This document shows, piece after piece, positions 1-64,000 of a stretch of DNA of 64,000 nt. The position numbers and the translations under genes are program-made. This stretch comes from Bradyrhizobium zhanjiangense. Its GTDB lineage: Bacteria; Pseudomonadota; Alphaproteobacteria; Rhizobiales; Xanthobacteraceae. The stretch spans positions 7,089,001 to 7,153,000 of the forward strand of contig NZ_CP022221.1 in NCBI RefSeq assembly GCF_004114935.1, read 5' to 3'. Under the pieces are notes generated by a model. That model was not told the DNA's origin. It ran no database searches and worked only from the letters and a program-made list of their open reading frames with translations. Position 1 is the stretch's first letter. Every line of letters starts with the position of its first letter.

Positions 1-903
1 CGCGTTCGATCCGGGCCGCTGCGTCACCACCATCGCAACGGCTGACTTTCGTAGTATGAAGCTGTTGGTAGTGTAGGCCAGCGCGCCAAGCTCGATCCGC
101 GCAACGTCGCGCAGCCGTACGGTACGGCCGTCGGAACCAGCCTTCACCACGATGTCCTCGAATTGCCTGATATCCTTGAGGCGCCCAGTGAAGACCAGGT
201 TCGGCTGGAATGCGCGATCCGCAATCGGTGGCTCTGCGATCTGGCCGCCCGCGATCTGCAGGTTTTGGGCCCGGACCGCGGCAATGACGTCGCTTGAGGT
301 CATACCGAGATTGGCGATCCGGTCAGGATCGAGCCACAACCGCATCGAATAGTCGCGCGCGCCAAACATCTGGATGTCGCCAATGCCATCGAGCCGCAGA
401 AGCTGGTCGCGCACCTGCAACAGCGTATAATTCGATATGTAGAGCTGGTCGAAGCTATCGTCGGGCGACAGCATGAACACGACCATCAGGATGTCGGGTG
501 AGTTCTTACGGGTGACTACGCCGTTGCGCTGCACCTCCTCCGGCAGCCGCGGCTGCGCGATCGCGACGCGGTTCTGCACCAGCACTTGGGCCTTGTCGAG
601 ATCGGTGCCAAGCTTGAAAGTCACGGTTATCGTGAGCTGGCCGTTGGAGGTCGCCTGGCTGTACAAGTACAGCATGTCCTCGACCCCATTGATCTCCTGC
701 TCGATGGGAGCTGCGACCGTATCGGACACAGTCTGTGCCGAGGCGCCGGGGTATTGCGTGGTGACCGTAACCGTAGGCGGCACTACCTGCGGATATTCAG
801 AGACGGGCAGCGTCTGGTACGCGATCGCGCCCACAATCAAGAGCACGATCGACAGCACCATCGCCAGAATGGGCTGATTGACGGAATGACGTCCGAGATT
901 CAT
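1..903 (-). CDS. RND efflux pump inner-membrane transporter (AcrB/MexB type), N-terminal part
   Basis: Reading the minus strand from the ATG at 903 gives a protein starting MNLGRHSVNQPILAMVLSIV, the first transmembrane helix of an HAE1-type RND permease. It is followed by the porter-domain pattern (YPGASAQTVSDTVAAPIEQ, GIGDIQMFGARDYSMRLWLD). Such proteins are about 1040 residues; only about 300 lie in the window and the gene runs off the left edge. It exports hydrophobic or toxic compounds with a membrane fusion protein and an outer membrane channel. Its ATG overlaps the stop of the upstream fusion-protein gene in an ATGA, so the two are translationally coupled. Substrate cannot be told from sequence. 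Confidence 0.93.
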   Translation of the reverse strand, partial: MNLGRHSVNQPILAMVLSIVLLIVGAIAYQTLPVSEYPQVVPPTVTVTTQYPGASAQTVSDTVAAPIEQEINGVEDMLYLYSQATSNGQLTITVTFKLGTDLDKAQVLVQNRVAIAQPRLPEEVQRNGVVTRKNSPDILMVVFMLSPDDSFDQLYISNYTLLQVRDQLLRLDGIGDIQMFGARDYSMRLWLDPDRIANLGMTSSDVIAAVRAQNLQIAGGQIAEPPIADRAFQPNLVFTGRLKDIRQFEDIVVKAGSDGRTVRLRDVARIELGALAYTTNSFILRKSAVAMVVTQRPGSNA

Positions 904-2093
904 GACTTACTGCCGCTGATCTCGACGCTGCGCGGGCTCACCTTAGCGCCAACGCGTGCTCGCTGGAGGCCGTCGATGATGACACGATCCTCCGGCTTCA
1001 GGCCTGTGCGAACAACGCGCAGTCCCTGATCCAACGGACCGAGTTCAACCGCACGCGCTTCCACAGTGTTGTCATCCTTGACCACGAACACGATCTTGCG
1101 CGACTGATCGGTCGCGATCGCTACATCTGGCAAAAGAAGCGCTTCATAGGGCGAGGAGCCAATTAGCCGCACGCGGCCGAACTGGCCGGGCAGGATGGAT
1201 AGATCGTGGTTCGGGATGATCGCGCGGCTGCGAAGCGTGCCGGTGGAGACGTCGAGCCGGTTGTCGATGAAATCCATATGGCCGTCGTGCGATGGTTTGG
1301 TCTCGCCGGTCAGCGCCACCTGCACTGGATTAGGCGTATCGCGTGAGCTCGGCCGCTTACCCTCGAACCACAGTTTGTTGTTCTTAAGATAGGTCGCCTC
1401 GTCAACGTCGAAATATACGTACATTGGGTCCATTGAAACAATCGTGGTAAGTAGCGTCGAGCCGCCGTTGTCGCTCCCCTGCACGAGGTTGCCGACGCTC
1501 ACAAAATGGCGGCTGACGCGGCCGGTTATCGGTGCCACCACATGCGTGAATTCGACATTAAGCTGGGCGGCCTTTAGCGCGCCTTCGGCAATAGTCTCAG
1601 CGGCGTGAGCGGCCTCCAATGCCGCGCGACGCTGGTCGACGACTTGCTCGGAGACAGCACTGGTCTTTACGAGGGTGAGCCCGCGCTCAAGCTCGCGCTT
1701 GGCCAGCTCTGTCTTGGCGCGCGCATCGGCGAGCTGACCGTCCGCTTGGGTCGCCACCGCCTCGAACGGGCGAGGGTCGATGATGTAGAGCAGATCGCCG
1801 GCGTGCACCATGTCGCCGTCTTTGAACTCGACACTGGTGACAAAGCCACCGACGCGGGCACGGACTTGCACCTCCTGGATCGCTTCGAACCTGCCGGTGA
1901 ACTCGTCCCAGTCGGTGACGGTGCGTTTGACCGGTTGCGCCACCGTAACGGACGGCGGAGGCGCGACCACCTGCGATTGCGCCTTCTCGTTGCAGCCCGC
2001 GAGCGTAAGCGCAAGTAGCATGCAGATCGATGCGCCAACGCATCTGCGAAAGCGACGAAACGGACGTCCGATGAACTGGATCGCCACAGCCAT
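900..2093 (-). CDS. RND efflux periplasmic adaptor (membrane fusion protein), lipoprotein
   Basis: The product (397 aa from the ATG at 2093) begins with a positively charged stretch, a hydrophobic helix and a lipobox (LALTLAGC), so it should be a lipid-anchored periplasmic adaptor. The biotinyl/lipoyl-like half-motif (RVGGFVTSVEFKDGDMVHAGD), alpha-hairpin and beta-barrel parts typical of AcrA/MexE proteins follow. I chose the ATG at 2093 because the residues before it are not adaptor-like and the signal sequence follows directly; the reading frame stays open upstream. It is the first gene of an operon with the RND permease. A copy of the conserved promoter/operator box lies 290 bp upstream in the same orientation. 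Confidence 0.92.
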   Translation of the reverse strand: MAVAIQFIGRPFRRFRRCVGASICMLLALTLAGCNEKAQSQVVAPPPSVTVAQPVKRTVTDWDEFTGRFEAIQEVQVRARVGGFVTSVEFKDGDMVHAGDLLYIIDPRPFEAVATQADGQLADARAKTELAKRELERGLTLVKTSAVSEQVVDQRRAALEAAHAAETIAEGALKAAQLNVEFTHVVAPITGRVSRHFVSVGNLVQGSDNGGSTLLTTIVSMDPMYVYFDVDEATYLKNNKLWFEGKRPSSRDTPNPVQVALTGETKPSHDGHMDFIDNRLDVSTGTLRSRAIIPNHDLSILPGQFGRVRLIGSSPYEALLLPDVAIATDQSRKIVFVVKDDNTVEARAVELGPLDQGLRVVRTGLKPEDRVIIDGLQRARVGAKVSPRSVEISGSKS

Positions 2094-2993
2094 TCTTTCA
2101 GCTGCGCTCACTTCCGGCTCTCCCAAGCGAGCTAGAACGCCGCATTGACTGAGACAGGTATCTTGCGGCCTTGCGAAGTTTGCGGTCATGTTCGATCGAT
2201 ACAAAGGCAATTACCGCACGAACGGCAGCAATGTCTTGGAAGTAGATAACTTGGCTGACGGCACCGCCAAGAGACGCGACAGCCTCAATTGCGCCGCTGC
2301 ATTGCATGTCGACTCTCCAATAGCATCGTGTTCCGCGTGTCGGTTCAGCGTTGAACGTTACGACACGAAGATGCTTTAGAGAGTGACCCTGCAGCACGGC
2401 GAAGGGAAATTACAATTCGACATCGACTTGATAAACGATGGTTATTGCTGCTTTCCGATTAGCATGATTATGTAGTCGAAATGCACGACCACACCGCACG
2501 CTGAGCCCGGCGCTTCGTTTCAGCAAAGACTCCTGAGCCGCGTTGAGGCGCAATGAACGGCGTCACGACACGCACACCGTTGCCGCGACTTCGGTCGCGA
2601 GCTCGAAGAGACGCTCATCAGTAACCTGCGCGAGCGACACGCACTACGAACAGTAAAGGTGAGCCATTCATGATGCGCATGAATAACTCAAATACATTTT
2701 AGCCGGCTAGCGGCTCATAGGCGAATTGGGCAGCTGGTGTGCTAAGATCCGCCATTCTATCAGGACATTACTTGCCTTCGGCGGAAGCTTCGACTGACGC
2801 TACCTTGTCTTGCTATGACACCGGTCGAACATTCAAAAGCACAATGAAGACGGTGATTGATCGAAAGAGACACTCCACCCAGCAATGAACGATTGATCGG
2901 AACACCGATGCGCGACGCAGACAATACTCGAAGGCCCGCCTATCTCGGAAGTCGTCTCGAACCCGGTTTCTTAACCGTGACTCTGTAGGGTGG
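2094..2993. other. Intergenic region
   Basis: About 900 bases with no convincing gene. The only structured element I see is the operator box at 2382-2447. Short reading frames on both strands lack ribosome binding sites and family resemblance. Confidence 0.5.
2382..2447 (-). promoter_or_regulatory. Conserved operator/promoter box, copy 1 (facing RND efflux operon)
   Basis: On the minus strand the core at 2445-2431 reads ATAACCATCGTTTAT. It is followed by TGTAATTTCCCTTCGCC and CTGCAGGGTCACTC, the same order of blocks seen in six other copies in this window. It points at the efflux operon. The ATA(A/G)-N7-(C/T)TAT spacing is like an OxyR/LysR-type half-site pair; the regulator is inferred, not known. 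Confidence 0.6.
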
Positions 2994-4034
2994 ATGATGG
3001 ACGCAATTGTTCACGGGCAAAATCGCAGTAGGCGTCTCGAGAAGCGCGATGGCTATGTCGCTCTTGCGCCGGCGGCGGCGGCGATTTGTTATCCATTTCT
3101 GCTCAATGCTTTCCATGCTATCGTCGGCACGCAAGCCGCAAGCCTGCCACCCGTCGCAATCGCCTGCGCGACCAGTGTTTTGGTCGTTGCGTTCGTGGTG
3201 CCGTTCCTCGGAATCGCTCTAGCTTGTCGACCAACGTCCGATCCCGGTTCAAGACGCCTCGCCTATGCGAGCGTTGTGTCGCCGACGCTCTATGTTTTTC
3301 TCGGCGTTGTGCAAGCCCTAATCAAGAGCCCTATTCCCGATGAGGTGATCTGGTGCGCGATCTGGCTCGCAATCGCGAAATGGTCGCAGTCTGCACGAGG
3401 TCCGGCTGAATCAGCTGAGCCTGTGGTCGGAGGTTGGCGGGTTGTCCATGGAGTAACGGCCGTGGTCCTGAGCCTATATGTGGTGTTTCATCTAGCGAAC
3501 CATCTGTTCGGCTTGATAGGTCCTGATGCGCACGCCGCAGTGATGAAGATCGGACGCGTGGTTTATCGCTCTGCCGTAGGTGAACCCTTGTTGGTTGCAA
3601 CCATGCTTTTCCAGATAGGGACCGGCCTCCTTCTGGCGTGGCGGTGGAGCGCCTCGGCGCATGACTTCCAGAGGACCTATCAGGTCGCTTCGGGCGCCTA
3701 TCTCTCAGTCTTCATTCTCGGCCACATGAATTCGGTCTTCGTCTACGCACGAAGCTTTCTCGGCATACCCACGGATTGGAACTTCGCGATCGGAGCTCCG
3801 ACTGGGCTCATTCATGACGCTTGGAACATCCGTCTGCTCCCTCACTACGCGCTCGGCGTCTTCTTTGTCTTGAGCCACCTCGCTTCAGGATTAAGGGTGG
3901 TGCTGATCGCACACGGTGTCGATCAACGTACTGCCGGTCGACTTTGGGGTGTCTGCATCGCTATAAGCGCCGTCGTAGCATCAGCGATAATCGCCGGAAT
4001 GTCTGGAATCAGAATCGGTGCATTCGCTTCGTGA
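2994..4034 (+). CDS. Multi-pass membrane protein resembling a di-heme cytochrome b anchor
   Basis: A 346-residue protein with about eight hydrophobic segments. I do not recognise a named family. Several histidines sit inside predicted membrane helices in patterns like those of succinate dehydrogenase/fumarate reductase cytochrome b anchors: HGVTAVVLSLYVVFHLANHL, FILGHMNSVF and LLPHYALGVFFVLSHLASG. Heme b binding is therefore plausible but inferred. The start is one of two adjacent ATGs (2994 or 2997) behind AGGGTGG. No partner flavoprotein or iron-sulfur gene is nearby, so a function as a dehydrogenase anchor is not supported. A 7-bp-arm hairpin follows 55 bp after the stop. Confidence 0.75.
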   Translation: MMDAIVHGQNRSRRLEKRDGYVALAPAAAAICYPFLLNAFHAIVGTQAASLPPVAIACATSVLVVAFVVPFLGIALACRPTSDPGSRRLAYASVVSPTLYVFLGVVQALIKSPIPDEVIWCAIWLAIAKWSQSARGPAESAEPVVGGWRVVHGVTAVVLSLYVVFHLANHLFGLIGPDAHAAVMKIGRVVYRSAVGEPLLVATMLFQIGTGLLLAWRWSASAHDFQRTYQVASGAYLSVFILGHMNSVFVYARSFLGIPTDWNFAIGAPTGLIHDAWNIRLLPHYALGVFFVLSHLASGLRVVLIAHGVDQRTAGRLWGVCIAISAVVASAIIAGMSGIRIGAFAS

Positions 4035-4088
4035 GTTTCGACCACAAAACTGCCTGGCATACGCCTTTTTCAGCGAGGCCCGTGGAAA

Positions 4089-4108
4089 CCATACGTCTCA
4101 TCGTATGG
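4089..4108 (+). terminator. Hairpin after the membrane protein gene
   Basis: Perfect 7-bp inverted repeat CCATACG / CGTATGG with a 6-nt loop, 55 bp downstream of the preceding stop codon. There is no T-run, so terminator function is only possible. Confidence 0.3.
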
Positions 4109-4239
4109 CGCTGCCAAGCGATGACTACGATCCGGCGATCGCCGATGGGACCTGGCGGAGAAGTCCCGACCCGCTTCCGTTTACGCTCCATCGCCCAGGT
4201 CATCGGCACTTGCGGTGCTGCAGCTATCCTATAGCCAAT

Positions 4240-4503
4240 CTAAGGCGTGCTCTCGCATTCTCCTACTGACGAGACGACCCGCTTCGGAAGATAGTGAAGA
4301 AAGGCAGTCGGTGGTATTTTCATTAACTGCCGGAAGGCAAACGAGAACGCGGCAACGCTGCTGAAGCCGACATCTGCCGCGGCGCGCGAGATTGAACGCC
4401 CGACCGAGAGTTGATCGATCGCAAAAGCTATTCTTGCTCTTTGTCGCCAAGCCTTGAGGATCAATCCAGTTTCCATTGAGAAAATGCCGCTCATCCTGCT
4501 CAA
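4240..4503 (-). pseudogene. AraC-family regulator, C-terminal DNA-binding remnant
   Basis: The minus-strand frame contains the second helix-turn-helix of an AraC/XylS regulator (SISRAAADVGFSSVAAFSFAF followed by RQLMKIPPTAF). Only about 87 residues are open; the ligand-binding domain and most of the first helix-turn-helix are missing. I see no continuation upstream, so this is most likely a decayed regulator gene rather than a small functional protein. Confidence 0.6.
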
Positions 4504-5039
4504 GAAGGATCAATCGAACGACAAGCTCGGCTTTCTCGGACGGTATATCGGGCGTAAGGCGGTGAGCATCAATTATGAGTTAGCCCTTTGTGGGTGTCGG
4601 CTTCGGCCTTTTCTAGACCCCGAACAAACACTGCGATGATGACGGCTGGATCCATAGAACGTAGCGCAGCTGCAAGTGGGATGAATGCTGCGGCTCGCTA
4701 CGTCGGATGGTCGCTGGGTTCCGCCTTGGTTTCGCTGATCTTCGGCCTAGCTAGGCGGAGATCATAGCGCGATCTTTTGTTTGGTTGCAGGAATGACCTT
4801 CGGCCTGATGGGAGCTGCTACCAGCAACGTTCGCCAACTTAGATAGCTTGCAAAACCGGAATGCCAGCACTTAGTCGAAAGTGTTGCGGTTATCTGACTA
4901 GGTGAGCCGCTGCAGACGTCGTGGCCGAACCCTAGCCAACCACGCAAAACATTCCTGAATCATGTCCTTGGCCAAGCGCCATCCAGACACGTGCGCCATC
5001 CATCGATCTCCCAGCTAATCCCCCGCTGCTTTGCTGCTT
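4504..5039. other. Intergenic region
   Basis: No supported gene or RNA. Short frames on both strands look like noise; this may be further debris of the AraC gene, but I cannot show it. Confidence 0.4.
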
Positions 5040-5519
5040 TCAATTTCTTGCAAAAAATTTGAGGTGGCGGACAAAACCGAGCACATCGTCGGGCATCAGA
5101 CGGCCGATCGCGCGGGTCGAATAGACGGCCGTCACCACTTGGCCTTCGGGGTTCAGGACGAAACCGGTTGCCTGGAGACAGACGGGATCGTCATTAACGA
5201 AGGCGCCGGTCACCGCGGAAACCGCTCGCGCGTCAGCACCGTAAGCGACGGGGAAACCGATTTTGTGCTTTTCGACGAGCATCTCCGACTTTTCCCGGTC
5301 GTCTACCGATACCGAGACGACCTTGATGCCTTCATCGACAAATTTGTCTGCCGCTCGCGCGAAAGCGGCGAGCTGAGCGTTGCAGTACGGGCACCAGGAG
5401 CCACGATGGAATAAAACCACGCCGAACCAACCTGCAAGATCGGCAGGCAGGCTGATTTTTCCGCCCCCGACGCGAGCGAAAGTAAGAGATGGAAAGGTGT
5501 CGCCGTTTTGCAGCATCAT
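5040..5519 (-). CDS. Peroxiredoxin-like thiol protein (AhpC/TSA superfamily)
   Basis: The product (159 aa) has a thioredoxin fold with the active site HRGSWCPYCN (Cys43 and Cys46), the pattern of the PRX-like2 group of the AhpC/TSA superfamily. Peroxide or disulfide reduction in the cytosol is the expected role; there is no signal peptide. I chose the ATG at 5519 because GAGG lies six bases before it; an in-frame GTG at 5531 is also possible. A conserved operator box lies 215 bp upstream and points at this gene, which fits control by an oxidant-sensing regulator. Confidence 0.88.
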   Translation of the reverse strand: MMLQNGDTFPSLTFARVGGGKISLPADLAGWFGVVLFHRGSWCPYCNAQLAAFARAADKFVDEGIKVVSVSVDDREKSEMLVEKHKIGFPVAYGADARAVSAVTGAFVNDDPVCLQATGFVLNPEGQVVTAVYSTRAIGRLMPDDVLGFVRHLKFFARN

Positions 5520-5733
5520 AATCGGCCTCACTGTTTGAACCGCAAGGCGCTCAAACCGCCCGCGGCTTCCTCAAGAATGGCCCCGCATCCGGTGACCAGG
5601 TCTCCTCGCTGATCCCCATCTCCGGAAGGCGCGCCGATACGATGAGGTCGTTGCTTCGCATTATCGAGCCGCCTAGCTTCTCAAGCCGACATTGTATGTC
5701 GGTCGCAGGATCGAATTATACGACGTTAGCTCG

Positions 5734-5803
5734 GAGATTGACCAAAGGACGTCGGCAACGCAAAATTGATTGTCGCCATAAAATCAATAAACGATAGTTA
5801 TAG
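5734..5803 (-). promoter_or_regulatory. Conserved operator/promoter box, copy 2 (facing peroxiredoxin-like gene)
   Basis: Minus-strand core at 5801-5787 is ATAACTATCGTTTAT, followed by TTTATGGCGACAATCAATTT and TTTGGTCAATCTC. These match the other copies block by block. It is oriented toward the peroxiredoxin-like gene. Confidence 0.6.
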
Positions 5804-6256
5804 TCACTCGCGCAGTGCGCCCCCGAGCCAGATGCCAGTGGCCGCGTCTGCAGAAACCCGCCGCCTCGGCAATCGATCAACGTCCCAGCCTGCGGCAAAC
5901 GGCCGCCTATCCACTCCTGGACTGACATTGCATGGCGCCAATGACGTCATGTGTAGCGTTGACGTGGCACACCTAATTCTCCAGGTGCGTGCGGCACGCG
6001 GGCTCGTCTCGCGTCGGACCTCATCAGCACAATGGACGCGTTGGAATAAAAACCATAACAGTCAGACATTTTCCCGTGAGGTGACGTCAGCTTAGCATCG
6101 CTCAAGCGAGCCCAACGTTCCACCACGAGTTTCAGATAACATTTGAAATAGCCAGTCTCGTGACGACCTCTTCCCGCCCGTTATAACGGATATGATCGTG
6201 ATTTTCCCATCGAGGATCATCATCTTTCCGACTTGTTTCTCAAAAGGACAAAGCCC
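5804..6256. other. Intergenic region
   Basis: No supported gene. It separates the operator box from the plus-strand cupin gene and probably carries the cupin promoter, which I could not place. Confidence 0.35.
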
Positions 6257-6673
6257 ATGAAGATCCAAACCATTATCGTCCTCAGCGCCGCTCTCGCCTT
6301 CTCGATGACCGGCCCTATTTGCGCCCATGATAGCGGGGCGGAAACCGTCACGAAGAACTTCGAGGCGGCTATTCCCAATATCCCTGGCAAGTCGCTGATT
6401 GCTGTGGAAGTCGATTACGCACCGGGCGCGGCCTCTCCGCCCCACACCCACGCGAACTCTGCTTTTATCTATGCATATGTGATCTCTGGCGCGATCGAGT
6501 CGAAGGTAAATGATAGCGAGACGCGCATCTATCGGGCCGGCGAGAGCTGGTCTGAATCTCCGGGTTCGCTCCACTCGATCAGCCGCAACGCGAGCAAGAC
6601 CGAGCCGGCGAAGCTGCTCGCCCTGTTCGTCCTTGACACCAATGACAGCCCGCTCACCACTCCTGCCAACTGA
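6257..6673 (+). CDS. Secreted small cupin protein
   Basis: A 138-residue protein with a clear signal peptide (MKIQTIIVLSAALAFSMTG, likely cut after ICA). One conserved cupin barrel follows: the metal-binding motif begins PPHTHANSAFIYAYVISG and the second motif is near GESWSESPGSLHSISRNAS. The ATG at 6257 has AAGGA upstream. Periplasmic single-domain cupins of this kind are common in rhizobia; substrate is unknown. It stands alone, with degraded sequence downstream. Confidence 0.85.
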   Translation: MKIQTIIVLSAALAFSMTGPICAHDSGAETVTKNFEAAIPNIPGKSLIAVEVDYAPGAASPPHTHANSAFIYAYVISGAIESKVNDSETRIYRAGESWSESPGSLHSISRNASKTEPAKLLALFVLDTNDSPLTTPAN

Positions 6674-6730
6674 CGCTTCAGACGCAGTGAGCAACGAACG
6701 TCCTCAAGGAGCTAACGATAGACGAGTACA

Positions 6731-7097
6731 ATGCGTTCACTCGGTTCGCCGGGCCTGCACCGCATCGAACGGATCTTAACCACGCTCGCTAGCACATTCT
6801 ACGACAAGCCAACTGCCCGCGCCGTCGAGGCTGTTTGCGGCAGGATCGGCAACCCCAACGCAGATCTTCACGCGCTACGATTGCGCAAACTACTTGCGCG
6901 ACGTCGAACAAACGCGCCTCAATGTCGCTAGACTTGATTGGGTAATCGGCAATTCGGCGACTCAAATTGCACCAGCTAAAACCGGTCGAGGGCGACCTCG
7001 GCTTCCTGCAGGAGGCACGGACTTTGACACCATCTACCGTATTTGTGTCAGTGCGCTGTCGCGACGAACTCCTGTCAGTTGGAGCGGCAGCGCATGA
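6731..7097 (+). pseudogene. Possible broken hypothetical gene
   Basis: Two overlapping plus-strand frames read as if they were one protein split by a frameshift near 6890 (…RAVEAVCGRIGNPNADLHAL then LRDVEQTRLNVARLDWVIGN…). I do not recognise the family and there is no good ribosome binding site. Reported only because the peptide composition looks coding. Confidence 0.25.
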
Positions 7098-7173
7098 GAT
7101 TCAGTGAATTTTGCAAGCAAACATCGCCAATTTCAGAGGGAATACGGCTCTTCGCGGTACTCGGGCTGATCAT

Positions 7174-7707
7174 TCATGCGCCGGGAATCATCGACTGAAA
7201 CACTTCATCACGCAGATAAAAGTAGTGGAAGAGGGCCGCGGCTGTATGCACGCCGGCAACCCAGAGGATGGCGTTACCTAGCGTGGCATGTATTTCCATC
7301 ATCAGATGACCCAGACCATGCGCTTTCGTGATCTGCGGAGCGATGTCGAATCCGGGAAGAGTGACGGGAATCCCCTCGAGCCAGGTACCAAGCACGGCCG
7401 TTGTTGGAATCGCAATGAGGAACACATAAAGCACGAAGTGGACGAGCTGCGCGATCAGGGTCATCCATCGCGGCGTCGGCTGCTTCGCTGGCGCGCTGTC
7501 GATCAGCCTCCATACCAACCGCAGTACGACGACACTGAAAACAAAAATTCCGAGCGTCTCGTGAATCCTCCGGAGCCCGTCCGCGGAGGCGGAATAGAGA
7601 GAGTAGCCATCGCCACTGCTCAGCACATAAGCGACAAGAACCAGCATGACCGTCAGCCAATGGAACAATCGGGCGCCGGCGCCGTAGCGAGAAGAAGTGC
7701 TGCGCAA
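7174..7707 (-). CDS. Cytochrome b561 (CybB family)
   Basis: A 177-residue membrane protein with four hydrophobic helices. It has the histidines expected for two b hemes: LFHWLTV in helix 1, the IHETLG region in helix 2, and HATLGNAILWVAGVHTAAAL in the C-terminal half. The family moves electrons from quinol or superoxide across the inner membrane. The only start not blocked by the upstream stop is a TTG at 7707. It directly follows a broken RidA-type gene and shares its upstream operator box. Confidence 0.9.
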   Translation of the reverse strand: MRSTSSRYGAGARLFHWLTVMLVLVAYVLSSGDGYSLYSASADGLRRIHETLGIFVFSVVVLRLVWRLIDSAPAKQPTPRWMTLIAQLVHFVLYVFLIAIPTTAVLGTWLEGIPVTLPGFDIAPQITKAHGLGHLMMEIHATLGNAILWVAGVHTAAALFHYFYLRDEVFQSMIPGA

Positions 7708-7712
7708 AGCGA

Positions 7713-8148
7713 TTACCTAACTTGGAAATTCACCACCGCCGCTTCGCCTCTGGCTCCGGGCAGCGTCACCCTGAAGGTGATTTCGACGAGCTGTTCAGGA
7801 AAGGCCAGTCTCGCCACACCGACCAGGTTGCTGGCGCATCGAGGCGTGCCGCACGCCTGCCTGCGCACGTTGCCCGCCGCGGCGAGTGCGGCGACGACGA
7901 GGACATGAAGCCTCTCCTGAACGGCGGTGTCCAACGTTGCTCCGAAGCGCGCTGAACTCCTGACGGCATTGGCGTCGGTCGCCCACATCTGTCGTTCCAT
8001 CATCGAGATCTCCGCGAGCCGACCGAATTCATCGAGAAGCAGGCGCTATCAGGTTGCGATTTTCGTGCCGGCTGAGTTGGCCCGAGACACGGGTCGCATC
8101 ACCGACCTCAAACTGTTGTCTTTCATATTGCCCCTCGTTGCTTTTCAC
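7713..8148 (-). pseudogene. RidA/YjgF-family protein, frameshifted
   Basis: Two minus-strand frames together give a full RidA-type protein. FEVGDATRVSGQLSRHENRN and LIAPA come from the first frame, then LLDEFGRLAEISMMERQM and a C-terminus CASNLVGVARLAFPEQLVEI from the second. The switch is near 8040, where one extra or missing T stops the first frame. RidA proteins deaminate reactive enamines/imines and some act as chlorination-activated chaperones. Conserved operator copy 3 lies about 50 bp upstream and cytochrome b561 follows 6 bp downstream. Exact start (GTG at 8148) is uncertain. Confidence 0.65.
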
Positions 8149-8199
8149 GCTGGTCGCGTCTCGTTGGCGGCATTTAGTATTTGAATGACGATAGTTGAA

Positions 8200-8267
8200 G
8201 AATGACCATGCAACTGCACCGAGTGAAATCACCTTTCGCCATAGAGTCGATAGACGATCGTTATTGC
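8200..8267 (-). promoter_or_regulatory. Conserved operator/promoter box, copy 3 (facing RidA pseudogene and cytochrome b561)
   Basis: Minus-strand core at 8264-8250 is ATAACGATCGTCTAT, followed by CGACTCTATGGCGAAAGG, TGATTTCACTCGG and GGTCATTC. It diverges from copy 4, which lies 210 bp away on the other strand. Confidence 0.65.
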
Positions 8268-8475
8268 CGCCTCCGCGGTGTGACGACGCCATAGCATGGA
8301 ATGCCTGCAGGCGCATATCCAAGCGACTGGCGCTCGCGCCTTTGGACAGATCGAGTTTTGCTCGTTCCATAGCGACGTCCGCTTACCCTTGTCGCAACCT
8401 AGGCGATCAGCGTAGGGCAACCTGGATCTCTGGAGATGCGACGGGTGGCATTCCTCACTACGACGCTGTTGGTCG

Positions 8476-8546
8476 GCGATAACGATCGTATATCGACTCT
8501 ATGTCGAAAGGTGATTTCCCTTGGCGGGCCTTGCAAGCTCATTCTC
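8476..8546 (+). promoter_or_regulatory. Conserved operator/promoter box, copy 4 (facing RidA fragment and oxidase operon)
   Basis: Core ATAACGATCGTATAT at 8479-8493, then CGACTCTATGTCGAAAGG, TGATTTCCCTTGG and CTTGCAAGCTCATTCTC. It ends 75 bp before a well-supported small reading frame at 8622. Confidence 0.65.
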
Positions 8547-8621
8547 CAACGCGTCGTCATACCGCAGCTTTCAAATGACGTCACCAACACGCGATCAGAT
8601 CGAGAAGCCAGGAGGCTCGAT

Positions 8622-8861
8622 ATGCAAAGCAACGGCGTAAACCCGGCCTCAGTAAGTGGTAAAGCCGCCGATTTCGGTGAACCATGGGAAGATGGCTACC
8701 GGTACGTAACGGCGGACAGGATTGGCGAAACGATCCATGTTTCCGACCAGCTCAGCTACAAAAATAAGGACAACGTGATCGCGCCGGATTCTCCCGATAA
8801 AGCCGGCCCGGTTGCAATGCCGCTGACGTCACGCTTTTGGCGCGCCTCAGGGCAACGCTGA
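8622..8861 (+). pseudogene. Truncated RidA/YjgF-like N-terminal fragment
   Basis: A 79-residue frame with an excellent ribosome binding site (AGGAGG, seven bases before ATG). The stretch DRIGETIHVSDQLSYKNKDN then VIAPDSP parallels the RidA N-terminal pattern and the pseudogene at 7713-8148. After about residue 60 it turns into unrelated sequence (MPLTSRFWRASGQR), so the rest of the RidA fold is missing. It lies between operator copy 4 and the oxidase genes and could be a translated leader. I consider it the decayed first gene of that transcript. Confidence 0.5.
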
Positions 8862-8882
8862 ACAACGTCGTCGAGGAGACGG

Positions 8883-10283
8883 ATGATGTCCGATAGCGCT
8901 GCAGCCATTCCACTTCGCGCGCTCCCTCCGGATGACCGTGTTTTGGCGCGAGTGCTCGCGGCGTACGTGGCGTCGGCAACAATCTGGCTTGTATTCGCCA
9001 CGGCCGTGGGGCTCTTCGTCAGCTTCAAATTCGCTTACCCGGATTTCGCGACCACGCCGGCGCTCTCGTTCGGTCGGCTGCGCGCGATACACACCAGCGG
9101 AACATTTTATGCCTGGGCGAGCCAGGCGCTGATTGGGCTTGCGCTGTTTGTCGCCGCGCGCAGTTCTGGCGCAAGGCTCTACAGCGAGCGCCTCGCATGG
9201 ATCAGTCTTGCGCTTCTCAATCTCGCCGCCGTGCTGGGCACGGTCACACTCGATCTCGGCTTCACCTACGGCCAGGAGTATCGCGAATGGCTGTGGTGGA
9301 TTCGCGCAATCCTTGGACTCGGCTTGATCACCGCGGTCTGGAATATGATCGCCACTGTCGAGCGCCGGGATGACGAGCATATCTATATTTCTAACTGGTA
9401 TACTATCGGGGGCACGCTGTGGACGATTGTTATGGTCGTGGTGTCGATGTTGCCCTGGTATCAGTACGGACTGGGTCAGGTCGCGGTGCAGGCCTTCTTC
9501 ATGCATAACGCCGTCGGACTATGGTTCACGCCTCTATCGCTCGGTGTGTCCTACTATGCGCTGCCGAAGCTCCTGAACCGGCCGATCTATTCATATTCTC
9601 TCGGCGTCTTTGCATTCTGGACCAATCTCATCTTCTATCCGATCATCGGCGCTCATCATTTTGAATTCAGTCCACTGCCATGGTGGCTGCAGACTACGGC
9701 CATCGTCTTCAGTGTGGCCATGCTGGTTCCAGTGCTGAGCGGCACCGCAAACTTCCTTCTCACCTTCCGGGGGACTCACGAATGGATATATCGCTCGCCC
9801 GCGGTTTTCATCCTCGTCGGCGTCTACGGCTATCTACTGGGTTCGATACAAGGCACATTCGAGGCGTTTCGCTCGCTGCAGCAGCTTTGGCATCTGACCA
9901 ATTACACGGTAGGGCACTCGCACCTGACGATGTATGGCTTCGTCACTTTCGCGATCTGGGGTGGCATCTATGCGCTGTTGCCGCGCGCCACCGGCAAGTA
10001 TCCCTACAACCTGAGCATGGGTATACATTTCTGGCTGTCCGCCGTCGGCGTTGTCATATACGTTGCGGCGCTTTCGGCCGCCGGCACCATTCAGGGGCTC
10101 GATTGGCTTCGAGGACTCACTTTCATCCAGTCGGTCGAAGATGCCGCGCCATACTGGCTGTGGCGCTCCGTCGGCGGCTCGCTGATGTTCGCCGGCCATC
10201 TTGTCTTCGCTTTCAACGTCTGGACAATGACCTACGGTAGGTCCTGCACCGAGCTTGCGGCAGCCAAGACGGTGCCGGCATGA
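8883..10283 (+). CDS. ccoN: cbb3-type cytochrome oxidase catalytic subunit (CcoN-like)
   Basis: A 466-residue protein with about twelve helices and the heme-copper ligands of CcoN. His70 is in RAIHTSGTF, His208 in FMHNAVGLW and His258/His259 in GAHHFEF; His345 and His347 are in TVGHSHLTMYG. The RPIYSY segment after the CuB helix carries the tyrosines that provide the cross-linked Tyr in CcoN. It reduces O2 in the inner membrane with electrons from c-type cytochromes. GAGGAGACGG precedes the start. It overlaps the next gene by 4 bp. Sequence differs clearly from ordinary rhizobial FixN, so a second, divergent oxidase is likely. Confidence 0.88.
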   Translation: MMSDSAAAIPLRALPPDDRVLARVLAAYVASATIWLVFATAVGLFVSFKFAYPDFATTPALSFGRLRAIHTSGTFYAWASQALIGLALFVAARSSGARLYSERLAWISLALLNLAAVLGTVTLDLGFTYGQEYREWLWWIRAILGLGLITAVWNMIATVERRDDEHIYISNWYTIGGTLWTIVMVVVSMLPWYQYGLGQVAVQAFFMHNAVGLWFTPLSLGVSYYALPKLLNRPIYSYSLGVFAFWTNLIFYPIIGAHHFEFSPLPWWLQTTAIVFSVAMLVPVLSGTANFLLTFRGTHEWIYRSPAVFILVGVYGYLLGSIQGTFEAFRSLQQLWHLTNYTVGHSHLTMYGFVTFAIWGGIYALLPRATGKYPYNLSMGIHFWLSAVGVVIYVAALSAAGTIQGLDWLRGLTFIQSVEDAAPYWLWRSVGGSLMFAGHLVFAFNVWTMTYGRSCTELAAAKTVPA

Positions 10284-11608
10284 ACAGGACATTGGCCATT
10301 TCTGGCGGTTCGACGCTGATCTACACTGGACTAGCGATTCTTATGGGCGTGCTGCCGGGGATCTGGCTGTCAAAGGTGCCACCGACGCCGGGCCTTAAGC
10401 CACTAACCTCGATGGAGGCGCGGGGTCGGGATGTCTATGTCTCCGAAGGCTGCTTCTATTGCCATACCCAGCAAGTACGCCCGCTCTCCGGAGATAAGCC
10501 GTTTGGCCGCCCGTCTGCGCCGGGCGATTATGCCTACCAGACTACGGAATTACTAGGTTCGGAGCGCACTGGTCCAGACTTGAGCAATATCGGCGCGCGG
10601 CAGTCGAGCAGCATATGGCAGTACATCCATCTCTATCAACCGCGTGCAGTTGTGCCGCAATCGATCATGCCGGCCTTCCCCTGGCTGTTCAGGATTGTGG
10701 ACAAACTACCTCCAGGAGAAACAGCGGTGCCATTGCCGCCCCAGTTCGCGCCAGGCGGTACCGTCATCCCCAACGACGACGGCAAGGCGCTCGTAGCCTA
10801 TTTGTTGTCGCTGAAGCAGCCCCCGCTCGTTCCGAAGCAGTCCCGCGCCGCGACTGAGAGTCCTTCGAGCGGGTCCCTGGGGTTTGACGCCACCAAGGGT
10901 GCCGCATTGTTCGCCGACAACTGCGCATCCTGCCATGGTGCGGAAGGCAAGGGTGTGCCGGGAACGTTTCCGCCGCTCGCCGGAGATCCGGTGGTTAACG
11001 ACGCCGATCCCACGGCACATATTGGCGCTGTGCTGCATGGACTTGGCGGGCGGGTAATCAATGGCCAGAGCTATGAAGCGCAAATGCCGGCGTTTGCCGA
11101 TCAATTGTCTGATCAGCAGATTGCTGACATCATCGATTACGAGCGATCCTCGTGGGGCAATCGTGGTGCCTTAATCAGTGCGGCTGATGTCGTCGCGGCT
11201 CGCGCCAACGAACCACTGCAGAAGCAGGCAACGACGCCGAAACAGGTCTCGCCGGTAGCGCCCCCGGCACGGACGTTCGATGCTGCGGAAGGATCGAAGC
11301 TCTTCGCCGACAACTGCGGCGTCTGCCACGGCGCCGAGGGCAAAGGCGTTCCTGGCACATTTCCGCCGCTTGCAGGCGATCCGGTCGTTAATGCCACTGA
11401 CCCTGCCGAACATATCACCACCATGCTGCGCGGCCTTAGCGGTAAGGCAATCGACGGCCAGAAGTACGAAGTAGAGATGCCGCCGTTCGCTGACCGACTG
11501 TCCGATCAGCAGATCGCCGATATCATCAATCACGAGCGCACGTCATGGGGTAACCACGGGCCGTTGGTGACGCCTGCCGAGATCACGAAGCTCCGTGCTG
11601 AAAAATAG
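10280..11608 (+). CDS. Tri-heme CcoO-type cytochrome c fusion protein
   Basis: A 442-residue protein with an N-terminal membrane anchor and a CcoO domain (heme motif CFYCH, Cys58-His62; QQVRPLSGDKPFGRPSAPGD). Two near-identical class I cytochrome c domains follow (CASCH near 215 and CGVCH near 346). Both carry GAEGKGVPGTFPPLAGDPVVN and LSDQQIADII, showing a recent internal duplication. In standard cbb3 oxidases CcoO is mono-heme and the di-heme CcoP is separate; here one chain carries all three hemes. Its start overlaps ccoN (ATGA). Distal Met ligands are present near EMPPFAD/QMPAFAD. Confidence 0.88.
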   Translation: MNRTLAISGGSTLIYTGLAILMGVLPGIWLSKVPPTPGLKPLTSMEARGRDVYVSEGCFYCHTQQVRPLSGDKPFGRPSAPGDYAYQTTELLGSERTGPDLSNIGARQSSSIWQYIHLYQPRAVVPQSIMPAFPWLFRIVDKLPPGETAVPLPPQFAPGGTVIPNDDGKALVAYLLSLKQPPLVPKQSRAATESPSSGSLGFDATKGAALFADNCASCHGAEGKGVPGTFPPLAGDPVVNDADPTAHIGAVLHGLGGRVINGQSYEAQMPAFADQLSDQQIADIIDYERSSWGNRGALISAADVVAARANEPLQKQATTPKQVSPVAPPARTFDAAEGSKLFADNCGVCHGAEGKGVPGTFPPLAGDPVVNATDPAEHITTMLRGLSGKAIDGQKYEVEMPPFADRLSDQQIADIINHERTSWGNHGPLVTPAEITKLRAEK

Positions 11609-11617
11609 GAGGCGACG

Positions 11618-11860
11618 ATGACCGATACGATTACCACCTGGATTCTCTCGGCGCTTGGCTACCTCTGCACTGCGTCTTCGATCGCTGGTGGCGCTGGCGG
11701 TTCTAGTCTTGGCGGACCACTACTCGGCAACGCGCTGGTGGCGGGCGGGGCCGGGCTCGTGACACTTAGCTGCATCGTGGCGGCGGTGTGGATGCTGGTC
11801 GCCCCCGGCGAACGGGATCCCTATCATCCAAAATATCGCGTCCTGCATGCCGACCGTTAG
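11618..11860 (+). CDS. Small glycine-rich membrane protein of the oxidase operon
   Basis: An 80-residue protein with two hydrophobic segments and a glycine-rich loop (IAGGAGGSSLGG), starting 9 bp after the tri-heme subunit behind AGGAGGCGACG. No family recognised. By position it takes the place of the small CcoQ/CcoH-type accessory subunits, but it shares no visible motif with them. Role in assembly or stability of the oxidase is inference from operon context only. Confidence 0.7.
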   Translation: MTDTITTWILSALGYLCTASSIAGGAGGSSLGGPLLGNALVAGGAGLVTLSCIVAAVWMLVAPGERDPYHPKYRVLHADR

Positions 11861-11873
11861 AGGATTGCAACAC

Positions 11874-12320
11874 GTGTCCGATCCGCGCATCCGCATCTAT
11901 CTCGACGAAGCGACCGATCCCGTCACCGATCAGCGGCCACCGGCGCAGATAGCGCTCGACACCAAGAGCCTTGCCGACGGCGAACACGGCCTGCGCATCG
12001 AAGCCCAGGACGCCACTGGCCAAGTCGGCGTCCGACGCCTTCGGTTCCAGGTCCGCAATGGGCCCGGGATCACACTCAGCGGGCTCGGTGATGGGGCCGT
12101 CGTTCACGGTACGCTGCGCTTCATGGTCAACGCCTTTGGAGCCGAAGAACCATTCGAGCCGCACCGGGCAGAATCGCCCTCGCCAATCCCTGTTTGGGTT
12201 TGGGTGCTAAGCCTGCTGATCGTTGCTTGGACCGCCTGGTATGTCGCGACGCTTTGGAACGTTCCCGCGAACTACGCCAAAACTCCGACCTATTCCACGT
12301 CAATGAATCCATTCAAATAG
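11874..12320 (+). CDS. Hypothetical oxidase-operon protein with C-terminal membrane helix
   Basis: About 148 residues: an N-terminal, mostly beta-strand domain with an Ig-like repeat look (LADGEHGLRIEAQDATGQVG). A proline linker and one C-terminal helix (VWVWVLSLLIVAWTAWYVA) follow. I prefer the GTG at 11874, behind AGAGGA, to the ATG at 11847 that lies inside the previous gene. Topology suggests a periplasmic or cytoplasmic domain tethered to the membrane beside the oxidase. No heme or metal motif is visible. Last gene of the oxidase operon. Confidence 0.65.
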   Translation: MSDPRIRIYLDEATDPVTDQRPPAQIALDTKSLADGEHGLRIEAQDATGQVGVRRLRFQVRNGPGITLSGLGDGAVVHGTLRFMVNAFGAEEPFEPHRAESPSPIPVWVWVLSLLIVAWTAWYVATLWNVPANYAKTPTYSTSMNPFK

Positions 12321-12352
12321 CGCGCCGCTAGAAAAGCGAGCTTAACAATGAG

Positions 12353-12365
12353 GGGCTTCGCCCCA
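12353..12365 (+). terminator. Hairpin after oxidase operon
   Basis: GGGGC-TTC-GCCCC, 33 bp after the last operon stop codon, without a clear T-run. Possible terminator. Confidence 0.35.
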
Positions 12366-12385
12366 GCATCAGGGATCAAGCTCAC

Positions 12386-12601
12386 ATGCCACGCACCATA
12401 GTCAACAAACACGGCTTCCCCGGCGTCAGGAAGCGGTCGGACTGTGCTAGGCGGCGAAAACCCTACTATGCACGCATCAGCAATGGTTGCGAAAACTTCA
12501 TCTATAGCAAGAACTTCGCGACGGCCGAGGAGGCCGCTGCGGAATATCAGCGAATGAGGGCTGAAAAGTCATCGCCCCTATCGTCAAAGGATTGCCGGTG
12601 A
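12386..12601 (+). CDS. Small AP2-like domain protein
   Basis: A 71-residue basic protein whose pattern GFPGVRKRSDCARRRKPYYA and NFATAEEAAAEYQRM matches the AP2-like DNA-binding fold, otherwise seen in plant ERF factors and in homing or HNH endonucleases. Here the domain stands alone. It may be a small DNA-binding regulator or a leftover of a mobile endonuclease; the sequence does not decide. The next gene starts inside its stop codon (GTGA). Confidence 0.6.
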   Translation: MPRTIVNKHGFPGVRKRSDCARRRKPYYARISNGCENFIYSKNFATAEEAAAEYQRMRAEKSSPLSSKDCR

Positions 12602-13023
12602 GCATCCTGCCCGAAGTGACCACCCCGGCGCCACCGATCCATCCGGATTTCCGCGACTCCGAGCGAATATGCGCGTTCACGACACAGTGCGTGGAGGCGA
12701 CTAGAAAGCGACGCGATCCAATCGAGCGGCTTCGGCTCTTGATCATGGAGGCTCCCCCTTGGCTTGGCATAATGACCACAGGATTTTACGATCACCGTTC
12801 CTACCTTTATCGCTTCGTTATGAACACAAGTGACGGCAGCCCAGATGACGCCTTACAGGTCGATCCCTTCGACTTGGAAGGATGCGGGGAATCAATCGAT
12901 GCACTCGTATCTAAAGGCTCAAATTCCATTCTCGTCGAACCGGCATCCTCGTTCTCGACTTGGTCCAGCAACTTTCGAAGTTGCGATCCTAGGCTGCTAT
13001 CCGTTTCGGGCGGCGTGAATTGA
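12598..13023 (+). CDS. Hypothetical protein
   Basis: About 141 residues from a GTG overlapping the previous stop. No family recognised; no signal peptide or membrane helix; an acidic, serine-rich C-terminal part. Coupling to the AP2-like gene suggests they act together or form one transferred cassette. Codon use looks less GC-rich in third positions than in the neighbouring operons. Confidence 0.45.
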   Translation: MSILPEVTTPAPPIHPDFRDSERICAFTTQCVEATRKRRDPIERLRLLIMEAPPWLGIMTTGFYDHRSYLYRFVMNTSDGSPDDALQVDPFDLEGCGESIDALVSKGSNSILVEPASSFSTWSSNFRSCDPRLLSVSGGVN

Positions 13024-13156
13024 TGAAATACGGACCGAGGAAAGATACTCACGCACCAGAGTTCTGTCGTGCGGCTGAAACGAGCAGGTGCCGACCTTAT
13101 TGCTACTTACGCAGCGCTAGAAGTCGGCGCGCTACACAACAATCAGAGTCTTGATC

Positions 13157-14092
13157 ATGGAAATTCGCCTCGGCACCAGGCGAAGTGATTTGGCCCGCTG
13201 GCAAGCCAGTCACGTCGCCGATCTTATTCATGGCATCGAGCCGGCCGCTGAGGTAAGACTCGTTTTCACAAGTTCGGTTGGCGATAGAGATCGACGGTCG
13301 TCCTTTCAACAGTTTGGCGGCCTCGGAGCATTCACGAAGGAGAGCGAAGACGCGCTTACGCGCAAAGAAGTTGACTTGGTCGTTCACTCTCTCAAGGATC
13401 TTCCGACCAGATTGCAGCCCGGTTTGGTATTGGCGGCCGTTCCCAAAAGAGCGGATCCTCGTGACGCAATTTGTGGCGTTACACTAGATCAGCTACGACC
13501 GGGGCTGCGCGTCGGCACTGGATCAATTCGCCGCAAAGCGCAACTTCTCGCTCTTTGCGGTGGTTTGGATGTTCGACCCATCCGTGGAAACGTTTATCCA
13601 AGGCTTTGTAAGGCAAAGAACCGAGAGGGAATAGACGCTACTCTTTTGGCAGCGGCGGGATTGTCACGGCTAGGATTGCTACTTGAGGCCTCACAGATTC
13701 TAGACTCGAATGTTTTCCCGTATGCAGTCGGCCAAGGCGCCCTCGCGGTCGAAGCTCGCGAAGAAGATACGGCACTCATGGCACTGCTTCAAAAGATTGA
13801 AGATCGGAAATCGCGTACCGAAGTAGACGCAGAGCGCGCATTGATGAGAAGTCTCGATGCGGGTTGCAGCTTACCGCTCGGGGTTTCTGTCAGATGGGTC
13901 GCCGGGACATTAACGCTTCGAGGACAGGTGACTCATCCAGATGGCCACACGAAGATTGCTGATGAATGCGTCGGTACGGCCGATCAAGCCGACGCAATAG
14001 GCACACGTCTAGGAGACAAACTTCTTCAGCGAGGTGCGGAGGAGATATTGAAGGCTGTGCCTCGCATCATGGAAGAGCAAAGGCCAATCTGA
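13157..14092 (+). CDS. hemC: Hydroxymethylbilane synthase (porphobilinogen deaminase)
   Basis: A 311-residue cytosolic enzyme of tetrapyrrole synthesis that joins four porphobilinogens. Family motifs are clear: LGTRRSDLARWQA at the N-terminus, VDLVVHSLKDLPT, GTGSIRRKAQL, RPIRGNVYPRL, and LDAGCSLPLG holding the cysteine that binds the dipyrromethane cofactor. Start is the ATG at 13157; an in-frame TTG at 13151 is less likely. In alphaproteobacteria hemC is usually in a housekeeping locus, so this isolated copy among oxidase and cytochrome genes may be a second, dedicated copy. Confidence 0.93.
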   Translation: MEIRLGTRRSDLARWQASHVADLIHGIEPAAEVRLVFTSSVGDRDRRSSFQQFGGLGAFTKESEDALTRKEVDLVVHSLKDLPTRLQPGLVLAAVPKRADPRDAICGVTLDQLRPGLRVGTGSIRRKAQLLALCGGLDVRPIRGNVYPRLCKAKNREGIDATLLAAAGLSRLGLLLEASQILDSNVFPYAVGQGALAVEAREEDTALMALLQKIEDRKSRTEVDAERALMRSLDAGCSLPLGVSVRWVAGTLTLRGQVTHPDGHTKIADECVGTADQADAIGTRLGDKLLQRGAEEILKAVPRIMEEQRPI

Positions 14093-14365
14093 ATTCGATA
14101 CCTGGCATGACGAAGGACTTCGGTCTTTGGTCACCGCATGCGATTTCGGCGCGACCAGTTGCAAAGCCTGAAACCTGGCCCACCACCGAAACGCAAGGCT
14201 GGCGGCCACGTTAGCTGCCCAGCGCGCGCAAGCACTCCTCCGCAATTCGTGCCGGCGCGTTGCGGCGCTGACGCTAAAGATAGTCTTCGTTAGGGCACCA
14301 GCGGCCTGCTTTTCAAGTGGGACATATGCGCGTTGGTTCAAAGGAGCGCTTGGAACACGGCGACC

Positions 14366-14599
14366 TCAATTCGGCTCCCCGAGCACGAAAGTGAAGGGCA
14401 CAACGAAGAGCTCATCGCCCTGATCATCGCTGACATGCAGAACCCAGTCACGCCAATCCTCAAGGCTGCGCTCTTTGGTGAGGGACTGCACGATGCGGTT
14501 CGCATGATCCCGCGCTTCAGCAAGATCATCCACGACGGCGCCGCGGCGATCGACGAAAACCTTCTTGGTGTTCGCGCAGTGGAAATATACGTGCGTCAT
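14366..14599 (-). CDS. DUF6894-type small protein
   Basis: A 77-residue protein starting MTHVYFHCANTKKVFVDRRG with the body typical of the short DUF6894 proteins that are abundant in Bradyrhizobium (EARDHANRIVQSL, WVLHVSDDQGDELFVVPF). The ATG at 14599 has a strong AGGAG seven bases upstream. Function unknown. Between hemC and this gene (14093-14365) I see nothing supportable. Confidence 0.7.
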   Translation of the reverse strand: MTHVYFHCANTKKVFVDRRGAVVDDLAEARDHANRIVQSLTKERSLEDWRDWVLHVSDDQGDELFVVPFTFVLGEPN

Positions 14600-14783
14600 T
14601 TCGACTCCTTCGAATGCGACGGTTCGCCGCGATAACTCTGCGTTGCTGGTGTCCTCGACGGCGGGATACCAGGAGATCACGACCAAATGCCCCTAAGTTT
14701 CACGCCTGCGATGTGGAAGAGGCGGACCGCCTCGTCGCAGGTGGAATCATCTCCTTTCACGGTCAGGCATAAGCGGCGGCAAG

Positions 14784-16652
14784 CTACGATGATTTCATGC
14801 CGGAGCCCTGCGGCACATCTCCGATAAGCTCCTGACGCGAAGCTCCCCAGAGCAGGCCAGTCCCGACGACGGCAGAAAGACTCGAGGCGGCGAACACAGC
14901 GATTTTTGCGGCCGAGAAGTCGGTGGCGCTTGGAAATGCCTGTCCGGCGATGAAGAGCGACATCGTGAAGCCAATGCCAGCGAGGGCTCCCGCCCCGCCC
15001 AGCTGCCGCCACGTGTATTCGGCCGGCTTGACGGCTATGCCTGTGCGCACTGCCGCTGCGGCCGCGAGGAAGACGCCGAGCGGTTTTCCTATAGCGAGAC
15101 CAGCGACGATCGCAGCCGTGAGACGGCCATGGCCAGCGAGGACGCCTGGGTTGATCGTCACTCCGGCATTCGCCAATGCGAAGATAGGGAGGACGGCGTA
15201 GCTCGATCGCGCGCCGGCGTGTCGTAGCAGTCGATCGGCGGGCGATTCAATCCTATCGTAGATTGCGTCGAGCGCCTGCAGGGCTGGAGTGGAGGGGCCG
15301 CGCCTGAGAACTTCGCCCTCATGCCGAGCCTCGGACGCGATGATGGTGCTCGCCTGCGTCATCAGGGCTGCCAGATTGGCGGGCGGTCGCGTCGGAATGA
15401 ACAAGGCAAGTAACACGCCGGCCAATGTAGCGTGGAGACCGCTCGCGTATACGAGGGCCCACAGCGCAGCGCCCATCAGGATGTAGGGCGAGAGATGGTA
15501 CACCCCAGATCGGCTCAGCAGCACTAGCGCAACTATAACCATCGCCACAGCAGCAAGGTAGACCAGATGGATTTCGCCGGAGTAAAACACGGCGACGACG
15601 ACGATCGCACCGATGTCGTCAACGATGGCCGCCGCGGTGAGGAAGATACGCAGCTCGACGGGGACGCGGGAGCCCATCACTGCAATCAAGGCAATCGCGA
15701 ACGCGGTGTCGGTCGCCATCGGAACGCCCCACCCGTACGACCACGGCCCCACGGGGAGAACCAGCGAATACAGACACGCCGGCACAACCATGCCGCCGAG
15801 CGCGGCCGCGATCGGAAGCGCCGCGGAGCGACGGCTTGCGAGGTGTCCGACTGTCATCTCGCGCTTCACTTCCAATCCAACAACGAGGAAGAACAGCGTC
15901 AACAGCCCGTCGTTGACCCAATGGAGGATGGACATCCGAAAGGCTGCGCTGCCCAAGCTCACGCCGAACTCCCAGCGCCAGAGCGCCTCGAATGCCGGCC
16001 CGATCGGCGAGTTCGTCAAGACAATCGCCGCCACAGTAGCGACGACGAGCAAAATGCCGGCGGACGGGCCCCAGCTCGCGAAGTCTAGGGCAGCCGTACG
16101 GACGCGGTGGCCAAGCGTGCCAAGCATTGCATCAACGAGAGAACTTTCGTCCCAGGGCCCGTCGTAGCGCCGGCGGTTAATGTAAAATGTCGGCGTGAAT
16201 CTCACGCCGCTCGCGCGTGCACTCGCGATGTCCGACTCCACCCTCGCCTTCGCGCGCCGAACCGCGTCGCCATCGCGAAGCGTGGGGTTGGCATGCACAC
16301 TTAGGTCAGCGGCCACCGCCGAAAGGTCGTCCTCTGTGAGCTGCATCGACCTCGTCATCAGCTTGATGTGCGCGGACCAGAACGTCTCTGGCGTCTGAGC
16401 AAGCTCAGCGAGCTCCGCAGCACGGAAGGAAAGACTGTTGTCCGTGAGCGGCCTGTGGCGGAAGGCATAGCAAACGCGGTCGCCAAGTTGATCGCGCGCC
16501 TGCGCGATGCGCTCGTTGGCAGCCCTGCAGTGCGGACAGGCGTAGCTGCCGTACTCAACCAGCGAGATCTCGGCATCGGCGGGGCCGAGCACGTGCTCTG
16601 TCTTGTGATCGACTGCACGATCGAGGCGGCCGGGCGGGATCATAAGCTTCAT
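14784..16652 (-). CDS. nhaA: Fusion of DsbA-like thioredoxin domain and NhaA Na+/H+ antiporter
   Basis: 622 residues. Residues 1-190 are a DsbA-like thioredoxin fold with active site YACPHC (Cys39, Cys42) and the cis-Pro region RFTPTFYINRR. Residues 200-600 are a complete NhaA with the transport aspartates (VDDIGAI), MATDTAFAIALIAV and SLFIAGQAF. NhaA exports Na+ in exchange for protons. The N-terminal domain lacks a signal peptide, so it probably faces the cytoplasm and may serve as a redox switch. The ATG overlaps the stop of a small upstream gene (ATGA), so translation is coupled. Confidence 0.9.
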   Translation of the reverse strand: MKLMIPPGRLDRAVDHKTEHVLGPADAEISLVEYGSYACPHCRAANERIAQARDQLGDRVCYAFRHRPLTDNSLSFRAAELAELAQTPETFWSAHIKLMTRSMQLTEDDLSAVAADLSVHANPTLRDGDAVRRAKARVESDIASARASGVRFTPTFYINRRRYDGPWDESSLVDAMLGTLGHRVRTAALDFASWGPSAGILLVVATVAAIVLTNSPIGPAFEALWRWEFGVSLGSAAFRMSILHWVNDGLLTLFFLVVGLEVKREMTVGHLASRRSAALPIAAALGGMVVPACLYSLVLPVGPWSYGWGVPMATDTAFAIALIAVMGSRVPVELRIFLTAAAIVDDIGAIVVVAVFYSGEIHLVYLAAVAMVIVALVLLSRSGVYHLSPYILMGAALWALVYASGLHATLAGVLLALFIPTRPPANLAALMTQASTIIASEARHEGEVLRRGPSTPALQALDAIYDRIESPADRLLRHAGARSSYAVLPIFALANAGVTINPGVLAGHGRLTAAIVAGLAIGKPLGVFLAAAAAVRTGIAVKPAEYTWRQLGGAGALAGIGFTMSLFIAGQAFPSATDFSAAKIAVFAASSLSAVVGTGLLWGASRQELIGDVPQGSGMKSS

Positions 16653-16972
16653 CGCTGAACGGAGCCCAAGTGTTTGCGCGCCATTCTCACAGGGGGCCGC
16701 TCGCCAGCAGCGACCGCGGCTCGCGCATCGAACAGATTGGTATGGCACAAGACGCCCGACACCTCGCCGTTGGATCCGACGACTGGGATCTCCATACATC
16801 TCGACGCAATGCAGCCGGTATCGTCATCGCGCACGCAACTCACACTTGTGCTGAACGCACGCTCCAATCCGTTCGCAACACTCGCCGCCTCCACGAGCAC
16901 CACGGCATTCTCCAACGGCGGGTGTTCGACAGAGCGGGGCAAGGAAATGCGGGCCGTCTCTTCGATGTGCAT
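16649..16972 (-). CDS. Small protein translationally coupled to the DsbA-NhaA fusion
   Basis: About 107 residues from the ATG at 16972 (MHIEETARISLPRSVEHPPL); an upstream alternative start is possible because the frame stays open. The C-terminal part (CMEIPVVGSNGEVSGVLCHT) recalls a CBS- or PAS-like beta-strand pair, but I cannot assign a family. Several cysteines are present. Overlap with the antiporter start and the operator box 50-120 bp upstream support it as a real first gene of the operon, possibly a sensor subunit. Confidence 0.5.
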   Translation of the reverse strand: MHIEETARISLPRSVEHPPLENAVVLVEAASVANGLERAFSTSVSCVRDDDTGCIASRCMEIPVVGSNGEVSGVLCHTNLFDARAAVAAGERPPVRMARKHLGSVQR

Positions 16973-17022
16973 GTCGGGCCTCTTGTGATCGACTTCGGCC
17001 GCAGCCGCGAGCGGGCGATGAC

Positions 17023-17097
17023 TGATTAAGATTGGGTCAGCGACGGTGGAAAAGAAAATCACCTCTCGCCATGAAGTCGATAGCCAGCCGTTATCGG
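17023..17097 (-). promoter_or_regulatory. Conserved operator/promoter box, copy 5 (facing DsbA-NhaA operon)
   Basis: Minus-strand core at 17094-17080 is ATAACGGCTGGCTAT, followed by CGACTTCATGGCGAGAGG and TGATTTTC. The distal GGTCATTCTC block is poorly conserved in this copy. Confidence 0.55.
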
Positions 17098-17787
17098 AAC
17101 AGCAAAAGTAGTGCGTCACGTGCTGCGGCCCGGAGCGGAACTCTCGGCTGGCGCGAAGAGGTGCTCACGCGGTCATACTTTCGGCGGAGCTGATCTCTCG
17201 GCAAAAACACTAGTGCTGCGAGCGCGGTCGTAAAGCCCAAGCGCCCGTACACCCCGCCGCAATCGGAGCTGCGAGTAAACCGTGACCCAGAGCATTGCAG
17301 AAAGACCGGCCCCTCACCTCGCCGTCTCCCACCGCATCGATGCGGAGAGAAGAACCGCCTGTCCCTCTGAAGGCACACGGCCCGACATGGCTTTGCGCCT
17401 TCCCCCCTAGTGCGGTGTCCGCCACTCGCACGGATTTCTAACACTCGAGGCGTCGGTTTAAGCAAGCTCCGCGCACCGAGGACGTCGGGGGCGCGGCCGT
17501 CCCGACCGGGTTCGAGGGTACCAACCGTCAATCCGCGCAAAACCAGCGTCGCGATGCGCCGGGGTTCCTTCGGCCACAAGAGCCCGTCGTCCACTGGTGT
17601 CCTTTACCACGACGGAAACTTTGGTTCTTCGAATGCGTATCACTCGAAGTTGGTGTCATCACGCTCTAGCGCATGAGTTCGCCGCGCCATGGGTGGTTAC
17701 ATGATTGTCTGCTCGCCACGTCCGCAGAGGCTCCTAACTCGTCGTCGCCTTGAACTGCCTCCTCACTGTAGTTTCGCCCAGCAAAGC
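17098..17787. other. Intergenic region between divergent operator boxes
   Basis: About 690 bases between copies 5 and 6. Frames on the minus strand are open but lack starts, ribosome binding sites or family resemblance; possibly gene debris. Confidence 0.35.
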
Positions 17788-17858
17788 GGCAATAATGGTC
17801 GTCTATCGACTCCATGGCGAGAGGTGATTTCCCTCGACCGAGTTGCAAGGTCATTCTC
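17788..17858 (+). promoter_or_regulatory. Conserved operator/promoter box, copy 6 (facing secreted protein)
   Basis: Core ATAATGGTCGTCTAT at 17792-17806, then CGACTCCATGGCGAGAGG, TGATTTCCCTCG and GTTGCAAGGTCATTCTC. It ends 32 bp before the ATG of the next gene, the closest spacing of all copies. Confidence 0.65.
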
Positions 17859-17889
17859 GTTGCGTGGTTTAAAGCGAACAGGAGCTTCC

Positions 17890-18369
17890 ATGAGGATTCA
17901 GGTCTGCAAGCTCGCGAGTGCGCTCGCAATTGCTGTTCCTATCGCGATCGCCGCCACGGCCAAATCGTCAGCCTCACCGATCAATGGCGCGTCGATCAGG
18001 GCGACGATACCGGATTTGACGACAGACGTGCACTTATTGGCTCGGCGGAGTCACCACTCTGCACCGGCAGCATACGGTTCATCGTCCTACGACGGCTCCT
18101 GGGACCTCGTCTTCGTGACGCAAAGAGGAACCTGCGATTCCACCTACAGCTTCACTGTCGATGTGACCAACGGAATTGTCACGCATCCCAATCTCGTGAA
18201 GTTTCGAGGATACGTTGCAAAAACGGGCGCGGTTCGCGCTTCCGTGACGGTCCAAGACAAATATGCCGCGGGCGCGGGCAAACTGTTTGCGACGTCCGGT
18301 CGGGGGACCTGGAGCGGCCACTCAGGATCAGCGCGCTGTTCAGGCTACTGGACGGCGCGACGGAATTGA
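17890..18369 (+). CDS. Secreted hypothetical protein, rhizobial type
   Basis: A 159-residue protein with a signal peptide (CKLASALAIAVPIAIAATAK) and a compact C-terminal domain. That domain has two conserved cysteines and the pattern YDGSWDLVFVTQRGTCDSTY and RGTWSGHSGSARCSGYW. I recall such proteins as frequent but uncharacterised in Bradyrhizobium. AGGAG lies eight bases before the ATG at 17890. It is followed 41 bp later by the caspase-like pseudogene, so both may form one transcript under operator copy 6. Confidence 0.75.
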   Translation: MRIQVCKLASALAIAVPIAIAATAKSSASPINGASIRATIPDLTTDVHLLARRSHHSAPAAYGSSSYDGSWDLVFVTQRGTCDSTYSFTVDVTNGIVTHPNLVKFRGYVAKTGAVRASVTVQDKYAAGAGKLFATSGRGTWSGHSGSARCSGYWTARRN

Positions 18370-18410
18370 CAGCAAACGGAAACGCGCGTTTCGTCGGAGA
18401 CCATAATGGA

Positions 18411-19276
18411 ATGAGATCTCCCAGACTAGTCGGCGTCGCAGTCTCGCTCAGCTTGCTCTTAACCAGTCTCGACGGGACAAGGCAACGGGAGACGCCTCGG
18501 CCCATCAGCGATCCCATCTGGTCAGGCAAATCCGCGCCCCCCGATACTAGTCGACTGGCGCTGGTGATTGGCAATTCGGCCTATCCCGATGCTGACTCTC
18601 CTCTTCCCATAATAACACGCAACGCGGAAGGCCTGACAAATGCTCTTCGCGAGCACGGCTTTCTGGTCGATGCCATTGAAAATGCCACGGGCTCGGACAT
18701 GACACACGCAGTCGATCATCTAAGGGCAAGAGTACATTCGAACTCGACTGTGTTAGTTTATTTCGGAGGTTACGGAATCCAGTCTGACGGACACAATTAT
18801 CTAATCCCAGTCGATGCGAAGATTTGGAGTGAAGAAGATATCCGTCTACAAGGGCTAAGCATTGACCATCTCCTCTCGCAACTCCAGACTTCAGGAGCAC
18901 GCGTCAGGCTCCTAGTTATGAGGCTTCGCGCCGCAACCCTTACGAGCGACGCTTCAGGACTTATTCACATGGGCTTGCGCCCATTCAAGGAGGTGAGAAT
19001 GCGCTGACCCTGAGCTCAGCCGCGCCTGGTGCAATCGTCGAAGACCCTGATGAACTACATAGCCGGCTGATGACCGCTCTTCTTACGCAGATGGATTCTT
19101 CGAGGGGGATAGAGGAGGTCTTCAACAATACTCAGAATGCAGTGGTGACTGCATCTCAGGGCCAGCAGACTCCCGTTGTGTCATCTACGCTAACCGAGAG
19201 TGTCGATCTTTGGGCGGAACGGAGCGGCGTTCCCGTGTTCTCGGCCGGATCTGCGGTTAGCGGTCGCAGCGAGTGA
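18411..19276 (+). pseudogene. Caspase-like (peptidase C14) pseudoprotease gene, frameshifted
   Basis: The first frame has a signal-like N-terminus and a p20 caspase fold start (LALVIGNSAYPD, NAEGLTNALREHGFLVDAIE, STVLVYFGGYGIQSDGHNYL). At about 18918 one G is missing; the second frame continues the family as EASRRNPYERRF, GGENALTLSSAAPGAIVEDP and NAVVTASQGQQTP up to 19276. The catalytic His position in YSGHG is a Tyr (FGGYG) and the Cys position of DACR is a Ser (EASR). So the ancestor was already a pseudocaspase before the frameshift. A read-through or sequencing error cannot be excluded. Confidence 0.75.
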
Positions 19277-19439
19277 ACATACAAAGTTCTGCTGATCTGC
19301 AAGGAACAAAGGTCAGGGAAAGACTTCCAAGGGCGGGTCACCACTCAATCATCTCCGTGCTCTTTGGACCATTCTACGCGCCCGACCGCCGTCCAATATC
19401 GATCTCAACCGCCTTGCTGAGACGTCCTTTTAGGGTTTC

Positions 19440-19724
19440 ATGATCGTTTGCTCCTGCAATGTCCTCACCGACCGCGATGTTCGCCACGCCGTGAACACGG
19501 CCGAGGATGCGCTGCGCAATGCCAAACAGATCTATGACTGTCTCGGCTGCAGCGCTGAGTGTGGCCGCTGCGCGCGCACCATCAAGACGATCATCGACGA
19601 GGCGTATAGGGAATGTGCGCTAGCCTGTCAGGCCGACTGTCCGCATCGCCGGATCAAGGATGACGCGCAGAACGAGCCCAGCGTTGGAGCCGCAGCGACC
19701 AACTTCCTTGGTTTTTCTCGGTAG
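19440..19724 (+). CDS. bfd: Bacterioferritin-associated ferredoxin
   Basis: A 94-residue protein with the BFD-like [2Fe-2S] cysteine set: MIVCSCN (Cys4, Cys6) and AECGRC (Cys41, Cys44), with two more cysteines at 34 and 37. Bfd passes electrons to bacterioferritin so that stored iron can be released. In keeping with this it is followed by a bacterioferritin gene start, although that gene is truncated. Start ATG at 19440 behind AGGG. Confidence 0.92.
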   Translation: MIVCSCNVLTDRDVRHAVNTAEDALRNAKQIYDCLGCSAECGRCARTIKTIIDEAYRECALACQADCPHRRIKDDAQNEPSVGAAATNFLGFSR

Positions 19725-19764
19725 GTGGCTCTCGGTTTCGTCTCGGGGATGCTTGGTAGTTTTT

Positions 19765-19781
19765 CTCAGAAGTGTTCTAAA
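19765..19781 (+). promoter_or_regulatory. Irr-type iron control element (ICE-like)
   Basis: CTCAGAA-GTG-TTCTAAA matches the TTTAGAA-N3-TTCTAAA iron control element of rhizobial Irr at 12 of 14 positions. It lies 43 bp upstream of the bacterioferritin start, where iron-responsive control is expected. Confidence 0.6.
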
Positions 19782-19823
19782 CTAAGAAGGGCAAAGGCCC
19801 AACCTCAAGCCTTGGAGTTCATC

Positions 19824-20048
19824 ATGAAGGGCGACCCCAGAGTCATCGAGTATCTTAACAAGGGACTGCGTCACGAGCTCACCGCAATCAAACAATACTG
19901 GCTGCACTACCGGTTCTTGGCCAACTGGGGCCTGCTGGAAATGGCCAAGGCTTGGCGCAGGGAGTCGATCGAGGAGATGAAGCACGCTGACCGCTTCACC
20001 GATGTTGGGCCTGTCGGAGGATCGCTCGCTAGCCACGTACGCGTTTGA
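19824..20048 (+). pseudogene. bfr: Bacterioferritin, 5' fragment cut off at hemE
   Basis: The first 60 residues are standard bacterioferritin ([51 protein letters not shown]) including the first iron ligands. After residue 60, at about 20003, the frame enters unrelated sequence and ends at 20048, inside the 3' end of the convergent hemE gene. The remaining ~100 residues are absent. The break suggests a deletion or recombination joining bfd-bfr to hemE. Confidence 0.85.
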
Positions 20049-21063
20049 TTATCTGTTCGACATGGGCGATCGGCGTCTCCGGCTGGATGCCGTGACCGAG
20101 ATTGAAGATGAAGCGCCCTTGCGAAAAATTCGCCAAGGTGTTGTCGATCGCGCGGTCGAGTGCCGCACCGCCCGTGATCAGCACCAGCGGATCGAGATTG
20201 CCCTGTACGGCGACCTTGCTCTGCACGCGCTCGCGGATGAAGACGGGCTCGGCGGTCCAGTCCATGCTGACTGCATTGACGCCGGTGGCCTCGACGTAAC
20301 CAGGCAGCTGCGCGCCCGCGCCGCGCGGGAAGCCGATGATCTTCGCATCGGGCACCTTGGCGCGCACGCCTTCGACGATGCGCCGGGTCGGCTCGGTTGA
20401 CCAGCGCACGAATTCGGCGGGCGGCAGCACGCCGGCCCAGGTGTCGAAGATCTGCAAGGCGTTGGCGCCGGCCTCGAGTTGCGCCAGCAGATATTGGATC
20501 GAGCTGACGACCAGCACGTCGATAATTTTCGCGAACGCCTCGGGATGACGGTAGGCCATGATCCGCGCCGGCGCCTGATCGAGCGTGCCCTGGCCCGCGA
20601 CCATATAGGTCGCAACCGTCCACGGCGCACCGCAGAAGCCGATCAGCGCCACCTCAGGATCGAGCGCGCCGCGCGCGATCCTGAGCGCCTCGAACACCGG
20701 CGCGAGCGTGCCGAAGTCGGCCTGCGCGGCGAGCGCTCCGACCTTGACGGGATCATCCAGCGGATCGAGCCGCGGACCTTCGCCGACCTCGAACCGCACC
20801 GAGCGGCCGAGCGCATGGGGGATCACCAGGATGTCCGAGAAGATGATGGCCGCATCGAAGCCAAACCTGCGGATCGGCTGCAGCGTGACTTCGGCGGCAA
20901 GCTCCGGACTGAAGCAGAGATCGAGGAAGCCGCCAGCCTTGGCGCGCACCTCGCGATATTCAGGCAAGTAGCGGCCGGCCTGCCGCATCATCCACAGGGG
21001 CGGGATGCTTTGCCGCTGGCCGGAGAGCACGTCGATGAGGGGCTTTGTCGCAGACTGGGGCAC
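20029..21063 (-). CDS. hemE: Uroporphyrinogen decarboxylase
   Basis: A 344-residue cytosolic enzyme turning uroporphyrinogen III into coproporphyrinogen III. Signature [19 protein letters not shown] lies at the N-terminus; [46 protein letters not shown] and [12 protein letters not shown] follow. The GTG at 21063 gives the usual family start ([16 protein letters not shown]) and CAGGA precedes it. GC content is visibly higher than in the flanking sequence. The gene abuts a bfr fragment, so this looks like a translocated segment or second copy. Confidence 0.95.
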
Positions 21064-21075
21064 GAATGGTCCTGA

Positions 21076-21414
<339 letters not shown>

Positions 21415-21740
21415 TGATCTGCGGAAACCCCGGTCCGTAGAGTACCAAGCATCTTATCAAGTTGTCGAGGATCGGCTTGGAGCCCGCAGGAGCGTCCTCG
21501 CGCTTCAGAATGGCAATATGGGATTCTCCTGCTGCGAACCGCAAATGATTATTCGATGCCCGTGGTCGCCACTGGACTGGCTCGAAACCTAGGGCCGATC
21601 GCGCCACGCCACTGAAGTGGACGGCAACCTGTCCTTCCATCGCCGCAGCATCGGTCGCGATAGCCCGGCAGATTATCAAGGCCTACAAACAGTAGCGTCG
21701 GGTCCTAGCGCGTGCTCATCAAATTCGCATCGACGTGAGA
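21415..21740. other. Intergenic region
   Basis: A 102-codon minus-strand frame (21371-21679) is open but has no ribosome binding site or recognised family, so I do not call it. Confidence 0.35.
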
Positions 21741-21778
21741 GGGAAGCGTCGGTGGTTAAGAGACCGATTGCGCTTCCC
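21741..21778 (-). terminator. Long hairpin downstream of the P460 operon
   Basis: Arms GGGAAGCG/CGCTTCCC with an inner TCGGT/ACCGA pair form a stable stem-loop 38 bp after the stop of the 364-residue periplasmic protein. No strong T-run is present. Confidence 0.5.
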
Positions 21779-21815
21779 GCATGAACGAGGGAAGCGCAGC
21801 TATGTGGCCAGGAGA

Positions 21816-22910
21816 TTATTCATTGGTGAAGCCTACAACCGGACAATTCACTAGATTGCCCGTCGTCTTCACCGGCCCTCCCGCAGGGCTCACCAGTAAG
21901 CCCGCCGCACTTTTGGATTCAAGATCGTCGCCGTCAGTGATCAGTTTCCTTTGATCCTTCACGATAGCTTCCTTGGTCCACTCGGCTAGTCGTACGTCCC
22001 ACATCGGGGAGTATCCGGCGCTGATCTCAGTGAAGTGCGCGAGGATGTCGAGCGAAGGCCCCTCTCCCTTGATAGCACTGTTGAGTCCCTGGCGATTCGG
22101 ATCGTTCGCCCCCATGTTGCCATTCACAATCGTATAGATCACCTCGATCGCGCCGCTCTGAAGAATGTCGCTTTCCGCAGGCGCAAAGGTGGACGCCTCA
22201 AGGGTCGCCGACTCCTCGGAATTTGCGTCAAAGCTAAGATAACGCAGGTGTCTTCCGTTCGCGAATCCAGACCGGAGTTTCAAGTCGACAGTGCCCTTAT
22301 CAGGACAGATGCTTGCTACGGAGTCCGTCACCACGGAGTAGTCAGGGCTGCCGTTGCAGAATGAAATTTTGTCCGGCCCGACGTCGAACGCGATGATCGG
22401 CGCATTGAAAACGATATTCATACTATTGGACACCCGCACCAGTGGGCTGTAGTGCGCATCCCCAATAGATCCGGCTCGGGCTGTCTTAGGAGGAAAGAAA
22501 CTGGGCGCGTCCCCTCCGACCAACTTCTGCGAAGGTGAGAAATCGACCCGCCCTGATTTAAAGGTGAAGTTACCCGAGTCGTCCATTTCCGCAACCCGTG
22601 TGCTCTTCAGGTTCTTGGCATCAGTGAGACTCGGCGCCCACGTAAGTCCCATCTTTTGCGAAGCATCGTAATCGCTTACGTCGGTGAGAACGAACCAAAC
22701 GGTCTCTCCCGAGGCAAGACGGCCGCGATGGAGCGGTAGCGTCACCACCTCTCGTACTAGGTCCACCTGGCCCGACGTAAGAAATTGCTTCGTGATCTTT
22801 TTGCCAGCAGCTGGATCGGCCGCTAGACTTACATGAGGTGTCGAAAACGACACCACAAACATCACCATCGATCCGCAAATGCATCTGGCGAGCTTTCCGC
22901 TGGGCTTCAT
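21816..22910 (-). CDS. Periplasmic protein of unknown family, in P460 operon
   Basis: 364 residues from ATG 22910 with a signal peptide ending near VSLAADP. The mature part is rich in beta strands (VREVVTLPLHRGRLASGETV, FVLTDVSDYDASQKMGLTWA, FVLT-type repeats, AIEVIYTIVNGNMGANDPN). Two cysteines (FCNGSPD and SICPD) may form a disulfide. I do not recognise the family. It follows two cytochrome P460-type genes on the same strand (70 bp gap), so it may bind or protect them. AAGG lies near the start. Confidence 0.75.
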   Translation of the reverse strand: MKPSGKLARCICGSMVMFVVSFSTPHVSLAADPAAGKKITKQFLTSGQVDLVREVVTLPLHRGRLASGETVWFVLTDVSDYDASQKMGLTWAPSLTDAKNLKSTRVAEMDDSGNFTFKSGRVDFSPSQKLVGGDAPSFFPPKTARAGSIGDAHYSPLVRVSNSMNIVFNAPIIAFDVGPDKISFCNGSPDYSVVTDSVASICPDKGTVDLKLRSGFANGRHLRYLSFDANSEESATLEASTFAPAESDILQSGAIEVIYTIVNGNMGANDPNRQGLNSAIKGEGPSLDILAHFTEISAGYSPMWDVRLAEWTKEAIVKDQRKLITDGDDLESKSAAGLLVSPAGGPVKTTGNLVNCPVVGFTNE

Positions 22911-22979
22911 GACGTTACCTTCTTTGCATCCAGTCTGGTTTTGCACACGTGACATTAAAGCTAGTTCGCCGAGGGCCTG

Positions 22980-23549
22980 TCACTTTTTGAGTCCGGGATA
23001 GCCTTGAACATAGATCCAGTCAGTCGCTTTGGCAGGGATGTGGCAACCTAGACAATCTGAGCGGAAGTCGGTTGAGGTCGTTTTCACCGGGTCACCCGCG
23101 TCAAACCAGGACCAGCCCCAACCGTTGCCCCACAATTTATTATCGGGGTGACTGTTTTTGCCGTCCTTCACCATCATGAACCAGCCTTTGAGGCTTTGTT
23201 GATGGCTGACGGTCCCAGTCGTCATTTCCGAGGTCGCCGCGGCGTACACTTCTTTCACCAGGATCGAACCCTCGGGAAATTCGCCAGTCGTCCGATAAGC
23301 TGCCGCAGTTCCGGGCGACCCATAGACCACGTGCATCTCCTTAGCACCTTTGTCACCTGCAACAGACCAGCTCCCAAGGAATTCGTAGGTCGTTCGGTAC
23401 TCTTTCGGGACATGCATGTTGCCTGCCCCGTCGACGAGTTGTTCTTGCGCAGAGGCGGCCTGGCTAGGTACGACCTGTGATACTAGGCAGCCGACGCTCA
23501 CAGCGATAAACGATGCGGACGCTATGGCCGCACTTCTCAGAATCTTCAT
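22980..23549 (-). CDS. Cytochrome P460-family protein, second copy
   Basis: 189 residues, signal peptide (ILRSAAIASASFIAVSVGCL), then the P460 fold: VPKEYRTTYEFLGSWSV, FPEGSILVKEVYAA, WFMMVKDGKNSHPDNKLWGN GWGWSWFDAG, ending in a single c-type heme motif CLGCHIPA. Such proteins oxidise or bind small nitrogen compounds in some bacteria, but most are uncharacterised. The heme would need the Ccm machinery found at 27-34 kb. The start at 23549 lies 11 bp downstream of the stop of the first P460 gene. Confidence 0.82.
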   Translation of the reverse strand: MKILRSAAIASASFIAVSVGCLVSQVVPSQAASAQEQLVDGAGNMHVPKEYRTTYEFLGSWSVAGDKGAKEMHVVYGSPGTAAAYRTTGEFPEGSILVKEVYAAATSEMTTGTVSHQQSLKGWFMMVKDGKNSHPDNKLWGNGWGWSWFDAGDPVKTTSTDFRSDCLGCHIPAKATDWIYVQGYPGLKK

Positions 23550-23560
23550 CACGGTTATCC

Positions 23561-24235
23561 CTACTTTTTGATAGACGGATTCTCGCTGGGCGGCATTTTC
23601 TTGGAGCCACTCTGGCCGGGCGGTAGCGGCACCTGGTCGAGCAGCGCGTAGAACTGCGTCCATACGTCATCCCGTTTCGCGCTTGCGATGTGGCAGTAGC
23701 CGCATTCCTCGACCGGCCGGACTTTGGCAGTGGCCGCTTTCGGTTCGTGGTGATTGAAGTTGAAATAACCCCAACCGTCGCTTGCCTTATATCTCTCGGT
23801 GTCCTTGACGGTTACATCCGCTCCGTTGAACGCCCCCGGGAAAAATCCTTTTCCCGATGGCGCGGTACTCGAACCGTCCGGATTGGTGGCAGGCTGCATA
23901 AGCTGCAATTCCTTCACGAAGATTGTTCCTTCAGGGAAGACGCCCGTTTTCTTGTAAATATCGTAAGAACCGGGCTCGATATACACGTTGTGAAATTCCG
24001 GGAAATTTGCTTGAGGCGGGTTCAAAAAGTTGGGCGTCAGTGGCGATCCAACGTAAACCCATTCGTGAAAGTTTTTTGGCAGAATAAGGTCCCCGTCTTT
24101 CGTGTATTCAGGAAGATAGCGGCCGGTGGCGTGCCAATCGTCGGGTGGCGGAAGCTGTGGTTGCTGCGCGAAGGCTGCGGTTGCTAGAGCGCCAACGCCA
24201 AGGACCGCGGAAAGTGCCAGTACGGTGCGTCTCAT
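23561..24235 (-). CDS. Cytochrome P460-family protein, first copy
   Basis: 224 residues, signal peptide (VLALSAVLGVGALATAAFAQ). Domain pattern as in the next gene: YLPEYTKDGDLILPKNFHEW, FPEGTIFVKELQL, GWGYFNFNHHEP, heme motif ECGYCH near residue 179. The sequence is only moderately like its neighbour, so the duplication is old. First gene of a three-gene operon. Whether the lysine cross-link to heme of true P460 is present cannot be judged from sequence alone. Confidence 0.82.
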   Translation of the reverse strand: MRRTVLALSAVLGVGALATAAFAQQPQLPPPDDWHATGRYLPEYTKDGDLILPKNFHEWVYVGSPLTPNFLNPPQANFPEFHNVYIEPGSYDIYKKTGVFPEGTIFVKELQLMQPATNPDGSSTAPSGKGFFPGAFNGADVTVKDTERYKASDGWGYFNFNHHEPKAATAKVRPVEECGYCHIASAKRDDVWTQFYALLDQVPLPPGQSGSKKMPPSENPSIKK

Positions 24236-25202
24236 AATCTCTCTCCTATGACAGCTCGATATTGCCGATGAGGCAATGACTGCATTCTTGCGCAGGTGGT
24301 CTCATTAACTGCGCGCAGATCAGACTAGGCGTGGATGCCCAAGTGCGAAAGCAACAAGGGGGCATGAAATCGATGCCCGATGGAAATGACGCACTCTCGA
24401 ACTATTGCTGTTTGATCATCGGATCTTTCTGTTCCCTCGCAACCCGGCGCAGTGAGTTGCGACTAATGGCCATGTCCAGTCCTTGCTGATGAGCTAGACT
24501 CTTTGCTCATCTGCAGATTGGGCCATTGAGTGTCCAATTCTTGTTGTTCCAAATGTCGCACGCGATCCCAGGGAGGGGCCAGTGCAGTTTCTCGGCCGAT
24601 ACCGAGCCCCGATCACTCAATCCCTTTTAGCGTCGTCCACTCGCTCGCGGCTTGCCTCTGCCTACTCCGAGCGATTGTCGCGTCACCGCAGCTTACGAGC
24701 TAATGTCCAGCGTGTCGGTGGAGGCACTTCGCGAGAAGGCATAGTGTCTCGATTGGCGACACCTCACCGCGCCAGCGCTGAAGAGGCCTCCTAGATCAAA
24801 CAATGGGTGCATGACACTACCAGTCGGCAGGCGCTCTTTGTTCACTTCGACCCGGCTGCCGATCCGGATCGCCCAGCTCTTCGCTGGTGAACAGCCACGA
24901 GCGGCTTGGACTATGATCTGGGCGGCATCTTAGAATGCGATGAGCGACGAACCATCTCGCTGATCTGGTCGTACAGTTGACTTAGCGTCCGGTACCAAGT
25001 CGCGACCAGGGGGATTTTGCGTCCGGGCGGCGTGCGCACCATGCAAAAAGGACAGGAGGCTAGCCTAGGTCTGAGCTGCCTCAGGCAGCGACGCTCGATC
25101 ATAACCGGAGGATTTAGAAATCATAACTGAGACGAGTGCGAAGTGCTCTGCGTGATGGGCTATGGTCGACCTATGCTCGAGCGACGGATAGGGAAGGTTG
25201 AC
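24236..25202. other. Intergenic region between P460 operon and hemA
   Basis: Nearly 1 kb without a supportable gene; it must hold the divergent promoters. TTTAGAA at 25113-25119 is one half of an Irr-type box but the second half is not conserved, so I do not call it. Confidence 0.4.
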
Positions 25203-26579
25203 ATGGAAGATCTCGACATATCAGCTGAGCGTCAAGCGAAGCATCCAGCGCACGGAAGCTCCGGTAATGGACATTCGTGTGCGAACACACATTCGTGTGC
25301 GGACATGTTGTGCATGAAACGAGCGTTGACGACGTCCACCGCAACCTTCGTTAGGGGCGCCGTCAATTGTGCGGCCGAAACATACGAACACCATTTTCGT
25401 GGCTCTCTTGAGCGCCTGCGCGAAGAACAACGTTATCGCGTCTTCGCTAACATCGAACGCGTCTCCGGTCGCTTCCCTACCGCCAAATGGCGCCGCCTCG
25501 ACGGATCCGTTACTGAAATCACGGTTTGGTGCTCGAATGATTATCTGGGCATGGGACAACATCCGGAGGTTGTGAGCGCGCTGACAGCGACGGCACACCG
25601 CTGCGGTGCAGGAGCAGGTGGAACTCGCAACATCGCGGGAAATAGTTCGCCCTTGGTTGATTTAGAGGGCGAACTTGCTGATTTGCACGGCAAGGAGGCC
25701 AGTCTCGTCTTCACCTCCGGCTACGTATCGAACCAGGCCAGCATCTCCACGATCGGTAAGCTGATCCCAGAGTGCGTAATCTTTTCTGATGCATTCAACC
25801 ACAATTCGATTATCGAAGGCATCCGTCAATCAGGTTGCGAAAAGCGAATTTTCCGCCACAACGATCTTGGTCACCTTGAGGCCTTGCTTCGCGAGGCGGG
25901 AAGCCGCCCTAAGCTCGTCGTGTTCGAATCGGTCTACTCAATGGACGGCGATGTGGCGCCGATCGGCGCAATCTGCGACCTTGCCGAGCGGTATGGGGCG
26001 ATGACCTACCTTGATGAGGTTCACGCCGTCGGCCTCTACGGCGCTCGCGGCGGCGGAATTAGCGAGCGCGAGGGTGTGATGCACCGCTTGACGGTGATCG
26101 AGGGTACTCTCGCCAAGGGATTTGGCTGCATTGGCGGCTATATCTCGGCGTCGCGATCTATTTGCGATGCGGTGCGCAGCTTCGCGCCCGGATTCATCTT
26201 CACGACCGCCCTCCCTCCACCGATTGCCGCCGCAGCGCGTGCATCTGTTCGCTATCTGAAACACTCGTCTGCCGAGCGCGAAGCACACCAACGACAGGCC
26301 GCTGCAACGAAAGAGGCGCTCCAAGCCGCCGGGCTTCCGGTTCTCCGGACCGGAACCCACATCGTCCCTGTGATCGTCGGCGATGCGGAATTGTGCAAGG
26401 CGGCAGCCGATCGCCTTCTACAGCGCCACGCCATCTATATCCAGCCGATCAACTATCCTACGGTCCCGCGTGGGACAGAGCGGCTGCGCATCACGCCATC
26501 GCCATACCACGTGGATACCCATATAGCTGAACTCGCGGCTGCGCTCGCTGAGACCTGGGAGGCCCTTTCTCTTTACTGA
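25203..26579 (+). CDS. hemA: 5-aminolevulinate synthase
   Basis: 458 residues. PLP-dependent enzyme joining glycine and succinyl-CoA, the first step of heme synthesis in alphaproteobacteria. Motifs: [56 protein letters not shown], and GTLAKGFG with the PLP lysine. I chose the ATG at 25203 (GGGAAGG upstream). Compared with the usual ~405-409 residues it has about 50 extra N-terminal residues, including [14 protein letters not shown] encoded by a tandem 18-bp duplication at 25271-25306. An internal start nearer the core domain is possible. Confidence 0.93.
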
Positions 26580-26958
26580 GAGCCGTGATTGGGAACACTC
26601 CCGCGACCGCCTGCGGCTTCGTCGGCAGGGCGTCGGCTAACCGACGGCGCAGCGTACAAGGGAAGGGCGTCGGGCGTTCCCGGTGGTGCAGCGAGGCAGC
26701 AAGCTGGGCAATGCAACATCGCTTTCACGTTTGTAGGGGCGATCGCGTGACCCACCCTGCCCTCAGCGTTCAAGATCTGGCTCGCATCCGTTTAATGGGC
26801 AGCCCCGAAGAGCGAACCTCCTCGGCCTCCTGGGCTGTTCTCCCCCACGTCGCCGCTCGAACACGTTTGTCCCGAACCATCGTTCATTTCGATAATCCCT
26901 CCAAATGAGGGTTCGTTGAAAACGATCACAACGAAACAACGGACAACGAGGACTGAAC
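26580..26958. other. Intergenic region upstream of ccmA
   Basis: No supported gene. The ccmA ribosome binding site (GAGGACT) lies at its right end. Confidence 0.35.
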
Positions 26959-27585
26959 ATGGATATTAGGCAGCGATCCCATCTGCTGATCGAAGATCTG
27001 TCCGTCGCGCGCGGCGAGCGCATCCTGCTCGACGGGATGTCTTTGCGACTAAGCGCGGGCCAAATCGCCGAAGTGACCGGTCCCAACGGAGTGGGCAAAT
27101 CTACACTCTTGCGGGCGATCGCCGGCTTTTTTCCACTAGGATCCGGCCGCATGTCATGGGTGGAGTCCGAAGCCACGGATCCGGCGCCCCTGGCAGAACG
27201 CCTCCACTACGTGGGCCATCTCGACGGGTTGAAATCGTCGTTGACCGCCCGCGAGAACCTCGACATCGGCCTGGGATTTTTGGGGCGAGACCGCCGAACC
27301 CCGTTAGAGGCGCTGGACCGCATGGAGTTGGCCCACGTTCTCGATCTGCCTGTCGGCTATCTTTCCGCGGGGCAGCGTCGCCGTGTCGCATTGGCCCGGC
27401 TCTTAATCGTCGATCGTCCTCTATGGTTACTCGACGAACCGCTAACAGCGCTCGACCGGCACGCGCGCGCCTTGCTGAAGACTATCGTCGCCAGCCATCT
27501 CGAAGGCGGAGGATTGACACTGGCCGCGACCCACGAACCTCTTGGTCTGCGAGGGACAGTCCAAGTCAGACTTGGAACCAAATGA
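26959..27585 (+). CDS. ccmA: Heme exporter ATP-binding protein CcmA
   Basis: 208-residue ABC ATPase: Walker A GPNGVGKST, signature YLSAGQRRRVALARLL, Walker B RPLWLLDEP, and a switch-region His in AATHEP. CcmA works with CcmB, CcmC and CcmD to release holo-CcmE for cytochrome c maturation at the inner membrane. The gene starts 12 bp after GAGGA. ccmB follows after an unusually wide 120-bp gap that shows no gene. Confidence 0.95.
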   Translation: MDIRQRSHLLIEDLSVARGERILLDGMSLRLSAGQIAEVTGPNGVGKSTLLRAIAGFFPLGSGRMSWVESEATDPAPLAERLHYVGHLDGLKSSLTARENLDIGLGFLGRDRRTPLEALDRMELAHVLDLPVGYLSAGQRRRVALARLLIVDRPLWLLDEPLTALDRHARALLKTIVASHLEGGGLTLAATHEPLGLRGTVQVRLGTK

Positions 27586-27715
27586 TGGCCATTTCGCTGA
27601 AGTGCGGTCGCACCCTACATAGCGGTCTGTCTCGAGGTCGGGAGAGAAGAGATCACTCTGCTTTTCCGATTTCAGCGGCGCGGTCTCGACGCAATGGCGA
27701 TGCCGGATGGGCACC

Positions 27716-28378
27716 ATGACCCGTATTCTCCTCGTCGTTTTTCTTCGCGACCTCATGCTAGCCCGCCGCATCGGTGGAGGTGGGATTCTCGGTCTGGTCT
27801 TTTTCCTCAGCCTTGTGACGGTCGTACCTTTCGCGATCGGACCTGACCTACGCTTGCTGTCGCGGATCGGCCCAGCAATTCTATGGATAGCAGCACTTCT
27901 CGCGAGTCTATTAGGCCTTGATCGTCTATTTCAGGCGGATCAAGAGGACGGTTCGCTGGACCAGATGTTCCTGTCGCCGGCGCCCCTAGAACTCATTGTT
28001 CTTGTGAAGTGCATCGCCCACTGGTTTGTGACGGGGCTACCGCTCGTTATGCTCTCGCCTCTGTTTGGCCTGATGTTGGATTTGGATGGTTCCGCCCTCC
28101 GATCGGTTGCCGCAACGTTGTTGGTTGGTACGCCGGCCTTCACCTTTCTGGGGGCGATCGGGGCGTCTCTTACTGTCACCCTGCGGCGCGGCGGTCTATT
28201 GCTATCGATCCTCGTCGTACCACTAGCCGTGCCGGTGCTGATCTTCGGTGTCTCCGCGGCGCAAAGTGCCACAACGCCCTTTTTGACACCGTTCTTGGTC
28301 CTCTGCGCGCTCGGACTCGCGTCCATCGCGCTCGCTCCGATAGCTGCGGCCGCAGCACTTCGTAGCGCGGGAGAGTAA
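27716..28378 (+). CDS. ccmB: Heme exporter membrane protein CcmB
   Basis: About 220 residues with six hydrophobic helices and the CcmB signature FQADQEDGSLDQMFLSP (cytoplasmic loop that contacts CcmA), plus TGLPLVMLSPLFGLML. Start is the ATG at 27716 or the one at 27707. Together with CcmA it forms the ATP-driven part of the heme handling complex. Convergent with the ccmH end of the other ccm operon. Confidence 0.93.
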   Translation: MTRILLVVFLRDLMLARRIGGGGILGLVFFLSLVTVVPFAIGPDLRLLSRIGPAILWIAALLASLLGLDRLFQADQEDGSLDQMFLSPAPLELIVLVKCIAHWFVTGLPLVMLSPLFGLMLDLDGSALRSVAATLLVGTPAFTFLGAIGASLTVTLRRGGLLLSILVVPLAVPVLIFGVSAAQSATTPFLTPFLVLCALGLASIALAPIAAAAALRSAGE

Positions 28379-28433
28379 TGAGCGCGTGCGACGACAGAGT
28401 TTTCTTTCGGGCGCCACCTATGTGGAACGACTT

Positions 28434-28457
28434 CGGCCTTACCCGAAGCTAAGGCCG
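28434..28457. terminator. Bidirectional hairpin between convergent ccmB and ccmH
   Basis: Perfect 8-bp inverted repeat CGGCCTTA / TAAGGCCG with an 8-nt loop, midway between the two stop codons (28378 and 28476). Position fits a shared terminator for both ccm transcripts. Confidence 0.5.
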
Positions 28458-28475
28458 CTTGACCTCAGAACGAGC

Positions 28476-28952
28476 CTATAGCGGAGTATCGGAGTCAAAC
28501 ACAGCGGCAAGCCGATCCCGCTCGGCTTGGCTCAATGGTGCCGCTGGCGTGGATTGTTGGCGGCGCAATCCGAACAGGAGAGCGATCGCGCCCGCCGCGA
28601 GCACGAAAGCCGGCATTCCCCAAAGGAGAGCGGTTTCCAAGTCGAGTGGCGGTTTCAGCAGGATAAAGTTTCCGTAACGCTTAACCAGAAAATCGCGGAC
28701 CTGCTCGTCACTCTCTCCGAGCTTAAGGCGCTCGCGCACCAGCAGGCGAAGGTCCCGCGCGAGCTCTGCTTTGGAATCGTCGATCGACTGGTTTTGACAG
28801 ACCAGACAGCGCAGTCCGGCGGAAATAGCGCGCGCGCGTGCCTCAAGTTTCGGATTAGTCAGAATTTCATCCGGCTGAACCGCCCTTGCCAAGCTAGGGG
28901 CGACGCTTGCGAGCACGATCGAAAGCAGAAGAATGCGACGAAGCCACGTCAT
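28476..28952 (-). CDS. ccmH: Cytochrome c maturation protein CcmH
   Basis: 158 residues: signal peptide, the redox motif [10 protein letters not shown], the three-helix bundle ([20 protein letters not shown]) and a C-terminal membrane helix. CcmH keeps apocytochrome cysteines reduced and passes them to CcmF. Its ATG overlaps the ccmF stop (ATGA). In rhizobial naming this is cycL. Last gene of the operon. Confidence 0.95.
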
Positions 28953-30946
28953 TCGGCGGGCTCCGGCGCTGCGCCGCTGTCGGCGGCGCGGAGGCGAGCC
29001 GCGCGGCGCGCGAAGCCAATTCGGAGGCGTCTATCGGACAACGACACAATCCCACCGAACGCCATGATGACCGCACCGAACCAGATGCTCGTCACGAGCG
29101 GCTTCCAGAACAGGCGCGCATCGATCGAACCATCCGCGTGGCGGTCCCCAAGCGAAATGTAGATCTGCCCAAAACTCAGCGTTACGATGCCAGCCTCGGT
29201 GACGGTTGTCTGTCGCGTGGGAAAGCTCCGCTTGGCTGGATCGACGGCGGCCACGTATGCGCCGCCCTGGCTGATGACCGTATGGCCGATGAGTTCAGAA
29301 TAGTTCGGGCCCTGCCGCGATCGAAAATTCTCGATGGTGGCTTGATAAGGGCCGAGATCGATCCTCTGGCCTAACTTGACGGTCGCGATACGTTCCACAC
29401 CCCAACCCGTCGCCGCCAAGCCCATGAGTGTCAAGCCGAGGCCCGCGTGAGCGATCGCCGTACCCCAGGCGGAGCGCGGCAACCCGACCGCGCGTGCTAG
29501 CATCACCCGGCCGCCTTGCCCACGTGCCCAGATACGCGACGCCACATCGGTGAACGCACCAACGATGAGGTAGACGGCAAGGCCGAGACCGGCTGCAGCG
29601 AAGACGGAGCCACCGCGGACGGTGGCAACGAGCAAAATGGAGACTACAAGACCTCCCAACGCTGCGACCGTCACCCGTTGCGCTGCGCCGAGCAGGTCGC
29701 CGCGCTTCCAGGCGATCGACTGACCGAGCGGCATCAGCAGAACGATAGGCACTACGAGCGGGCCGAGCGTTAAATTGAAAAACGGCGCGCCGACTGAGAT
29801 CTTGTCCCCCGTCAGAGCCTCAAGCGCGAGCGGATAGAGCGTCCCGGTCAGAACCGTAGCGCAGCAGGTGGTCAGCAGCAGATTATTGACTGCCAGCGTG
29901 CTCTCGCGTGAGAAGGGTGCGAACACGCTACGCTGGCTCAGGGAAGGTGCGCGCCATGCGTAGAGCGCGAGTGGCCCGCCGATGAATACGGACAGTATGA
30001 CCAAGATGAAGACGCCGCGAGCCGGATCGCTGGCGAAGGAATGGACGGAGGTCAGTACTCCCGAGCGCACGAGGAACGTACCCAGCAACGACAGCGAGAA
30101 CGTAAGTATCGCCAGCAACAGTGTCCAAATCTTGAGGGCTTCACGTTTCTCCATGACAGCAGCCGAATGGAGGAGCGCCGTGCCCGCAAGCCAGGGCATC
30201 AATGACGCGTTTTCGACCGGATCCCAGAACCAGAATCCGCCCCAACCAAGGGTGTAATAAGCCCAGTACGACCCCATGGCGATGCCAAGCGTCAAAAAGA
30301 TCCAGGCGATCAGTATCCAAGGCCGAACGTAGCGGGCCCAAGCGGCGTCTAGTCGGCCACTGATCAGCGCGGCTACCGCGAAGGAGAACACGATCGAAGA
30401 ACCGACATAGCCGACGTAAAGGAGCGGCGGGTGTATGGCAAGGCCCGGGTCTTGAAGCAGCGGATTAAGGTCCTGGCCCTCAAACGGCGCAGGAAATCGT
30501 CGCAAGAAGGGATCGGAGGTGAACAGAATGAAACAGAGGAAGGCAAGGGAGATCCAGCCCTGGACCGCTAGCGTATTCGCGCGTAGTTCGTTCGACATGC
30601 CGCGCTCGAAAATCGCCACCGCCGCTCCAAAAACCGCGAGAATCAGAACCCAAAGCAGCATCGATCCTTCGTGATTGCCCCAGACCCCTGCGATTTTGTA
30701 TATAAGTGGTTTGGTGGTGAGTGAGTTCTCGGCGACCGTCACGAGACTGAAATCGGACACCACGTGAGCGTAAGTCAGTGCTGCGAAGGCATAACCCAAG
30801 AGCAGGAACTGGGTGATTGCGGCAGGGACCGCGATTGAAGTAAGTGCCGAATCGCCAGTACGGGTTCCCCAGAGCGGCAGAATTGATTGAAGCAGCGCGA
30901 CGGCAAGAGCCAAAGCGAGCGCGTAATGTCCGGTTTCGATGATCAT
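28949..30946 (-). CDS. ccmF: Heme lyase CcmF
   Basis: 665 residues, about fifteen helices, with the tryptophan-rich heme-handling segment [19 protein letters not shown] and conserved histidines in the periplasmic loops ([20 protein letters not shown]). It attaches heme to the CXXCH cysteines of apocytochromes. Rhizobial name cycK. It lies 42 bp after ccmE. Confidence 0.96.
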
Positions 30947-30988
30947 CTTGTCGGTCCCATCAGCTGGGATGTTTCGTGGCGCGCGGCG

Positions 30989-31441
30989 CTATTGCGCTCG
31001 CGCAGATCTTTCGTTGCGCCAAGTGCCTTCTTGCTTGAGCTTGTCAGCCAGGTCCTTGGGCATATATCGCTCGTCGTGTTTTGCTAGCACGGTGTCGGCA
31101 TGAAAACGGCTCGGTCCTTCCACGGTGCCCTCGGCGACGACGCCCTGTCCTTCACGGAAGAGATCCGGCAACAATCCGGTGTAGCTGACCTCGATGTCGT
31201 GCTTTAGGTCTGTCACCGCGAAGACGACAGTCGACGATCCCTCGTGAGTAAGTGAGCCACGTTTCACTAGGCCGCCGATGCGCAGCCGGGTGCCTGGTGG
31301 CGGCGCCTTTGCGGCCAGTTCGCTCGGCCCATAAAAGAAGACAATACTGTCTCGCAACGCGAACAGGATGAGCCCTATCGCGATCGTCAAAGTGACGCCA
31401 GCTGCGCTGATGATGGCGAGGCGCCTGCCCTTTCGCGTCAA
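30989..31441 (-). CDS. ccmE: Heme chaperone CcmE
   Basis: 150 residues: N-terminal anchor and beta-barrel domain with the covalent heme-binding motif LAKHDERYMPKD (histidine plus tyrosine). The start codon is TTG at 31441, directly behind a strong GAGGAG that overlaps the end of ccmI. Rhizobial name cycJ. Confidence 0.95.
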   Translation of the reverse strand: MTRKGRRLAIISAAGVTLTIAIGLILFALRDSIVFFYGPSELAAKAPPPGTRLRIGGLVKRGSLTHEGSSTVVFAVTDLKHDIEVSYTGLLPDLFREGQGVVAEGTVEGPSRFHADTVLAKHDERYMPKDLADKLKQEGTWRNERSARAQ

Positions 31442-31444
31442 GAT

Positions 31445-32143
31445 CTACTCCTCTAAACGAAGCTGTCTGACGAGTTCATCCACGCTGGCCGACGCTTGCT
31501 CATCGCCTGCTAGCTGAGCACGTGCGCTTGCGACAGCCGCCTCGGCCTTCTCGCGCTCACCCAACGCCGCGTAAGACCTAATAAGTTGTAGCCATCCTTG
31601 AAGGTGATGGCCGTCCTTCGAGAGTTTCTCGGCGAGCTCCGCTACCATCCCCCGGATCGCGTTGCTCCGTTGTTCTGGAGGAAGCCCTGCAATGTTAGCT
31701 CCGGCTTGGCCGGCGTGGATGTCAGGAACCGCGGCAGCGAGGCTAAAATCTCCATTGGACGGCCTCGATGCGATCGGCATGTCAGGTTGGCTGGGAGCGC
31801 CGACCTTGAGGTACGACGCGAGCGCGACGAGCGGCAGCATTAAGACGATCGCCAAAGCCGCCGCCCCGCGTCGCTCACCTCCACGACGGGACGCATGCGG
31901 CCGGCCCTCGCATGCCGAGTTGAGTGACGCGAGCAGCCGGCGCTCGATCTCGGCGCGAGTCGTCACGGCATCTTCAGATGCTAGCAGTCCGCAGCGCACG
32001 TCTTCATCCGCTTCAGTCAGAAGATCGCGATAGAACGTCACATTCGGATCGTGAGCGCGAACGACCGCACGCCGCTCGGAAAGCGACCTCGCCAGCGCCA
32101 GCGCGACTGAAGACGTCATCATTGCAAAAATGGCCCACAGCAC
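31445..32143 (-). CDS. ccmI: Short cytochrome c maturation protein CcmI
   Basis: 232 residues. Two membrane helices (LWAIFAMMTSSVALALA; GAAALAIVLMLPLVALASYL) flank the leucine-zipper-like loop, as in CcmI. The C-terminal periplasmic part has one TPR-like pair (LQGWLQLIRSYAALGEREKA). Most rhizobial CycH proteins are about 350-370 residues; this one lacks most of the TPR domain that recruits apocytochromes. First gene of the I-E-F-H cluster. A 200-bp gap without a gene separates it from ccmG. Confidence 0.85.
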   Translation of the reverse strand: MLWAIFAMMTSSVALALARSLSERRAVVRAHDPNVTFYRDLLTEADEDVRCGLLASEDAVTTRAEIERRLLASLNSACEGRPHASRRGGERRGAAALAIVLMLPLVALASYLKVGAPSQPDMPIASRPSNGDFSLAAAVPDIHAGQAGANIAGLPPEQRSNAIRGMVAELAEKLSKDGHHLQGWLQLIRSYAALGEREKAEAAVASARAQLAGDEQASASVDELVRQLRLEE

Positions 32144-32342
32144 GTTTCAAGACCTCCGTTTGTCCTCGCCACCGCATATCGCATCATCCGCCGGTATCTG
32201 CCGCCGTTGAAGCTCGGGCTAACCGACTGTGCCGTCTTCATTGTCCGGTCGGACTTTGCGAACAATGTAAGCGGACGGAGCCCTACGACGCCGAGACAAG
32301 AACCGATCCTTCTTGCATCCATCGCGGAGTGCAATGGAGTCG

Positions 32343-32966
32343 TCATGGACGCGCCGCCTCGGCAATCGCCGCCATCAAACCAGGCCGACTTGCGTCCGAG
32401 ATGCCACCAACCAGCTTGTAAGCGATTGTGCCATCGCCCTTGATCACGTAGGTCTCGGGAACGCCATAGACGCCGAAATCGATTCCCGTTCGGCCCGAGC
32501 GGTCAGTGCCGACCTGTGCAAACGGGTTGCCGTGAGCGACGAGATAGGCCAACGCATTTTTAGGATCGTCCTTGTACACAATGCCGGTGAGTTTCACGCC
32601 CCGTCGCCGCAGAGTCGGGTCGCTCGCCAACGCCATTAGGGCCCCTTCTTCTTCCCGACACTCAACACACCATGATGCAAACACGTTCAAGATTGTCACG
32701 TGCCCTCTCCGCAAATCTGCACTCGACAAGCCGGGTGGACCGGATGTTGAAAGCCCTTCGAGCGGCTTCAGCGCAAATTGCGGTACTGACCTGCCTATTA
32801 GAGCAGAGGGCACGAGTGAGGGGTCTCCGGCCCCGAGCCGCACTAGAAGTAGTGCCGCAATTCCGCAGAAAACCAATAAAGGGATAACCACCCACAAGCG
32901 GGCCACTCGGCGTCGAGGCGGCGTGGCACTCGACGATAGGTGAATTGAGGCCGGGATATTGCTCAT
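32343..32966 (-). CDS. ccmG: Thiol:disulfide protein CcmG (DsbE)
   Basis: 207 residues: one N-terminal membrane helix and a periplasmic thioredoxin domain with GVYGVPETYVI (CcmG cis-Pro loop). The active site reads SWCVECREE, where most CcmG proteins have WC(V/T)PC; the proline is replaced by glutamate, which should shift the redox potential. Its ATG overlaps the ccmD stop. Rhizobial name cycY. Confidence 0.92.
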   Translation of the reverse strand: MSNIPASIHLSSSATPPRRRVARLWVVIPLLVFCGIAALLLVRLGAGDPSLVPSALIGRSVPQFALKPLEGLSTSGPPGLSSADLRRGHVTILNVFASWCVECREEEGALMALASDPTLRRRGVKLTGIVYKDDPKNALAYLVAHGNPFAQVGTDRSGRTGIDFGVYGVPETYVIKGDGTIAYKLVGGISDASRPGLMAAIAEAARP

Positions 32967-33115
32967 GCGCGACCGCGCCGATCCGAGTGATTAATAAGAC
33001 GAGACAGGGTACGGCGCTGAAAGCGATAGTCGATAAGCACTGCTACAATCATTCCCGCTAGAACAGTGCCCGTCACCAGAAACGCCGCCATGATGAATCC
33101 GTCATGCCGCAACAT
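32963..33115 (-). CDS. ccmD: Small heme exporter protein CcmD
   Basis: A 50-residue frame: MLRHDGFIMAAFLVTG, one helix and a basic tail (YRFQRRTLSRL). Size, single helix, charged end and position between ccmC and ccmG are those of CcmD, which helps release holo-CcmE from CcmC. It starts 7 bp after ccmC and its TGA overlaps the ccmG ATG. Confidence 0.88.
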   Translation of the reverse strand: MLRHDGFIMAAFLVTGTVLAGMIVAVLIDYRFQRRTLSRLINHSDRRGRA

Positions 33116-33122
33116 GGTCTGC

Positions 33123-33896
33123 TCAGGAAGCTATTTCGGCAGACAGCAGACGAGTCGTCGCCGCCTCGCCATTTACCGCCAGCGTGATCGCAAGCCGCCG
33201 GGCTCGGCGGCGCATGATCTCGTTGCGAACCGCCATAACGTGGAGAGTCACGAACAAAAGTGTGTATGCGAGCGCCATAACGATCAGCGGCCATAGCATC
33301 GAGCCAGCAATCGCCGAGCCCTCCATCCGGAACACCGACGCCGGTTGGTGGAGCGTGTTCCACCAATCAACCGAGAACTTCACAATCGGAATATCGATAA
33401 AACCCACCAGGGTCATAATCGAAACTGCTCGTGCCGCTCTACTCGGGTCCTCGATTGTCTGCCAGAGCGCGATGAGACCGAGATAAATGAGAAGCAGAAC
33501 CAGCATGGAAGTGAGCCGTGCGTCCCAGACCCAATATGTGCCCCACATTGGTTTGCCCCACAACGAGCCCGTGACCAGGCAGATGAAAGTGAAAGCTGCG
33601 CCTAGGGGTGCGGCCGCTTTTTGAGCCGCATCGGCGAGTGGATGACGCCATACCAACGATCCAAGCGCAGACGCCACCATCGACGTGTAGGCGAGCATCG
33701 CTATCCAGGCGGCGGGGACGTGGACGAACATTATTCGCGCCGTCTCACCTTGCTGATAGTCGGGGGGCGCGTCGAACGTTCCAAATAGACCAAGCGCGAA
33801 CGCGACGGCTGTCGAACCCCAAAGCAACGGCAGCAGCTTTGCGGTAATGCGCACGAAGTTGCCCGGATTGCCATAGGCGCTAAAGCTGAGCTTCAA
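33123..33896 (-). CDS. ccmC: Heme handling protein CcmC
   Basis: 257 residues, six helices, with the tryptophan-rich loop SLWGKPMWGTYWVWDARLTS and flanking histidines (MFVHVPAAW; NTLHQPASV). CcmC loads heme onto CcmE. The start codon is TTG at 33896, behind GAGGAG; translation gives MKLSFSAYGNPGNFVRI. Rhizobial name cycZ. First gene of the C-D-G cluster. Confidence 0.95.
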   Translation of the reverse strand: MKLSFSAYGNPGNFVRITAKLLPLLWGSTAVAFALGLFGTFDAPPDYQQGETARIMFVHVPAAWIAMLAYTSMVASALGSLVWRHPLADAAQKAAAPLGAAFTFICLVTGSLWGKPMWGTYWVWDARLTSMLVLLLIYLGLIALWQTIEDPSRAARAVSIMTLVGFIDIPIVKFSVDWWNTLHQPASVFRMEGSAIAGSMLWPLIVMALAYTLLFVTLHVMAVRNEIMRRRARRLAITLAVNGEAATTRLLSAEIAS

Positions 33897-34843
33897 ATTT
33901 CGCTCTCCTCGAAGCCAGGGGAATTCACTCGCTTCCGAACGCGGCTCGCGAAAGGACTCTGCTCTCGGGTCGCCTGCAAGCAGATGAGTATTGCATCACA
34001 GGAGACACGGGTTCGCAAATTACCCTCAGTTATCATTTCGATGCCCAAAGGTCAGAGTTTAGACAAATCTATCGAGACGTCCGCCCGATGAGGTTTGATT
34101 CCTTGACGCTGATTTTGCACGAAGAAAATTTGGCTACGCTTTGAGGCTCGGTGTTGTGCAGTCACGTAGTTGGCATTGAGGATGTGGAAAGCGTCTGGGG
34201 GTGCGCGATCACTTGGATAAGCGGCCTCGCGTCTGACGCATGCCTGTCGTGGTAACGGTCGAAGCACTCAAAGGCTATCGGTGCTCCTGGCTCGCCGCTT
34301 GATCCGGCGGCGGCCCTTATGACCATGTCGATGGTGGAGTGCGGTAAGCTAACGGCTTCGGTCAATAGAAGCGGTTCGCCGAGCGGCGAGCGTCTTGACC
34401 TTTCGTATAGGACCCTTGCTGCATTTGGATGGCTGACCTGTACCGGGGTTCAATTGAGCCGGCCATCGCGATCATCGTATGTGTGAGGCTGCGATGGTCC
34501 TCTCCCCCCGCCATCGCTGCCCACCTTGGGCGCCTCCCTAGACTTGGGCCGCTTGTGGCAACACAGGCGGCCTTCTTTTGTCTACGCCCATTCGGAATTA
34601 GACCGGCGTTGATTCAACCAATACCTCTGTACTGTCACTCGATACCCGCGCCCAATGGCGTCAATCACAAGACCCGTGCTAGCTGTTGATACGGAATGAA
34701 AAGCAACGGAACCGGCCCGCGAGCAGGCAGTTGCAGGATAGGGTCGGCGGCGTAGCGCCCGACCGACCTTTCCCCTGATTGAAACGTGCGTCGCCGATCC
34801 CGCAAGTGTCTCTAGTTCGACGGTTCGCTGCGGAGAGCCGGCC
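33897..34843. other. Intergenic region upstream of ccmC
   Basis: About 950 bases with no recognisable gene. A minus-strand frame near 34162-34400 reads faintly like a regulator C-terminus, too weak to call. Confidence 0.35.
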
Positions 34844-35005
34844 ATGAAAAACATCGTGGATCTCCTAATCTGGTTTTGGCGAGGGAGCCCGCCCGCGCCC
34901 AACACACAACTTGGGGCTACGGCCGAAAATCCAGACCAATCCAGCATGGCCGATTTTGTCCGCATCTTGCAGGCCTACGATCAAGACCAGTACGGAGGGA
35001 GTTAG
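34844..35005 (+). CDS. Possible small protein
   Basis: A 53-codon frame: MKNIVDLLIWFWRGSPPAPN, then a polar helix ending ADFVRILQAYDQDQYGGS. GGAGAG lies eight bases before the ATG. The amphipathic start followed by a proline linker and acidic tail looks designed rather than random. No family recognised. Confidence 0.4.
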   Translation: MKNIVDLLIWFWRGSPPAPNTQLGATAENPDQSSMADFVRILQAYDQDQYGGS

Positions 35006-35928
35006 GGGTGTCCGCGTAGCAATCGGTTTGGCGGGTCTCAGGGGCCGGGATAGAAAATGCGGGCCACGGGACCGCTATCAAGGGTACTTTTCTAAACGGC
35101 CATCGCGGTACCAGTGCATCCTTCGAGAATCGGCCACGCATCTTCAAAATCAAACCCGTGACCGAACTCGTGAGAACCATCTCGCACCAATCACGATAAG
35201 CGTATAGTAGCCTATGATGTTGTGACCGCGAAGATTAGGGACGCATTTCGATTGCACTCGCCACAAAGTCGCAAGCTCGGGCGGACGCGATGATCTACCA
35301 CCTCCGAATGATTAATTTGCCGTGTCTGACGAGTTTGCTCGGCGACTGCATAGTTTGCCTCCAAGTAGGGCGTACGGAATTATTGATTTGCTACAGGCCT
35401 GACTAGCCGGCGCGGCAAACTAGAGCTGCACCAAAATTGGGTCCAGGCCAAACAATAAGCGCTTGAAGAACAGTCGTTCCAGGTTAGGACCGCCGCCCGG
35501 TATTTCTGGTCTTGTGTTTCTCAGTAGCATGCGCGCGATCCTCAGGGACATCCAACCAACTCGGGGGCGCGCACGACGGTTCAGGACTCCGAGTTGGCCA
35601 TGTGAAGCTGCGCGTGAATTAAGTCGAAGCCTGGATATACGAAAGTCGCAGCTCGGCTCCGCGAAAGTTTATCCCCGTTTGGCCCTTCCTGTCAGACGCG
35701 CAAATGCGAGTGCAATTGAGGACCAAGGTATCACACGGCATGCTCACCTCGACCCGTTCGTCGCGGATTCGGGCGAAGAAAGCCGGCGCTCGGCCTAGTG
35801 CCCACGCAGAAACACCGCGACAATGAAATTAAAGAGTCTTGAATAGGCACCCGGAGGTCGACCCCATGTGTCTAGCAAATGACGGTCAGTTGACAGCACG
35901 AACCCACTTTGAGCGAAGAGGAGAAGCC
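35006..35928. other. Intergenic region
   Basis: About 920 bases with no supported gene; the promoter of the AraC-type regulator must lie at its right end. Confidence 0.4.
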
Positions 35929-37056
35929 ATGCCAGAAGGCCCCCTACTACTTCCGACCTCCAAACTGGGAGCCGAACTCCACCAAGTCCGTTTACGGACG
36001 AATTCGACGACGCTACGCCGTTCGCCGCGTGGCCCTGACGATCTGCAACAGCTTTCAAGATCGCAAGCGTTGCTCCCGATAACCCCGTCCCGAAACTTTG
36101 AAGGCGACCATGACTGCTCCATTTTTGATACAATTCGCCAATCAGATGGTCACCTCGTGGCGGACCTGATCCATCCTGTCGTTGAAATCTCTCCTTCCGA
36201 CACTGTGGCACGCTTCAAGGTAAATGGGCATGGCATGACGGCCGAATCCTTGCGATTCACCGGACGAGGTAGAATCCAGAATCATTTTCGGGCTCCAGTC
36301 CATATGCTCGTGATGTACGAGAAGGGAGAGCGCAGTGAAGGAGAGACATTCGTGGAAGGTCTGCCGCGATCTGCGCTCCGAAACCTCGAGCGGAAACTGA
36401 CATTCGTGCCGGCTGGCCGCGAATTTCACGATTGGCACGAGCTGCGCGGGTCGCAGATGCGGCTCATGTACTTCTACTTCGAACCTGAGAACCTGAAGGT
36501 TCTTTATAAGCGTGGCATCACCGACCTACCGAACGCTCCACGTATACTATTTGAAGACGAAGCGCTCTGGCACACCGCGCTGAAGCTGAAGGCGTTCGTC
36601 GAGAGCCGTGCAGGAGACCCGATGTACTTCGGGAGTCTCGGTACTCTGCTCATACATGAAATCGTGCGTTTCACTTGCGGGATGCCCAGCATTCAACCTC
36701 AGCTCCAAGGCGGCCTTGCACCGTGGCAGCAACGCCTCGTCAGCGCCTATATCCAGGAACATCTCAATGAGCGGATACCGATTGGCACGTTGGCGCAGCT
36801 CGTTCGTCTGAGCCCATATCATTTCTGCAGGGTATTCAAGCAATCTCTCGGAATGCCGCCACATCGGTACCAAACTAAGCATCGTGTTGAGCACGCCAAG
36901 TTGCTGCTGGCAAAACGAGCGGGCTCGATGACAGAAATCGGTCGGGCGGTAGGCTTCAGCAGTCGTAGCGCGTTCGCCACGGCGTTCCGGAAGGCGACGG
37001 GAATTGCCCCGGCGGATTACCGCCGAAGCGTGGCTCCTCCCTTGACATATGAATGA
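35929..37056 (+). CDS. AraC-family transcriptional regulator
   Basis: About 375 residues from ATG 35929 (GAGGAG six bases upstream). The N-terminal ~230 residues form a ligand/oligomer domain; the C-terminal ~100 contain both AraC helix-turn-helix units (IGTLAQLVRLSPYHFCRVFK and MTEIGRAVGFSSRSAFATAF then RKATGIAPADYRR). Neighbouring genes are other regulators; no target operon is obvious. An in-frame start at 35839 is less likely. Confidence 0.88.
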   Translation: MPEGPLLLPTSKLGAELHQVRLRTNSTTLRRSPRGPDDLQQLSRSQALLPITPSRNFEGDHDCSIFDTIRQSDGHLVADLIHPVVEISPSDTVARFKVNGHGMTAESLRFTGRGRIQNHFRAPVHMLVMYEKGERSEGETFVEGLPRSALRNLERKLTFVPAGREFHDWHELRGSQMRLMYFYFEPENLKVLYKRGITDLPNAPRILFEDEALWHTALKLKAFVESRAGDPMYFGSLGTLLIHEIVRFTCGMPSIQPQLQGGLAPWQQRLVSAYIQEHLNERIPIGTLAQLVRLSPYHFCRVFKQSLGMPPHRYQTKHRVEHAKLLLAKRAGSMTEIGRAVGFSSRSAFATAFRKATGIAPADYRRSVAPPLTYE

Positions 37057-37476
37057 CCTGCGACGTCGCGACCAAGTTGCTATTCGGAACGTCGAGGCAT
37101 CTCGGCCTCTCATTGCGTCGAGGTCGGTCTGGCTTTCGGCGCCTTAGGAACGCAGCTCACGAGCCGGAAGAAGACCTGCATCTGCGAGTGATGGCCTAGC
37201 AGCATCCGTTCGCACGACGTAACGGTGAAGCGGCGCGCAAAGGGGACCGCCCCGCCCAAACGCCACCGAGTGATCCCGGGTTCCCTAAATCCGTCGCTGC
37301 TAACGGAGCGTGAGGTGAGCTGACATTTCATCGGGCGGCTACAGCGTGGAGGTGAGGACATTGGCGAACCTTCTCGTGGCCCACGAACCAAGGCGTTCCG
37401 CGCTGGAACCCCTCTCATGTGTTGAACGGCCTTCGTGGAGGTGATATTTTTACACGAAGTTGGGAGAGATTATCTC
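37057..37476. other. Intergenic region
   Basis: No supported gene; reading frames here lack starts or family resemblance. Confidence 0.35.
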
Positions 37477-38133
37477 GTGGCGCAGCATTCTATTCAAAAG
37501 CGTGCAGCAGCCGAGGAGCCAACTATCGCCGTCGTTGACGATGACAGGGACTTCCGCGACTCACTCGGAGATCTGTTCAACTCGGTCGGCTTCAAGGTCA
37601 AGTTGTTTGGGTCGGCCGCGGAGCTTCTCGAAGGCGAATTATTACCCGACGTGGTGAGCTGCCTTGTACTTGACGTTAGATTGCCGGGCTTGGGCGGTCT
37701 CGACTTCCAAACCGAGCTGTCGAAAATGAACGCTTCCATTCCCATCATCTTCATGACCGGTCACGGCGACATTCCGATGTCGGTTAAGGCGATGAAGGCA
37801 GGCGCTGTCGATTTCCTGACGAAGCCGTTTCGCGATCAGGACATGCTGGATGCGGTGACGATCGCGCTGGAGCGCGATCGGACGCGGCGAAAGGTCGAGC
37901 AGCGGCTTACGGACCTGAAATCGCGTCTCCAACGTTTAAGCCCGCGCGAGCGAGAGGTGCTGGCTCTCGTGACCTCTGGCTTAAAGAACAAGCAGATCGC
38001 TTTCCAGCTAGGCGTAGCTGAGATCACTGTGAAGGCGCACCGCGGCCACGTGATGCAGAAGATGGGTGCGCAATCGCTAGCCGAGCTTGTCAGAATAGCG
38101 GAGATGCTTGGTATAAAGTTGCCACCGTCCTAA
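37477..38133 (+). CDS. FixJ/TodT-type two-component response regulator
   Basis: 218 residues from GTG 37477 (GGAGAG upstream). Receiver domain with the acidic pair VVDDD, phospho-acceptor Asp in [10 protein letters not shown] and the switch Lys in FLTKPF. It is followed by a LuxR-type helix-turn-helix ([37 protein letters not shown]). FixJ-type regulators act as DNA-binding activators after phosphorylation by a PAS histidine kinase. No kinase is adjacent; the hybrid kinase at 42.6 kb is a possible partner. Confidence 0.92.
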
Positions 38134-38479
38134 TCGCTTCGTGGTGTCTCCATCAGCGAAAATTGCTTAGGCGCAAACCAACTGATGCTTTTGATGGATG
38201 CCGGAAGCGCCTCCCTGACGCGTCGAGCGCAATGACCTGGCATCAGCGCACGTGTTCGGAAGTGGCCCAAATCGGGTTGACCTATTCAGAAGTCTTGAAT
38301 CACTTAGTCTAAAGTATAACATCGATTATTCCGAGGTCTGGCATCCCCCGTCCACAATATAATCGCGGGTCCAAACGCTTCTCGTTATAGTACGATGCTT
38401 GGATATCCGCGCGGTGCCCTTCTTGAGATACGGAACGCGAAATGCGGCGGTCCGCATCCCCAGCATTGAAGGCGGGGAT

Positions 38480-38872
38480 ATGTCTAGCGAGATTCAGATT
38501 TCGATCATCGATGATGATGAGCAATCTCGCGAGGCGTTAGCGGGTCTCATGCAGGCAGTTGGCTTCACGACTGAGGCCTTTGCATCCGCAATGGATTTCT
38601 TGGCGTCTCCTAACGTCCGCCATACCTCCTGTTTGATTGTTGATGTCCACATGCCGCGCATGACTGGGCCTGAATTGCATAGCCGCTTGGTAGGATCTGG
38701 CTATGACATACCAACAATTCTGATCACGGCTTACCCCGATGACAGCGCGCGAACTCGAGTTCTGGGTCAGGGCGTCGTTGGCTATCTGACCAAGCCCATC
38801 GACGAAGAGATTCTGCTCGGATGCGTCCAATCGGCTCTGCAGCGCGCAAAATCGGATGAAAACCCATCATGA
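38480..38872 (+). CDS. Single-domain response regulator receiver
   Basis: 130 residues consisting only of a CheY-like receiver (ISIIDDDEQSREALAGLMQA, CLIVDVHMPRMTGPELH with the phospho-Asp, ILITAYPD, GYLTKPIDEE). GGCGGGG precedes ATG 38480. Without an output domain it likely works as a phosphate sink or by protein contact, possibly in one pathway with the FixJ-type regulator 350 bp upstream. Confidence 0.9.
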   Translation: MSSEIQISIIDDDEQSREALAGLMQAVGFTTEAFASAMDFLASPNVRHTSCLIVDVHMPRMTGPELHSRLVGSGYDIPTILITAYPDDSARTRVLGQGVVGYLTKPIDEEILLGCVQSALQRAKSDENPS

Positions 38873-38917
38873 CCGCGAAATCAGCTGCCGGCGCTCGGCC
38901 AGCTTCGGTCCCGAGTT

Positions 38918-39532
38918 TCAGCTCGAAGATCGTTGCTCTTTGAATGGGTCGCCGTAGATGTGATATCCGTTAAATTCCCATAAGCCTGGCGATTCGCGAT
39001 CCAAAAACTCGATCCCGCGTACCCACTTCACGCTCTTATACGCATAGAGGTTTGGCACCACGAGGCGCAACGGGTAGCCATGCTCGGCCGTAAGGAGTTC
39101 GCCGTTATGCCGCAGGGCGAAGATAGTCGTCGGGCGCAGAAAATCTGAGATTGGCAGGTTTGCCGTGTGGTTATTCTCGCCATGGACCATCACATGCCGC
39201 GCTTCTGGCCGCAGCTTCACTCGCTTCATTAATTCTGTGGCGAGCAATCCTTCCCAATGGTTGTCGAACCGACTCCAGTGCACGACGCAGTGCATGTCCG
39301 CAAATACTTCGCTCTGCGGCAGATTGGAAAGTTCTTCCCACGAAAGCCGCAGTTGCTCCTCTACCAGGCCGAACACTCGAAAATCCCACGTCTTGGGACG
39401 AAAGACCGGCACCGGGCCCACATGCTTCACCGGCCACTCGAGCGTAAGCGACTGTCCTGGGGGCAGCCGCCCAGCGGCACGCAACTCACGCTCTCGTTCA
39501 CGTCGCTCGTTCGATCGCACAGCTACCTCCAT
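38918..39532 (-). CDS. Molybdopterin-dependent sulfite oxidase-like protein
   Basis: 204 residues of the oxidoreductase molybdopterin-binding domain. The Mo-ligating cysteine lies in FADMHCVVHWSRFDNHWEG, and the family segments HTANLPISDFL, EHGYPLRLVVPNLYAYKSVK and WVRGIEF follow. YedY/MsrP relatives carry a Tat signal peptide; this one starts with a charged stretch (RSNERRERERELRAAG) and has none visible, so it is probably cytosolic or the start is misplaced. No heme partner lies beside it. Confidence 0.88.
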   Translation of the reverse strand: MEVAVRSNERRERERELRAAGRLPPGQSLTLEWPVKHVGPVPVFRPKTWDFRVFGLVEEQLRLSWEELSNLPQSEVFADMHCVVHWSRFDNHWEGLLATELMKRVKLRPEARHVMVHGENNHTANLPISDFLRPTTIFALRHNGELLTAEHGYPLRLVVPNLYAYKSVKWVRGIEFLDRESPGLWEFNGYHIYGDPFKEQRSSS

Positions 39533-39706
39533 CGCAAGAGCATGGCGCGCGCAAAAGCACCGCGCGCCCTAGTCAGCGTAACTTGTAATTTCCCGGGCCG
39601 AAAACGCGGTCAGCCGGGTGCGGCGGACAAACATTGAGCTTCTGGTACGCCACATGCCGAGAAGGCCCCTATGAAGAAATACGGAACCCGAAGCGGCGAA
39701 GGAGCC

Positions 39707-40243
39707 TCACTGCTCCTCCCCCTCACCGATCTCGCAATCGGAATTATTTGCAGACTCGGAGAGTAAGCCAGGGACAGTCTTGCTGGTATTGTGACGGAAA
39801 ATGTTGACGGCTCCGATCACTTCGTCGTCGTTGTCACGAATCGGAAAGACATTAACGAGCGCCAGAAGACGATTGCCGTTGGGATGCTCGCAAATCACAT
39901 CGGCGTTGCGAACGGTGGCGCCGTTGTTGATCACCACGGATGGTGGTGCAAGTTCGTGCGGCATCACTTCTCCTGAAGGGTAACGCAGAAGGTGTGACCC
40001 GCAATACTTCTCCGAGGCTCCCAGAGACGGCGTGCGTCCCCAACCCGCGATTGCAGCTTTGTTGCACTTGACGACAGTGGCATCCTTTTCGAGAACGTAT
40101 ATCCCTACTGGGATAGAATCCATTGCCGCTTGGTCTGCAAGAATTCCTTTTGTGACGAGGTGCCCGTCGACGACTTCTCCTCGGAAGTCGATTTTGTCGA
40201 AGTCGCCATCCAAAATCATCGTGCTTGTTGCGTTGGTTGCCAT
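39707..40243 (-). CDS. PAS-domain protein
   Basis: 178 residues with one PAS domain (MDSIPVGIYVLEKDATVVKC N, AAIAGWGRTPSLG, GATVRNADVICEHPNGNRLL, VNVFPIRDNDDEVIGAVNIF). AGGAGG lies six bases before ATG 40243. No kinase, cyclase or DNA-binding domain is attached; it may sense a ligand or redox state for one of the response regulators nearby. Upstream, 40291-40315 holds an imperfect inverted repeat. Confidence 0.82.
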   Translation of the reverse strand: MATNATSTMILDGDFDKIDFRGEVVDGHLVTKGILADQAAMDSIPVGIYVLEKDATVVKCNKAAIAGWGRTPSLGASEKYCGSHLLRYPSGEVMPHELAPPSVVINNGATVRNADVICEHPNGNRLLALVNVFPIRDNDDEVIGAVNIFRHNTSKTVPGLLSESANNSDCEIGEGEEQ

Positions 40244-40567
40244 TTTCAACCTCCTTTGTGTACCCACCTTGTTCATAGGACCTATTCGGCCTTACACTCG
40301 AATTTGAGTAAGCATAGTCTCGCAGGTCACTACCGTCGTCTCACCGTGCGCCGCATGATGTCTCATTTTGCGCCGATCGCCATTCGGTTGTCGTTCAGTT
40401 AAGGCCGCGGAGAGGCGGGTGCGTGATCAGCTCGCCGCTGGAACCGAGACGCAAAGGAACTCTCCACATCCGCCCTTAAAAAGTGGCAGCCCCCAAAGTC
40501 TGGCACCCTCGCTTTGCCGATGTAACCGGTCTAAGTTAGGTTCCAAGGCATTTGGTCGGCCCACGGG

Positions 40568-41578
40568 ATGATCATGCAAGTCCATTTTTCCACGGACCAT
40601 ATTGCGCCGCGCGACCGCGTGAAGTTCTGGTGCGACTATTTCGCGAAGCAGGCCCATAGCATCACGCCGGGCGAGATTCCGGATCCCGCTGCCTTTCGCG
40701 CGGAAGCGAGTGGATCGATTGCAGGCGAATTTGCGCTGCTGGAGATAAGTTCGGGACTTGAGAGGGTCCAACGGACGGCGGCCGACGTTGCCAGGGACAA
40801 GATTGAAGCGTTCTTCGTCAGCCGATTTCGCGCGCCGGTCATCTGGAGGGCCGCGGCACGCAGCACGCCAGTCGACCTGATTCATGAGCCCGGTGATTTC
40901 TGCATAAGCTCGACCGAATGGCAATTCAACGCGGAATGGAAAGGCCCAGAGTCGTTCGACATGCTGATCATCCCGTGGGCTGCACTCTCGCCGATTATAG
41001 CCGGGGGTCGACTGGAGCGCCCGTTTCGGTTGGCCGGTGCCTCGCCGCTCGGCTCGCTGCTCGGCGCAGCTATTGATGCGGTGAAGGCGCAAGCCCCGCT
41101 GCTCTCCAACGAACACGGTGAAGCTGTGCTGCGCAATCTCTGCGGTCTCGTGGCACTGAGCTGTAACATCTCAAACGAAGGCATCAATCGGGGGCGGGAT
41201 TCGCTACAATCGGCGCGGCTCGCGGCCGCCAAGCGTTACGTCGACCTGCATCTCGCCGATCCTTCCCTGACCGCCGCCAGCGCCGCGGCCGCACTCGACA
41301 TCTCGGCGCGCCAGTTGCATCGCCTGTTCGAGGCAAACAATGTCAGTTTCGCCCGATACGTTTCGCGCGAGCGACTGCTCCGGTGCCGCGACGCCATCGC
41401 CGACGCGACGGGAACCGGACGATCGGTGATCGATATAGCTTTTGGCTGGGGGTTCAACAGTATGGCGACGTTTTATCGCACGTTCGCAAGCGAGTTCGGT
41501 AGCCCGCCCACCATGCTGCGTGCGGCATCGCAAGGACGAGTGAATGGCCAGCGCACGACAGGAAAGGACACATCGTGA
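40568..41578 (+). CDS. AraC-family regulator next to globin gene
   Basis: 336 residues. N-terminal ~200 residues fit the AraC-binding-like domain that starts FSTDHIAPRDRVKFWCDYFA; the C-terminal part has two helix-turn-helices (LTAASAAAALDISARQLHRL; SVIDIAFGWGFNSMATFYRT). It lies 223 bp upstream of the globin gene on the same strand, so it may control it. A 17-bp direct repeat (TGGCGCTARATGAGACG) lies between them. Confidence 0.87.
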   Translation: MIMQVHFSTDHIAPRDRVKFWCDYFAKQAHSITPGEIPDPAAFRAEASGSIAGEFALLEISSGLERVQRTAADVARDKIEAFFVSRFRAPVIWRAAARSTPVDLIHEPGDFCISSTEWQFNAEWKGPESFDMLIIPWAALSPIIAGGRLERPFRLAGASPLGSLLGAAIDAVKAQAPLLSNEHGEAVLRNLCGLVALSCNISNEGINRGRDSLQSARLAAAKRYVDLHLADPSLTAASAAAALDISARQLHRLFEANNVSFARYVSRERLLRCRDAIADATGTGRSVIDIAFGWGFNSMATFYRTFASEFGSPPTMLRAASQGRVNGQRTTGKDTS

Positions 41579-41601
41579 ATGCGCTCGGGGCGATCTCCCG
41601 C

Positions 41602-41642
41602 TTGGCGCTAGATGAGACGTTGCCTGGCGCTAAATGAGACGA
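41602..41642 (+). repeat. Tandem direct repeat in AraC-globin gap
   Basis: TGGCGCTAGATGAGACG and TGGCGCTAAATGAGACG, separated by TTGCC. May be an activator binding pair or an insertion-sequence end fragment. Confidence 0.4.
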
Positions 41643-41801
41643 CCTCGCAACTGCTTCCGTGTGAATGACCCACGGCAATCGCGCCAATGAGATGCGTCGG
41701 GTTGCACGACGTTTCTATTCGCCTGAGGTCTCGCATCCGATTGCTATCATGTGTCGCGCGCAGCCGAGTGAGCCGCGCCCGCACGCAAAGGAAATGACAT
41801 C

Positions 41802-42209
41802 GTGGATGCTGTGCAGCAGGAGCTTGTTCAGACCACCTTCGCCCGGCTGGCGGCGATGCCTGAGGTCGCCGGGGCGTTGTTCTACGAGCGGCTATTCGCC
41901 ACCAATCCGAATTTCCGGCCGCTATTCAGAAACAACATGCGTATTCAGGGCGTCAAGCTAATGACCATGCTCGCTATGGTCGTCTACAATCTACCCGCGC
42001 TGGATCAACTTTCGCCCGCGATCCATGACCTTGCCGTCCGCCATGTCGAGTACGGGGTTAAGCTCGCCGACTACGACGCGGTGCGGGAAGCGTTGCTCTG
42101 GACCCTCGAACAGGCGCTTGGAGAGGATCTCACGCCCGCCGTTCGTGAGGCGTGGACGGTCTGCTACGATGAACTTGCGGGTGAGATGAAGGCGGCGGCC
42201 GGCGTCTGA
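41802..42209 (+). CDS. Single-domain globin
   Basis: 135 residues with the three-over-three globin fold of the flavohemoglobin type: FARLAAMPEVAGALFYERLF, NPNFRPLFRNNM and the proximal histidine in AVRHVEYGVKLADYD. It lacks the FAD/NAD reductase part of Hmp. Such globins bind O2 or NO. Start is GTG 41802 behind AAGGAA. It ends just before an insertion-sequence remnant. Confidence 0.9.
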   Translation: MDAVQQELVQTTFARLAAMPEVAGALFYERLFATNPNFRPLFRNNMRIQGVKLMTMLAMVVYNLPALDQLSPAIHDLAVRHVEYGVKLADYDAVREALLWTLEQALGEDLTPAVREAWTVCYDELAGEMKAAAGV

Positions 42210-42224
42210 TTTACGATCTCCCGC

Positions 42225-42520
42225 ATGGCACTAAGCGCCTTTTTTCCTCTCTGGAAGCGGTGATCCCGATATGTCCGTTCCGGGTCTTGGTTGTGTGCAA
42301 ACGGATAGGATCGGCGCGCGGCCGTTGTCGGCCGACGTTTATGACCTCGTGCGTAACAATCAGATGATGTCGCGGTGTCCACCGCGACCTGGACATTATA
42401 GCCGACGACACCCGATCCGCGTCCGCTGGTGGCCATCGAACGGGCATCCGGATCTATCAGCGATATCTGTTGATCCGGCGTATTGCGCATCGTACGCATA
42501 CGACGAAGACCGCCTGATTG
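42225..42520 (-). mobile_element. IS1182-type transposase remnant
   Basis: Minus-strand fragments NTPDQQISLIDPDARSMATS and GVVGYNVQVAVD, then after a frameshift HHLIVTHEVINVG, match the central part of IS1182-family transposases. Both ends of the gene and terminal repeats are missing. Confidence 0.75.
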
Positions 42521-42543
42521 ACGCATGCGCGCGAGAGCCGGGT

Positions 42544-42560
42544 AGCGCTATGATAGCGCT
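42544..42560. promoter_or_regulatory. Perfect palindrome upstream of the hybrid kinase
   Basis: AGCGCTAT-G-ATAGCGCT, 37 bp before the start codon of the hybrid kinase: a candidate operator for a dimeric repressor. Confidence 0.4.
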
Positions 42561-42597
42561 GCGTGAAGGTTAGGCAGCTTGCTGAACTGGTGATGCT

Positions 42598-45500
42598 GTG
42601 GCAACAAGAATGTCACCTATGCCGGGGCTCTCGGGGTACGTGCTGGCGCCCCTGCGGGAAAGCGCAGACTTTACCCTTTACCGCGGCCGAAAGCACGACG
42701 CCCCCTCGCCGGTCCTAGCGATCGCACTCTTCGAACAGCCGTCGCCTCAAAGCATCAGGCGGCTCATGCACGAATACTCGCTCGGAGCCGAACTCGATCC
42801 CGCGTGGGCTGCCAAGCCTCTGGCCATTGCTCGTCACGAAGGGCGTATGATCCTCTTACTCAAGGACCCTGGCGGTCAGCCGCTGGATCGGATTCTTGAG
42901 CGTGACCAGGGGCAACCGCTCGACCTGACTCGTTTCCTTAGAACCGCCATTGGGTTGGCAAGAACACTCGGGCAAGTCCATCAGCAGGGCTTCATACATA
43001 AGGATATCAAGCCTGCGAATGTCCTCGTCGACGACACCGGCAACGCGTGGCTCACGGGATTCGGGATTGCCTCCAAACTTACGCGCGAGCGCCAGTCGCC
43101 CGAACCTCCAGAGTTCATCGCGGGAACGCTCGCCTACATGGCACCCGAGCAGACGGGACGAATGAACCGTTCGGTCGATTCTCGGAGCGACCTTTACTCG
43201 CTTGGGGTGACCTTTTACGAGATGCTGACCGGGAGTCTTCCATTCGCGGCCTCCCACCCGATGGAATGGGTGCACTGTCACATCGCGAAACAACCAGCCG
43301 CACCCAGCGAGCGCGTAGGAACCGTACCGACCTCGGTCTCCGCGATCACGATGAAGTTGCTCTCCAAGACGGCGGAGGAGAGGTATCAGACAGCGGCGGG
43401 AGTTGAGAGCGATCTTCGGCGCTGCCTCTCCCAATGGGAGTCCCAGGGGCGGATCGATGACTTCACCCCTGGCGCTCACGACACCCCAGATCGCCTTATG
43501 ATCCCCGAGAAGCTGTACGGGAGGGACCGCGAGGTTGACGCTCTGCTGGCCGCCTTCGACCGCATCGTACGCGGTGGCCGTGTAGAACTGGTGCTGGTCT
43601 CCGGATATTCCGGCATCGGCAAATCCGCAGTCGTCAATGAACTCCACAAACCACTCGTGCCGCCACGCGGCTTGTTTGCATCAGGCAAGTCCGACCAGTA
43701 CAAGCGCGACATTCCGCATGCCTCGTTGGCCCAGGCGTTTCAGAGCCTCGTCCGGCGGCTCCTCAGCCAGAACGAGGAAGACCTGCGCAAATGGCAGGAC
43801 GCACTTCGTGAGGCGCTGGGTCCAAACGGACTGCTCCTCGTCGATCTGGTCCCGGAATTGAGGCATGTCATTGGCGAACAGCCGCCAGTGCCCGAATTGC
43901 CGCCGCAGGAAGCGCAGAGACGTTTTCAGATCGTATTTCGACGGTTCATCGGCGTATTTGCGCGACCCGAACATCCGCTCGCGCTCTTCCTCGATGACAT
44001 GCAATGGCTAGATGTCGCCACACTCGACCTCCTCGAAGACCTGTTGAGCCGCAACGATTTGCAGCACTTGCTGATCATTGGTGCGTACCGGGACAACGAG
44101 GTCAATGCCACCCACCCGCTCATGCGTAAGCTGGAAGCGATCCGTCAGGCCGGAGCGGCAGTGCAGGACATCGTTCTCACACCACTGAGTCGCGACGATC
44201 TAGGCAAACTGATTGTGGACTCCCTTCACTGCCAACTGGAGCGCGGCGCCCCACTGGCAGACTTGATCCACGAAAAGACCTCGGGCAACCCGTTCTTCGC
44301 AATCCAGTTCATTTCTACTCTGGCGGACGATCGCCTACTGAAATTCGATTATCGCGAGCGCCGTTGGGTATGGGACCTGCTCCGCATTCGTGACAAAGGC
44401 TTCACGGACAATGTTGTAGAGCTGATGGTCGAGAAGTTGAAGCGCCTTCCGCCAGAAACCCAGAAGGTACTCGAGCAGTTCGCCTGCATGGGCAACAGTG
44501 CAGAGTTCGAGATGCTGCGGATTGGGTATCAGGGCTCAGTCGAGGACATCCACGACCATCTCTGGGAAGCCGTGCGATCGGGCCTCATCTTCCGTGCGGA
44601 CAATTCCTACCGTTTCCTGCACGACCGCGTGCAGGAAGCCGCCTACTCGCTGATTCCGAAGGAGCTGCGTGCCGAGGCTCACCTGCGCATCGGAATGCTC
44701 CTCGCCGAGCACACGCCCGCTGAAAAACGTGAGGAGGCGATATTTGAGATCGTCAATCAACTCAACCGGGGCTCCCATCTCATCACCTTAGTCGAGGATC
44801 GCGAGCGCGTCGCGGAACTTAATCTGATCGCCGGCCGGCGCGCGAAGCTCTCGACAGCATACGACTCGGCGCTCAAGTATCTCAGAGCCGGCAGAGCCCT
44901 TCTTGAAGAAGAGACTTGGAAACGTAATCACCAGCTCATCTTCTCGATCGAGTATCTGACAGCCGAGTGCGAGTTGCTCACTGTCACGGTTTGCCTCGCC
45001 GCCGGGGATCCACTCGCCGAAGTGCAAAAGGAATGCGAGAACGGCGTGGCATCCGCTAGGCGGGCGCGTTTCGGCCTGGCCATCGAGCGCTGCGAAGCAC
45101 AACTCGGTTTGATCCTCACCTTGCGCGGGCTGACTGCAACTTTCGGATGCCTGGATCACGAGGGATACAGTGAAATCGATACCGAACGCCGCTTAGCCAA
45201 GAGCCCCGACTTAGTGCTCGCCGAGTTCTATTACTGGACGCGAAAGCTGCAGGCGCACTTTTTCGCCGGAGACCTTGCGTCGGCGGTGGACGCCTCGCTA
45301 CACGCCGAACCGCTGCTTTGGACGTCGGCGGCAATGTTCGAGTCAGCGGAGTATCGACTCTATGGCGCGCTGGCGCATGCGGCGGTCTGTGATCACGCCA
45401 CTCCGGAGGAGAGACCGAGGCATTTCGATTCTGTGCTGGACCACTACCGGGAGCTCCAAATGTGGACCGAGGCCAACCCCGAAACCTTCGAAGATCGCGC

Positions 45501-47454
45501 CACGTTGGTCGGCGCCGAAATCGCCCGCCTTGAGGGCCGGGTGCAGAACGCTCAGGAGCTGTACGACAAGGCCATCCACGAGGCTCACAAACACGGATTC
45601 GTGCACAACCAGGCAATTGCCAACGAGATAGCCGGGCGCTTCTACGCAGAGCGCGGTTACGAGAAGATCGCCGCGACCTATTTGCGGGCCGCGCGGGCCT
45701 GCTACCTGCGCTGGGGAGCCGACGGAAAGGTCCGCCAACTTGAGGAGCTTTATTCGCACCTTAACGTGGACAAGTCGATCCCAGATTCCGCGGCGACAAT
45801 AGTGACACCCATCGAGCAGCTCGACTTGACTACCGTACTCAGAGTGTCGGAAGCAGTGTCAGGCGAGATCGTCTTCGAGAAGTTAATCAACACGCTCATG
45901 AGTTCGGCAATCGAACACGCGGGCGCCGATCGAGGTCTCTTGATACTTTCGCGAGACGACAAATATCAAATTGAAGCAGAAGCAACAACCAGCGGTGACA
46001 ACGTGAACGTGGTCCTGAAACAGGCACGCGTCACGGCCGCTGATCTACCGGAGTCTGTGTTTCACTACGTCCTTCGGGCAAAAGAGAGCGTTCTCCTGCA
46101 CGATGCGTCCAGTCAGAGCTCGTTTTCAGCGGATGCCTATATTCGCGACCATCGCTCGCGGGCAGTGCTCTGCCTCCCAATACTTAAGCAGACCAGGTTG
46201 ATTGGAATGCTGTACTTGGAGAACAACTTTGCGACTGACGTGTTTACTCCTGCTCGAATGGTGGTCCTCACACTACTCGCTTCCCAGGCGGCTATCTCAA
46301 TAGAGAACGCCAGCCTGTACCGCGAGCTAGCCGAGCGGGAGGCCAGGATCCGACGGCTAGTGGATGCCAACATCATCGGCATCTTCGTCTGGGATCGTGA
46401 CGATCGGATCATCGATGCCAACGAAGCTTTTCTCCGCATCGTCGGATACGACCGCGACGATCTCGTCTCCGGTCGACTGCGCTGGCGGGATCTGACGCCC
46501 ACCGAATGGCGCGATGCCGACGACCGATGCGTGGCCGAGCTGGAGGCGACCGGAACCGTGCAACCCTATGAGAAGGAGTACTTCCTGAAAAACGGCAGCC
46601 GCGTGCCAGTGCTGGTCGGGGCAGCGACGTTCGGCGGGCGACACGACCAAGGCGTTGCCTTCGTGGTAGACTTAACGCAGCGCAAGCGGGCAGAGGAGGA
46701 AATTCGCGAAAGCGAGCGGCGCTACAGCGAGGTGCAGATGGAGCTCGTGCACGCGAATCGAGTCGCAACAATGGGGCAGCTCTCTGCTTCGATTGCCCAT
46801 GAAGTCAACCAGCCGATCGGCGCGACGCTCAACAATGCCTCAGCGGCGTTGCACTGGCTAAGCAAAGAACCGGCAGATCTGGAGAAAGCTCGTCAGGCTC
46901 TCAACCGGATCTTTGCAAACGGCAATCGCGTCAGCGAGGTCGTCGGCCGGATGCGCGCCCTTTTCAAAAAAGCACCTCTCCGGAAAGAAGAAGTTGACAT
47001 CAACGGAGCAATCCTCGAGGTCATCGCCCTGACCCGTAGCGAAGTCGAGAAGAATGGCATTGTGGTGCAGTCACACCTCGTGGACGGCTTGCCGCTCATT
47101 CAAGGAGATCGGGTCCAGGTGCAACAAGTGATTATGAACCTGATCATCAACGCGATCGAAGCCTTGAGCTCGATCTGTGAGGGGGCGCGAGAATTGGTGA
47201 TCACCACCGATAGGAGCGAGTCGGATGGCGTTCTTGTCGAGGTGCGGGATTCAGGTCCAGGCCTGAGCTCAGCGGATCTTGAGCGCGTCTTTGACGCCTT
47301 CAATACGACAAAGCCCGGCGGCTTGGGGATGGGTCTGTCGATCTGCCGCACCATCATCGAAGCGCACGGGGGACGACTGTGGGCCACGGCCGCCGAACCT
47401 CGGGGAGCAACTTTTCGATTCACGTTGCCCGCACAGTCAAATCGAGCCGCGTGA
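42598..47454 (+). CDS. Hybrid Ser/Thr kinase - AAA ATPase - GAF - PAS - histidine kinase
   Basis: 1618 residues. About 10-280: Ser/Thr kinase fold with FIHKDIKPANVLVDD, but the DFG segment reads WLTGFGIAS, so the metal-binding Asp is Gly. About 300-600: AAA-type ATPase (Walker A SGYSGIGKSAV, Walker B LALFLDDMQWLD). 600-1070: helical repeats. About 1090-1240 GAF, 1245-1365 PAS. About 1385-1460 HisKA with the phospho-His in SASIAHEVNQP, then HATPase (NLIINAIEAL, VRDSGPGLS, GGLGMGLSICRTI). These multi-domain sensors are known but poorly studied. Start GTG 42598 or ATG 42610. Output partners could be the response regulators at 37-39 kb. Confidence 0.93.
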   Translation: MATRMSPMPGLSGYVLAPLRESADFTLYRGRKHDAPSPVLAIALFEQPSPQSIRRLMHEYSLGAELDPAWAAKPLAIARHEGRMILLLKDPGGQPLDRILERDQGQPLDLTRFLRTAIGLARTLGQVHQQGFIHKDIKPANVLVDDTGNAWLTGFGIASKLTRERQSPEPPEFIAGTLAYMAPEQTGRMNRSVDSRSDLYSLGVTFYEMLTGSLPFAASHPMEWVHCHIAKQPAAPSERVGTVPTSVSAITMKLLSKTAEERYQTAAGVESDLRRCLSQWESQGRIDDFTPGAHDTPDRLMIPEKLYGRDREVDALLAAFDRIVRGGRVELVLVSGYSGIGKSAVVNELHKPLVPPRGLFASGKSDQYKRDIPHASLAQAFQSLVRRLLSQNEEDLRKWQDALREALGPNGLLLVDLVPELRHVIGEQPPVPELPPQEAQRRFQIVFRRFIGVFARPEHPLALFLDDMQWLDVATLDLLEDLLSRNDLQHLLIIGAYRDNEVNATHPLMRKLEAIRQAGAAVQDIVLTPLSRDDLGKLIVDSLHCQLERGAPLADLIHEKTSGNPFFAIQFISTLADDRLLKFDYRERRWVWDLLRIRDKGFTDNVVELMVEKLKRLPPETQKVLEQFACMGNSAEFEMLRIGYQGSVEDIHDHLWEAVRSGLIFRADNSYRFLHDRVQEAAYSLIPKELRAEAHLRIGMLLAEHTPAEKREEAIFEIVNQLNRGSHLITLVEDRERVAELNLIAGRRAKLSTAYDSALKYLRAGRALLEEETWKRNHQLIFSIEYLTAECELLTVTVCLAAGDPLAEVQKECENGVASARRARFGLAIERCEAQLGLILTLRGLTATFGCLDHEGYSEIDTERRLAKSPDLVLAEFYYWTRKLQAHFFAGDLASAVDASLHAEPLLWTSAAMFESAEYRLYGALAHAAVCDHATPEERPRHFDSVLDHYRELQMWTEANPETFEDRATLVGAEIARLEGRVQNAQELYDKAIHEAHKHGFVHNQAIANEIAGRFYAERGYEKIAATYLRAARACYLRWGADGKVRQLEELYSHLNVDKSIPDSAATIVTPIEQLDLTTVLRVSEAVSGEIVFEKLINTLMSSAIEHAGADRGLLILSRDDKYQIEAEATTSGDNVNVVLKQARVTAADLPESVFHYVLRAKESVLLHDASSQSSFSADAYIRDHRSRAVLCLPILKQTRLIGMLYLENNFATDVFTPARMVVLTLLASQAAISIENASLYRELAEREARIRRLVDANIIGIFVWDRDDRIIDANEAFLRIVGYDRDDLVSGRLRWRDLTPTEWRDADDRCVAELEATGTVQPYEKEYFLKNGSRVPVLVGAATFGGRHDQGVAFVVDLTQRKRAEEEIRESERRYSEVQMELVHANRVATMGQLSASIAHEVNQPIGATLNNASAALHWLSKEPADLEKARQALNRIFANGNRVSEVVGRMRALFKKAPLRKEEVDINGAILEVIALTRSEVEKNGIVVQSHLVDGLPLIQGDRVQVQQVIMNLIINAIEALSSICEGARELVITTDRSESDGVLVEVRDSGPGLSSADLERVFDAFNTTKPGGLGMGLSICRTIIEAHGGRLWATAAEPRGATFRFTLPAQSNRAA

Positions 47455-48300
47455 ATCGAATATCCTGCAGCGGGCCAACAGCAGAGCGAATATCTATCGA
47501 CCGCAAGAATCTTGGTGTTTTTCGGCTTTTGCGATTTCAAGCGTGCCTGTCGGCTACGTGACAGAGCTGCACCAGTATTGAGTTCGCCCGTTGAGTCGCC
47601 TTGATGCAATGACAGATAGCGACCCCGGGATGGCAAGCGCGCTTTAGTGTTGCTAATCCAAAAAGGCAGCTACCAATCAACCAACCAAAGGCGACTCGTC
47701 CAATTAATTCTGACTTCTAGGACACGGCTGACCCTTAAGCCAACTTAGGTTGACAGGTGATCGAGACCACGGAGCTGTCGGGCACGCCAGAGACGAAGCA
47801 GAACTACTCACTCAATAAACCCGCAAGAATGATAACGCCGTAACAAGAACTGAGCTTACCGTCGCGCTTAATCTGCTCTATCTCTGGCCAGACATCAAGA
47901 CAGCAGCGTCACGGATAACCAGGATGCGAACCATATTCCCTGCGCCAACTGCATTGCCCACCGGGGCCGATGTGACCGTGTGGGGTACAAAACGCTGTGC
48001 CCATGACGTCGACATCCAAGGTCGCCATCAGCACATCGAGATCGGATCGAGGCCATGCAAGGTTCATGATCCAAGGTTTTTGCCGGACCCTCGAATTGAG
48101 CTGATGTCATCGTCCGCGGCGTTAGCAGGAAAGAGCGTTGGCGAGAGAACTTTTCGCCAGGCGGATATCGAGAACTCCGGGCCGATGCATAATTCCCATT
48201 TCGTCAGAAACTCCACGACCAATCCTTTTGCCATCACCCCTGCTTCCCATGGCAACGAGCTGAAATGGTCCGGACCATGGCAAATCTCTCGGGTGTGAGC
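47455..48300. other. Intergenic region
   Basis: About 850 bases with no supported gene. At its right end ATGGTCCGGACCAT (48264-48277) is a perfect 14-bp palindrome 24 bp before the LysR gene, a candidate operator. Confidence 0.4.
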
Positions 48301-49377
48301 ATGCATCTGCAGTTTCATCAGGTGCGATACTTCTTGGCCCTCGCAAGGACGCTCAATTTTACCCAAGCGGCAAAGCAATGCAATGTGACTCAGCCAGCAC
48401 TGACAAAGGCGGTTCACAAGCTGGAGGAAGAGCTCGGCGGAGCGTTGATTCACCGTGAACGTCGTTTCACCCAACTCACCGAGTTGGGCAAGATGGTTTT
48501 GCCCACGCTCGAGCAAGTATTTGCCGCCGCGGAGGCGGTACGGCTTCAGGCGCGAAGTTATCAAAAAAAGACAATCGCCAGGCTCAAAATAGGACTGTCG
48601 CCATCAATCTCGGCCGCACTCATTACGGAAGTGCTCTGGGAGCTCACTACGACCATCCCTGACCTACGTTTCGATCTGCGCGAAGCCGATGCCAATGGGC
48701 TCGTTACGATGCTCTTGGATGGCGAAATCAATGCGGCACTCGTCGGCGACGCTGTGGAGCTGCCTGAACGTATCGATCGCTGGCCGCTGTTCGAAGAGCG
48801 GTACATGCTCGTTCTCCCTCGGGAACATGTAATGGCGAGGAAATCCGTCATCCCGCTACACGACTTGCACGAGTTGATTTTTCTCGAAAGGCTCGGATGC
48901 GATGTCGCAAGTAGATTCGTGCAAGCTGGTCTTCTCGACCATCAAGGTCCAAGAATTGTGCACAGCAGCGATCAGGAAAAGCATCTTCAGCAAATGGCAT
49001 CCGCCGGTTTTGGAGCCATCCTAGCCCCAGAGCACGCTCCCAGGCTGCCATCGCTCGCCGCTATTCCGATTGAGGGCGATCCCGTCCGGTGCGAGGTGCA
49101 GCTCTTGGCCGTGGCGGGGAGGCGATATTCGCCAGCGCTTGACGCCTTCATCAAAATTGCCCGTGCTCGCGATTGGACGCGTGTGCTGGACACAATCCGC
49201 AACGCATCTGCACCTGCGTCGAACAACGACAACATTCGCAAGCCCGACGCACAAGCTGCAAGCTCCCTGTTTGAGTCACGCCTCCGAGCCGATCGCTCAC
49301 GAGATCCTCGGATAATTCGGAGCGAAGATCGGGAAGTACGGAAAGTCCCGCAACCTCACTCAATCGAACGGCGGTGA
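48301..49377 (+). CDS. LysR-family transcriptional regulator
   Basis: About 358 residues. The N-terminal winged helix-turn-helix is standard (FHQVRYFLALARTLNFTQAA, CNVTQPALTKAVHKLEEELG). The effector domain follows (LKIGLSPSISAALITEVLWE, FDLREADANGLVTMLLDGEI). The C-terminal ~60 residues are longer than usual, charged and possibly altered by the insertion-sequence debris that follows. It is the only intact LysR gene in the window and thus a candidate regulator for the conserved operator boxes; this link is inference. Start ATG 48301 or 48265. Confidence 0.88.
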   Translation: MHLQFHQVRYFLALARTLNFTQAAKQCNVTQPALTKAVHKLEEELGGALIHRERRFTQLTELGKMVLPTLEQVFAAAEAVRLQARSYQKKTIARLKIGLSPSISAALITEVLWELTTTIPDLRFDLREADANGLVTMLLDGEINAALVGDAVELPERIDRWPLFEERYMLVLPREHVMARKSVIPLHDLHELIFLERLGCDVASRFVQAGLLDHQGPRIVHSSDQEKHLQQMASAGFGAILAPEHAPRLPSLAAIPIEGDPVRCEVQLLAVAGRRYSPALDAFIKIARARDWTRVLDTIRNASAPASNNDNIRKPDAQAASSLFESRLRADRSRDPRIIRSEDREVRKVPQPHSIERR

Positions 49378-49382
49378 CTACT

Positions 49383-49484
49383 CGCGAGAAACGAGCTAGC
49401 TGGGCTGGTGTGTCCCCTCCGTACCGGAGGATCTTGACCAGCTTGCCGCTCTTACCTCGGAACACATAGAGATCGCCGCCGTGC
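49383..49484 (-). mobile_element. IS66 tnpB (Orf2) remnant, C-terminal side
   Basis: Minus-strand translation HGGDLYVFRGKSGKLVKILR is the conserved core of the IS66 TnpB protein. The N-terminal side of the same gene lies at 52911-53010, on the far side of the RIT element. Confidence 0.75.
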
Positions 49485-49510
49485 GGTTATGTTGCGTGCA
49501 ACATAACCGC
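49483..49510. repeat. 28-nt palindrome at the left RIT boundary
   Basis: GCGGTTATGTTGC and its exact reverse complement separated by GT. It has no counterpart at the right end and lies between the IS66 sequence and the left terminal repeat. Confidence 0.8.
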
Positions 49511-49512
49511 AT

Positions 49513-49595
49513 TTATGTGTCGGAGGAGATTATGTGGCGGAGGCGCCCTAACGCCAGCCGGGGCCGGCCACGGCTGGATTCCTCCGCCACATAAT
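49513..49595 (+). repeat. RIT left terminal inverted repeat
   Basis: Begins TTATGTGTCGGAGGAG and ends CCTCCGCCACATAAT; 80 of 83 positions match the right repeat in reverse complement. Confidence 0.9.
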
Positions 49596-49654
49596 ATTTT
49601 GTGCCCCTCGTGCGGACGCGGGATCCCCCTGCGCCGTAACGCCGGAGGGGCATA

Positions 49655-50892
49655 ATGCTCGAGTTCTATTTTTCGTACCGTGGGGTGCTTAAACGCCTTC
49701 GTGACGGGGCGCTCGGCGCCGAGATGGATCGCATCGCGGGGCACTTTCTCTCGCTCGGTTACAAGAAAGCATCCGCTAAGCTTTATCTGAGCCGGATCGC
49801 ACGGTTCGGCCGTTTTGCTGCAGCGCATTGCGGTTCACGGCCGATCGGCGAAGCTATCGTCGATAGCTATCTATGCACATTCACCACGGAGTCACCGCGG
49901 ATTGCGGCAGTGTCTGCGCCCCAACACGCTCGACGGGTGGCGCCCGAACGATTCATTGCCTCGACGCCCATTGTAGTCGATGATTCGGACGCTCCGCTTT
50001 TGCGCTCCTTTTCTGACTATCTGAGCAGGGTACGAGGCCTTGAGCCAAGGTCCCGCGATGGCGTTCTCTTGGGCGCACGGCGCTTTCTGGATTGGCTCCG
50101 CCATCGCCATCCTGGCCAAGACCTCGAGGCGTTGACGGCAGAGCATGTCCTTGCCGCTGTCGAGTATCGGCTATCGCTCTCGGCGACCTCCGGCACTCGC
50201 ACGGCGGCGATCTCTCACATCCGAACGTTTCTCCGCTTTCTGCATTGGGGTGGCCACCACGAGCAGGATTTGGCTCCCGTCGTTCCAAGAACGCCATATT
50301 GGCGACTGGCCCATTTACCGCCCCGGCTTTCGTGGGATGATGTTCGCCGCGCCATCGATGCGATCGGCAAGGCGACGCCGATCGACCTTCGCGATCGAGC
50401 TGTCCTGTTGTTGCTCGCCACCACAGGCATTCGCAACGGCGAGCTACGCGCTCTTCAGCTCCGGGATATCGACTGGCGAGCTGGCGAGGTTTTTGTCCGG
50501 CGCACCAAGGGCAAGCGTGACCGAGTGGCCCCGCTCATCGAGGAGCCGGCGCCGCGCTCGCCGACTACATCCTGCGGGCTCGACCGAACGTCGATAGTCC
50601 ATATCTATTCCTGTCCTTCACGCCGCCCGTGGGGCCGTTCAAATCCGCGTCGCCTGTTTCGAGGATCGTGCGGAAGCGGTTGCGGCATGGCGGGATCGAG
50701 CTCGGTCGCGTCGCAGGCGCGCATCTCCTGCGCCACAGTTTGGCCACCCAGCTCGTCGGGCGTCGAAGGCCGATCAACGAGGTCGCCGATCTTCTAGGGC
50801 ACCGAAGCATCAACACAACGGCGCTGTACGTGAAGGTCGCAGCCTCACAGCTCGCTGAGGTCGCGCTCCCCTTTCCGGGAGGCGCCGCATGA
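49655..50892 (+). pseudogene. RIT tyrosine recombinase A, frameshifted
   Basis: The first frame carries the SAM-like core-binding domain and the first catalytic Arg (TTGIRNGELRAL). At about 50543 one G is missing (VAPLIEE followed by the wrong frame). The second frame continues AGAALADYI, HLLRHSLATQL with the HxxR box, LLGHRSINTTALYV with the nucleophile Tyr, and ends at 50892. The active site is thus split and the protein is probably dead. The end overlaps the next recombinase start (ATGA). Confidence 0.8.
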
Positions 50893-51821
50893 CCGCCTTC
50901 GCCGCATTCCTCGGCGACAAGGTCGAGCGTTACATCGAGCTGCGCCGCTCGCTCGGCTACGCCTTCAACAAGCAAGCGGGCACGCTGCGGGCTTTCGTTC
51001 GCTACGTCGAGCGATCTCAGCTGGGTGCGCCCGCCACCCGGACGATGGCGCTGGACTTCGTCCTGTCGTTCGGTGGCGCCGCCGACAGCCGCGCGGTCCG
51101 TCACGGCGTGCTCCGCCGATTCTACGAGTACCTCGTCGTCTACGACCCCCAGACCGAGGTCTTGGAGCGCAAAGCTTTCCCGCGGTCCAGGGCGATTCCG
51201 CCGCCGCGCATCCTAAGTGAGGCTGAGCTGACGTCGCTTATCGACGCATGCAGCTTCATTTCGCCAGGGAACCCTCACAGGGGCCGCACGATGGCGACGC
51301 TAATCGGATTGTTGGCCAGCACGGGATTACGATCGGGCGAAGTGGTCAGCCTTGATCGCGGCGACGTCGATCTGATCAACGGGGTCGTCCTCGTCCGTAA
51401 AACCAAGTTCCGTAAAGACCGCCTGATTCCTGTTCACCCAACAACCCAGGCAGCCCTTCGTCGATACGCCCGTGAGCGCGACACCGTGTTTCCCAGGCCC
51501 AAAGGCGAGGCCTTCTTCCTCAGCTCGCGAGGCTGCCGTCTGTCGGCGACCGGCCTGCAAAGCAACTTCGCTAAGGCCCGCAAGCTCGCGGGTCTTGACA
51601 ATGGCAAGCCTCTGCGACCGCACGATCTCCGGCACCGGTTCGCGGTGACCAGGCTCAGGCTGTGGCACCAACAGCGCGCAGACGTCCAAGCGCTGCTACC
51701 CTTACTCGCCACCTATCTCGGACACGCCAGCTACAGCGACACGGCCTACTACCTCACCGGTTCGTCGGATCTTCTCGCCATCGCGGCTGAACGCGCCTTC
51801 CTCGACGGAGGCGCCGCATGA
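50889..51821 (+). CDS. RIT tyrosine recombinase B
   Basis: 310 residues, intact. Catalytic residues: Arg in STGLRSGEVVSL, KTKF lysine, HDLRHRFAVTRL, and YLGHASYSDTAYYL with the nucleophile tyrosine. Start and stop each overlap the neighbours by four bases (ATGA), so the three genes are translated as a unit. Confidence 0.93.
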   Translation: MTAFAAFLGDKVERYIELRRSLGYAFNKQAGTLRAFVRYVERSQLGAPATRTMALDFVLSFGGAADSRAVRHGVLRRFYEYLVVYDPQTEVLERKAFPRSRAIPPPRILSEAELTSLIDACSFISPGNPHRGRTMATLIGLLASTGLRSGEVVSLDRGDVDLINGVVLVRKTKFRKDRLIPVHPTTQAALRRYARERDTVFPRPKGEAFFLSSRGCRLSATGLQSNFAKARKLAGLDNGKPLRPHDLRHRFAVTRLRLWHQQRADVQALLPLLATYLGHASYSDTAYYLTGSSDLLAIAAERAFLDGGAA

Positions 51822-52825
51822 GCGAACACCTCCTTCTGGCGCCGCTCCTGGAGTCGTACTTCCGGTGCCGGTTGACCAAGCAACGCAACGCGACCTCCGC
51901 GACCCTGGCCAGCTATCGCGACGCCTTGCGCATGCTGATCCTCTTTGCCGCTGCCCGTTTGCGGAAGAAGCCAGCGGCGCTGGCCCTTGAAGATCTCGAT
52001 CGGGACCTCGTTCTCGCCTTTCTCGATGAGCTTGAGGAGAAGCGGAACAATTCCATCGCAACGCGCAACGCCCGACTAGCCGCGATCCGATCCTTCTTCC
52101 ATCACGTCGCTGCCGCCGATCCCGCCTCGTTCGGCGTCGCCCAACGGGTTCTGACGATCCCCACGAAACGGACCCACATCGAGGTGACGCATCATCTCAC
52201 CAACGCCGAGGTGGAGGCCATCATCGCAGCCCCTGATCAGACGACGCCCCGCGGCCGGCGCGACCGGGCCTTTCTGCTCTTCTTGGCGAGAACCGGCGCT
52301 CGCGTGTCCGAAGCGACCGGCGTCAATGCGAACGACCTTCAGTTGGAGCGAGGACGCCCGCAGGTGCTGCTTCACGGCAAGGGACGCCGAGATCGCGTCG
52401 TTCCCATTCCTAAGGATCTGGTGCGATCGCTGACGGACCTATTGAGCGAACGCGGCCTCGCCAATCATGAACCGCGGCCGATCTTCGTCGGGGTCCACAA
52501 CGAGCGCCTGACGCGTTTCGGCGCGACACACATCGTGCGGCGTGCCGCTTCCCAGGCCGGGTCCACGAGGCCAAGCTTGGAGAGCAAGCCGATATCGCCG
52601 CACATCTTCCGGCATTCCCTCGCCATGAAGCTTCTCCGGTCAGGCGTGGACCTCCTGACGATCCAGGCCTGGCTTGGCCATGCTCAGGTCGCCACAACCC
52701 ACCGATACGCCGCTGCGGATGTTGAGATGATGCGCCGGGGCCTCGAGAAGGCGGGCGTCTCAGGCGACCGCAGCGCGCGCTTCCGGCCGAACGACACCAT
52801 CCTGCAGCTGCTGGCCAACATCTGA
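51818..52825 (+). CDS. RIT tyrosine recombinase C
   Basis: 335 residues, intact. Catalytic residues: Arg in RTGARVSEATGV, HGKGRRDR, HIFRHSLAMKLL and WLGHAQVATTHRYAA. It stops 2 bp before the right terminal repeat, as usual in compact RIT elements. Confidence 0.93.
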   Translation: MSEHLLLAPLLESYFRCRLTKQRNATSATLASYRDALRMLILFAAARLRKKPAALALEDLDRDLVLAFLDELEEKRNNSIATRNARLAAIRSFFHHVAAADPASFGVAQRVLTIPTKRTHIEVTHHLTNAEVEAIIAAPDQTTPRGRRDRAFLLFLARTGARVSEATGVNANDLQLERGRPQVLLHGKGRRDRVVPIPKDLVRSLTDLLSERGLANHEPRPIFVGVHNERLTRFGATHIVRRAASQAGSTRPSLESKPISPHIFRHSLAMKLLRSGVDLLTIQAWLGHAQVATTHRYAAADVEMMRRGLEKAGVSGDRSARFRPNDTILQLLANI

Positions 52826-52827
52826 TT

Positions 52828-52910
52828 ATTATGTGGCGGAGGAATCCAGCCGTGGCTGGCCCTGGCTGGCGTTAGGGCGCCTCCGCCACATAATCTCGTC
52901 CGACACATAA
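52828..52910 (-). repeat. RIT right terminal inverted repeat
   Basis: Reverse complement of the left repeat with three substitutions; ends with CCGACACATAA at 52910. Confidence 0.9.
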
Positions 52911-53010
52911 GTGCCGGTCTCGCCTGAAGGCTTCCTGCACCAGTAAGACCAGCGAGTTCATGCCGCAGCGCATGTCTGTATGGCGCCGGTGGCAATCTAC
53001 ACCCGTACGC
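52911..53010 (-). mobile_element. IS66 tnpB (Orf2) remnant, N-terminal side
   Basis: Minus-strand translation HTDMRCGMNSLVLLVQEAFR followed by RDRH is the N-terminal half of IS66 TnpB. Upstream the frame is broken (an in-frame TAG near GVRV), so the gene was decayed as well as interrupted. Confidence 0.75.
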
Positions 53011-53285
53011 GCGACGCAATGGAGATCACCGCGGCCGTCCATCTGCCAGCGCCCGCAGACCGTTTGCGTCTGAAAGCTGTAGACGCACCACCGCCGGAGA
53101 GAATGAAAACGATAACGATACTGCATTTCTAACGGCGGGCGGACACGAATACTGTCCTCATGCACCTCATCGATACTTGGTGGCAGCACGGGTCGCCCAA
53201 TCACAACGCTTGGTCTGGGGGCACCGCCTCTACTCTCGATGTCCCAATAACTCGATCGAGCAGCCCAGCAAGCAGGAGTTGCGTT

Positions 53286-53705
53286 ATGCCATTTTGCAAC
53301 GCCACAAAGTCTATCTACACCTACCTAATCGACTATCCTGTAGCCATCGTCTTGATGGTCGCGCCGCTCCGGATAAACTTTGGCAAGAACAGTCCTGTCG
53401 CGCTCTGGTTTTCCGCGGTGACCCGCGCCACGGCGCTGCTGCCGCCGGCTTTCGTGGACTACGCGACGGGGATCGTCCGGATCATTCGTTCCTGGCTGCA
53501 TCTGTGGGTGGATAGCGCATTGGACGCGATTTCCATCACTGCCCCGTCTACCGCCCATTTTGGCGGGCCTTACGTCTGGTGCTGCTGGATTCTCGCGGTT
53601 GCGGTCTTGCTGACGACCTCAGTTCTCCGCGCGGTCGAAGTCGGCACTGTATTGGTGGCCGATCTCGACACGCCGGCTATCAGGTGTCGATCGATTCGAT
53701 TCTAA
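53286..53705 (+). CDS. SPW-repeat-type small membrane protein
   Basis: 139 residues with three to four helices; LIDYPVAIVLMVAPLRINFG and LHLWVDSALDAISITAPSTA are two degenerate copies of the SPW repeat seen in small bacterial membrane proteins. ATG 53286 has AGGAG seven bases upstream. The second repeat has lost the usual tryptophan, and the C-terminus is irregular, so it may be drifting. Function unknown. Confidence 0.6.
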   Translation: MPFCNATKSIYTYLIDYPVAIVLMVAPLRINFGKNSPVALWFSAVTRATALLPPAFVDYATGIVRIIRSWLHLWVDSALDAISITAPSTAHFGGPYVWCCWILAVAVLLTTSVLRAVEVGTVLVADLDTPAIRCRSIRF

Positions 53706-54609
53706 CGCGGCATGCAGGTTTGCCCAAAATAGGTACGTTAAGCCGATCGTTGCTGAATAGATCGTAGCCGTCGAGACTACAATCGATACGATTTATATGT
53801 CCTCAATCAAAGAAGAAGGCGGCGTGGGTCGGCCGAGATAGCTAGCGCCTACATCCTGCGCGGCGGCGCCTTGCCCGACACCGAGCTGTTCGCTTCATCG
53901 GGACGTTGCTTACAACGCTTACGCAGTTGGCGGTTGGCTGGTGATCAAGTAGTTGTCGATAGCGACTTTCTGGACTACCGGACTGATCAAGCGGTGAATT
54001 CCGTTCGGAACGGCTGGAGGACCGCCATTTGACTGGGCGGCATCCCATCAAGACTAATGTCGGTGGTTACCGACAGTATGTAAGTCGGAGCATGTTCTTG
54101 GATCCCCGATTGGCCGCAGTAGACGCCAGGGAAGTGAGGACGGATTTTCAGCACTACAATCGCTCCTTTCCAGATCGCGGCGCAGCCACTAAGGGCCGCA
54201 GCTGCACCCCGGACGGCTTGACGTAACACCATACCACATTTTAGTTCCGCGATCGACAATGAGCGCACAGTAATCCGCGAGAGCCTGTCATGGCATTGGC
54301 TGGTTGACTTGCTCTGTCTAAGACCTTGCGCATTGATCGGCTCGCGCGGAAACTATTGGTCGCTTTCGATGAGACAATCTTCCGACTCCCACTACCAACG
54401 TCCCATTCCGGTTCGCGAATGTCGTTTCTCATTCCGTCGGCGCTATAAGCTCAAGGGCATGCGACCTCGGCCCGATCCGTTCGACCGACGCAAGAAAGCC
54501 AATCCGCGCAGCGCGGCCGAACGGCACCCACGTGCTTTCACTTCATCGAAGAAGGCAGCCTGAACTGGGCAATGCCGTTTGGCCACGTGCATCGATAGGC
54601 GCGTGCCGT
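53706..54609. other. Intergenic region
   Basis: About 900 bases with no supported gene or structure. Confidence 0.4.
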
Positions 54610-55527
54610 TCACGGACGAACGCGGATGATTTTCTTCCCGTTGATCCGCTCGGTCTGGTTAAAGGCGGCCACAGCCTCGTGGAGCGGCGAGACGATACCG
54701 ATGTTCGTCCGCAGCCGTCCGTCTCGCACCCGCTGGACGATCTCACTTAGTTGGGCGCGATCGGACTCGACAACAAAGTCGATTGTCAAGACGTTGGCGG
54801 GCCGTGTCTCGCTTGGCCCGACAATGGACACCAGCGTCCCTCCGGGTCTAACCAGCCGCGCGGACCGTTTTCCGATGTCGCCGCCAATAAGATCGAATAC
54901 CAGATCGACGTCGCCGACGTCTTCCAAGGCGTCGTTCTCAAGGTCGACGAACTCTTGCGCGCCGAAGTCGAGCGCTTTCTGACGATCCGCGGCGCGTCCG
55001 GTTCCGATGACGTAGGCACCGGCCTCGCGTGCGAGCTGGGTCACCATCGAACCGACTGCGCCAGCGGCGCCGTGCGCAAGGACGCTCTGGCCCGCCCTGA
55101 GGCGACCGTGATCGAACAGTCCCTGCCATGCAGTCAGGCCCGAGATCGGCAAGCTCGCGCCAACCGTGAAGTCCACGTCGCCCGGCAGCGGCGCGAGATT
55201 GCGTGCCTCGACCGCGACGTACTCCGCCAAGGTACCGTCGCGGTACCAGTCGGCGAGGCCGAACACTCGCTGCCCGAGCGACAGCCCTGTCGTGCCATAG
55301 CCGACGGCGGTGACCACTCCGGCCAACTCGTGCCCGGGGACCGACGGCGTCCGGTCGCGGTCGCTACGATCAGTCCAGGTCGAGGGCCACGCCAGCTCAG
55401 TCCCAACGAATCCTGACGCATGAACCTCAACGACAACGTCGTTTATCGCGGCCTGCGGCTGGGACCGCTCTCCCAGCTTCATTCCGGTCGTTCCCGCGGC
55501 CTGGTCGGTCACTATAATCGCTTTCAT
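54610..55527 (-). CDS. NADPH:quinone oxidoreductase-like protein (MDR superfamily)
   Basis: 305 residues from ATG 55527 (AGAGGTGG upstream). MDR fold: MKAIIVTDQAAGTTGMKLGE, VPGHELAGVVTAVGYGTTGL, then the Rossmann motif AHGAAGAVGSMVTQLAREAG. No zinc-binding cysteines are visible, so it belongs with the quinone oxidoreductases. It reduces quinones or enals using NADPH. A conserved ~70-bp element shared with the nitroreductase gene lies 64 bp upstream. Confidence 0.9.
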   Translation of the reverse strand: MKAIIVTDQAAGTTGMKLGERSQPQAAINDVVVEVHASGFVGTELAWPSTWTDRSDRDRTPSVPGHELAGVVTAVGYGTTGLSLGQRVFGLADWYRDGTLAEYVAVEARNLAPLPGDVDFTVGASLPISGLTAWQGLFDHGRLRAGQSVLAHGAAGAVGSMVTQLAREAGAYVIGTGRAADRQKALDFGAQEFVDLENDALEDVGDVDLVFDLIGGDIGKRSARLVRPGGTLVSIVGPSETRPANVLTIDFVVESDRAQLSEIVQRVRDGRLRTNIGIVSPLHEAVAAFNQTERINGKKIIRVRP

Positions 55528-55590
55528 CGTCCACCTCTTCGAGTGTGGTATGTCATCATGATCCAATATTTTCGCAGAGGATCGAAAATA

Positions 55591-55660
55591 CGATGTGAAA
55601 CTCGGTGGTCCAATGACCTGTAGATATGGAATCGATGCCATCGATGCAGCGTGCGAGAAG
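55591..55660 (-). promoter_or_regulatory. Shared LysR-type operator region, copy H1
   Basis: On the minus strand this reads ...GCATCGATGGCATCGATTCC, ATATCTACAGGTCATTGG, ACCACCGAGTTTC. It matches 58367-58435 over about 70 bp at roughly three of four positions. The TCGATG-N-CATCGA dyad is a plausible LysR site. Confidence 0.6.
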
Positions 55661-56107
55661 TCAAAGGTGTGGTACGAGTAGAAACATCTGCTTCTTACGA
55701 CGAAGCGAAATTGTGAGTGGTTGGGAAGATGATTTCCAGTCCGCATTGGCGTCTTCAGCCATAGGCCGGCACGCTGTGGAGGCCGGTGGGGCGTGGTTGA
55801 CGTCTGCCATAGATCGTCTGCAAGACGTGCGCCGGCGCTGGTGTCGAGGACCGTGTCGGAGCAGCTCTTCCTTCTCGACGAGTAGCCCGAGCGGAACTCT
55901 CGATAATCGCCAAAAGTGTTGACGCGAGTATCGAAACATCGCTTTGAGGTGGACTCTTCATCAATAACGCGATCGCGGTGGGCGCGGTCGTCAGGGTGTG
56001 ATCGAGGGCGTACAGCTTAGGACAGCTAGAATTGCGAGTGCGTTCATGGCCGGGGCACTCGACATCGAGATCGATTACGCGGCGGCACCGAAGGAGCGCG
56101 ATACGAC
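55661..56107. other. Intergenic region
   Basis: No supported gene. The last ~60 bases before 56108 read in frame like the tail of a lost gene (ALDIEIDYAAAPKERDTT). Confidence 0.35.
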
Positions 56108-56791
56108 ATGTTTTCAGTGATTTTCGAGACGCTGCCCAATAGAGAGAACTGGAATGATTATCTCCACAACGTTAAGATACTGCGTCCCGAGCTTGAGCTG
56201 GTCGATGGCTTCGTCGACAACGTCCGTTACCGTAGCCTGACCCGCGAGGGCTGGATCCTTTCACTCTCGAACTGGCGGGATGAGAAGTCGCTCGTGCGCT
56301 GGCGCACCTGCAGATCCCATCATGAGGTTCAGCAGGAGGGCCGCGACAAAATCCTTGCTGACTACCACCTGCGCATCGGCCAGATCACTGCTGACAATCA
56401 AGTGCCGCCGGGGTACGCCCTCTCCGAGCAAAGGCTCGATGAGACCGAAGTCGGCGAGGGAACGACGGTCACTCTGATTAACGCGACTCGCCCCGCGGAA
56501 TCGAAGCGGACCAACAACGCCTACGAATGCGCCGAGCGGCTAGGCCTGAATCCATGGGCCGCCGAAAGCACGTCCTGGGATATCTTCGATGCTTTCACGC
56601 CCGGCGATCTGATTCTGCTAATGTCTTGGAAGAACGCGGCTGCAGCGCAGGCGTACGAAGACACTTCCGTGCTGGATGACAGCGCAAGGGTTCGGAGAGT
56701 ACGGATTGTACGCGACTACGGAAAGTACGACCGTCGCGAGGCGCCTCAGTATTTCTCAGAGGCCAAGGGCGGCGAGGCCATCCACCCCTGA
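56108..56791 (+). CDS. Tandem ABM (antibiotic biosynthesis monooxygenase)-domain protein
   Basis: 227 residues. Two ferredoxin-like ABM half-domains: FSVIFETLPNRENWNDYLHN with VDGFVDNVRYRSLTREGWIL and LSNWRDEKSLVRWRTCRSHH, then WDIFDAFTPGDLILLMSWKN. Such proteins are cofactor-free monooxygenases, heme-degrading enzymes or stress proteins. GAAGGAG lies about ten bases before the ATG. No partner gene lies beside it. Confidence 0.82.
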   Translation: MFSVIFETLPNRENWNDYLHNVKILRPELELVDGFVDNVRYRSLTREGWILSLSNWRDEKSLVRWRTCRSHHEVQQEGRDKILADYHLRIGQITADNQVPPGYALSEQRLDETEVGEGTTVTLINATRPAESKRTNNAYECAERLGLNPWAAESTSWDIFDAFTPGDLILLMSWKNAAAAQAYEDTSVLDDSARVRRVRIVRDYGKYDRREAPQYFSEAKGGEAIHP

Positions 56792-57089
56792 CATTGCTTC
56801 GTCCTGGAGCCCGAGCAAAGTGGATCGTGGATTAGGCTTCGACCAGCCTCTCGATGCTTACCCCCCGCTTTGTTGATCTCCGACGACTTGTTGCCAGCGA
56901 GGTCCTGAATGGGGCGTTGGCTTCACCCGGCGTCGTTCCTTAGGAGGCCCTACCCGCCTTGACACGACTGACGAGGCGTCAAGTGCGTACAGAGCCATCT
57001 AATGCCAAGGATGGTGAGGGAACAGCCTTGGCCCTGCGCGATCATTTTGGTCGGTGGCTTGCAACCGACACACCCTCCCATCATTCGGT

Positions 57090-57519
57090 CCATATAGCCG
57101 GCGTCGCGGACCGCTTTCAGCTCGGCATCACTGACAGGGGCCTCGTGTCTCAATGACCTTGCGCGCAAACTGGACGGCAGCGTCCCGCTTCGGATCAATG
57201 GCGTGCCCCTTCCGAGCGAGAGCTATTTCATCGGCCGGAAGCTTGGCCATATGCTCGGCCGTAAAGCTATGAACGGCTAGGGCAGTAGTTGCAGCCCTTC
57301 ACTTCAGAGACCGCGAGGCCGATGCTGTCCCGTGTCTTCACGTCGAGCGCCTTGCTCAAGGCCCCGAGCAGGGAATCCCCAGGCGTTAAACGCGATCGGC
57401 CTTTGGGCGAAGGTCGCCATCATGTTTGGGGTGAACCCGATGGTCTTGGCAAACGCGTCGAGGGTCTGTTTGCAATCGGCAGGTACCTGTTCCAGCTTTA
57501 GAACTGCAGTTCTTGGCAC
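57090..57519 (-). pseudogene. Carboxymuconolactone decarboxylase/AhpD-family protein, multiply frameshifted
   Basis: The minus strand begins MPRTAVLKLEQVPADCKQTL and TIGFTPNMMATFAQRPIAFN. A frameshift near 57380 then moves to the next segment, and a third frame gives HSFTAEHMAKLPADEIALAR and DAAVQFARKVIE; a further shift leads to PVSDAELKAVRDAGY. The CxxC site of the family is at the first break. It starts 18 bp after the nitroreductase stop, so the two formed an operon. Confidence 0.75.
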
Positions 57520-57537
57520 TAGTCTCCGAAATTCATA

Positions 57538-58173
57538 TCACACGAGTTCCAGCACGTCGCTCACCGGGCGGCGCGGCTTCTGCGGCCAATTTCCCGGGCG
57601 CTCCGGCCCGACGGACAACAGCATGACCGGTACTTCGTCCTTACTCAGCCCGAACTCGCGGTGCACTGCCTCAGCATCGAAACCGATCATCGGCGTCGAA
57701 CCCAGCCCAAGCGAACGGGCCGCATAAATCATCGCCGCCGCGCCGAAGGTGCCGGTGCGTACTGCTTCGTCGCGCTGGCGCTGCGGGTACTCCATGTACA
57801 GATCGCGTGCGGGGATCTCCCATTCTGGCACCATCTCCGCAGGCATGATGCCGGCTTTCACCAGAGGTGCCAGACGATCAGGTATTACGCCGGAGTCGGC
57901 CAGTTGGCCGCAGACGATGAAGGTAACGGCCGCCTCGGTGATCGCCGGTTGACTCCAAGCGATCGGACTCAGACGCGCTTTGGCTTCCGGCGTGCGCACA
58001 GCGATGAAGCGCCAATTCTGCAAATGGAAGGATGTCGGCGCAGTGGTGCCGATCCGCACCAGCTCACGGATTTCTTCGTCGCTCAAAGTGGCGGCGGGGT
58101 CGTAATACTTAGCCGCGCTTCGGCTCAAGATACAGTCGATGACGGCGTTAGTCATTGGGATTCCATTGGTCAT
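57538..58173 (-). CDS. Nitroreductase-family protein
   Basis: 211 residues from ATG 58173. FMN-dependent nitroreductase fold: ILSRSAAKYYDPAATLSDEE, TTAPTSFHLQNWRFIAVR, GTFGAAAMIYAARSLGLGST and the C-terminal LSVGPERPG. It reduces nitro or quinone compounds in the cytosol with NAD(P)H. The conserved operator region H2 lies about 195 bp upstream, and a decayed LysR gene lies beyond that on the same strand. Confidence 0.92.
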   Translation of the reverse strand: MTNGIPMTNAVIDCILSRSAAKYYDPAATLSDEEIRELVRIGTTAPTSFHLQNWRFIAVRTPEAKARLSPIAWSQPAITEAAVTFIVCGQLADSGVIPDRLAPLVKAGIMPAEMVPEWEIPARDLYMEYPQRQRDEAVRTGTFGAAAMIYAARSLGLGSTPMIGFDAEAVHREFGLSKDEVPVMLLSVGPERPGNWPQKPRRPVSDVLELV

Positions 58174-58366
58174 AGTCGTTCCGGCAATGTTGCTGCGATG
58201 AGGGCTGTTCGACATCTCATTTGGGGGCAATGTGAGTTTCTCAGCTTGCCCCCGGCGGGTCTGATAGGACGCGGTCGGCGGATCTGGTTCTCGCCGGCCC
58301 GCCGTTCCCCCGCCTGGTATGGTGGGCCGTCATCTTCCGCATTCTTTGCATACGAGCGAAGCTATT

Positions 58367-58435
58367 GCGACGAAACTCGATGAACCAATGACCTTTGGTT
58401 ATGGATTTGATGCCATCGACGCGGCGCGCAAGGAT
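58367..58435 (-). promoter_or_regulatory. Shared LysR-type operator region, copy H2
   Basis: On the minus strand: GCGTCGATGGCATCAAATCC, ATAACCAAAGGTCATTGG, TTCATCGAGTTTC. Aligns without gaps with copy H1 at 55591-55660. Both copies point at a flavin- or NADPH-dependent reductase gene. Confidence 0.6.
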
Positions 58436-58521
58436 CAACTAGTGTCAATAATGTCCACTGCTTATGATGAAGGCGACTCTTAGTGCATAGGAGTGTTGAT
58501 TTTCTCAGACCGATATCATTC

Positions 58522-58955
58522 GTCAGATGCGGAGGCAGCCCTCGGCGAGAATACGAACGAGCGCCCCACTTTCCAACTCGGCCTCCGCACCGATGAGGCT
58601 TGAGGCGACGATCCCCAGCCCGGCCTTCGCTTCGACAACCTAGGAGTGACCTAGCTCGACGAGGTTCCGATGCGAAACACCCCTCGCAGTTCTCCGGTGC
58701 CGCGAGCCTCGTGGTCGGGCTCCTCAAGCTCGGCCAGGATCGCCTCTACACGCATTAAGTAGGTTGCTCCAGCGTCGGCCAGCGTGATCGCCCGGGTGTT
58801 CGGCTAAAGAGAATCGCCCCGACTTCGACCTCCAAGGCGGCAATAAGGCGTGATGCGGAGGGCTGAGAGAAATCGACTTCACGACCTGCCCCCGAAAAGC
58901 TCCCCACGCGAGCTGCGCGAGCGAACAGCTTCAGCGCTGTAAGTTGGTCGTTCAT
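58522..58955 (-). pseudogene. LysR-family regulator, decayed
   Basis: Starts MNDQLTALKLFARAARVGSF and SGAGREVDFSQPSASRLIAA, a LysR helix-turn-helix. A frameshift near 58780 leads to LADAGATYLMRVEAILAELE and LRGVFRIGTSSS then stop. Only the far C-terminus of the effector domain (EAKAGLGIVASSLIGAEAEL) remains, so about 150 residues are deleted. It was probably the regulator of the nitroreductase and quinone oxidoreductase genes. Confidence 0.8.
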
Positions 58956-59399
58956 CTGTGAACGCAGTTCGGTACCCACCTCTTCTTGATGAGATCGCGG
59001 GTCCTCAAGTTAGTGAATGCTCCGTTCAGCGCCAAAGCAGTGAGCGGGAGTTTCTCGCTCAAAAGTGTGCTCGTCTCCAAGTGATCTTCGAATGCGTCGG
59101 CGTCAAGATGACCGATCTGTCTAAGACTTCGTTAGATCGTGCGAATGCGGGGAGGTATTCACGCGCATCATGATGTCCAAAGTGTCACGCGCTCCTCGCC
59201 GGTATCGTGCACCATCTGTGAACATCTCTCGGGGCTGACCGCACGAACTCGCAGCTTCAGTCGAGCATGCCGCGACGCCATTCAAGGCGGGTTTGCCAAC
59301 TGAAGGCGGCTTATAACTCGCTGCAGAATAGAAGCGTCGGTCTTGCGTCCGATAAGGTTCGCATCTTTCCTGGCTACGGCATCATGTATGCGGCGCGCT
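58956..59399. other. Intergenic region
   Basis: No supported gene. Confidence 0.4.
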
Positions 59400-59470
59400 A
59401 CAATAACGATCGTCTATCGACTTCATGGCGAGAGGTGATTTCCCTCGCCCACAATGCAAGGTCACTGTCG
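59400..59470 (+). promoter_or_regulatory. Conserved operator/promoter box, copy 7 (facing GMC oxidoreductase)
   Basis: Core ATAACGATCGTCTAT at 59403-59417, identical to copy 3, then CGACTTCATGGCGAGAGG, TGATTTCCCTCG and ATGCAAGGTCACTGTC. It ends about 145 bp before the start codon, with a GA microsatellite in between. Confidence 0.65.
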
Positions 59471-59553
59471 GACTCGCAAGGTCCCATCAATCTCAGGATC
59501 AGGCACTACGATGGCGCGCCGCCGGCTAGGGGCGTTGAACGATACAGATTGGC

Positions 59554-59609
<56 letters not shown>

Positions 59610-59614
59610 CGCTG

Positions 59615-61204
59615 ATGTCTCAAGAAGCCTTCGATATCGTCGTTGTTGGTGCAGGGGCGGCCGGATGTGTGGTCGCGAGTTATCTTGCCGAACGCACCGA
59701 TGTTTCGATCGCGCTGATCGAAGCAGGCGACACGGACCGCGATCCTTTCATCCATATTCCTGCCGGCTTTGCCAAAATATTGGCCCAAGATCGGCATGTC
59801 TGGAAATACGAGACAGTGCCCCAGCACGGCACCAAGCGAGCATATCGCTCAGGCAAGGTGCTCGGCGGTGGTTCCTCGATCAACGCGATGGCCTATGTCC
59901 GAGGCCAGAAGCGCGACTTCGCCGCCTGGCAGGCCGCGGTCGGCGATACCGGCAAATGGTCGTACGAAGACCTGCTTCCCGTCTTCATGGCGCAGGAACG
60001 CAACGACACGTTCCACGACGAATATCACGGCATCAATGGTGGTCTGTCGATCCAGCAGCCCAAGGGCATCAACGAGCTGAACCAATACTGCCTCAAAGCC
60101 TTCCAGGAATATGGGCTTCCCTATAACCCCGACTACAACGGCGAGAGCCAGATCGGCGTCTCGCCGGTGCAGTCAACGGTCGGACACCAGCGGCGGTGCA
60201 GCGCAGTCGACGCTTATCTCCGTCCGCACCTTGTTTCGGGCCGCGTCACTCTTCTGACCGGCAAGACCGTTGTTCGCGTCCTCGTCGAGAACAATCGGGT
60301 CGTCGGCGTCGAGCTCATGGATGACGAGATGATCATGGCCGGCGAGGTTGTGCTGTCGGCCGGTTCGGTCCATAGCCCGAAGATCCTCATGCACTCGGGC
60401 ATCGGGCCACCGGAGCAGCTTCGCCAGCACGGCGTCGCCATTATCGTCGATTCTCCGGAGGTGGGCGAAAATCTCCAGGACCATGCGATCGTGCCGGTCC
60501 GCGCCTATGTAAAGGGCGATCTGGGTTACCAAGCGGCCGCACATGGCCTCGGCAGCGTGAAGGCGGGCCTGCGCTATTTCGTCACCAAGGATGGCCCGGC
60601 GGCGGGCAATGGCATCGAGACGGTTTCCCACTGGAATCCGTCGGACTTTACTGCCGAACCTACGATCCAATGCTACCACGTGCCCATCGTCGCAACTGGC
60701 GGCGTCAGCCCGACGGGAGACCGTTCCGGCATCACTTTCGAACTCGTGGTGCTTCAGCCCAAGAGCCGTGGCTGGGTGCGGTTGGCCGACAGCCACCCGA
60801 CGTCGATGCCCCTCATCAATCCGAACTTCATGGGCGAGGAGGAAGACCTGAGGGCCGCAGTGGAATCGGTACGCGCGATCCGCGAGGTTATGGCGCAGGA
60901 GTCGTTGGCGCCGGTGATCGAGGAGGAGATCGATCCCGGCCCGCACATCCAATCCGATGCAGAGATCGGCGAATGGGTGAAGGGTGCAGTGACGACGATG
61001 TTTCACCCGGTTGGCACGTGCCGGATGGGGCAGGATGCGCGAGCAGTGGTTGACGCGAGGCTCAGGGTCCGAGGGGTCGACGGCCTCCGGGTAATCGACG
61101 CCTCGATCATGCCGAACATCACTAGCGGCAATACCAACGCCCCAACCCAGGCACTCGCGCGCCATGCCGCGGCGATGCTGGTCGAGGATCTCAAACAGTC
61201 TTGA
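59615..61204 (+). CDS. GMC-family FAD oxidoreductase (choline dehydrogenase-like)
   Basis: 529 residues. FAD-binding DIVVVGAGAAGCVVASYLAE, GMC signatures GKVLGGGSSINAMAYVRG and GSVHSPKILMHSGIG. The catalytic His region is MFHPVGTCRMG and the C-terminal Asn is in ITSGNTNAPTQALA. These enzymes oxidise alcohols; the natural substrate cannot be read off and no aldehyde dehydrogenase is adjacent. I chose ATG 59615 because upstream in-frame codons run through the GA repeat and the operator box, which are not protein-like. Confidence 0.92.
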   Translation: MSQEAFDIVVVGAGAAGCVVASYLAERTDVSIALIEAGDTDRDPFIHIPAGFAKILAQDRHVWKYETVPQHGTKRAYRSGKVLGGGSSINAMAYVRGQKRDFAAWQAAVGDTGKWSYEDLLPVFMAQERNDTFHDEYHGINGGLSIQQPKGINELNQYCLKAFQEYGLPYNPDYNGESQIGVSPVQSTVGHQRRCSAVDAYLRPHLVSGRVTLLTGKTVVRVLVENNRVVGVELMDDEMIMAGEVVLSAGSVHSPKILMHSGIGPPEQLRQHGVAIIVDSPEVGENLQDHAIVPVRAYVKGDLGYQAAAHGLGSVKAGLRYFVTKDGPAAGNGIETVSHWNPSDFTAEPTIQCYHVPIVATGGVSPTGDRSGITFELVVLQPKSRGWVRLADSHPTSMPLINPNFMGEEEDLRAAVESVRAIREVMAQESLAPVIEEEIDPGPHIQSDAEIGEWVKGAVTTMFHPVGTCRMGQDARAVVDARLRVRGVDGLRVIDASIMPNITSGNTNAPTQALARHAAAMLVEDLKQS

Positions 61205-61382
61205 GGAGCTCCGGCGCAGGCCGACGTAGGCAGACGTAGATAGTCATTGGAGCGGAACCGACCACATCGGGCCAACGTCAAAGCGCCGTCTGGAACTGGG
61301 CAGTCTCTACTCGCGAAGCTTTCTTATTCAGAGCCACCCCCGACGAACAACAACACAGCAGCACCTTGAAGGAGAGACCACA

Positions 61383-61898
61383 ATGAGTTTAGAGGACACG
61401 AGAAAGCGCCGTGAGGCACCACTCCACACTCCGAGCAATCTCGGCTCCAATGCCACCACAGATATTTCTGCCGCCCTCTCCGTGCTTCTGGCAGATGTGT
61501 TCGCGCTTTACGTCAAGACCAAGAACTTCCATTGGCACATTTCAGGTCCGCACTTCAGGGACTACCACCTTCTTCTTGATGAGCAGGCGGCGCAGATTTT
61601 CGCGATGACGGACGACATCGCAGAACGCGCCCGCAAGATCGGGGGCACAACAATTCGCTCGATCGGCCACATCGCCAGAGTGAAACATATCAAGGACAAT
61701 GACGCCGATTTCGTCACACCTGACGGCATGCTAGCCGAGCTGAAAGAAGACAACCTCGCGCTCAGCCAGCGCCTGCGGCAGACACGTAATATCTGCGACG
61801 AACATGGCGATGCAGCTTCAGCTAGCCTGATCGAGAACTGGATCGACGAGGCGGAACGTCGTACATGGTTCCTGTTCGAGGTGACTAGAAGGGCTTGA
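61383..61898 (+). CDS. dps: Dps-family DNA-binding ferritin
   Basis: 171 residues. Dps ferroxidase pattern KTKNFHWHISGPHFRDYHLL with LDEQAAQIFAMTDDIAERAR, and the C-terminal helix WFLFEVTRRA. Dps dodecamers store iron and shield DNA from peroxide. AAGGAGAGACC lies directly before the ATG. No operator box of the family above is seen in front of it. Confidence 0.93.
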   Translation: MSLEDTRKRREAPLHTPSNLGSNATTDISAALSVLLADVFALYVKTKNFHWHISGPHFRDYHLLLDEQAAQIFAMTDDIAERARKIGGTTIRSIGHIARVKHIKDNDADFVTPDGMLAELKEDNLALSQRLRQTRNICDEHGDAASASLIENWIDEAERRTWFLFEVTRRA

Positions 61899-62190
61899 GA
61901 GCAACGCCAGCTCGCGAAATTCGGGTGACCGGATCGGCTGGACAAAGCAGAAGCCCTGTGGCCACACACGTTAGCCGTCGGACCGCGCTTGCCGGGCCTC
62001 TGTCTGCCCAATCGGGTGGCGTAAGATCTGCTCGACGCCGATACTGAATCCAAAAAGCGACGCCGGGAGTCCGAAGTAACAGCGCGTACGGTAGATCTCA
62101 GGGCCATTCGGCTCCAGAGTAGCTGCCCGTCTGACAGGACATTTGCTAACGCGCGTGCATCAGCGCACGCATCTCGACCGGCCTCACAGA
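61899..62190. other. Intergenic region
   Basis: No supported gene between dps and gor. Confidence 0.3.
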
Positions 62191-62220
62191 ATGAACTGGA
62201 TACCTGACTTGAGTAATACA

Positions 62221-63720
62221 ATGGATTGCAAGGGTCCACGAGACGGGTCGAGGCCGGCGGCCGACGCTTCAAAGCCTCCCCACGACCCGGAGTTCGACGT
62301 CGACCTGTTCGTCATCGGCGGCGGTTCAGGAGGCGTACGGGCCGCGCGCGTTGCAGCCGGGTATGGCGCGAAGGTGATGCTCGCCGAGGAGTACCGGCTG
62401 GGAGGGACGTGCGTTATCCGCGGCTGCGTGCCGAAGAAGCTGTTTGTCTACGCGGGCCGCTTCCGCGGCACATTCGACGAGGCTACAGAATTCGGTTGGC
62501 ACTTACCGGTTCCTCGCTTCGACTGGCCGTCGCTCGTGGCGGCGAAGGACCGCGAGATTGCACGTCTGGAAGGGCTGTATGGCGCCGGCCAAGAACGTGC
62601 AGGCGTCGAGGTCGTGAGGTCTCGCGCTGTGCTCGACGACGCGCATACGGTGCGCCTCCTCCAGGACGGCCGTCGCGTGCGGGCGCGCACGATTTTGATC
62701 GCAACAGGCGCACGCCCCGCACTGCCTCCCTTCGAGGGCATTGAGCTCGGTATCACCTCGGATGACGTCTTCGACATGAAGACATTCCCCAGGAAGCTTG
62801 TAATTGGGGGCGCCGGATACATTGCAATGGAGTTCGCCGGTCTGTTCGCCGCGTTGGGAAGCGACGTCACCGTCGTCTGCCGCGGAAGCAATGTCCTCCG
62901 CGGCTTTGACGAGGATGTGCGCCAAGCGATGGCCGGGTCCTACACGAATCGTGGCATTAAGCTGATGTTTTGCGACAGCATCTGCCGCCTCAAGAGACGT
63001 GACGGGAACGTCGGCGGTGGCGACGACGCAGGAAGGATTGACGTTACGACCGAACAGGGTGGGAGGCTGGTGGCCGACCAGGTACTGCTCGCCTTCGGGC
63101 GCGCTCCGAACACGAGTTCGCTCGGACTCGATCGCGCCGGGGTCAAGACTGCGGCGGAGGGCGGAATCATCGTAGACGCTAACTCGCGCACGAACATCGG
63201 CAATATTTACGCTGTGGGCGATGTGTCGAACCAATTCAACTTAACGCCTGTCGCTATCCGCGAAGGCCAAGCGTTCGCCGACACGGTGTTCGGCAAAAAG
63301 CCTTCGCAGGTCGACTACTCCAATATACCAACCGCGGTCTTCTCCAGCCCGGAGATCGGCACTGTTGGTCTGACGGAGCTGGAAGCCAGAGCTCAGTACC
63401 TCGCAGTCGACGTCTACAAGGTCCGCTTCCGCCCATTGAAGGCGGCCGTAACAGGGGATTGCGAGGCCTCTCTTCTGAAGGTCATCGTGGATAGCGAGTC
63501 TGACCGGATCCTCGGGATCCATATCTTCGCTCACGAGGCCAGCGAGTTGATCCAGGTGCTCGCGATCGCCATAGGCAGCGGAGCAACAATGAAAGACTTC
63601 ATGTCGGTCATGGCGGTGCATCCAACAGTTGGCGAGGAGATCGTCGGAATGCGTACGCCGACCGTGCGTTACGATCGGCGCGACGCCGCCGCACCACTCG
63701 TCTCAAGCGCCTCTGTTTGA
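62221..63720 (+). CDS. gor: Glutathione-disulfide reductase
   Basis: About 499 residues. FAD motif DLFVIGGGSGGVRAARVAAG, redox-active pair GGTCVIRGCVPKKLFVYAG, NAD(P) motif VIGGAGYIAMEFAGLFAALG, YAVGDVSNQFNLTPVAI and the C-terminal MAVHPTVGEEIVGM. It regenerates reduced glutathione. It has 30-40 extra N-terminal residues compared with the family even from ATG 62221; starts at 62143 and 62191 are in frame and I cannot decide on a ribosome binding site. An insert (GNVGGGDDAGRID) lies in the central domain. Confidence 0.93.
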   Translation: MDCKGPRDGSRPAADASKPPHDPEFDVDLFVIGGGSGGVRAARVAAGYGAKVMLAEEYRLGGTCVIRGCVPKKLFVYAGRFRGTFDEATEFGWHLPVPRFDWPSLVAAKDREIARLEGLYGAGQERAGVEVVRSRAVLDDAHTVRLLQDGRRVRARTILIATGARPALPPFEGIELGITSDDVFDMKTFPRKLVIGGAGYIAMEFAGLFAALGSDVTVVCRGSNVLRGFDEDVRQAMAGSYTNRGIKLMFCDSICRLKRRDGNVGGGDDAGRIDVTTEQGGRLVADQVLLAFGRAPNTSSLGLDRAGVKTAAEGGIIVDANSRTNIGNIYAVGDVSNQFNLTPVAIREGQAFADTVFGKKPSQVDYSNIPTAVFSSPEIGTVGLTELEARAQYLAVDVYKVRFRPLKAAVTGDCEASLLKVIVDSESDRILGIHIFAHEASELIQVLAIAIGSGATMKDFMSVMAVHPTVGEEIVGMRTPTVRYDRRDAAAPLVSSASV

Positions 63721-64000
63721 TTCAGCCGAAGCTGGCTCGGAAGGACGGAGCGCCCCGGGAAGTTGAGCTTCCTAAATGTTAAAAGCTTAGAGCGACCGCG
63801 AAACAATCGATAAGGTCGGGCCGCCTCCATAGCGTCGAGAGCGCTGCGGGTTTGTGCCGCTTGCCTAAACCAGCCACTCGTCGAGCCGGCTCGCTTGCTT
63901 ACGTGCGAACATCTGAAATCTCCAATCCAGGTTCATAATTCCCTTTTATTCGACCCGACACTCGATCCTATCAAGGTAGTCCGCGAAGGAACGGATAAGC
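63721..64000. other. Intergenic region at window end
   Basis: No supported gene. A short hairpin GGAAG-TTGAG-CTTCC near 63758-63772 could end the gor transcript. Confidence 0.3.

What the first reader, a model, noticed from the sequence alone, without database searches (positions are those of the whole stretch)
2382..59470. Seven oriented copies of one ~70-bp operator/promoter sequence, suggesting an undescribed stress regulon
Cores ATAACCATCGTTTAT, ATAACTATCGTTTAT, ATAACGATCGTCTAT (twice), ATAACGATCGTATAT, ATAATGGTCGTCTAT and ATAACGGCTGGCTAT occur at 2431, 5787, 8250, 59403, 8479, 17792 and 17080. All are followed in the same order by ATGGCGAnAGG, TGATTTCCCTCG and, in most, TTGCAAGGTCATTCTC. 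All seven point at a nearby gene start (RND efflux, peroxiredoxin-like, RidA/cytochrome b561, RidA fragment/oxidase, DsbA-NhaA, secreted protein/pseudocaspase, GMC oxidoreductase). A mobile repeat would not be expected to keep this orientation. The 4-7-4 spacing resembles OxyR/LysR sites, and the gene set fits oxidant or reactive-chlorine defence.
Basis: partly seen in the sequence, partly recalled or inferred. Interest (0 to 1): 0.85.

Follow-up and report, generated by a model that had tools for sequence, protein, structure and literature searches.

The report
Island-borne LysR stress regulon operators
Seven nearly identical DNA switches in this window, with an eighth just beyond it, look like binding sites of a little-known LysR-type regulator that occurs together with them on patchily distributed gene clusters of Bradyrhizobium and other soil bacteria and probably turns on an oxidant-stress defence kit.

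Summary
In detail: all seven cores are at the stated places and strands. A profile finds one more strong copy 2.9 kb beyond the window and no other in the 9.34-Mb genome. They look like operators with promoter elements, not a mobile repeat: related copies recur before the same gene families in other genomes, face gene starts (tandem pairs 59 with, 8 against) and rarely lie inside genes (7 of 179). The core reads ATAA-N7-CTAT-N7-ATGG-N7-TGAT, the four-contact layout of a LysR-type tetramer. The likely regulator is the LysR subfamily encoded at 48265-49377: it occurs in 17 of 391 family genomes, exactly those with strong sites; at order level 3 and 3 agree. In 14 of 42 more distant LysR rows a site of the same layout stands before the gene itself. 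Targets (RND and MFS efflux, peroxiredoxin, RidA, GMC oxidoreductase, sulfite-oxidase-like enzyme, DsbA-NhaA, oxidase) fit oxidant defence, but binding and inducer are unproven. A new member of a known kind; it works like OxyR and nod-box regulons. Ten paper searches found no description.

The parts
2377..2448 (-). operator/promoter copy before the RND periplasmic adaptor gene (900-2093 -)
   Evidence: 50.4 bits; HlyD and RND_mfp
5732..5803 (-). operator copy (lowest-scoring of the seven) before an AhpC/TSA peroxiredoxin-like gene (5040-5519 -)
   Evidence: 39.4 bits
8196..8267 (-). operator copy before a decayed RidA-like frame (7713-8003 -) and a cytochrome b561 gene (7174-7647 -)
   Evidence: the frame has no Pfam match and is read as RidA by eye against the intact RidA behind a site in L064
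8476..8548 (+). divergent partner copy before a RidA-like remnant (ATG at 8622) and a cbb3-like oxidase operon (8883-11608 +)
   Evidence: COX1 and FixO
17027..17096 (-). operator copy before the remnant of a HATPase-type gene and the DsbA-NhaA fusion gene (14784-16652 -)
17789..17859 (+). operator copy before a small secreted-looking protein gene (ATG about 17890), overlapped and followed by a caspase-domain frame
   Evidence: Peptidase_C14; no Pfam match for the small protein
59401..59471 (+). operator copy before a GMC oxidoreductase gene (59615-61204 +), then Dps (61383-61898) and a glutathione-reductase-like gene (62221-63720)
48265..49377 (+). LysR-type regulator, best candidate for the protein that binds the sites
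   Evidence: HTH_1 and LysR_substrate; co-occurrence with sites; OxyR closest solved relative by sequence and fold
900..2093 (-). target: RND efflux periplasmic adaptor
5040..5519 (-). target: peroxiredoxin-like (AhpC/TSA)
8883..11608 (+). target: cbb3-like oxidase subunit I and FixO/cytochrome c subunit
14784..16652 (-). target: DsbA-NhaA fusion
59615..61204 (+). target: GMC-family oxidoreductase

Best explanation
The repeats are promoter-operator units read by one subfamily of LysR-type regulators carried on the same gene cluster. A LysR tetramer contacts four half-elements (ATAA-7-CTAT-7-ATGG-7-TGAT; the first two form the T-N11-A recognition site, the last two the activation site). The fourth element abuts a weak -35 (about TTCCCT), 17 bp before a -10 of type CANNNT. 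On a redox or electrophile signal the bound tetramer would shift its grip and recruit RNA polymerase, switching on efflux, peroxiredoxin, RidA, GMC oxidoreductase with Dps, a sulfite-oxidase-like enzyme, cytochrome P460, an oxidase and DsbA-NhaA together. Shown here: the sites, their orientation, layout, recurrent target families and co-occurrence with this LysR. Inferred: physical binding, activation rather than repression, the promoter elements, and the oxidant signal.
For: Eight strong sites (E<=2.2e-14) lie within 65 kb of a 9.34-Mb genome; the next match is E=0.15. R1 hits in 18 of 391 family genomes; the 17 strong ones are the same 17 whose best P0001 match is E<=4.5e-106, while the best other genome has 8.6e-59. 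Order level: strong sites in 3 of 397 genomes; LysR at >=57% in the same three out of 377 searched; one of them, G444, is of another family and was found without use of the LysR. Named loci: site above 30 bits within about 10 kb of the LysR in 39 of 55 subfamily loci against 0 of 17 cousin loci. LysR rows under 240 bits carry a site of the same four-element layout upstream of themselves in 14 of 42; a weak R2 hit in G597 lies about 250 bp upstream of such a LysR. Of 179 sites, 169 share a downstream ORF family with another site; tandem orientation 59 to 8. The window AraC has a close homologue in 3 of 17 site-bearing genomes, this one included; a second LysR of some clusters is absent from the window.
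Against: No binding or expression data. Co-occurrence could reflect co-residence on one mobile cluster. Of 55 subfamily LysR loci, 16 show no site above 30 bits within about 10 kb. Rhizobium sp. WYJ-E13 has a 48.6% LysR and no site in 24.9 kb. No site precedes the window LysR itself. The eighth site has no clear gene within 1 kb downstream on its strand. The window LysR lacks the second sensor-domain cysteine of its close orthologues. R1 also hit G092 weakly (E=7e-4), which has only a 28% LysR match. Genomes and loci counted are related, so counts are not independent.
Confidence: 0.78

Rival explanations
1. A mobile repeat (MITE/REP-like) or a promoter cassette copied by recombination that only happens to lie upstream of genes.
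For: The information content is high for an operator (49 bits over 41 positions for the eight copies of this genome), the copies are confined to one region, and integrase-family genes with an 88-nt inverted-repeat pair lie nearby. Target duplications and terminal repeats of the copies were not searched for specifically.
Against: No other strong copy in 9.34 Mb. Orientation 59 to 8 in tandem pairs, 7 of 179 inside genes, 169 of 179 before shared ORF families. Sites of the same target are alike across loci (0.888) while different targets in one locus are hardly more alike (0.766) than in different loci (0.758), which speaks against recent copying or gene conversion. Conservation ends at about position 72.
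Confidence: 0.05
2. The promoter of an alternative (ECF) sigma factor or the box of another regulator, with the LysR merely a neighbour.
For: The conserved block runs into the promoter region; the window also holds AraC-type and hybrid-kinase genes and a regulator gene used as query that has many paralogues; B. japonicum has ROS-inducible ECF factors (PMC3420878, search listing only).
Against: The four-element symmetry spans about 40 bp, more than two sigma hexamers. The AraC is close in only 3 of 17 site-bearing genomes, this one included; the second LysR is absent from the window. LysR cousins have the same layout at their own promoters. ECF factors were not searched for.
Confidence: 0.1
3. 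A LysR operator set whose signal is metabolic (an aldehyde, phenolic or quinone) rather than an oxidant.
For: The cousin LysR in G597 stands opposite a short-chain dehydrogenase gene. The sensor-domain cysteine at 198/200 is shared with cousins and so is not specific to this subfamily. Efflux pumps and a GMC oxidoreductase fit toxic organics.
Against: Dps, peroxiredoxins, RidA, MsrA/MsrB neighbours and a sulfite-oxidase-like enzyme recur in the clusters; a further cysteine at 208/210 or 219 is present in 22 of 27 subfamily rows and at those positions in 0 of 14 cousin rows, though two cousin rows have one at 216.
Confidence: 0.3

Closest known systems
OxyR regulon (LysR-type peroxide sensor)
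   Same: LysR-type protein; four contacts spaced by 7 bp (ATAG-N7-CTAT twice, recalled); activation site next to the -35 (recalled); oxidant-defence targets; OxyR is the best PDB match by sequence and fold.
   Different: Elements read ATAA/CTAT/ATGG/TGAT; the protein is far below the NCBIfam OxyR cut-offs (91.6 of 329 and 65.5 of 500 bits); the cysteine arrangement differs; sites confined to one cluster.
NodD and nod boxes of rhizobia
   Same: Long (about 47 bp, recalled), strongly conserved LysR-type operators repeated before several operons of a transferable island or plasmid (recalled).
   Different: The NodD half-site ATC-N9-GAT (recalled) is absent from all seven sites (0 of 7); stress-type genes, not nodulation genes.
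LsrB (Sinorhizobium, Mesorhizobium) and HypT (E. coli)
   Same: LysR-type regulators of antioxidant genes, as described in passages of PMC8226930 and PMC13272141.
   Different: The passages seen describe no multi-copy operator on an island; sequences were not compared here.
BenM/CatM/CbnR-type LysR activators
   Same: ATAC-N7-GTAT type recognition site (recalled); BenM and CbnR are fold neighbours.
   Different: Aromatic-catabolism targets, usually one divergent promoter (recalled).

Membership tests
LysR-type transcriptional regulator (regulator gene) | N-terminal LysR HTH and C-terminal LysR substrate domain | tested here: met
   HTH_1 3.7e-19 and LysR_substrate 6.9e-28; LysR fold
LysR-type operator | T-N11-A dyad recognition site followed by a second, weaker dyad towards the promoter | tested here: met
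   ATAA-N7-CTAT then ATGG-N7-TGAT; element counts in 74 sites
LysR-type operator | Bound by the regulator in vitro | not testable with these tools
   only co-occurrence and cousin sites
OxyR | Scores above the family cut-off | tested here: not met
   NF008361 91.6 of 329 bits; NF050018 65.5 of 500 bits
OxyR | Redox cysteine pair equivalent to C199 and C208 | tested here: inconclusive
   Cys at 198/200 in 25 of 27 subfamily rows but also in cousins; second Cys at 208/210 or 219 in 22 of 27, absent from the window copy
OxyR | Operator of four tetranucleotides spaced by 7 bp | tested here: met
   spacing met; letters differ in elements 1, 3 and 4 from the recalled OxyR consensus
nod box / NodD | ATC-N9-GAT half-sites | tested here: not met
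   0 of 7 window sites
MITE/REP mobile repeat | Copies scattered in the genome with random orientation, often in or after genes | tested here: not met
   8 strong copies, all in 65 kb; tandem 59 to 8, inside 7 of 179
MITE/REP mobile repeat | Terminal inverted repeats and target duplications | not tested
   no specific search was made
ECF sigma promoter | Cognate sigma factor co-occurring with the sites | not tested
   no sigma-factor search was made

The most novel reading that the evidence does not exclude
A transferable, self-contained redox regulon. A LysR lineage, some of whose cousins keep one operator beside their own gene, lost that site, acquired extra sensor-domain cysteines and placed an enlarged, almost invariant 40-bp operator before eight or more stress operons on a moving cluster. 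It would be an island-borne counterpart of OxyR, organised like nod boxes, that brings its own sensor, operators and respiratory and haem machinery into new hosts.
Probability: 0.35. Interest if true: 0.75.

Novelty: new member of a known kind. Interest (0 to 1): 0.62.

Why it matters
It gives a testable regulator-operator pair for a stress cluster that is spread patchily over Bradyrhizobium, Afipia, Mesorhizobium, Sinorhizobium, Rhizobium, Chelatococcus and Devosia. It joins under one operator genes usually annotated apart (P460 cytochrome, GMC oxidoreductase, DsbA-NhaA, RidA, sulfite-oxidase-like enzyme). It also suggests how a LysR operator can multiply inside a gene cluster, as nod boxes did. 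If the oxidant reading holds, the clusters may matter for survival of host oxidants during nodulation.

Tried and rejected
Mobile repeat: tested by genome scan, orientation, in-gene count and identity by target, and rejected. An earlier, cruder orientation count (98 sites, any gene start within 500 bp) gave 74 forward, 47 backward and 10 inside; it does not allow for divergent promoters. Gene calls in these counts come from a simple script of mine. Other window regulators: AraC close in 3 of 17 site-bearing genomes, this one included; the second regulator query (37477-38130) has matches in all 17, close ones (84% or more) in only five, this one included. Second LysR (Afipia, Mesorhizobium and others): absent from the window. 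Chlorite dismutase as a sign of chlorine chemistry: hits in 12 of 17 genomes; in this genome far from the cluster. Viral contigs: no relative of the LysR found with the single-sequence query. NodD half-site: absent. Class-level search: 2 of 385 genomes, this one and G1004, whose fetched stretch scores at best -19.6 on the matrix and is taken as false. A first regular expression for cousin sites was mis-spaced and replaced. In one search the 42 rows under 240 bits include L055 and a fragment from L195 that belong with or near the subfamily, several of the 14 positives are close relatives of each other, and 4 of 78 subfamily rows also matched, two of them (L143, L171) with wrong offsets. Background there: the strict pattern occurs 42 times in 17 cousin loci, many being the LysR-upstream sites counted on both strands, so the printed expectation of 0.063 per region is too high. 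Weak R2 hits in Mesorhizobium cousin loci (17-21 bits, L203-L210) fall inside predicted genes in four cases and are not taken as real, although six of them still sit among the 179 sites. Rows dropped: 13 of 111 matches (under 21.6 bits) were left out; 16 of 120 matches (window repeats, duplicates, edges, weak) were left out; L058 was left out as a near copy of L057. still held sites fetched twice under two names; one search repeats the counts on 179 of 195 sites, and those are the ones quoted. One search kept the best 80 of 274 relatives (78 loci); 72 of these 78 were scanned (L135, L143, L145, L164, L175 and L209 left out).
Full report
Observation. All seven cores stand at the stated coordinates and strands. 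Aligned, they share a block of about 73 bp with 25 invariant columns. Chance is excluded.

Genome-wide scan. A sequence profile of the seven (R1) finds eight strong sites in the 9,342,022-base genome, all within 65 kb: the seven and one at 7155855, 2.9 kb past the window end. The next match has E=0.15. That next match, at 7084484, scores 24.7 bits on the later matrix and stands before a cytochrome c gene; it may be a weak ninth site.

Spread. R1 finds sites in 18 of 391 genomes of the family. Seventeen are strong, with 5 to 11 sites in 14 of them and 2 in the other three, often close together on one contig; G092 has one weak hit. A profile of 74 non-redundant sites (R2) finds strong sites in 3 of 397 genomes of the order, with one weak hit in G597, and in the class draw of 385 only this genome and one weak hit judged false. 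Named carriers of sites are many Bradyrhizobium, Afipia sp. 1NLS2, Mesorhizobium, Chelatococcus, Devosia and Rhizobium, and plasmids of Sinorhizobium mexicanum, Rhizobium jaguaris and Mesorhizobium sp. B2-1-1. The host genus here is Bradyrhizobium by inference: contigs of three same-genus handles match named Bradyrhizobium contigs in length.

Anatomy. Over 74 sites the elements are ATAA (67 of 74), CTAT or TTAT (66), ATGG (61) and TGAT (52), each 7 bp apart, then TTT and, 17 bp after a TTCCCT-like hexamer, CANNNT with A and T at the expected places in 57 of 74. This is a LysR-type tetramer site with a likely promoter, much like OxyR sites (recalled). For the eight sites of this genome the block carries 49 bits over 41 positions; random columns of that depth give 9.5. 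Conservation ends at about position 72.

Targets. After removing duplicates, 169 of 179 sites share a downstream ORF family with another site. ORF families were built from all frames, so they are approximate, a site can count in more than one, and function was checked on representatives only. Families with their number of sites: HATPase-type gene/DsbA-NhaA 27, GMC oxidoreductase 25, sulfite-oxidase-like molybdoenzyme 16, cupin 15, MFS 15, RND adaptor 12, cytochrome P460 10 (weak sites, family checked in L169), small secreted-looking protein 9, AhpC/TSA 7, RidA 6, baeRF12 6, ABM 6, and Dps, oxidase and cytochrome b561 2-3 each; six weak Mesorhizobium hits, probably false, form one more. In tandem gene pairs the site points with the genes in 59 and against them in 8; 78 are in divergent gaps, 8 convergent, 7 inside predicted genes and 19 near ends. 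These counts are not independent; by target group the split is 14 with, 3 against, 1 equal. Annotated plasmids agree: S. mexicanum has sites before a GMC oxidoreductase and 0.7 kb ahead of an RND adaptor, Mesorhizobium B2-1-1 before a sulfite-oxidase-like gene.

Regulator. The window LysR (48265-49377, P0001) was searched over the same 391 genomes. LysR matches at E<=1e-20 exist in 336, as expected of this large family, but the best match is E<=4.5e-106 in 17 genomes and no better than 8.6e-59 elsewhere; the 17 are exactly those with strong sites. Over 377 order genomes, matches of 57% or more are present in G000, G064 and G444 only, the genomes with strong sites in the 397-genome draw; three further genomes have 38-41% matches (that the two draws coincide was not checked). 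G444 belongs to another family. Two branches of the subfamily, that of the window copy and that of the 7081490 copy, each occur without the other in site-bearing genomes, so both may read the operator. Around named LysR genes, 39 of 55 subfamily loci hold a site above 30 bits within about 10 kb, against 0 of 17 cousin loci with 34-42% identity. The tree of 82 rows puts the 51 subfamily rows on one branch with weak support (54/16); a group that adds only one long row, L055, has 100/99.

Cousins. In 14 of 42 LysR rows under 240 bits the own upstream region holds the pattern AT..-N7-.TAT-N7-AT..-N7-..AT, for example ATAG-N7-CTAT-N7-ATAG-N7-GCAT in L194; several of the 14 are close relatives. In G597 a weak R2 hit (20.7 bits) lies about 250 bp upstream of a 37% LysR and faces a divergent short-chain dehydrogenase gene; its third element is GTAG, so it is not among the 14. 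This ties the operator layout to the LysR lineage independently of the cluster. The window LysR itself has no recognisable site before it.

Sensor. OxyR is the best solved relative by sequence (4x6g, E=1.3e-21) and by fold of a moderate model (pLDDT 71), but the protein is far below the NCBIfam OxyR cut-offs. A cysteine at 198/200 is present in 25 of 27 subfamily rows and in the cousin rows; a second one at 208/210 or 219 is found in 22 of 27 subfamily rows but not in the window copy. Redox sensing is plausible, not shown.

Setting. The window also carries porphobilinogen deaminase, uroporphyrinogen decarboxylase, P460, CcmF, a globin and cbb3-like oxidase genes. Haem, Ccm and P460 genes also lie in the S. 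mexicanum stretch, so the cluster seems to bring haem and cytochrome machinery with it. Ten paper searches found no description of this operator or LysR subfamily; passages of PMC13272141, PMC9751292 and PMC8226930 were seen, all others only as search listings. The library lacks most subscription papers.

Counter-evidence. Rhizobium sp. WYJ-E13 has a 48.6% LysR without a detectable site in 24.9 kb; 16 of 55 loci lack a strong site in the fetched flanks; the eighth site has no clear target; co-occurrence alone cannot separate a regulator from a linked passenger.

Verdict. Real, ordered, and most likely an undescribed LysR-type regulon with a stress flavour. It works like OxyR and is organised like nod boxes, but was not shown to be a member of either. 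The oxidant signal and direct binding await the tests listed.

Noticed in passing
49509-52914: Three integrase-family genes (49655-52825) between an 88-nt inverted-repeat pair (95% complementary), a transposon-like unit directly after the LysR gene.
   Followed up: partly
7713-8003 and 8622-8860: Two decayed RidA-like frames in divergent orientation, each behind an operator copy (read by eye); an intact RidA stands behind a site in L064.
   Followed up: partly
10910-11553: Two direct 251-nt repeats (73% identical) inside the FixO/cytochrome c gene, which has two cytochrome c domain matches.
   Followed up: no
window 17027 site; L057 10737-12032, L148 4249-5313: The commonest target (MQIKET-type start) is a 355-432 aa protein with an unassigned N-terminal part and a HATPase domain, in L057 ending in a piece of NhaA; a remnant lies before DsbA-NhaA in the window.
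   Followed up: partly
42619-47454: A 1611-aa protein combining protein kinase, AAA ATPase, GAF, PAS and histidine kinase domains.
   Followed up: no
17814-19007: A caspase-domain (Peptidase_C14) frame whose longest version begins inside the operator, so the true start is probably further down.
   Followed up: no
L194, L196 upstream of LysR; L214 357-2436: Cousin LysR genes with OxyR-like four-element sites at their own promoters (ATAG-CTAT-ATAG-GCAT in L194, ATAG-CTAT-ATAG-GTAT in L196); in L214 the LysR stands opposite a short-chain dehydrogenase gene.
   Followed up: partly
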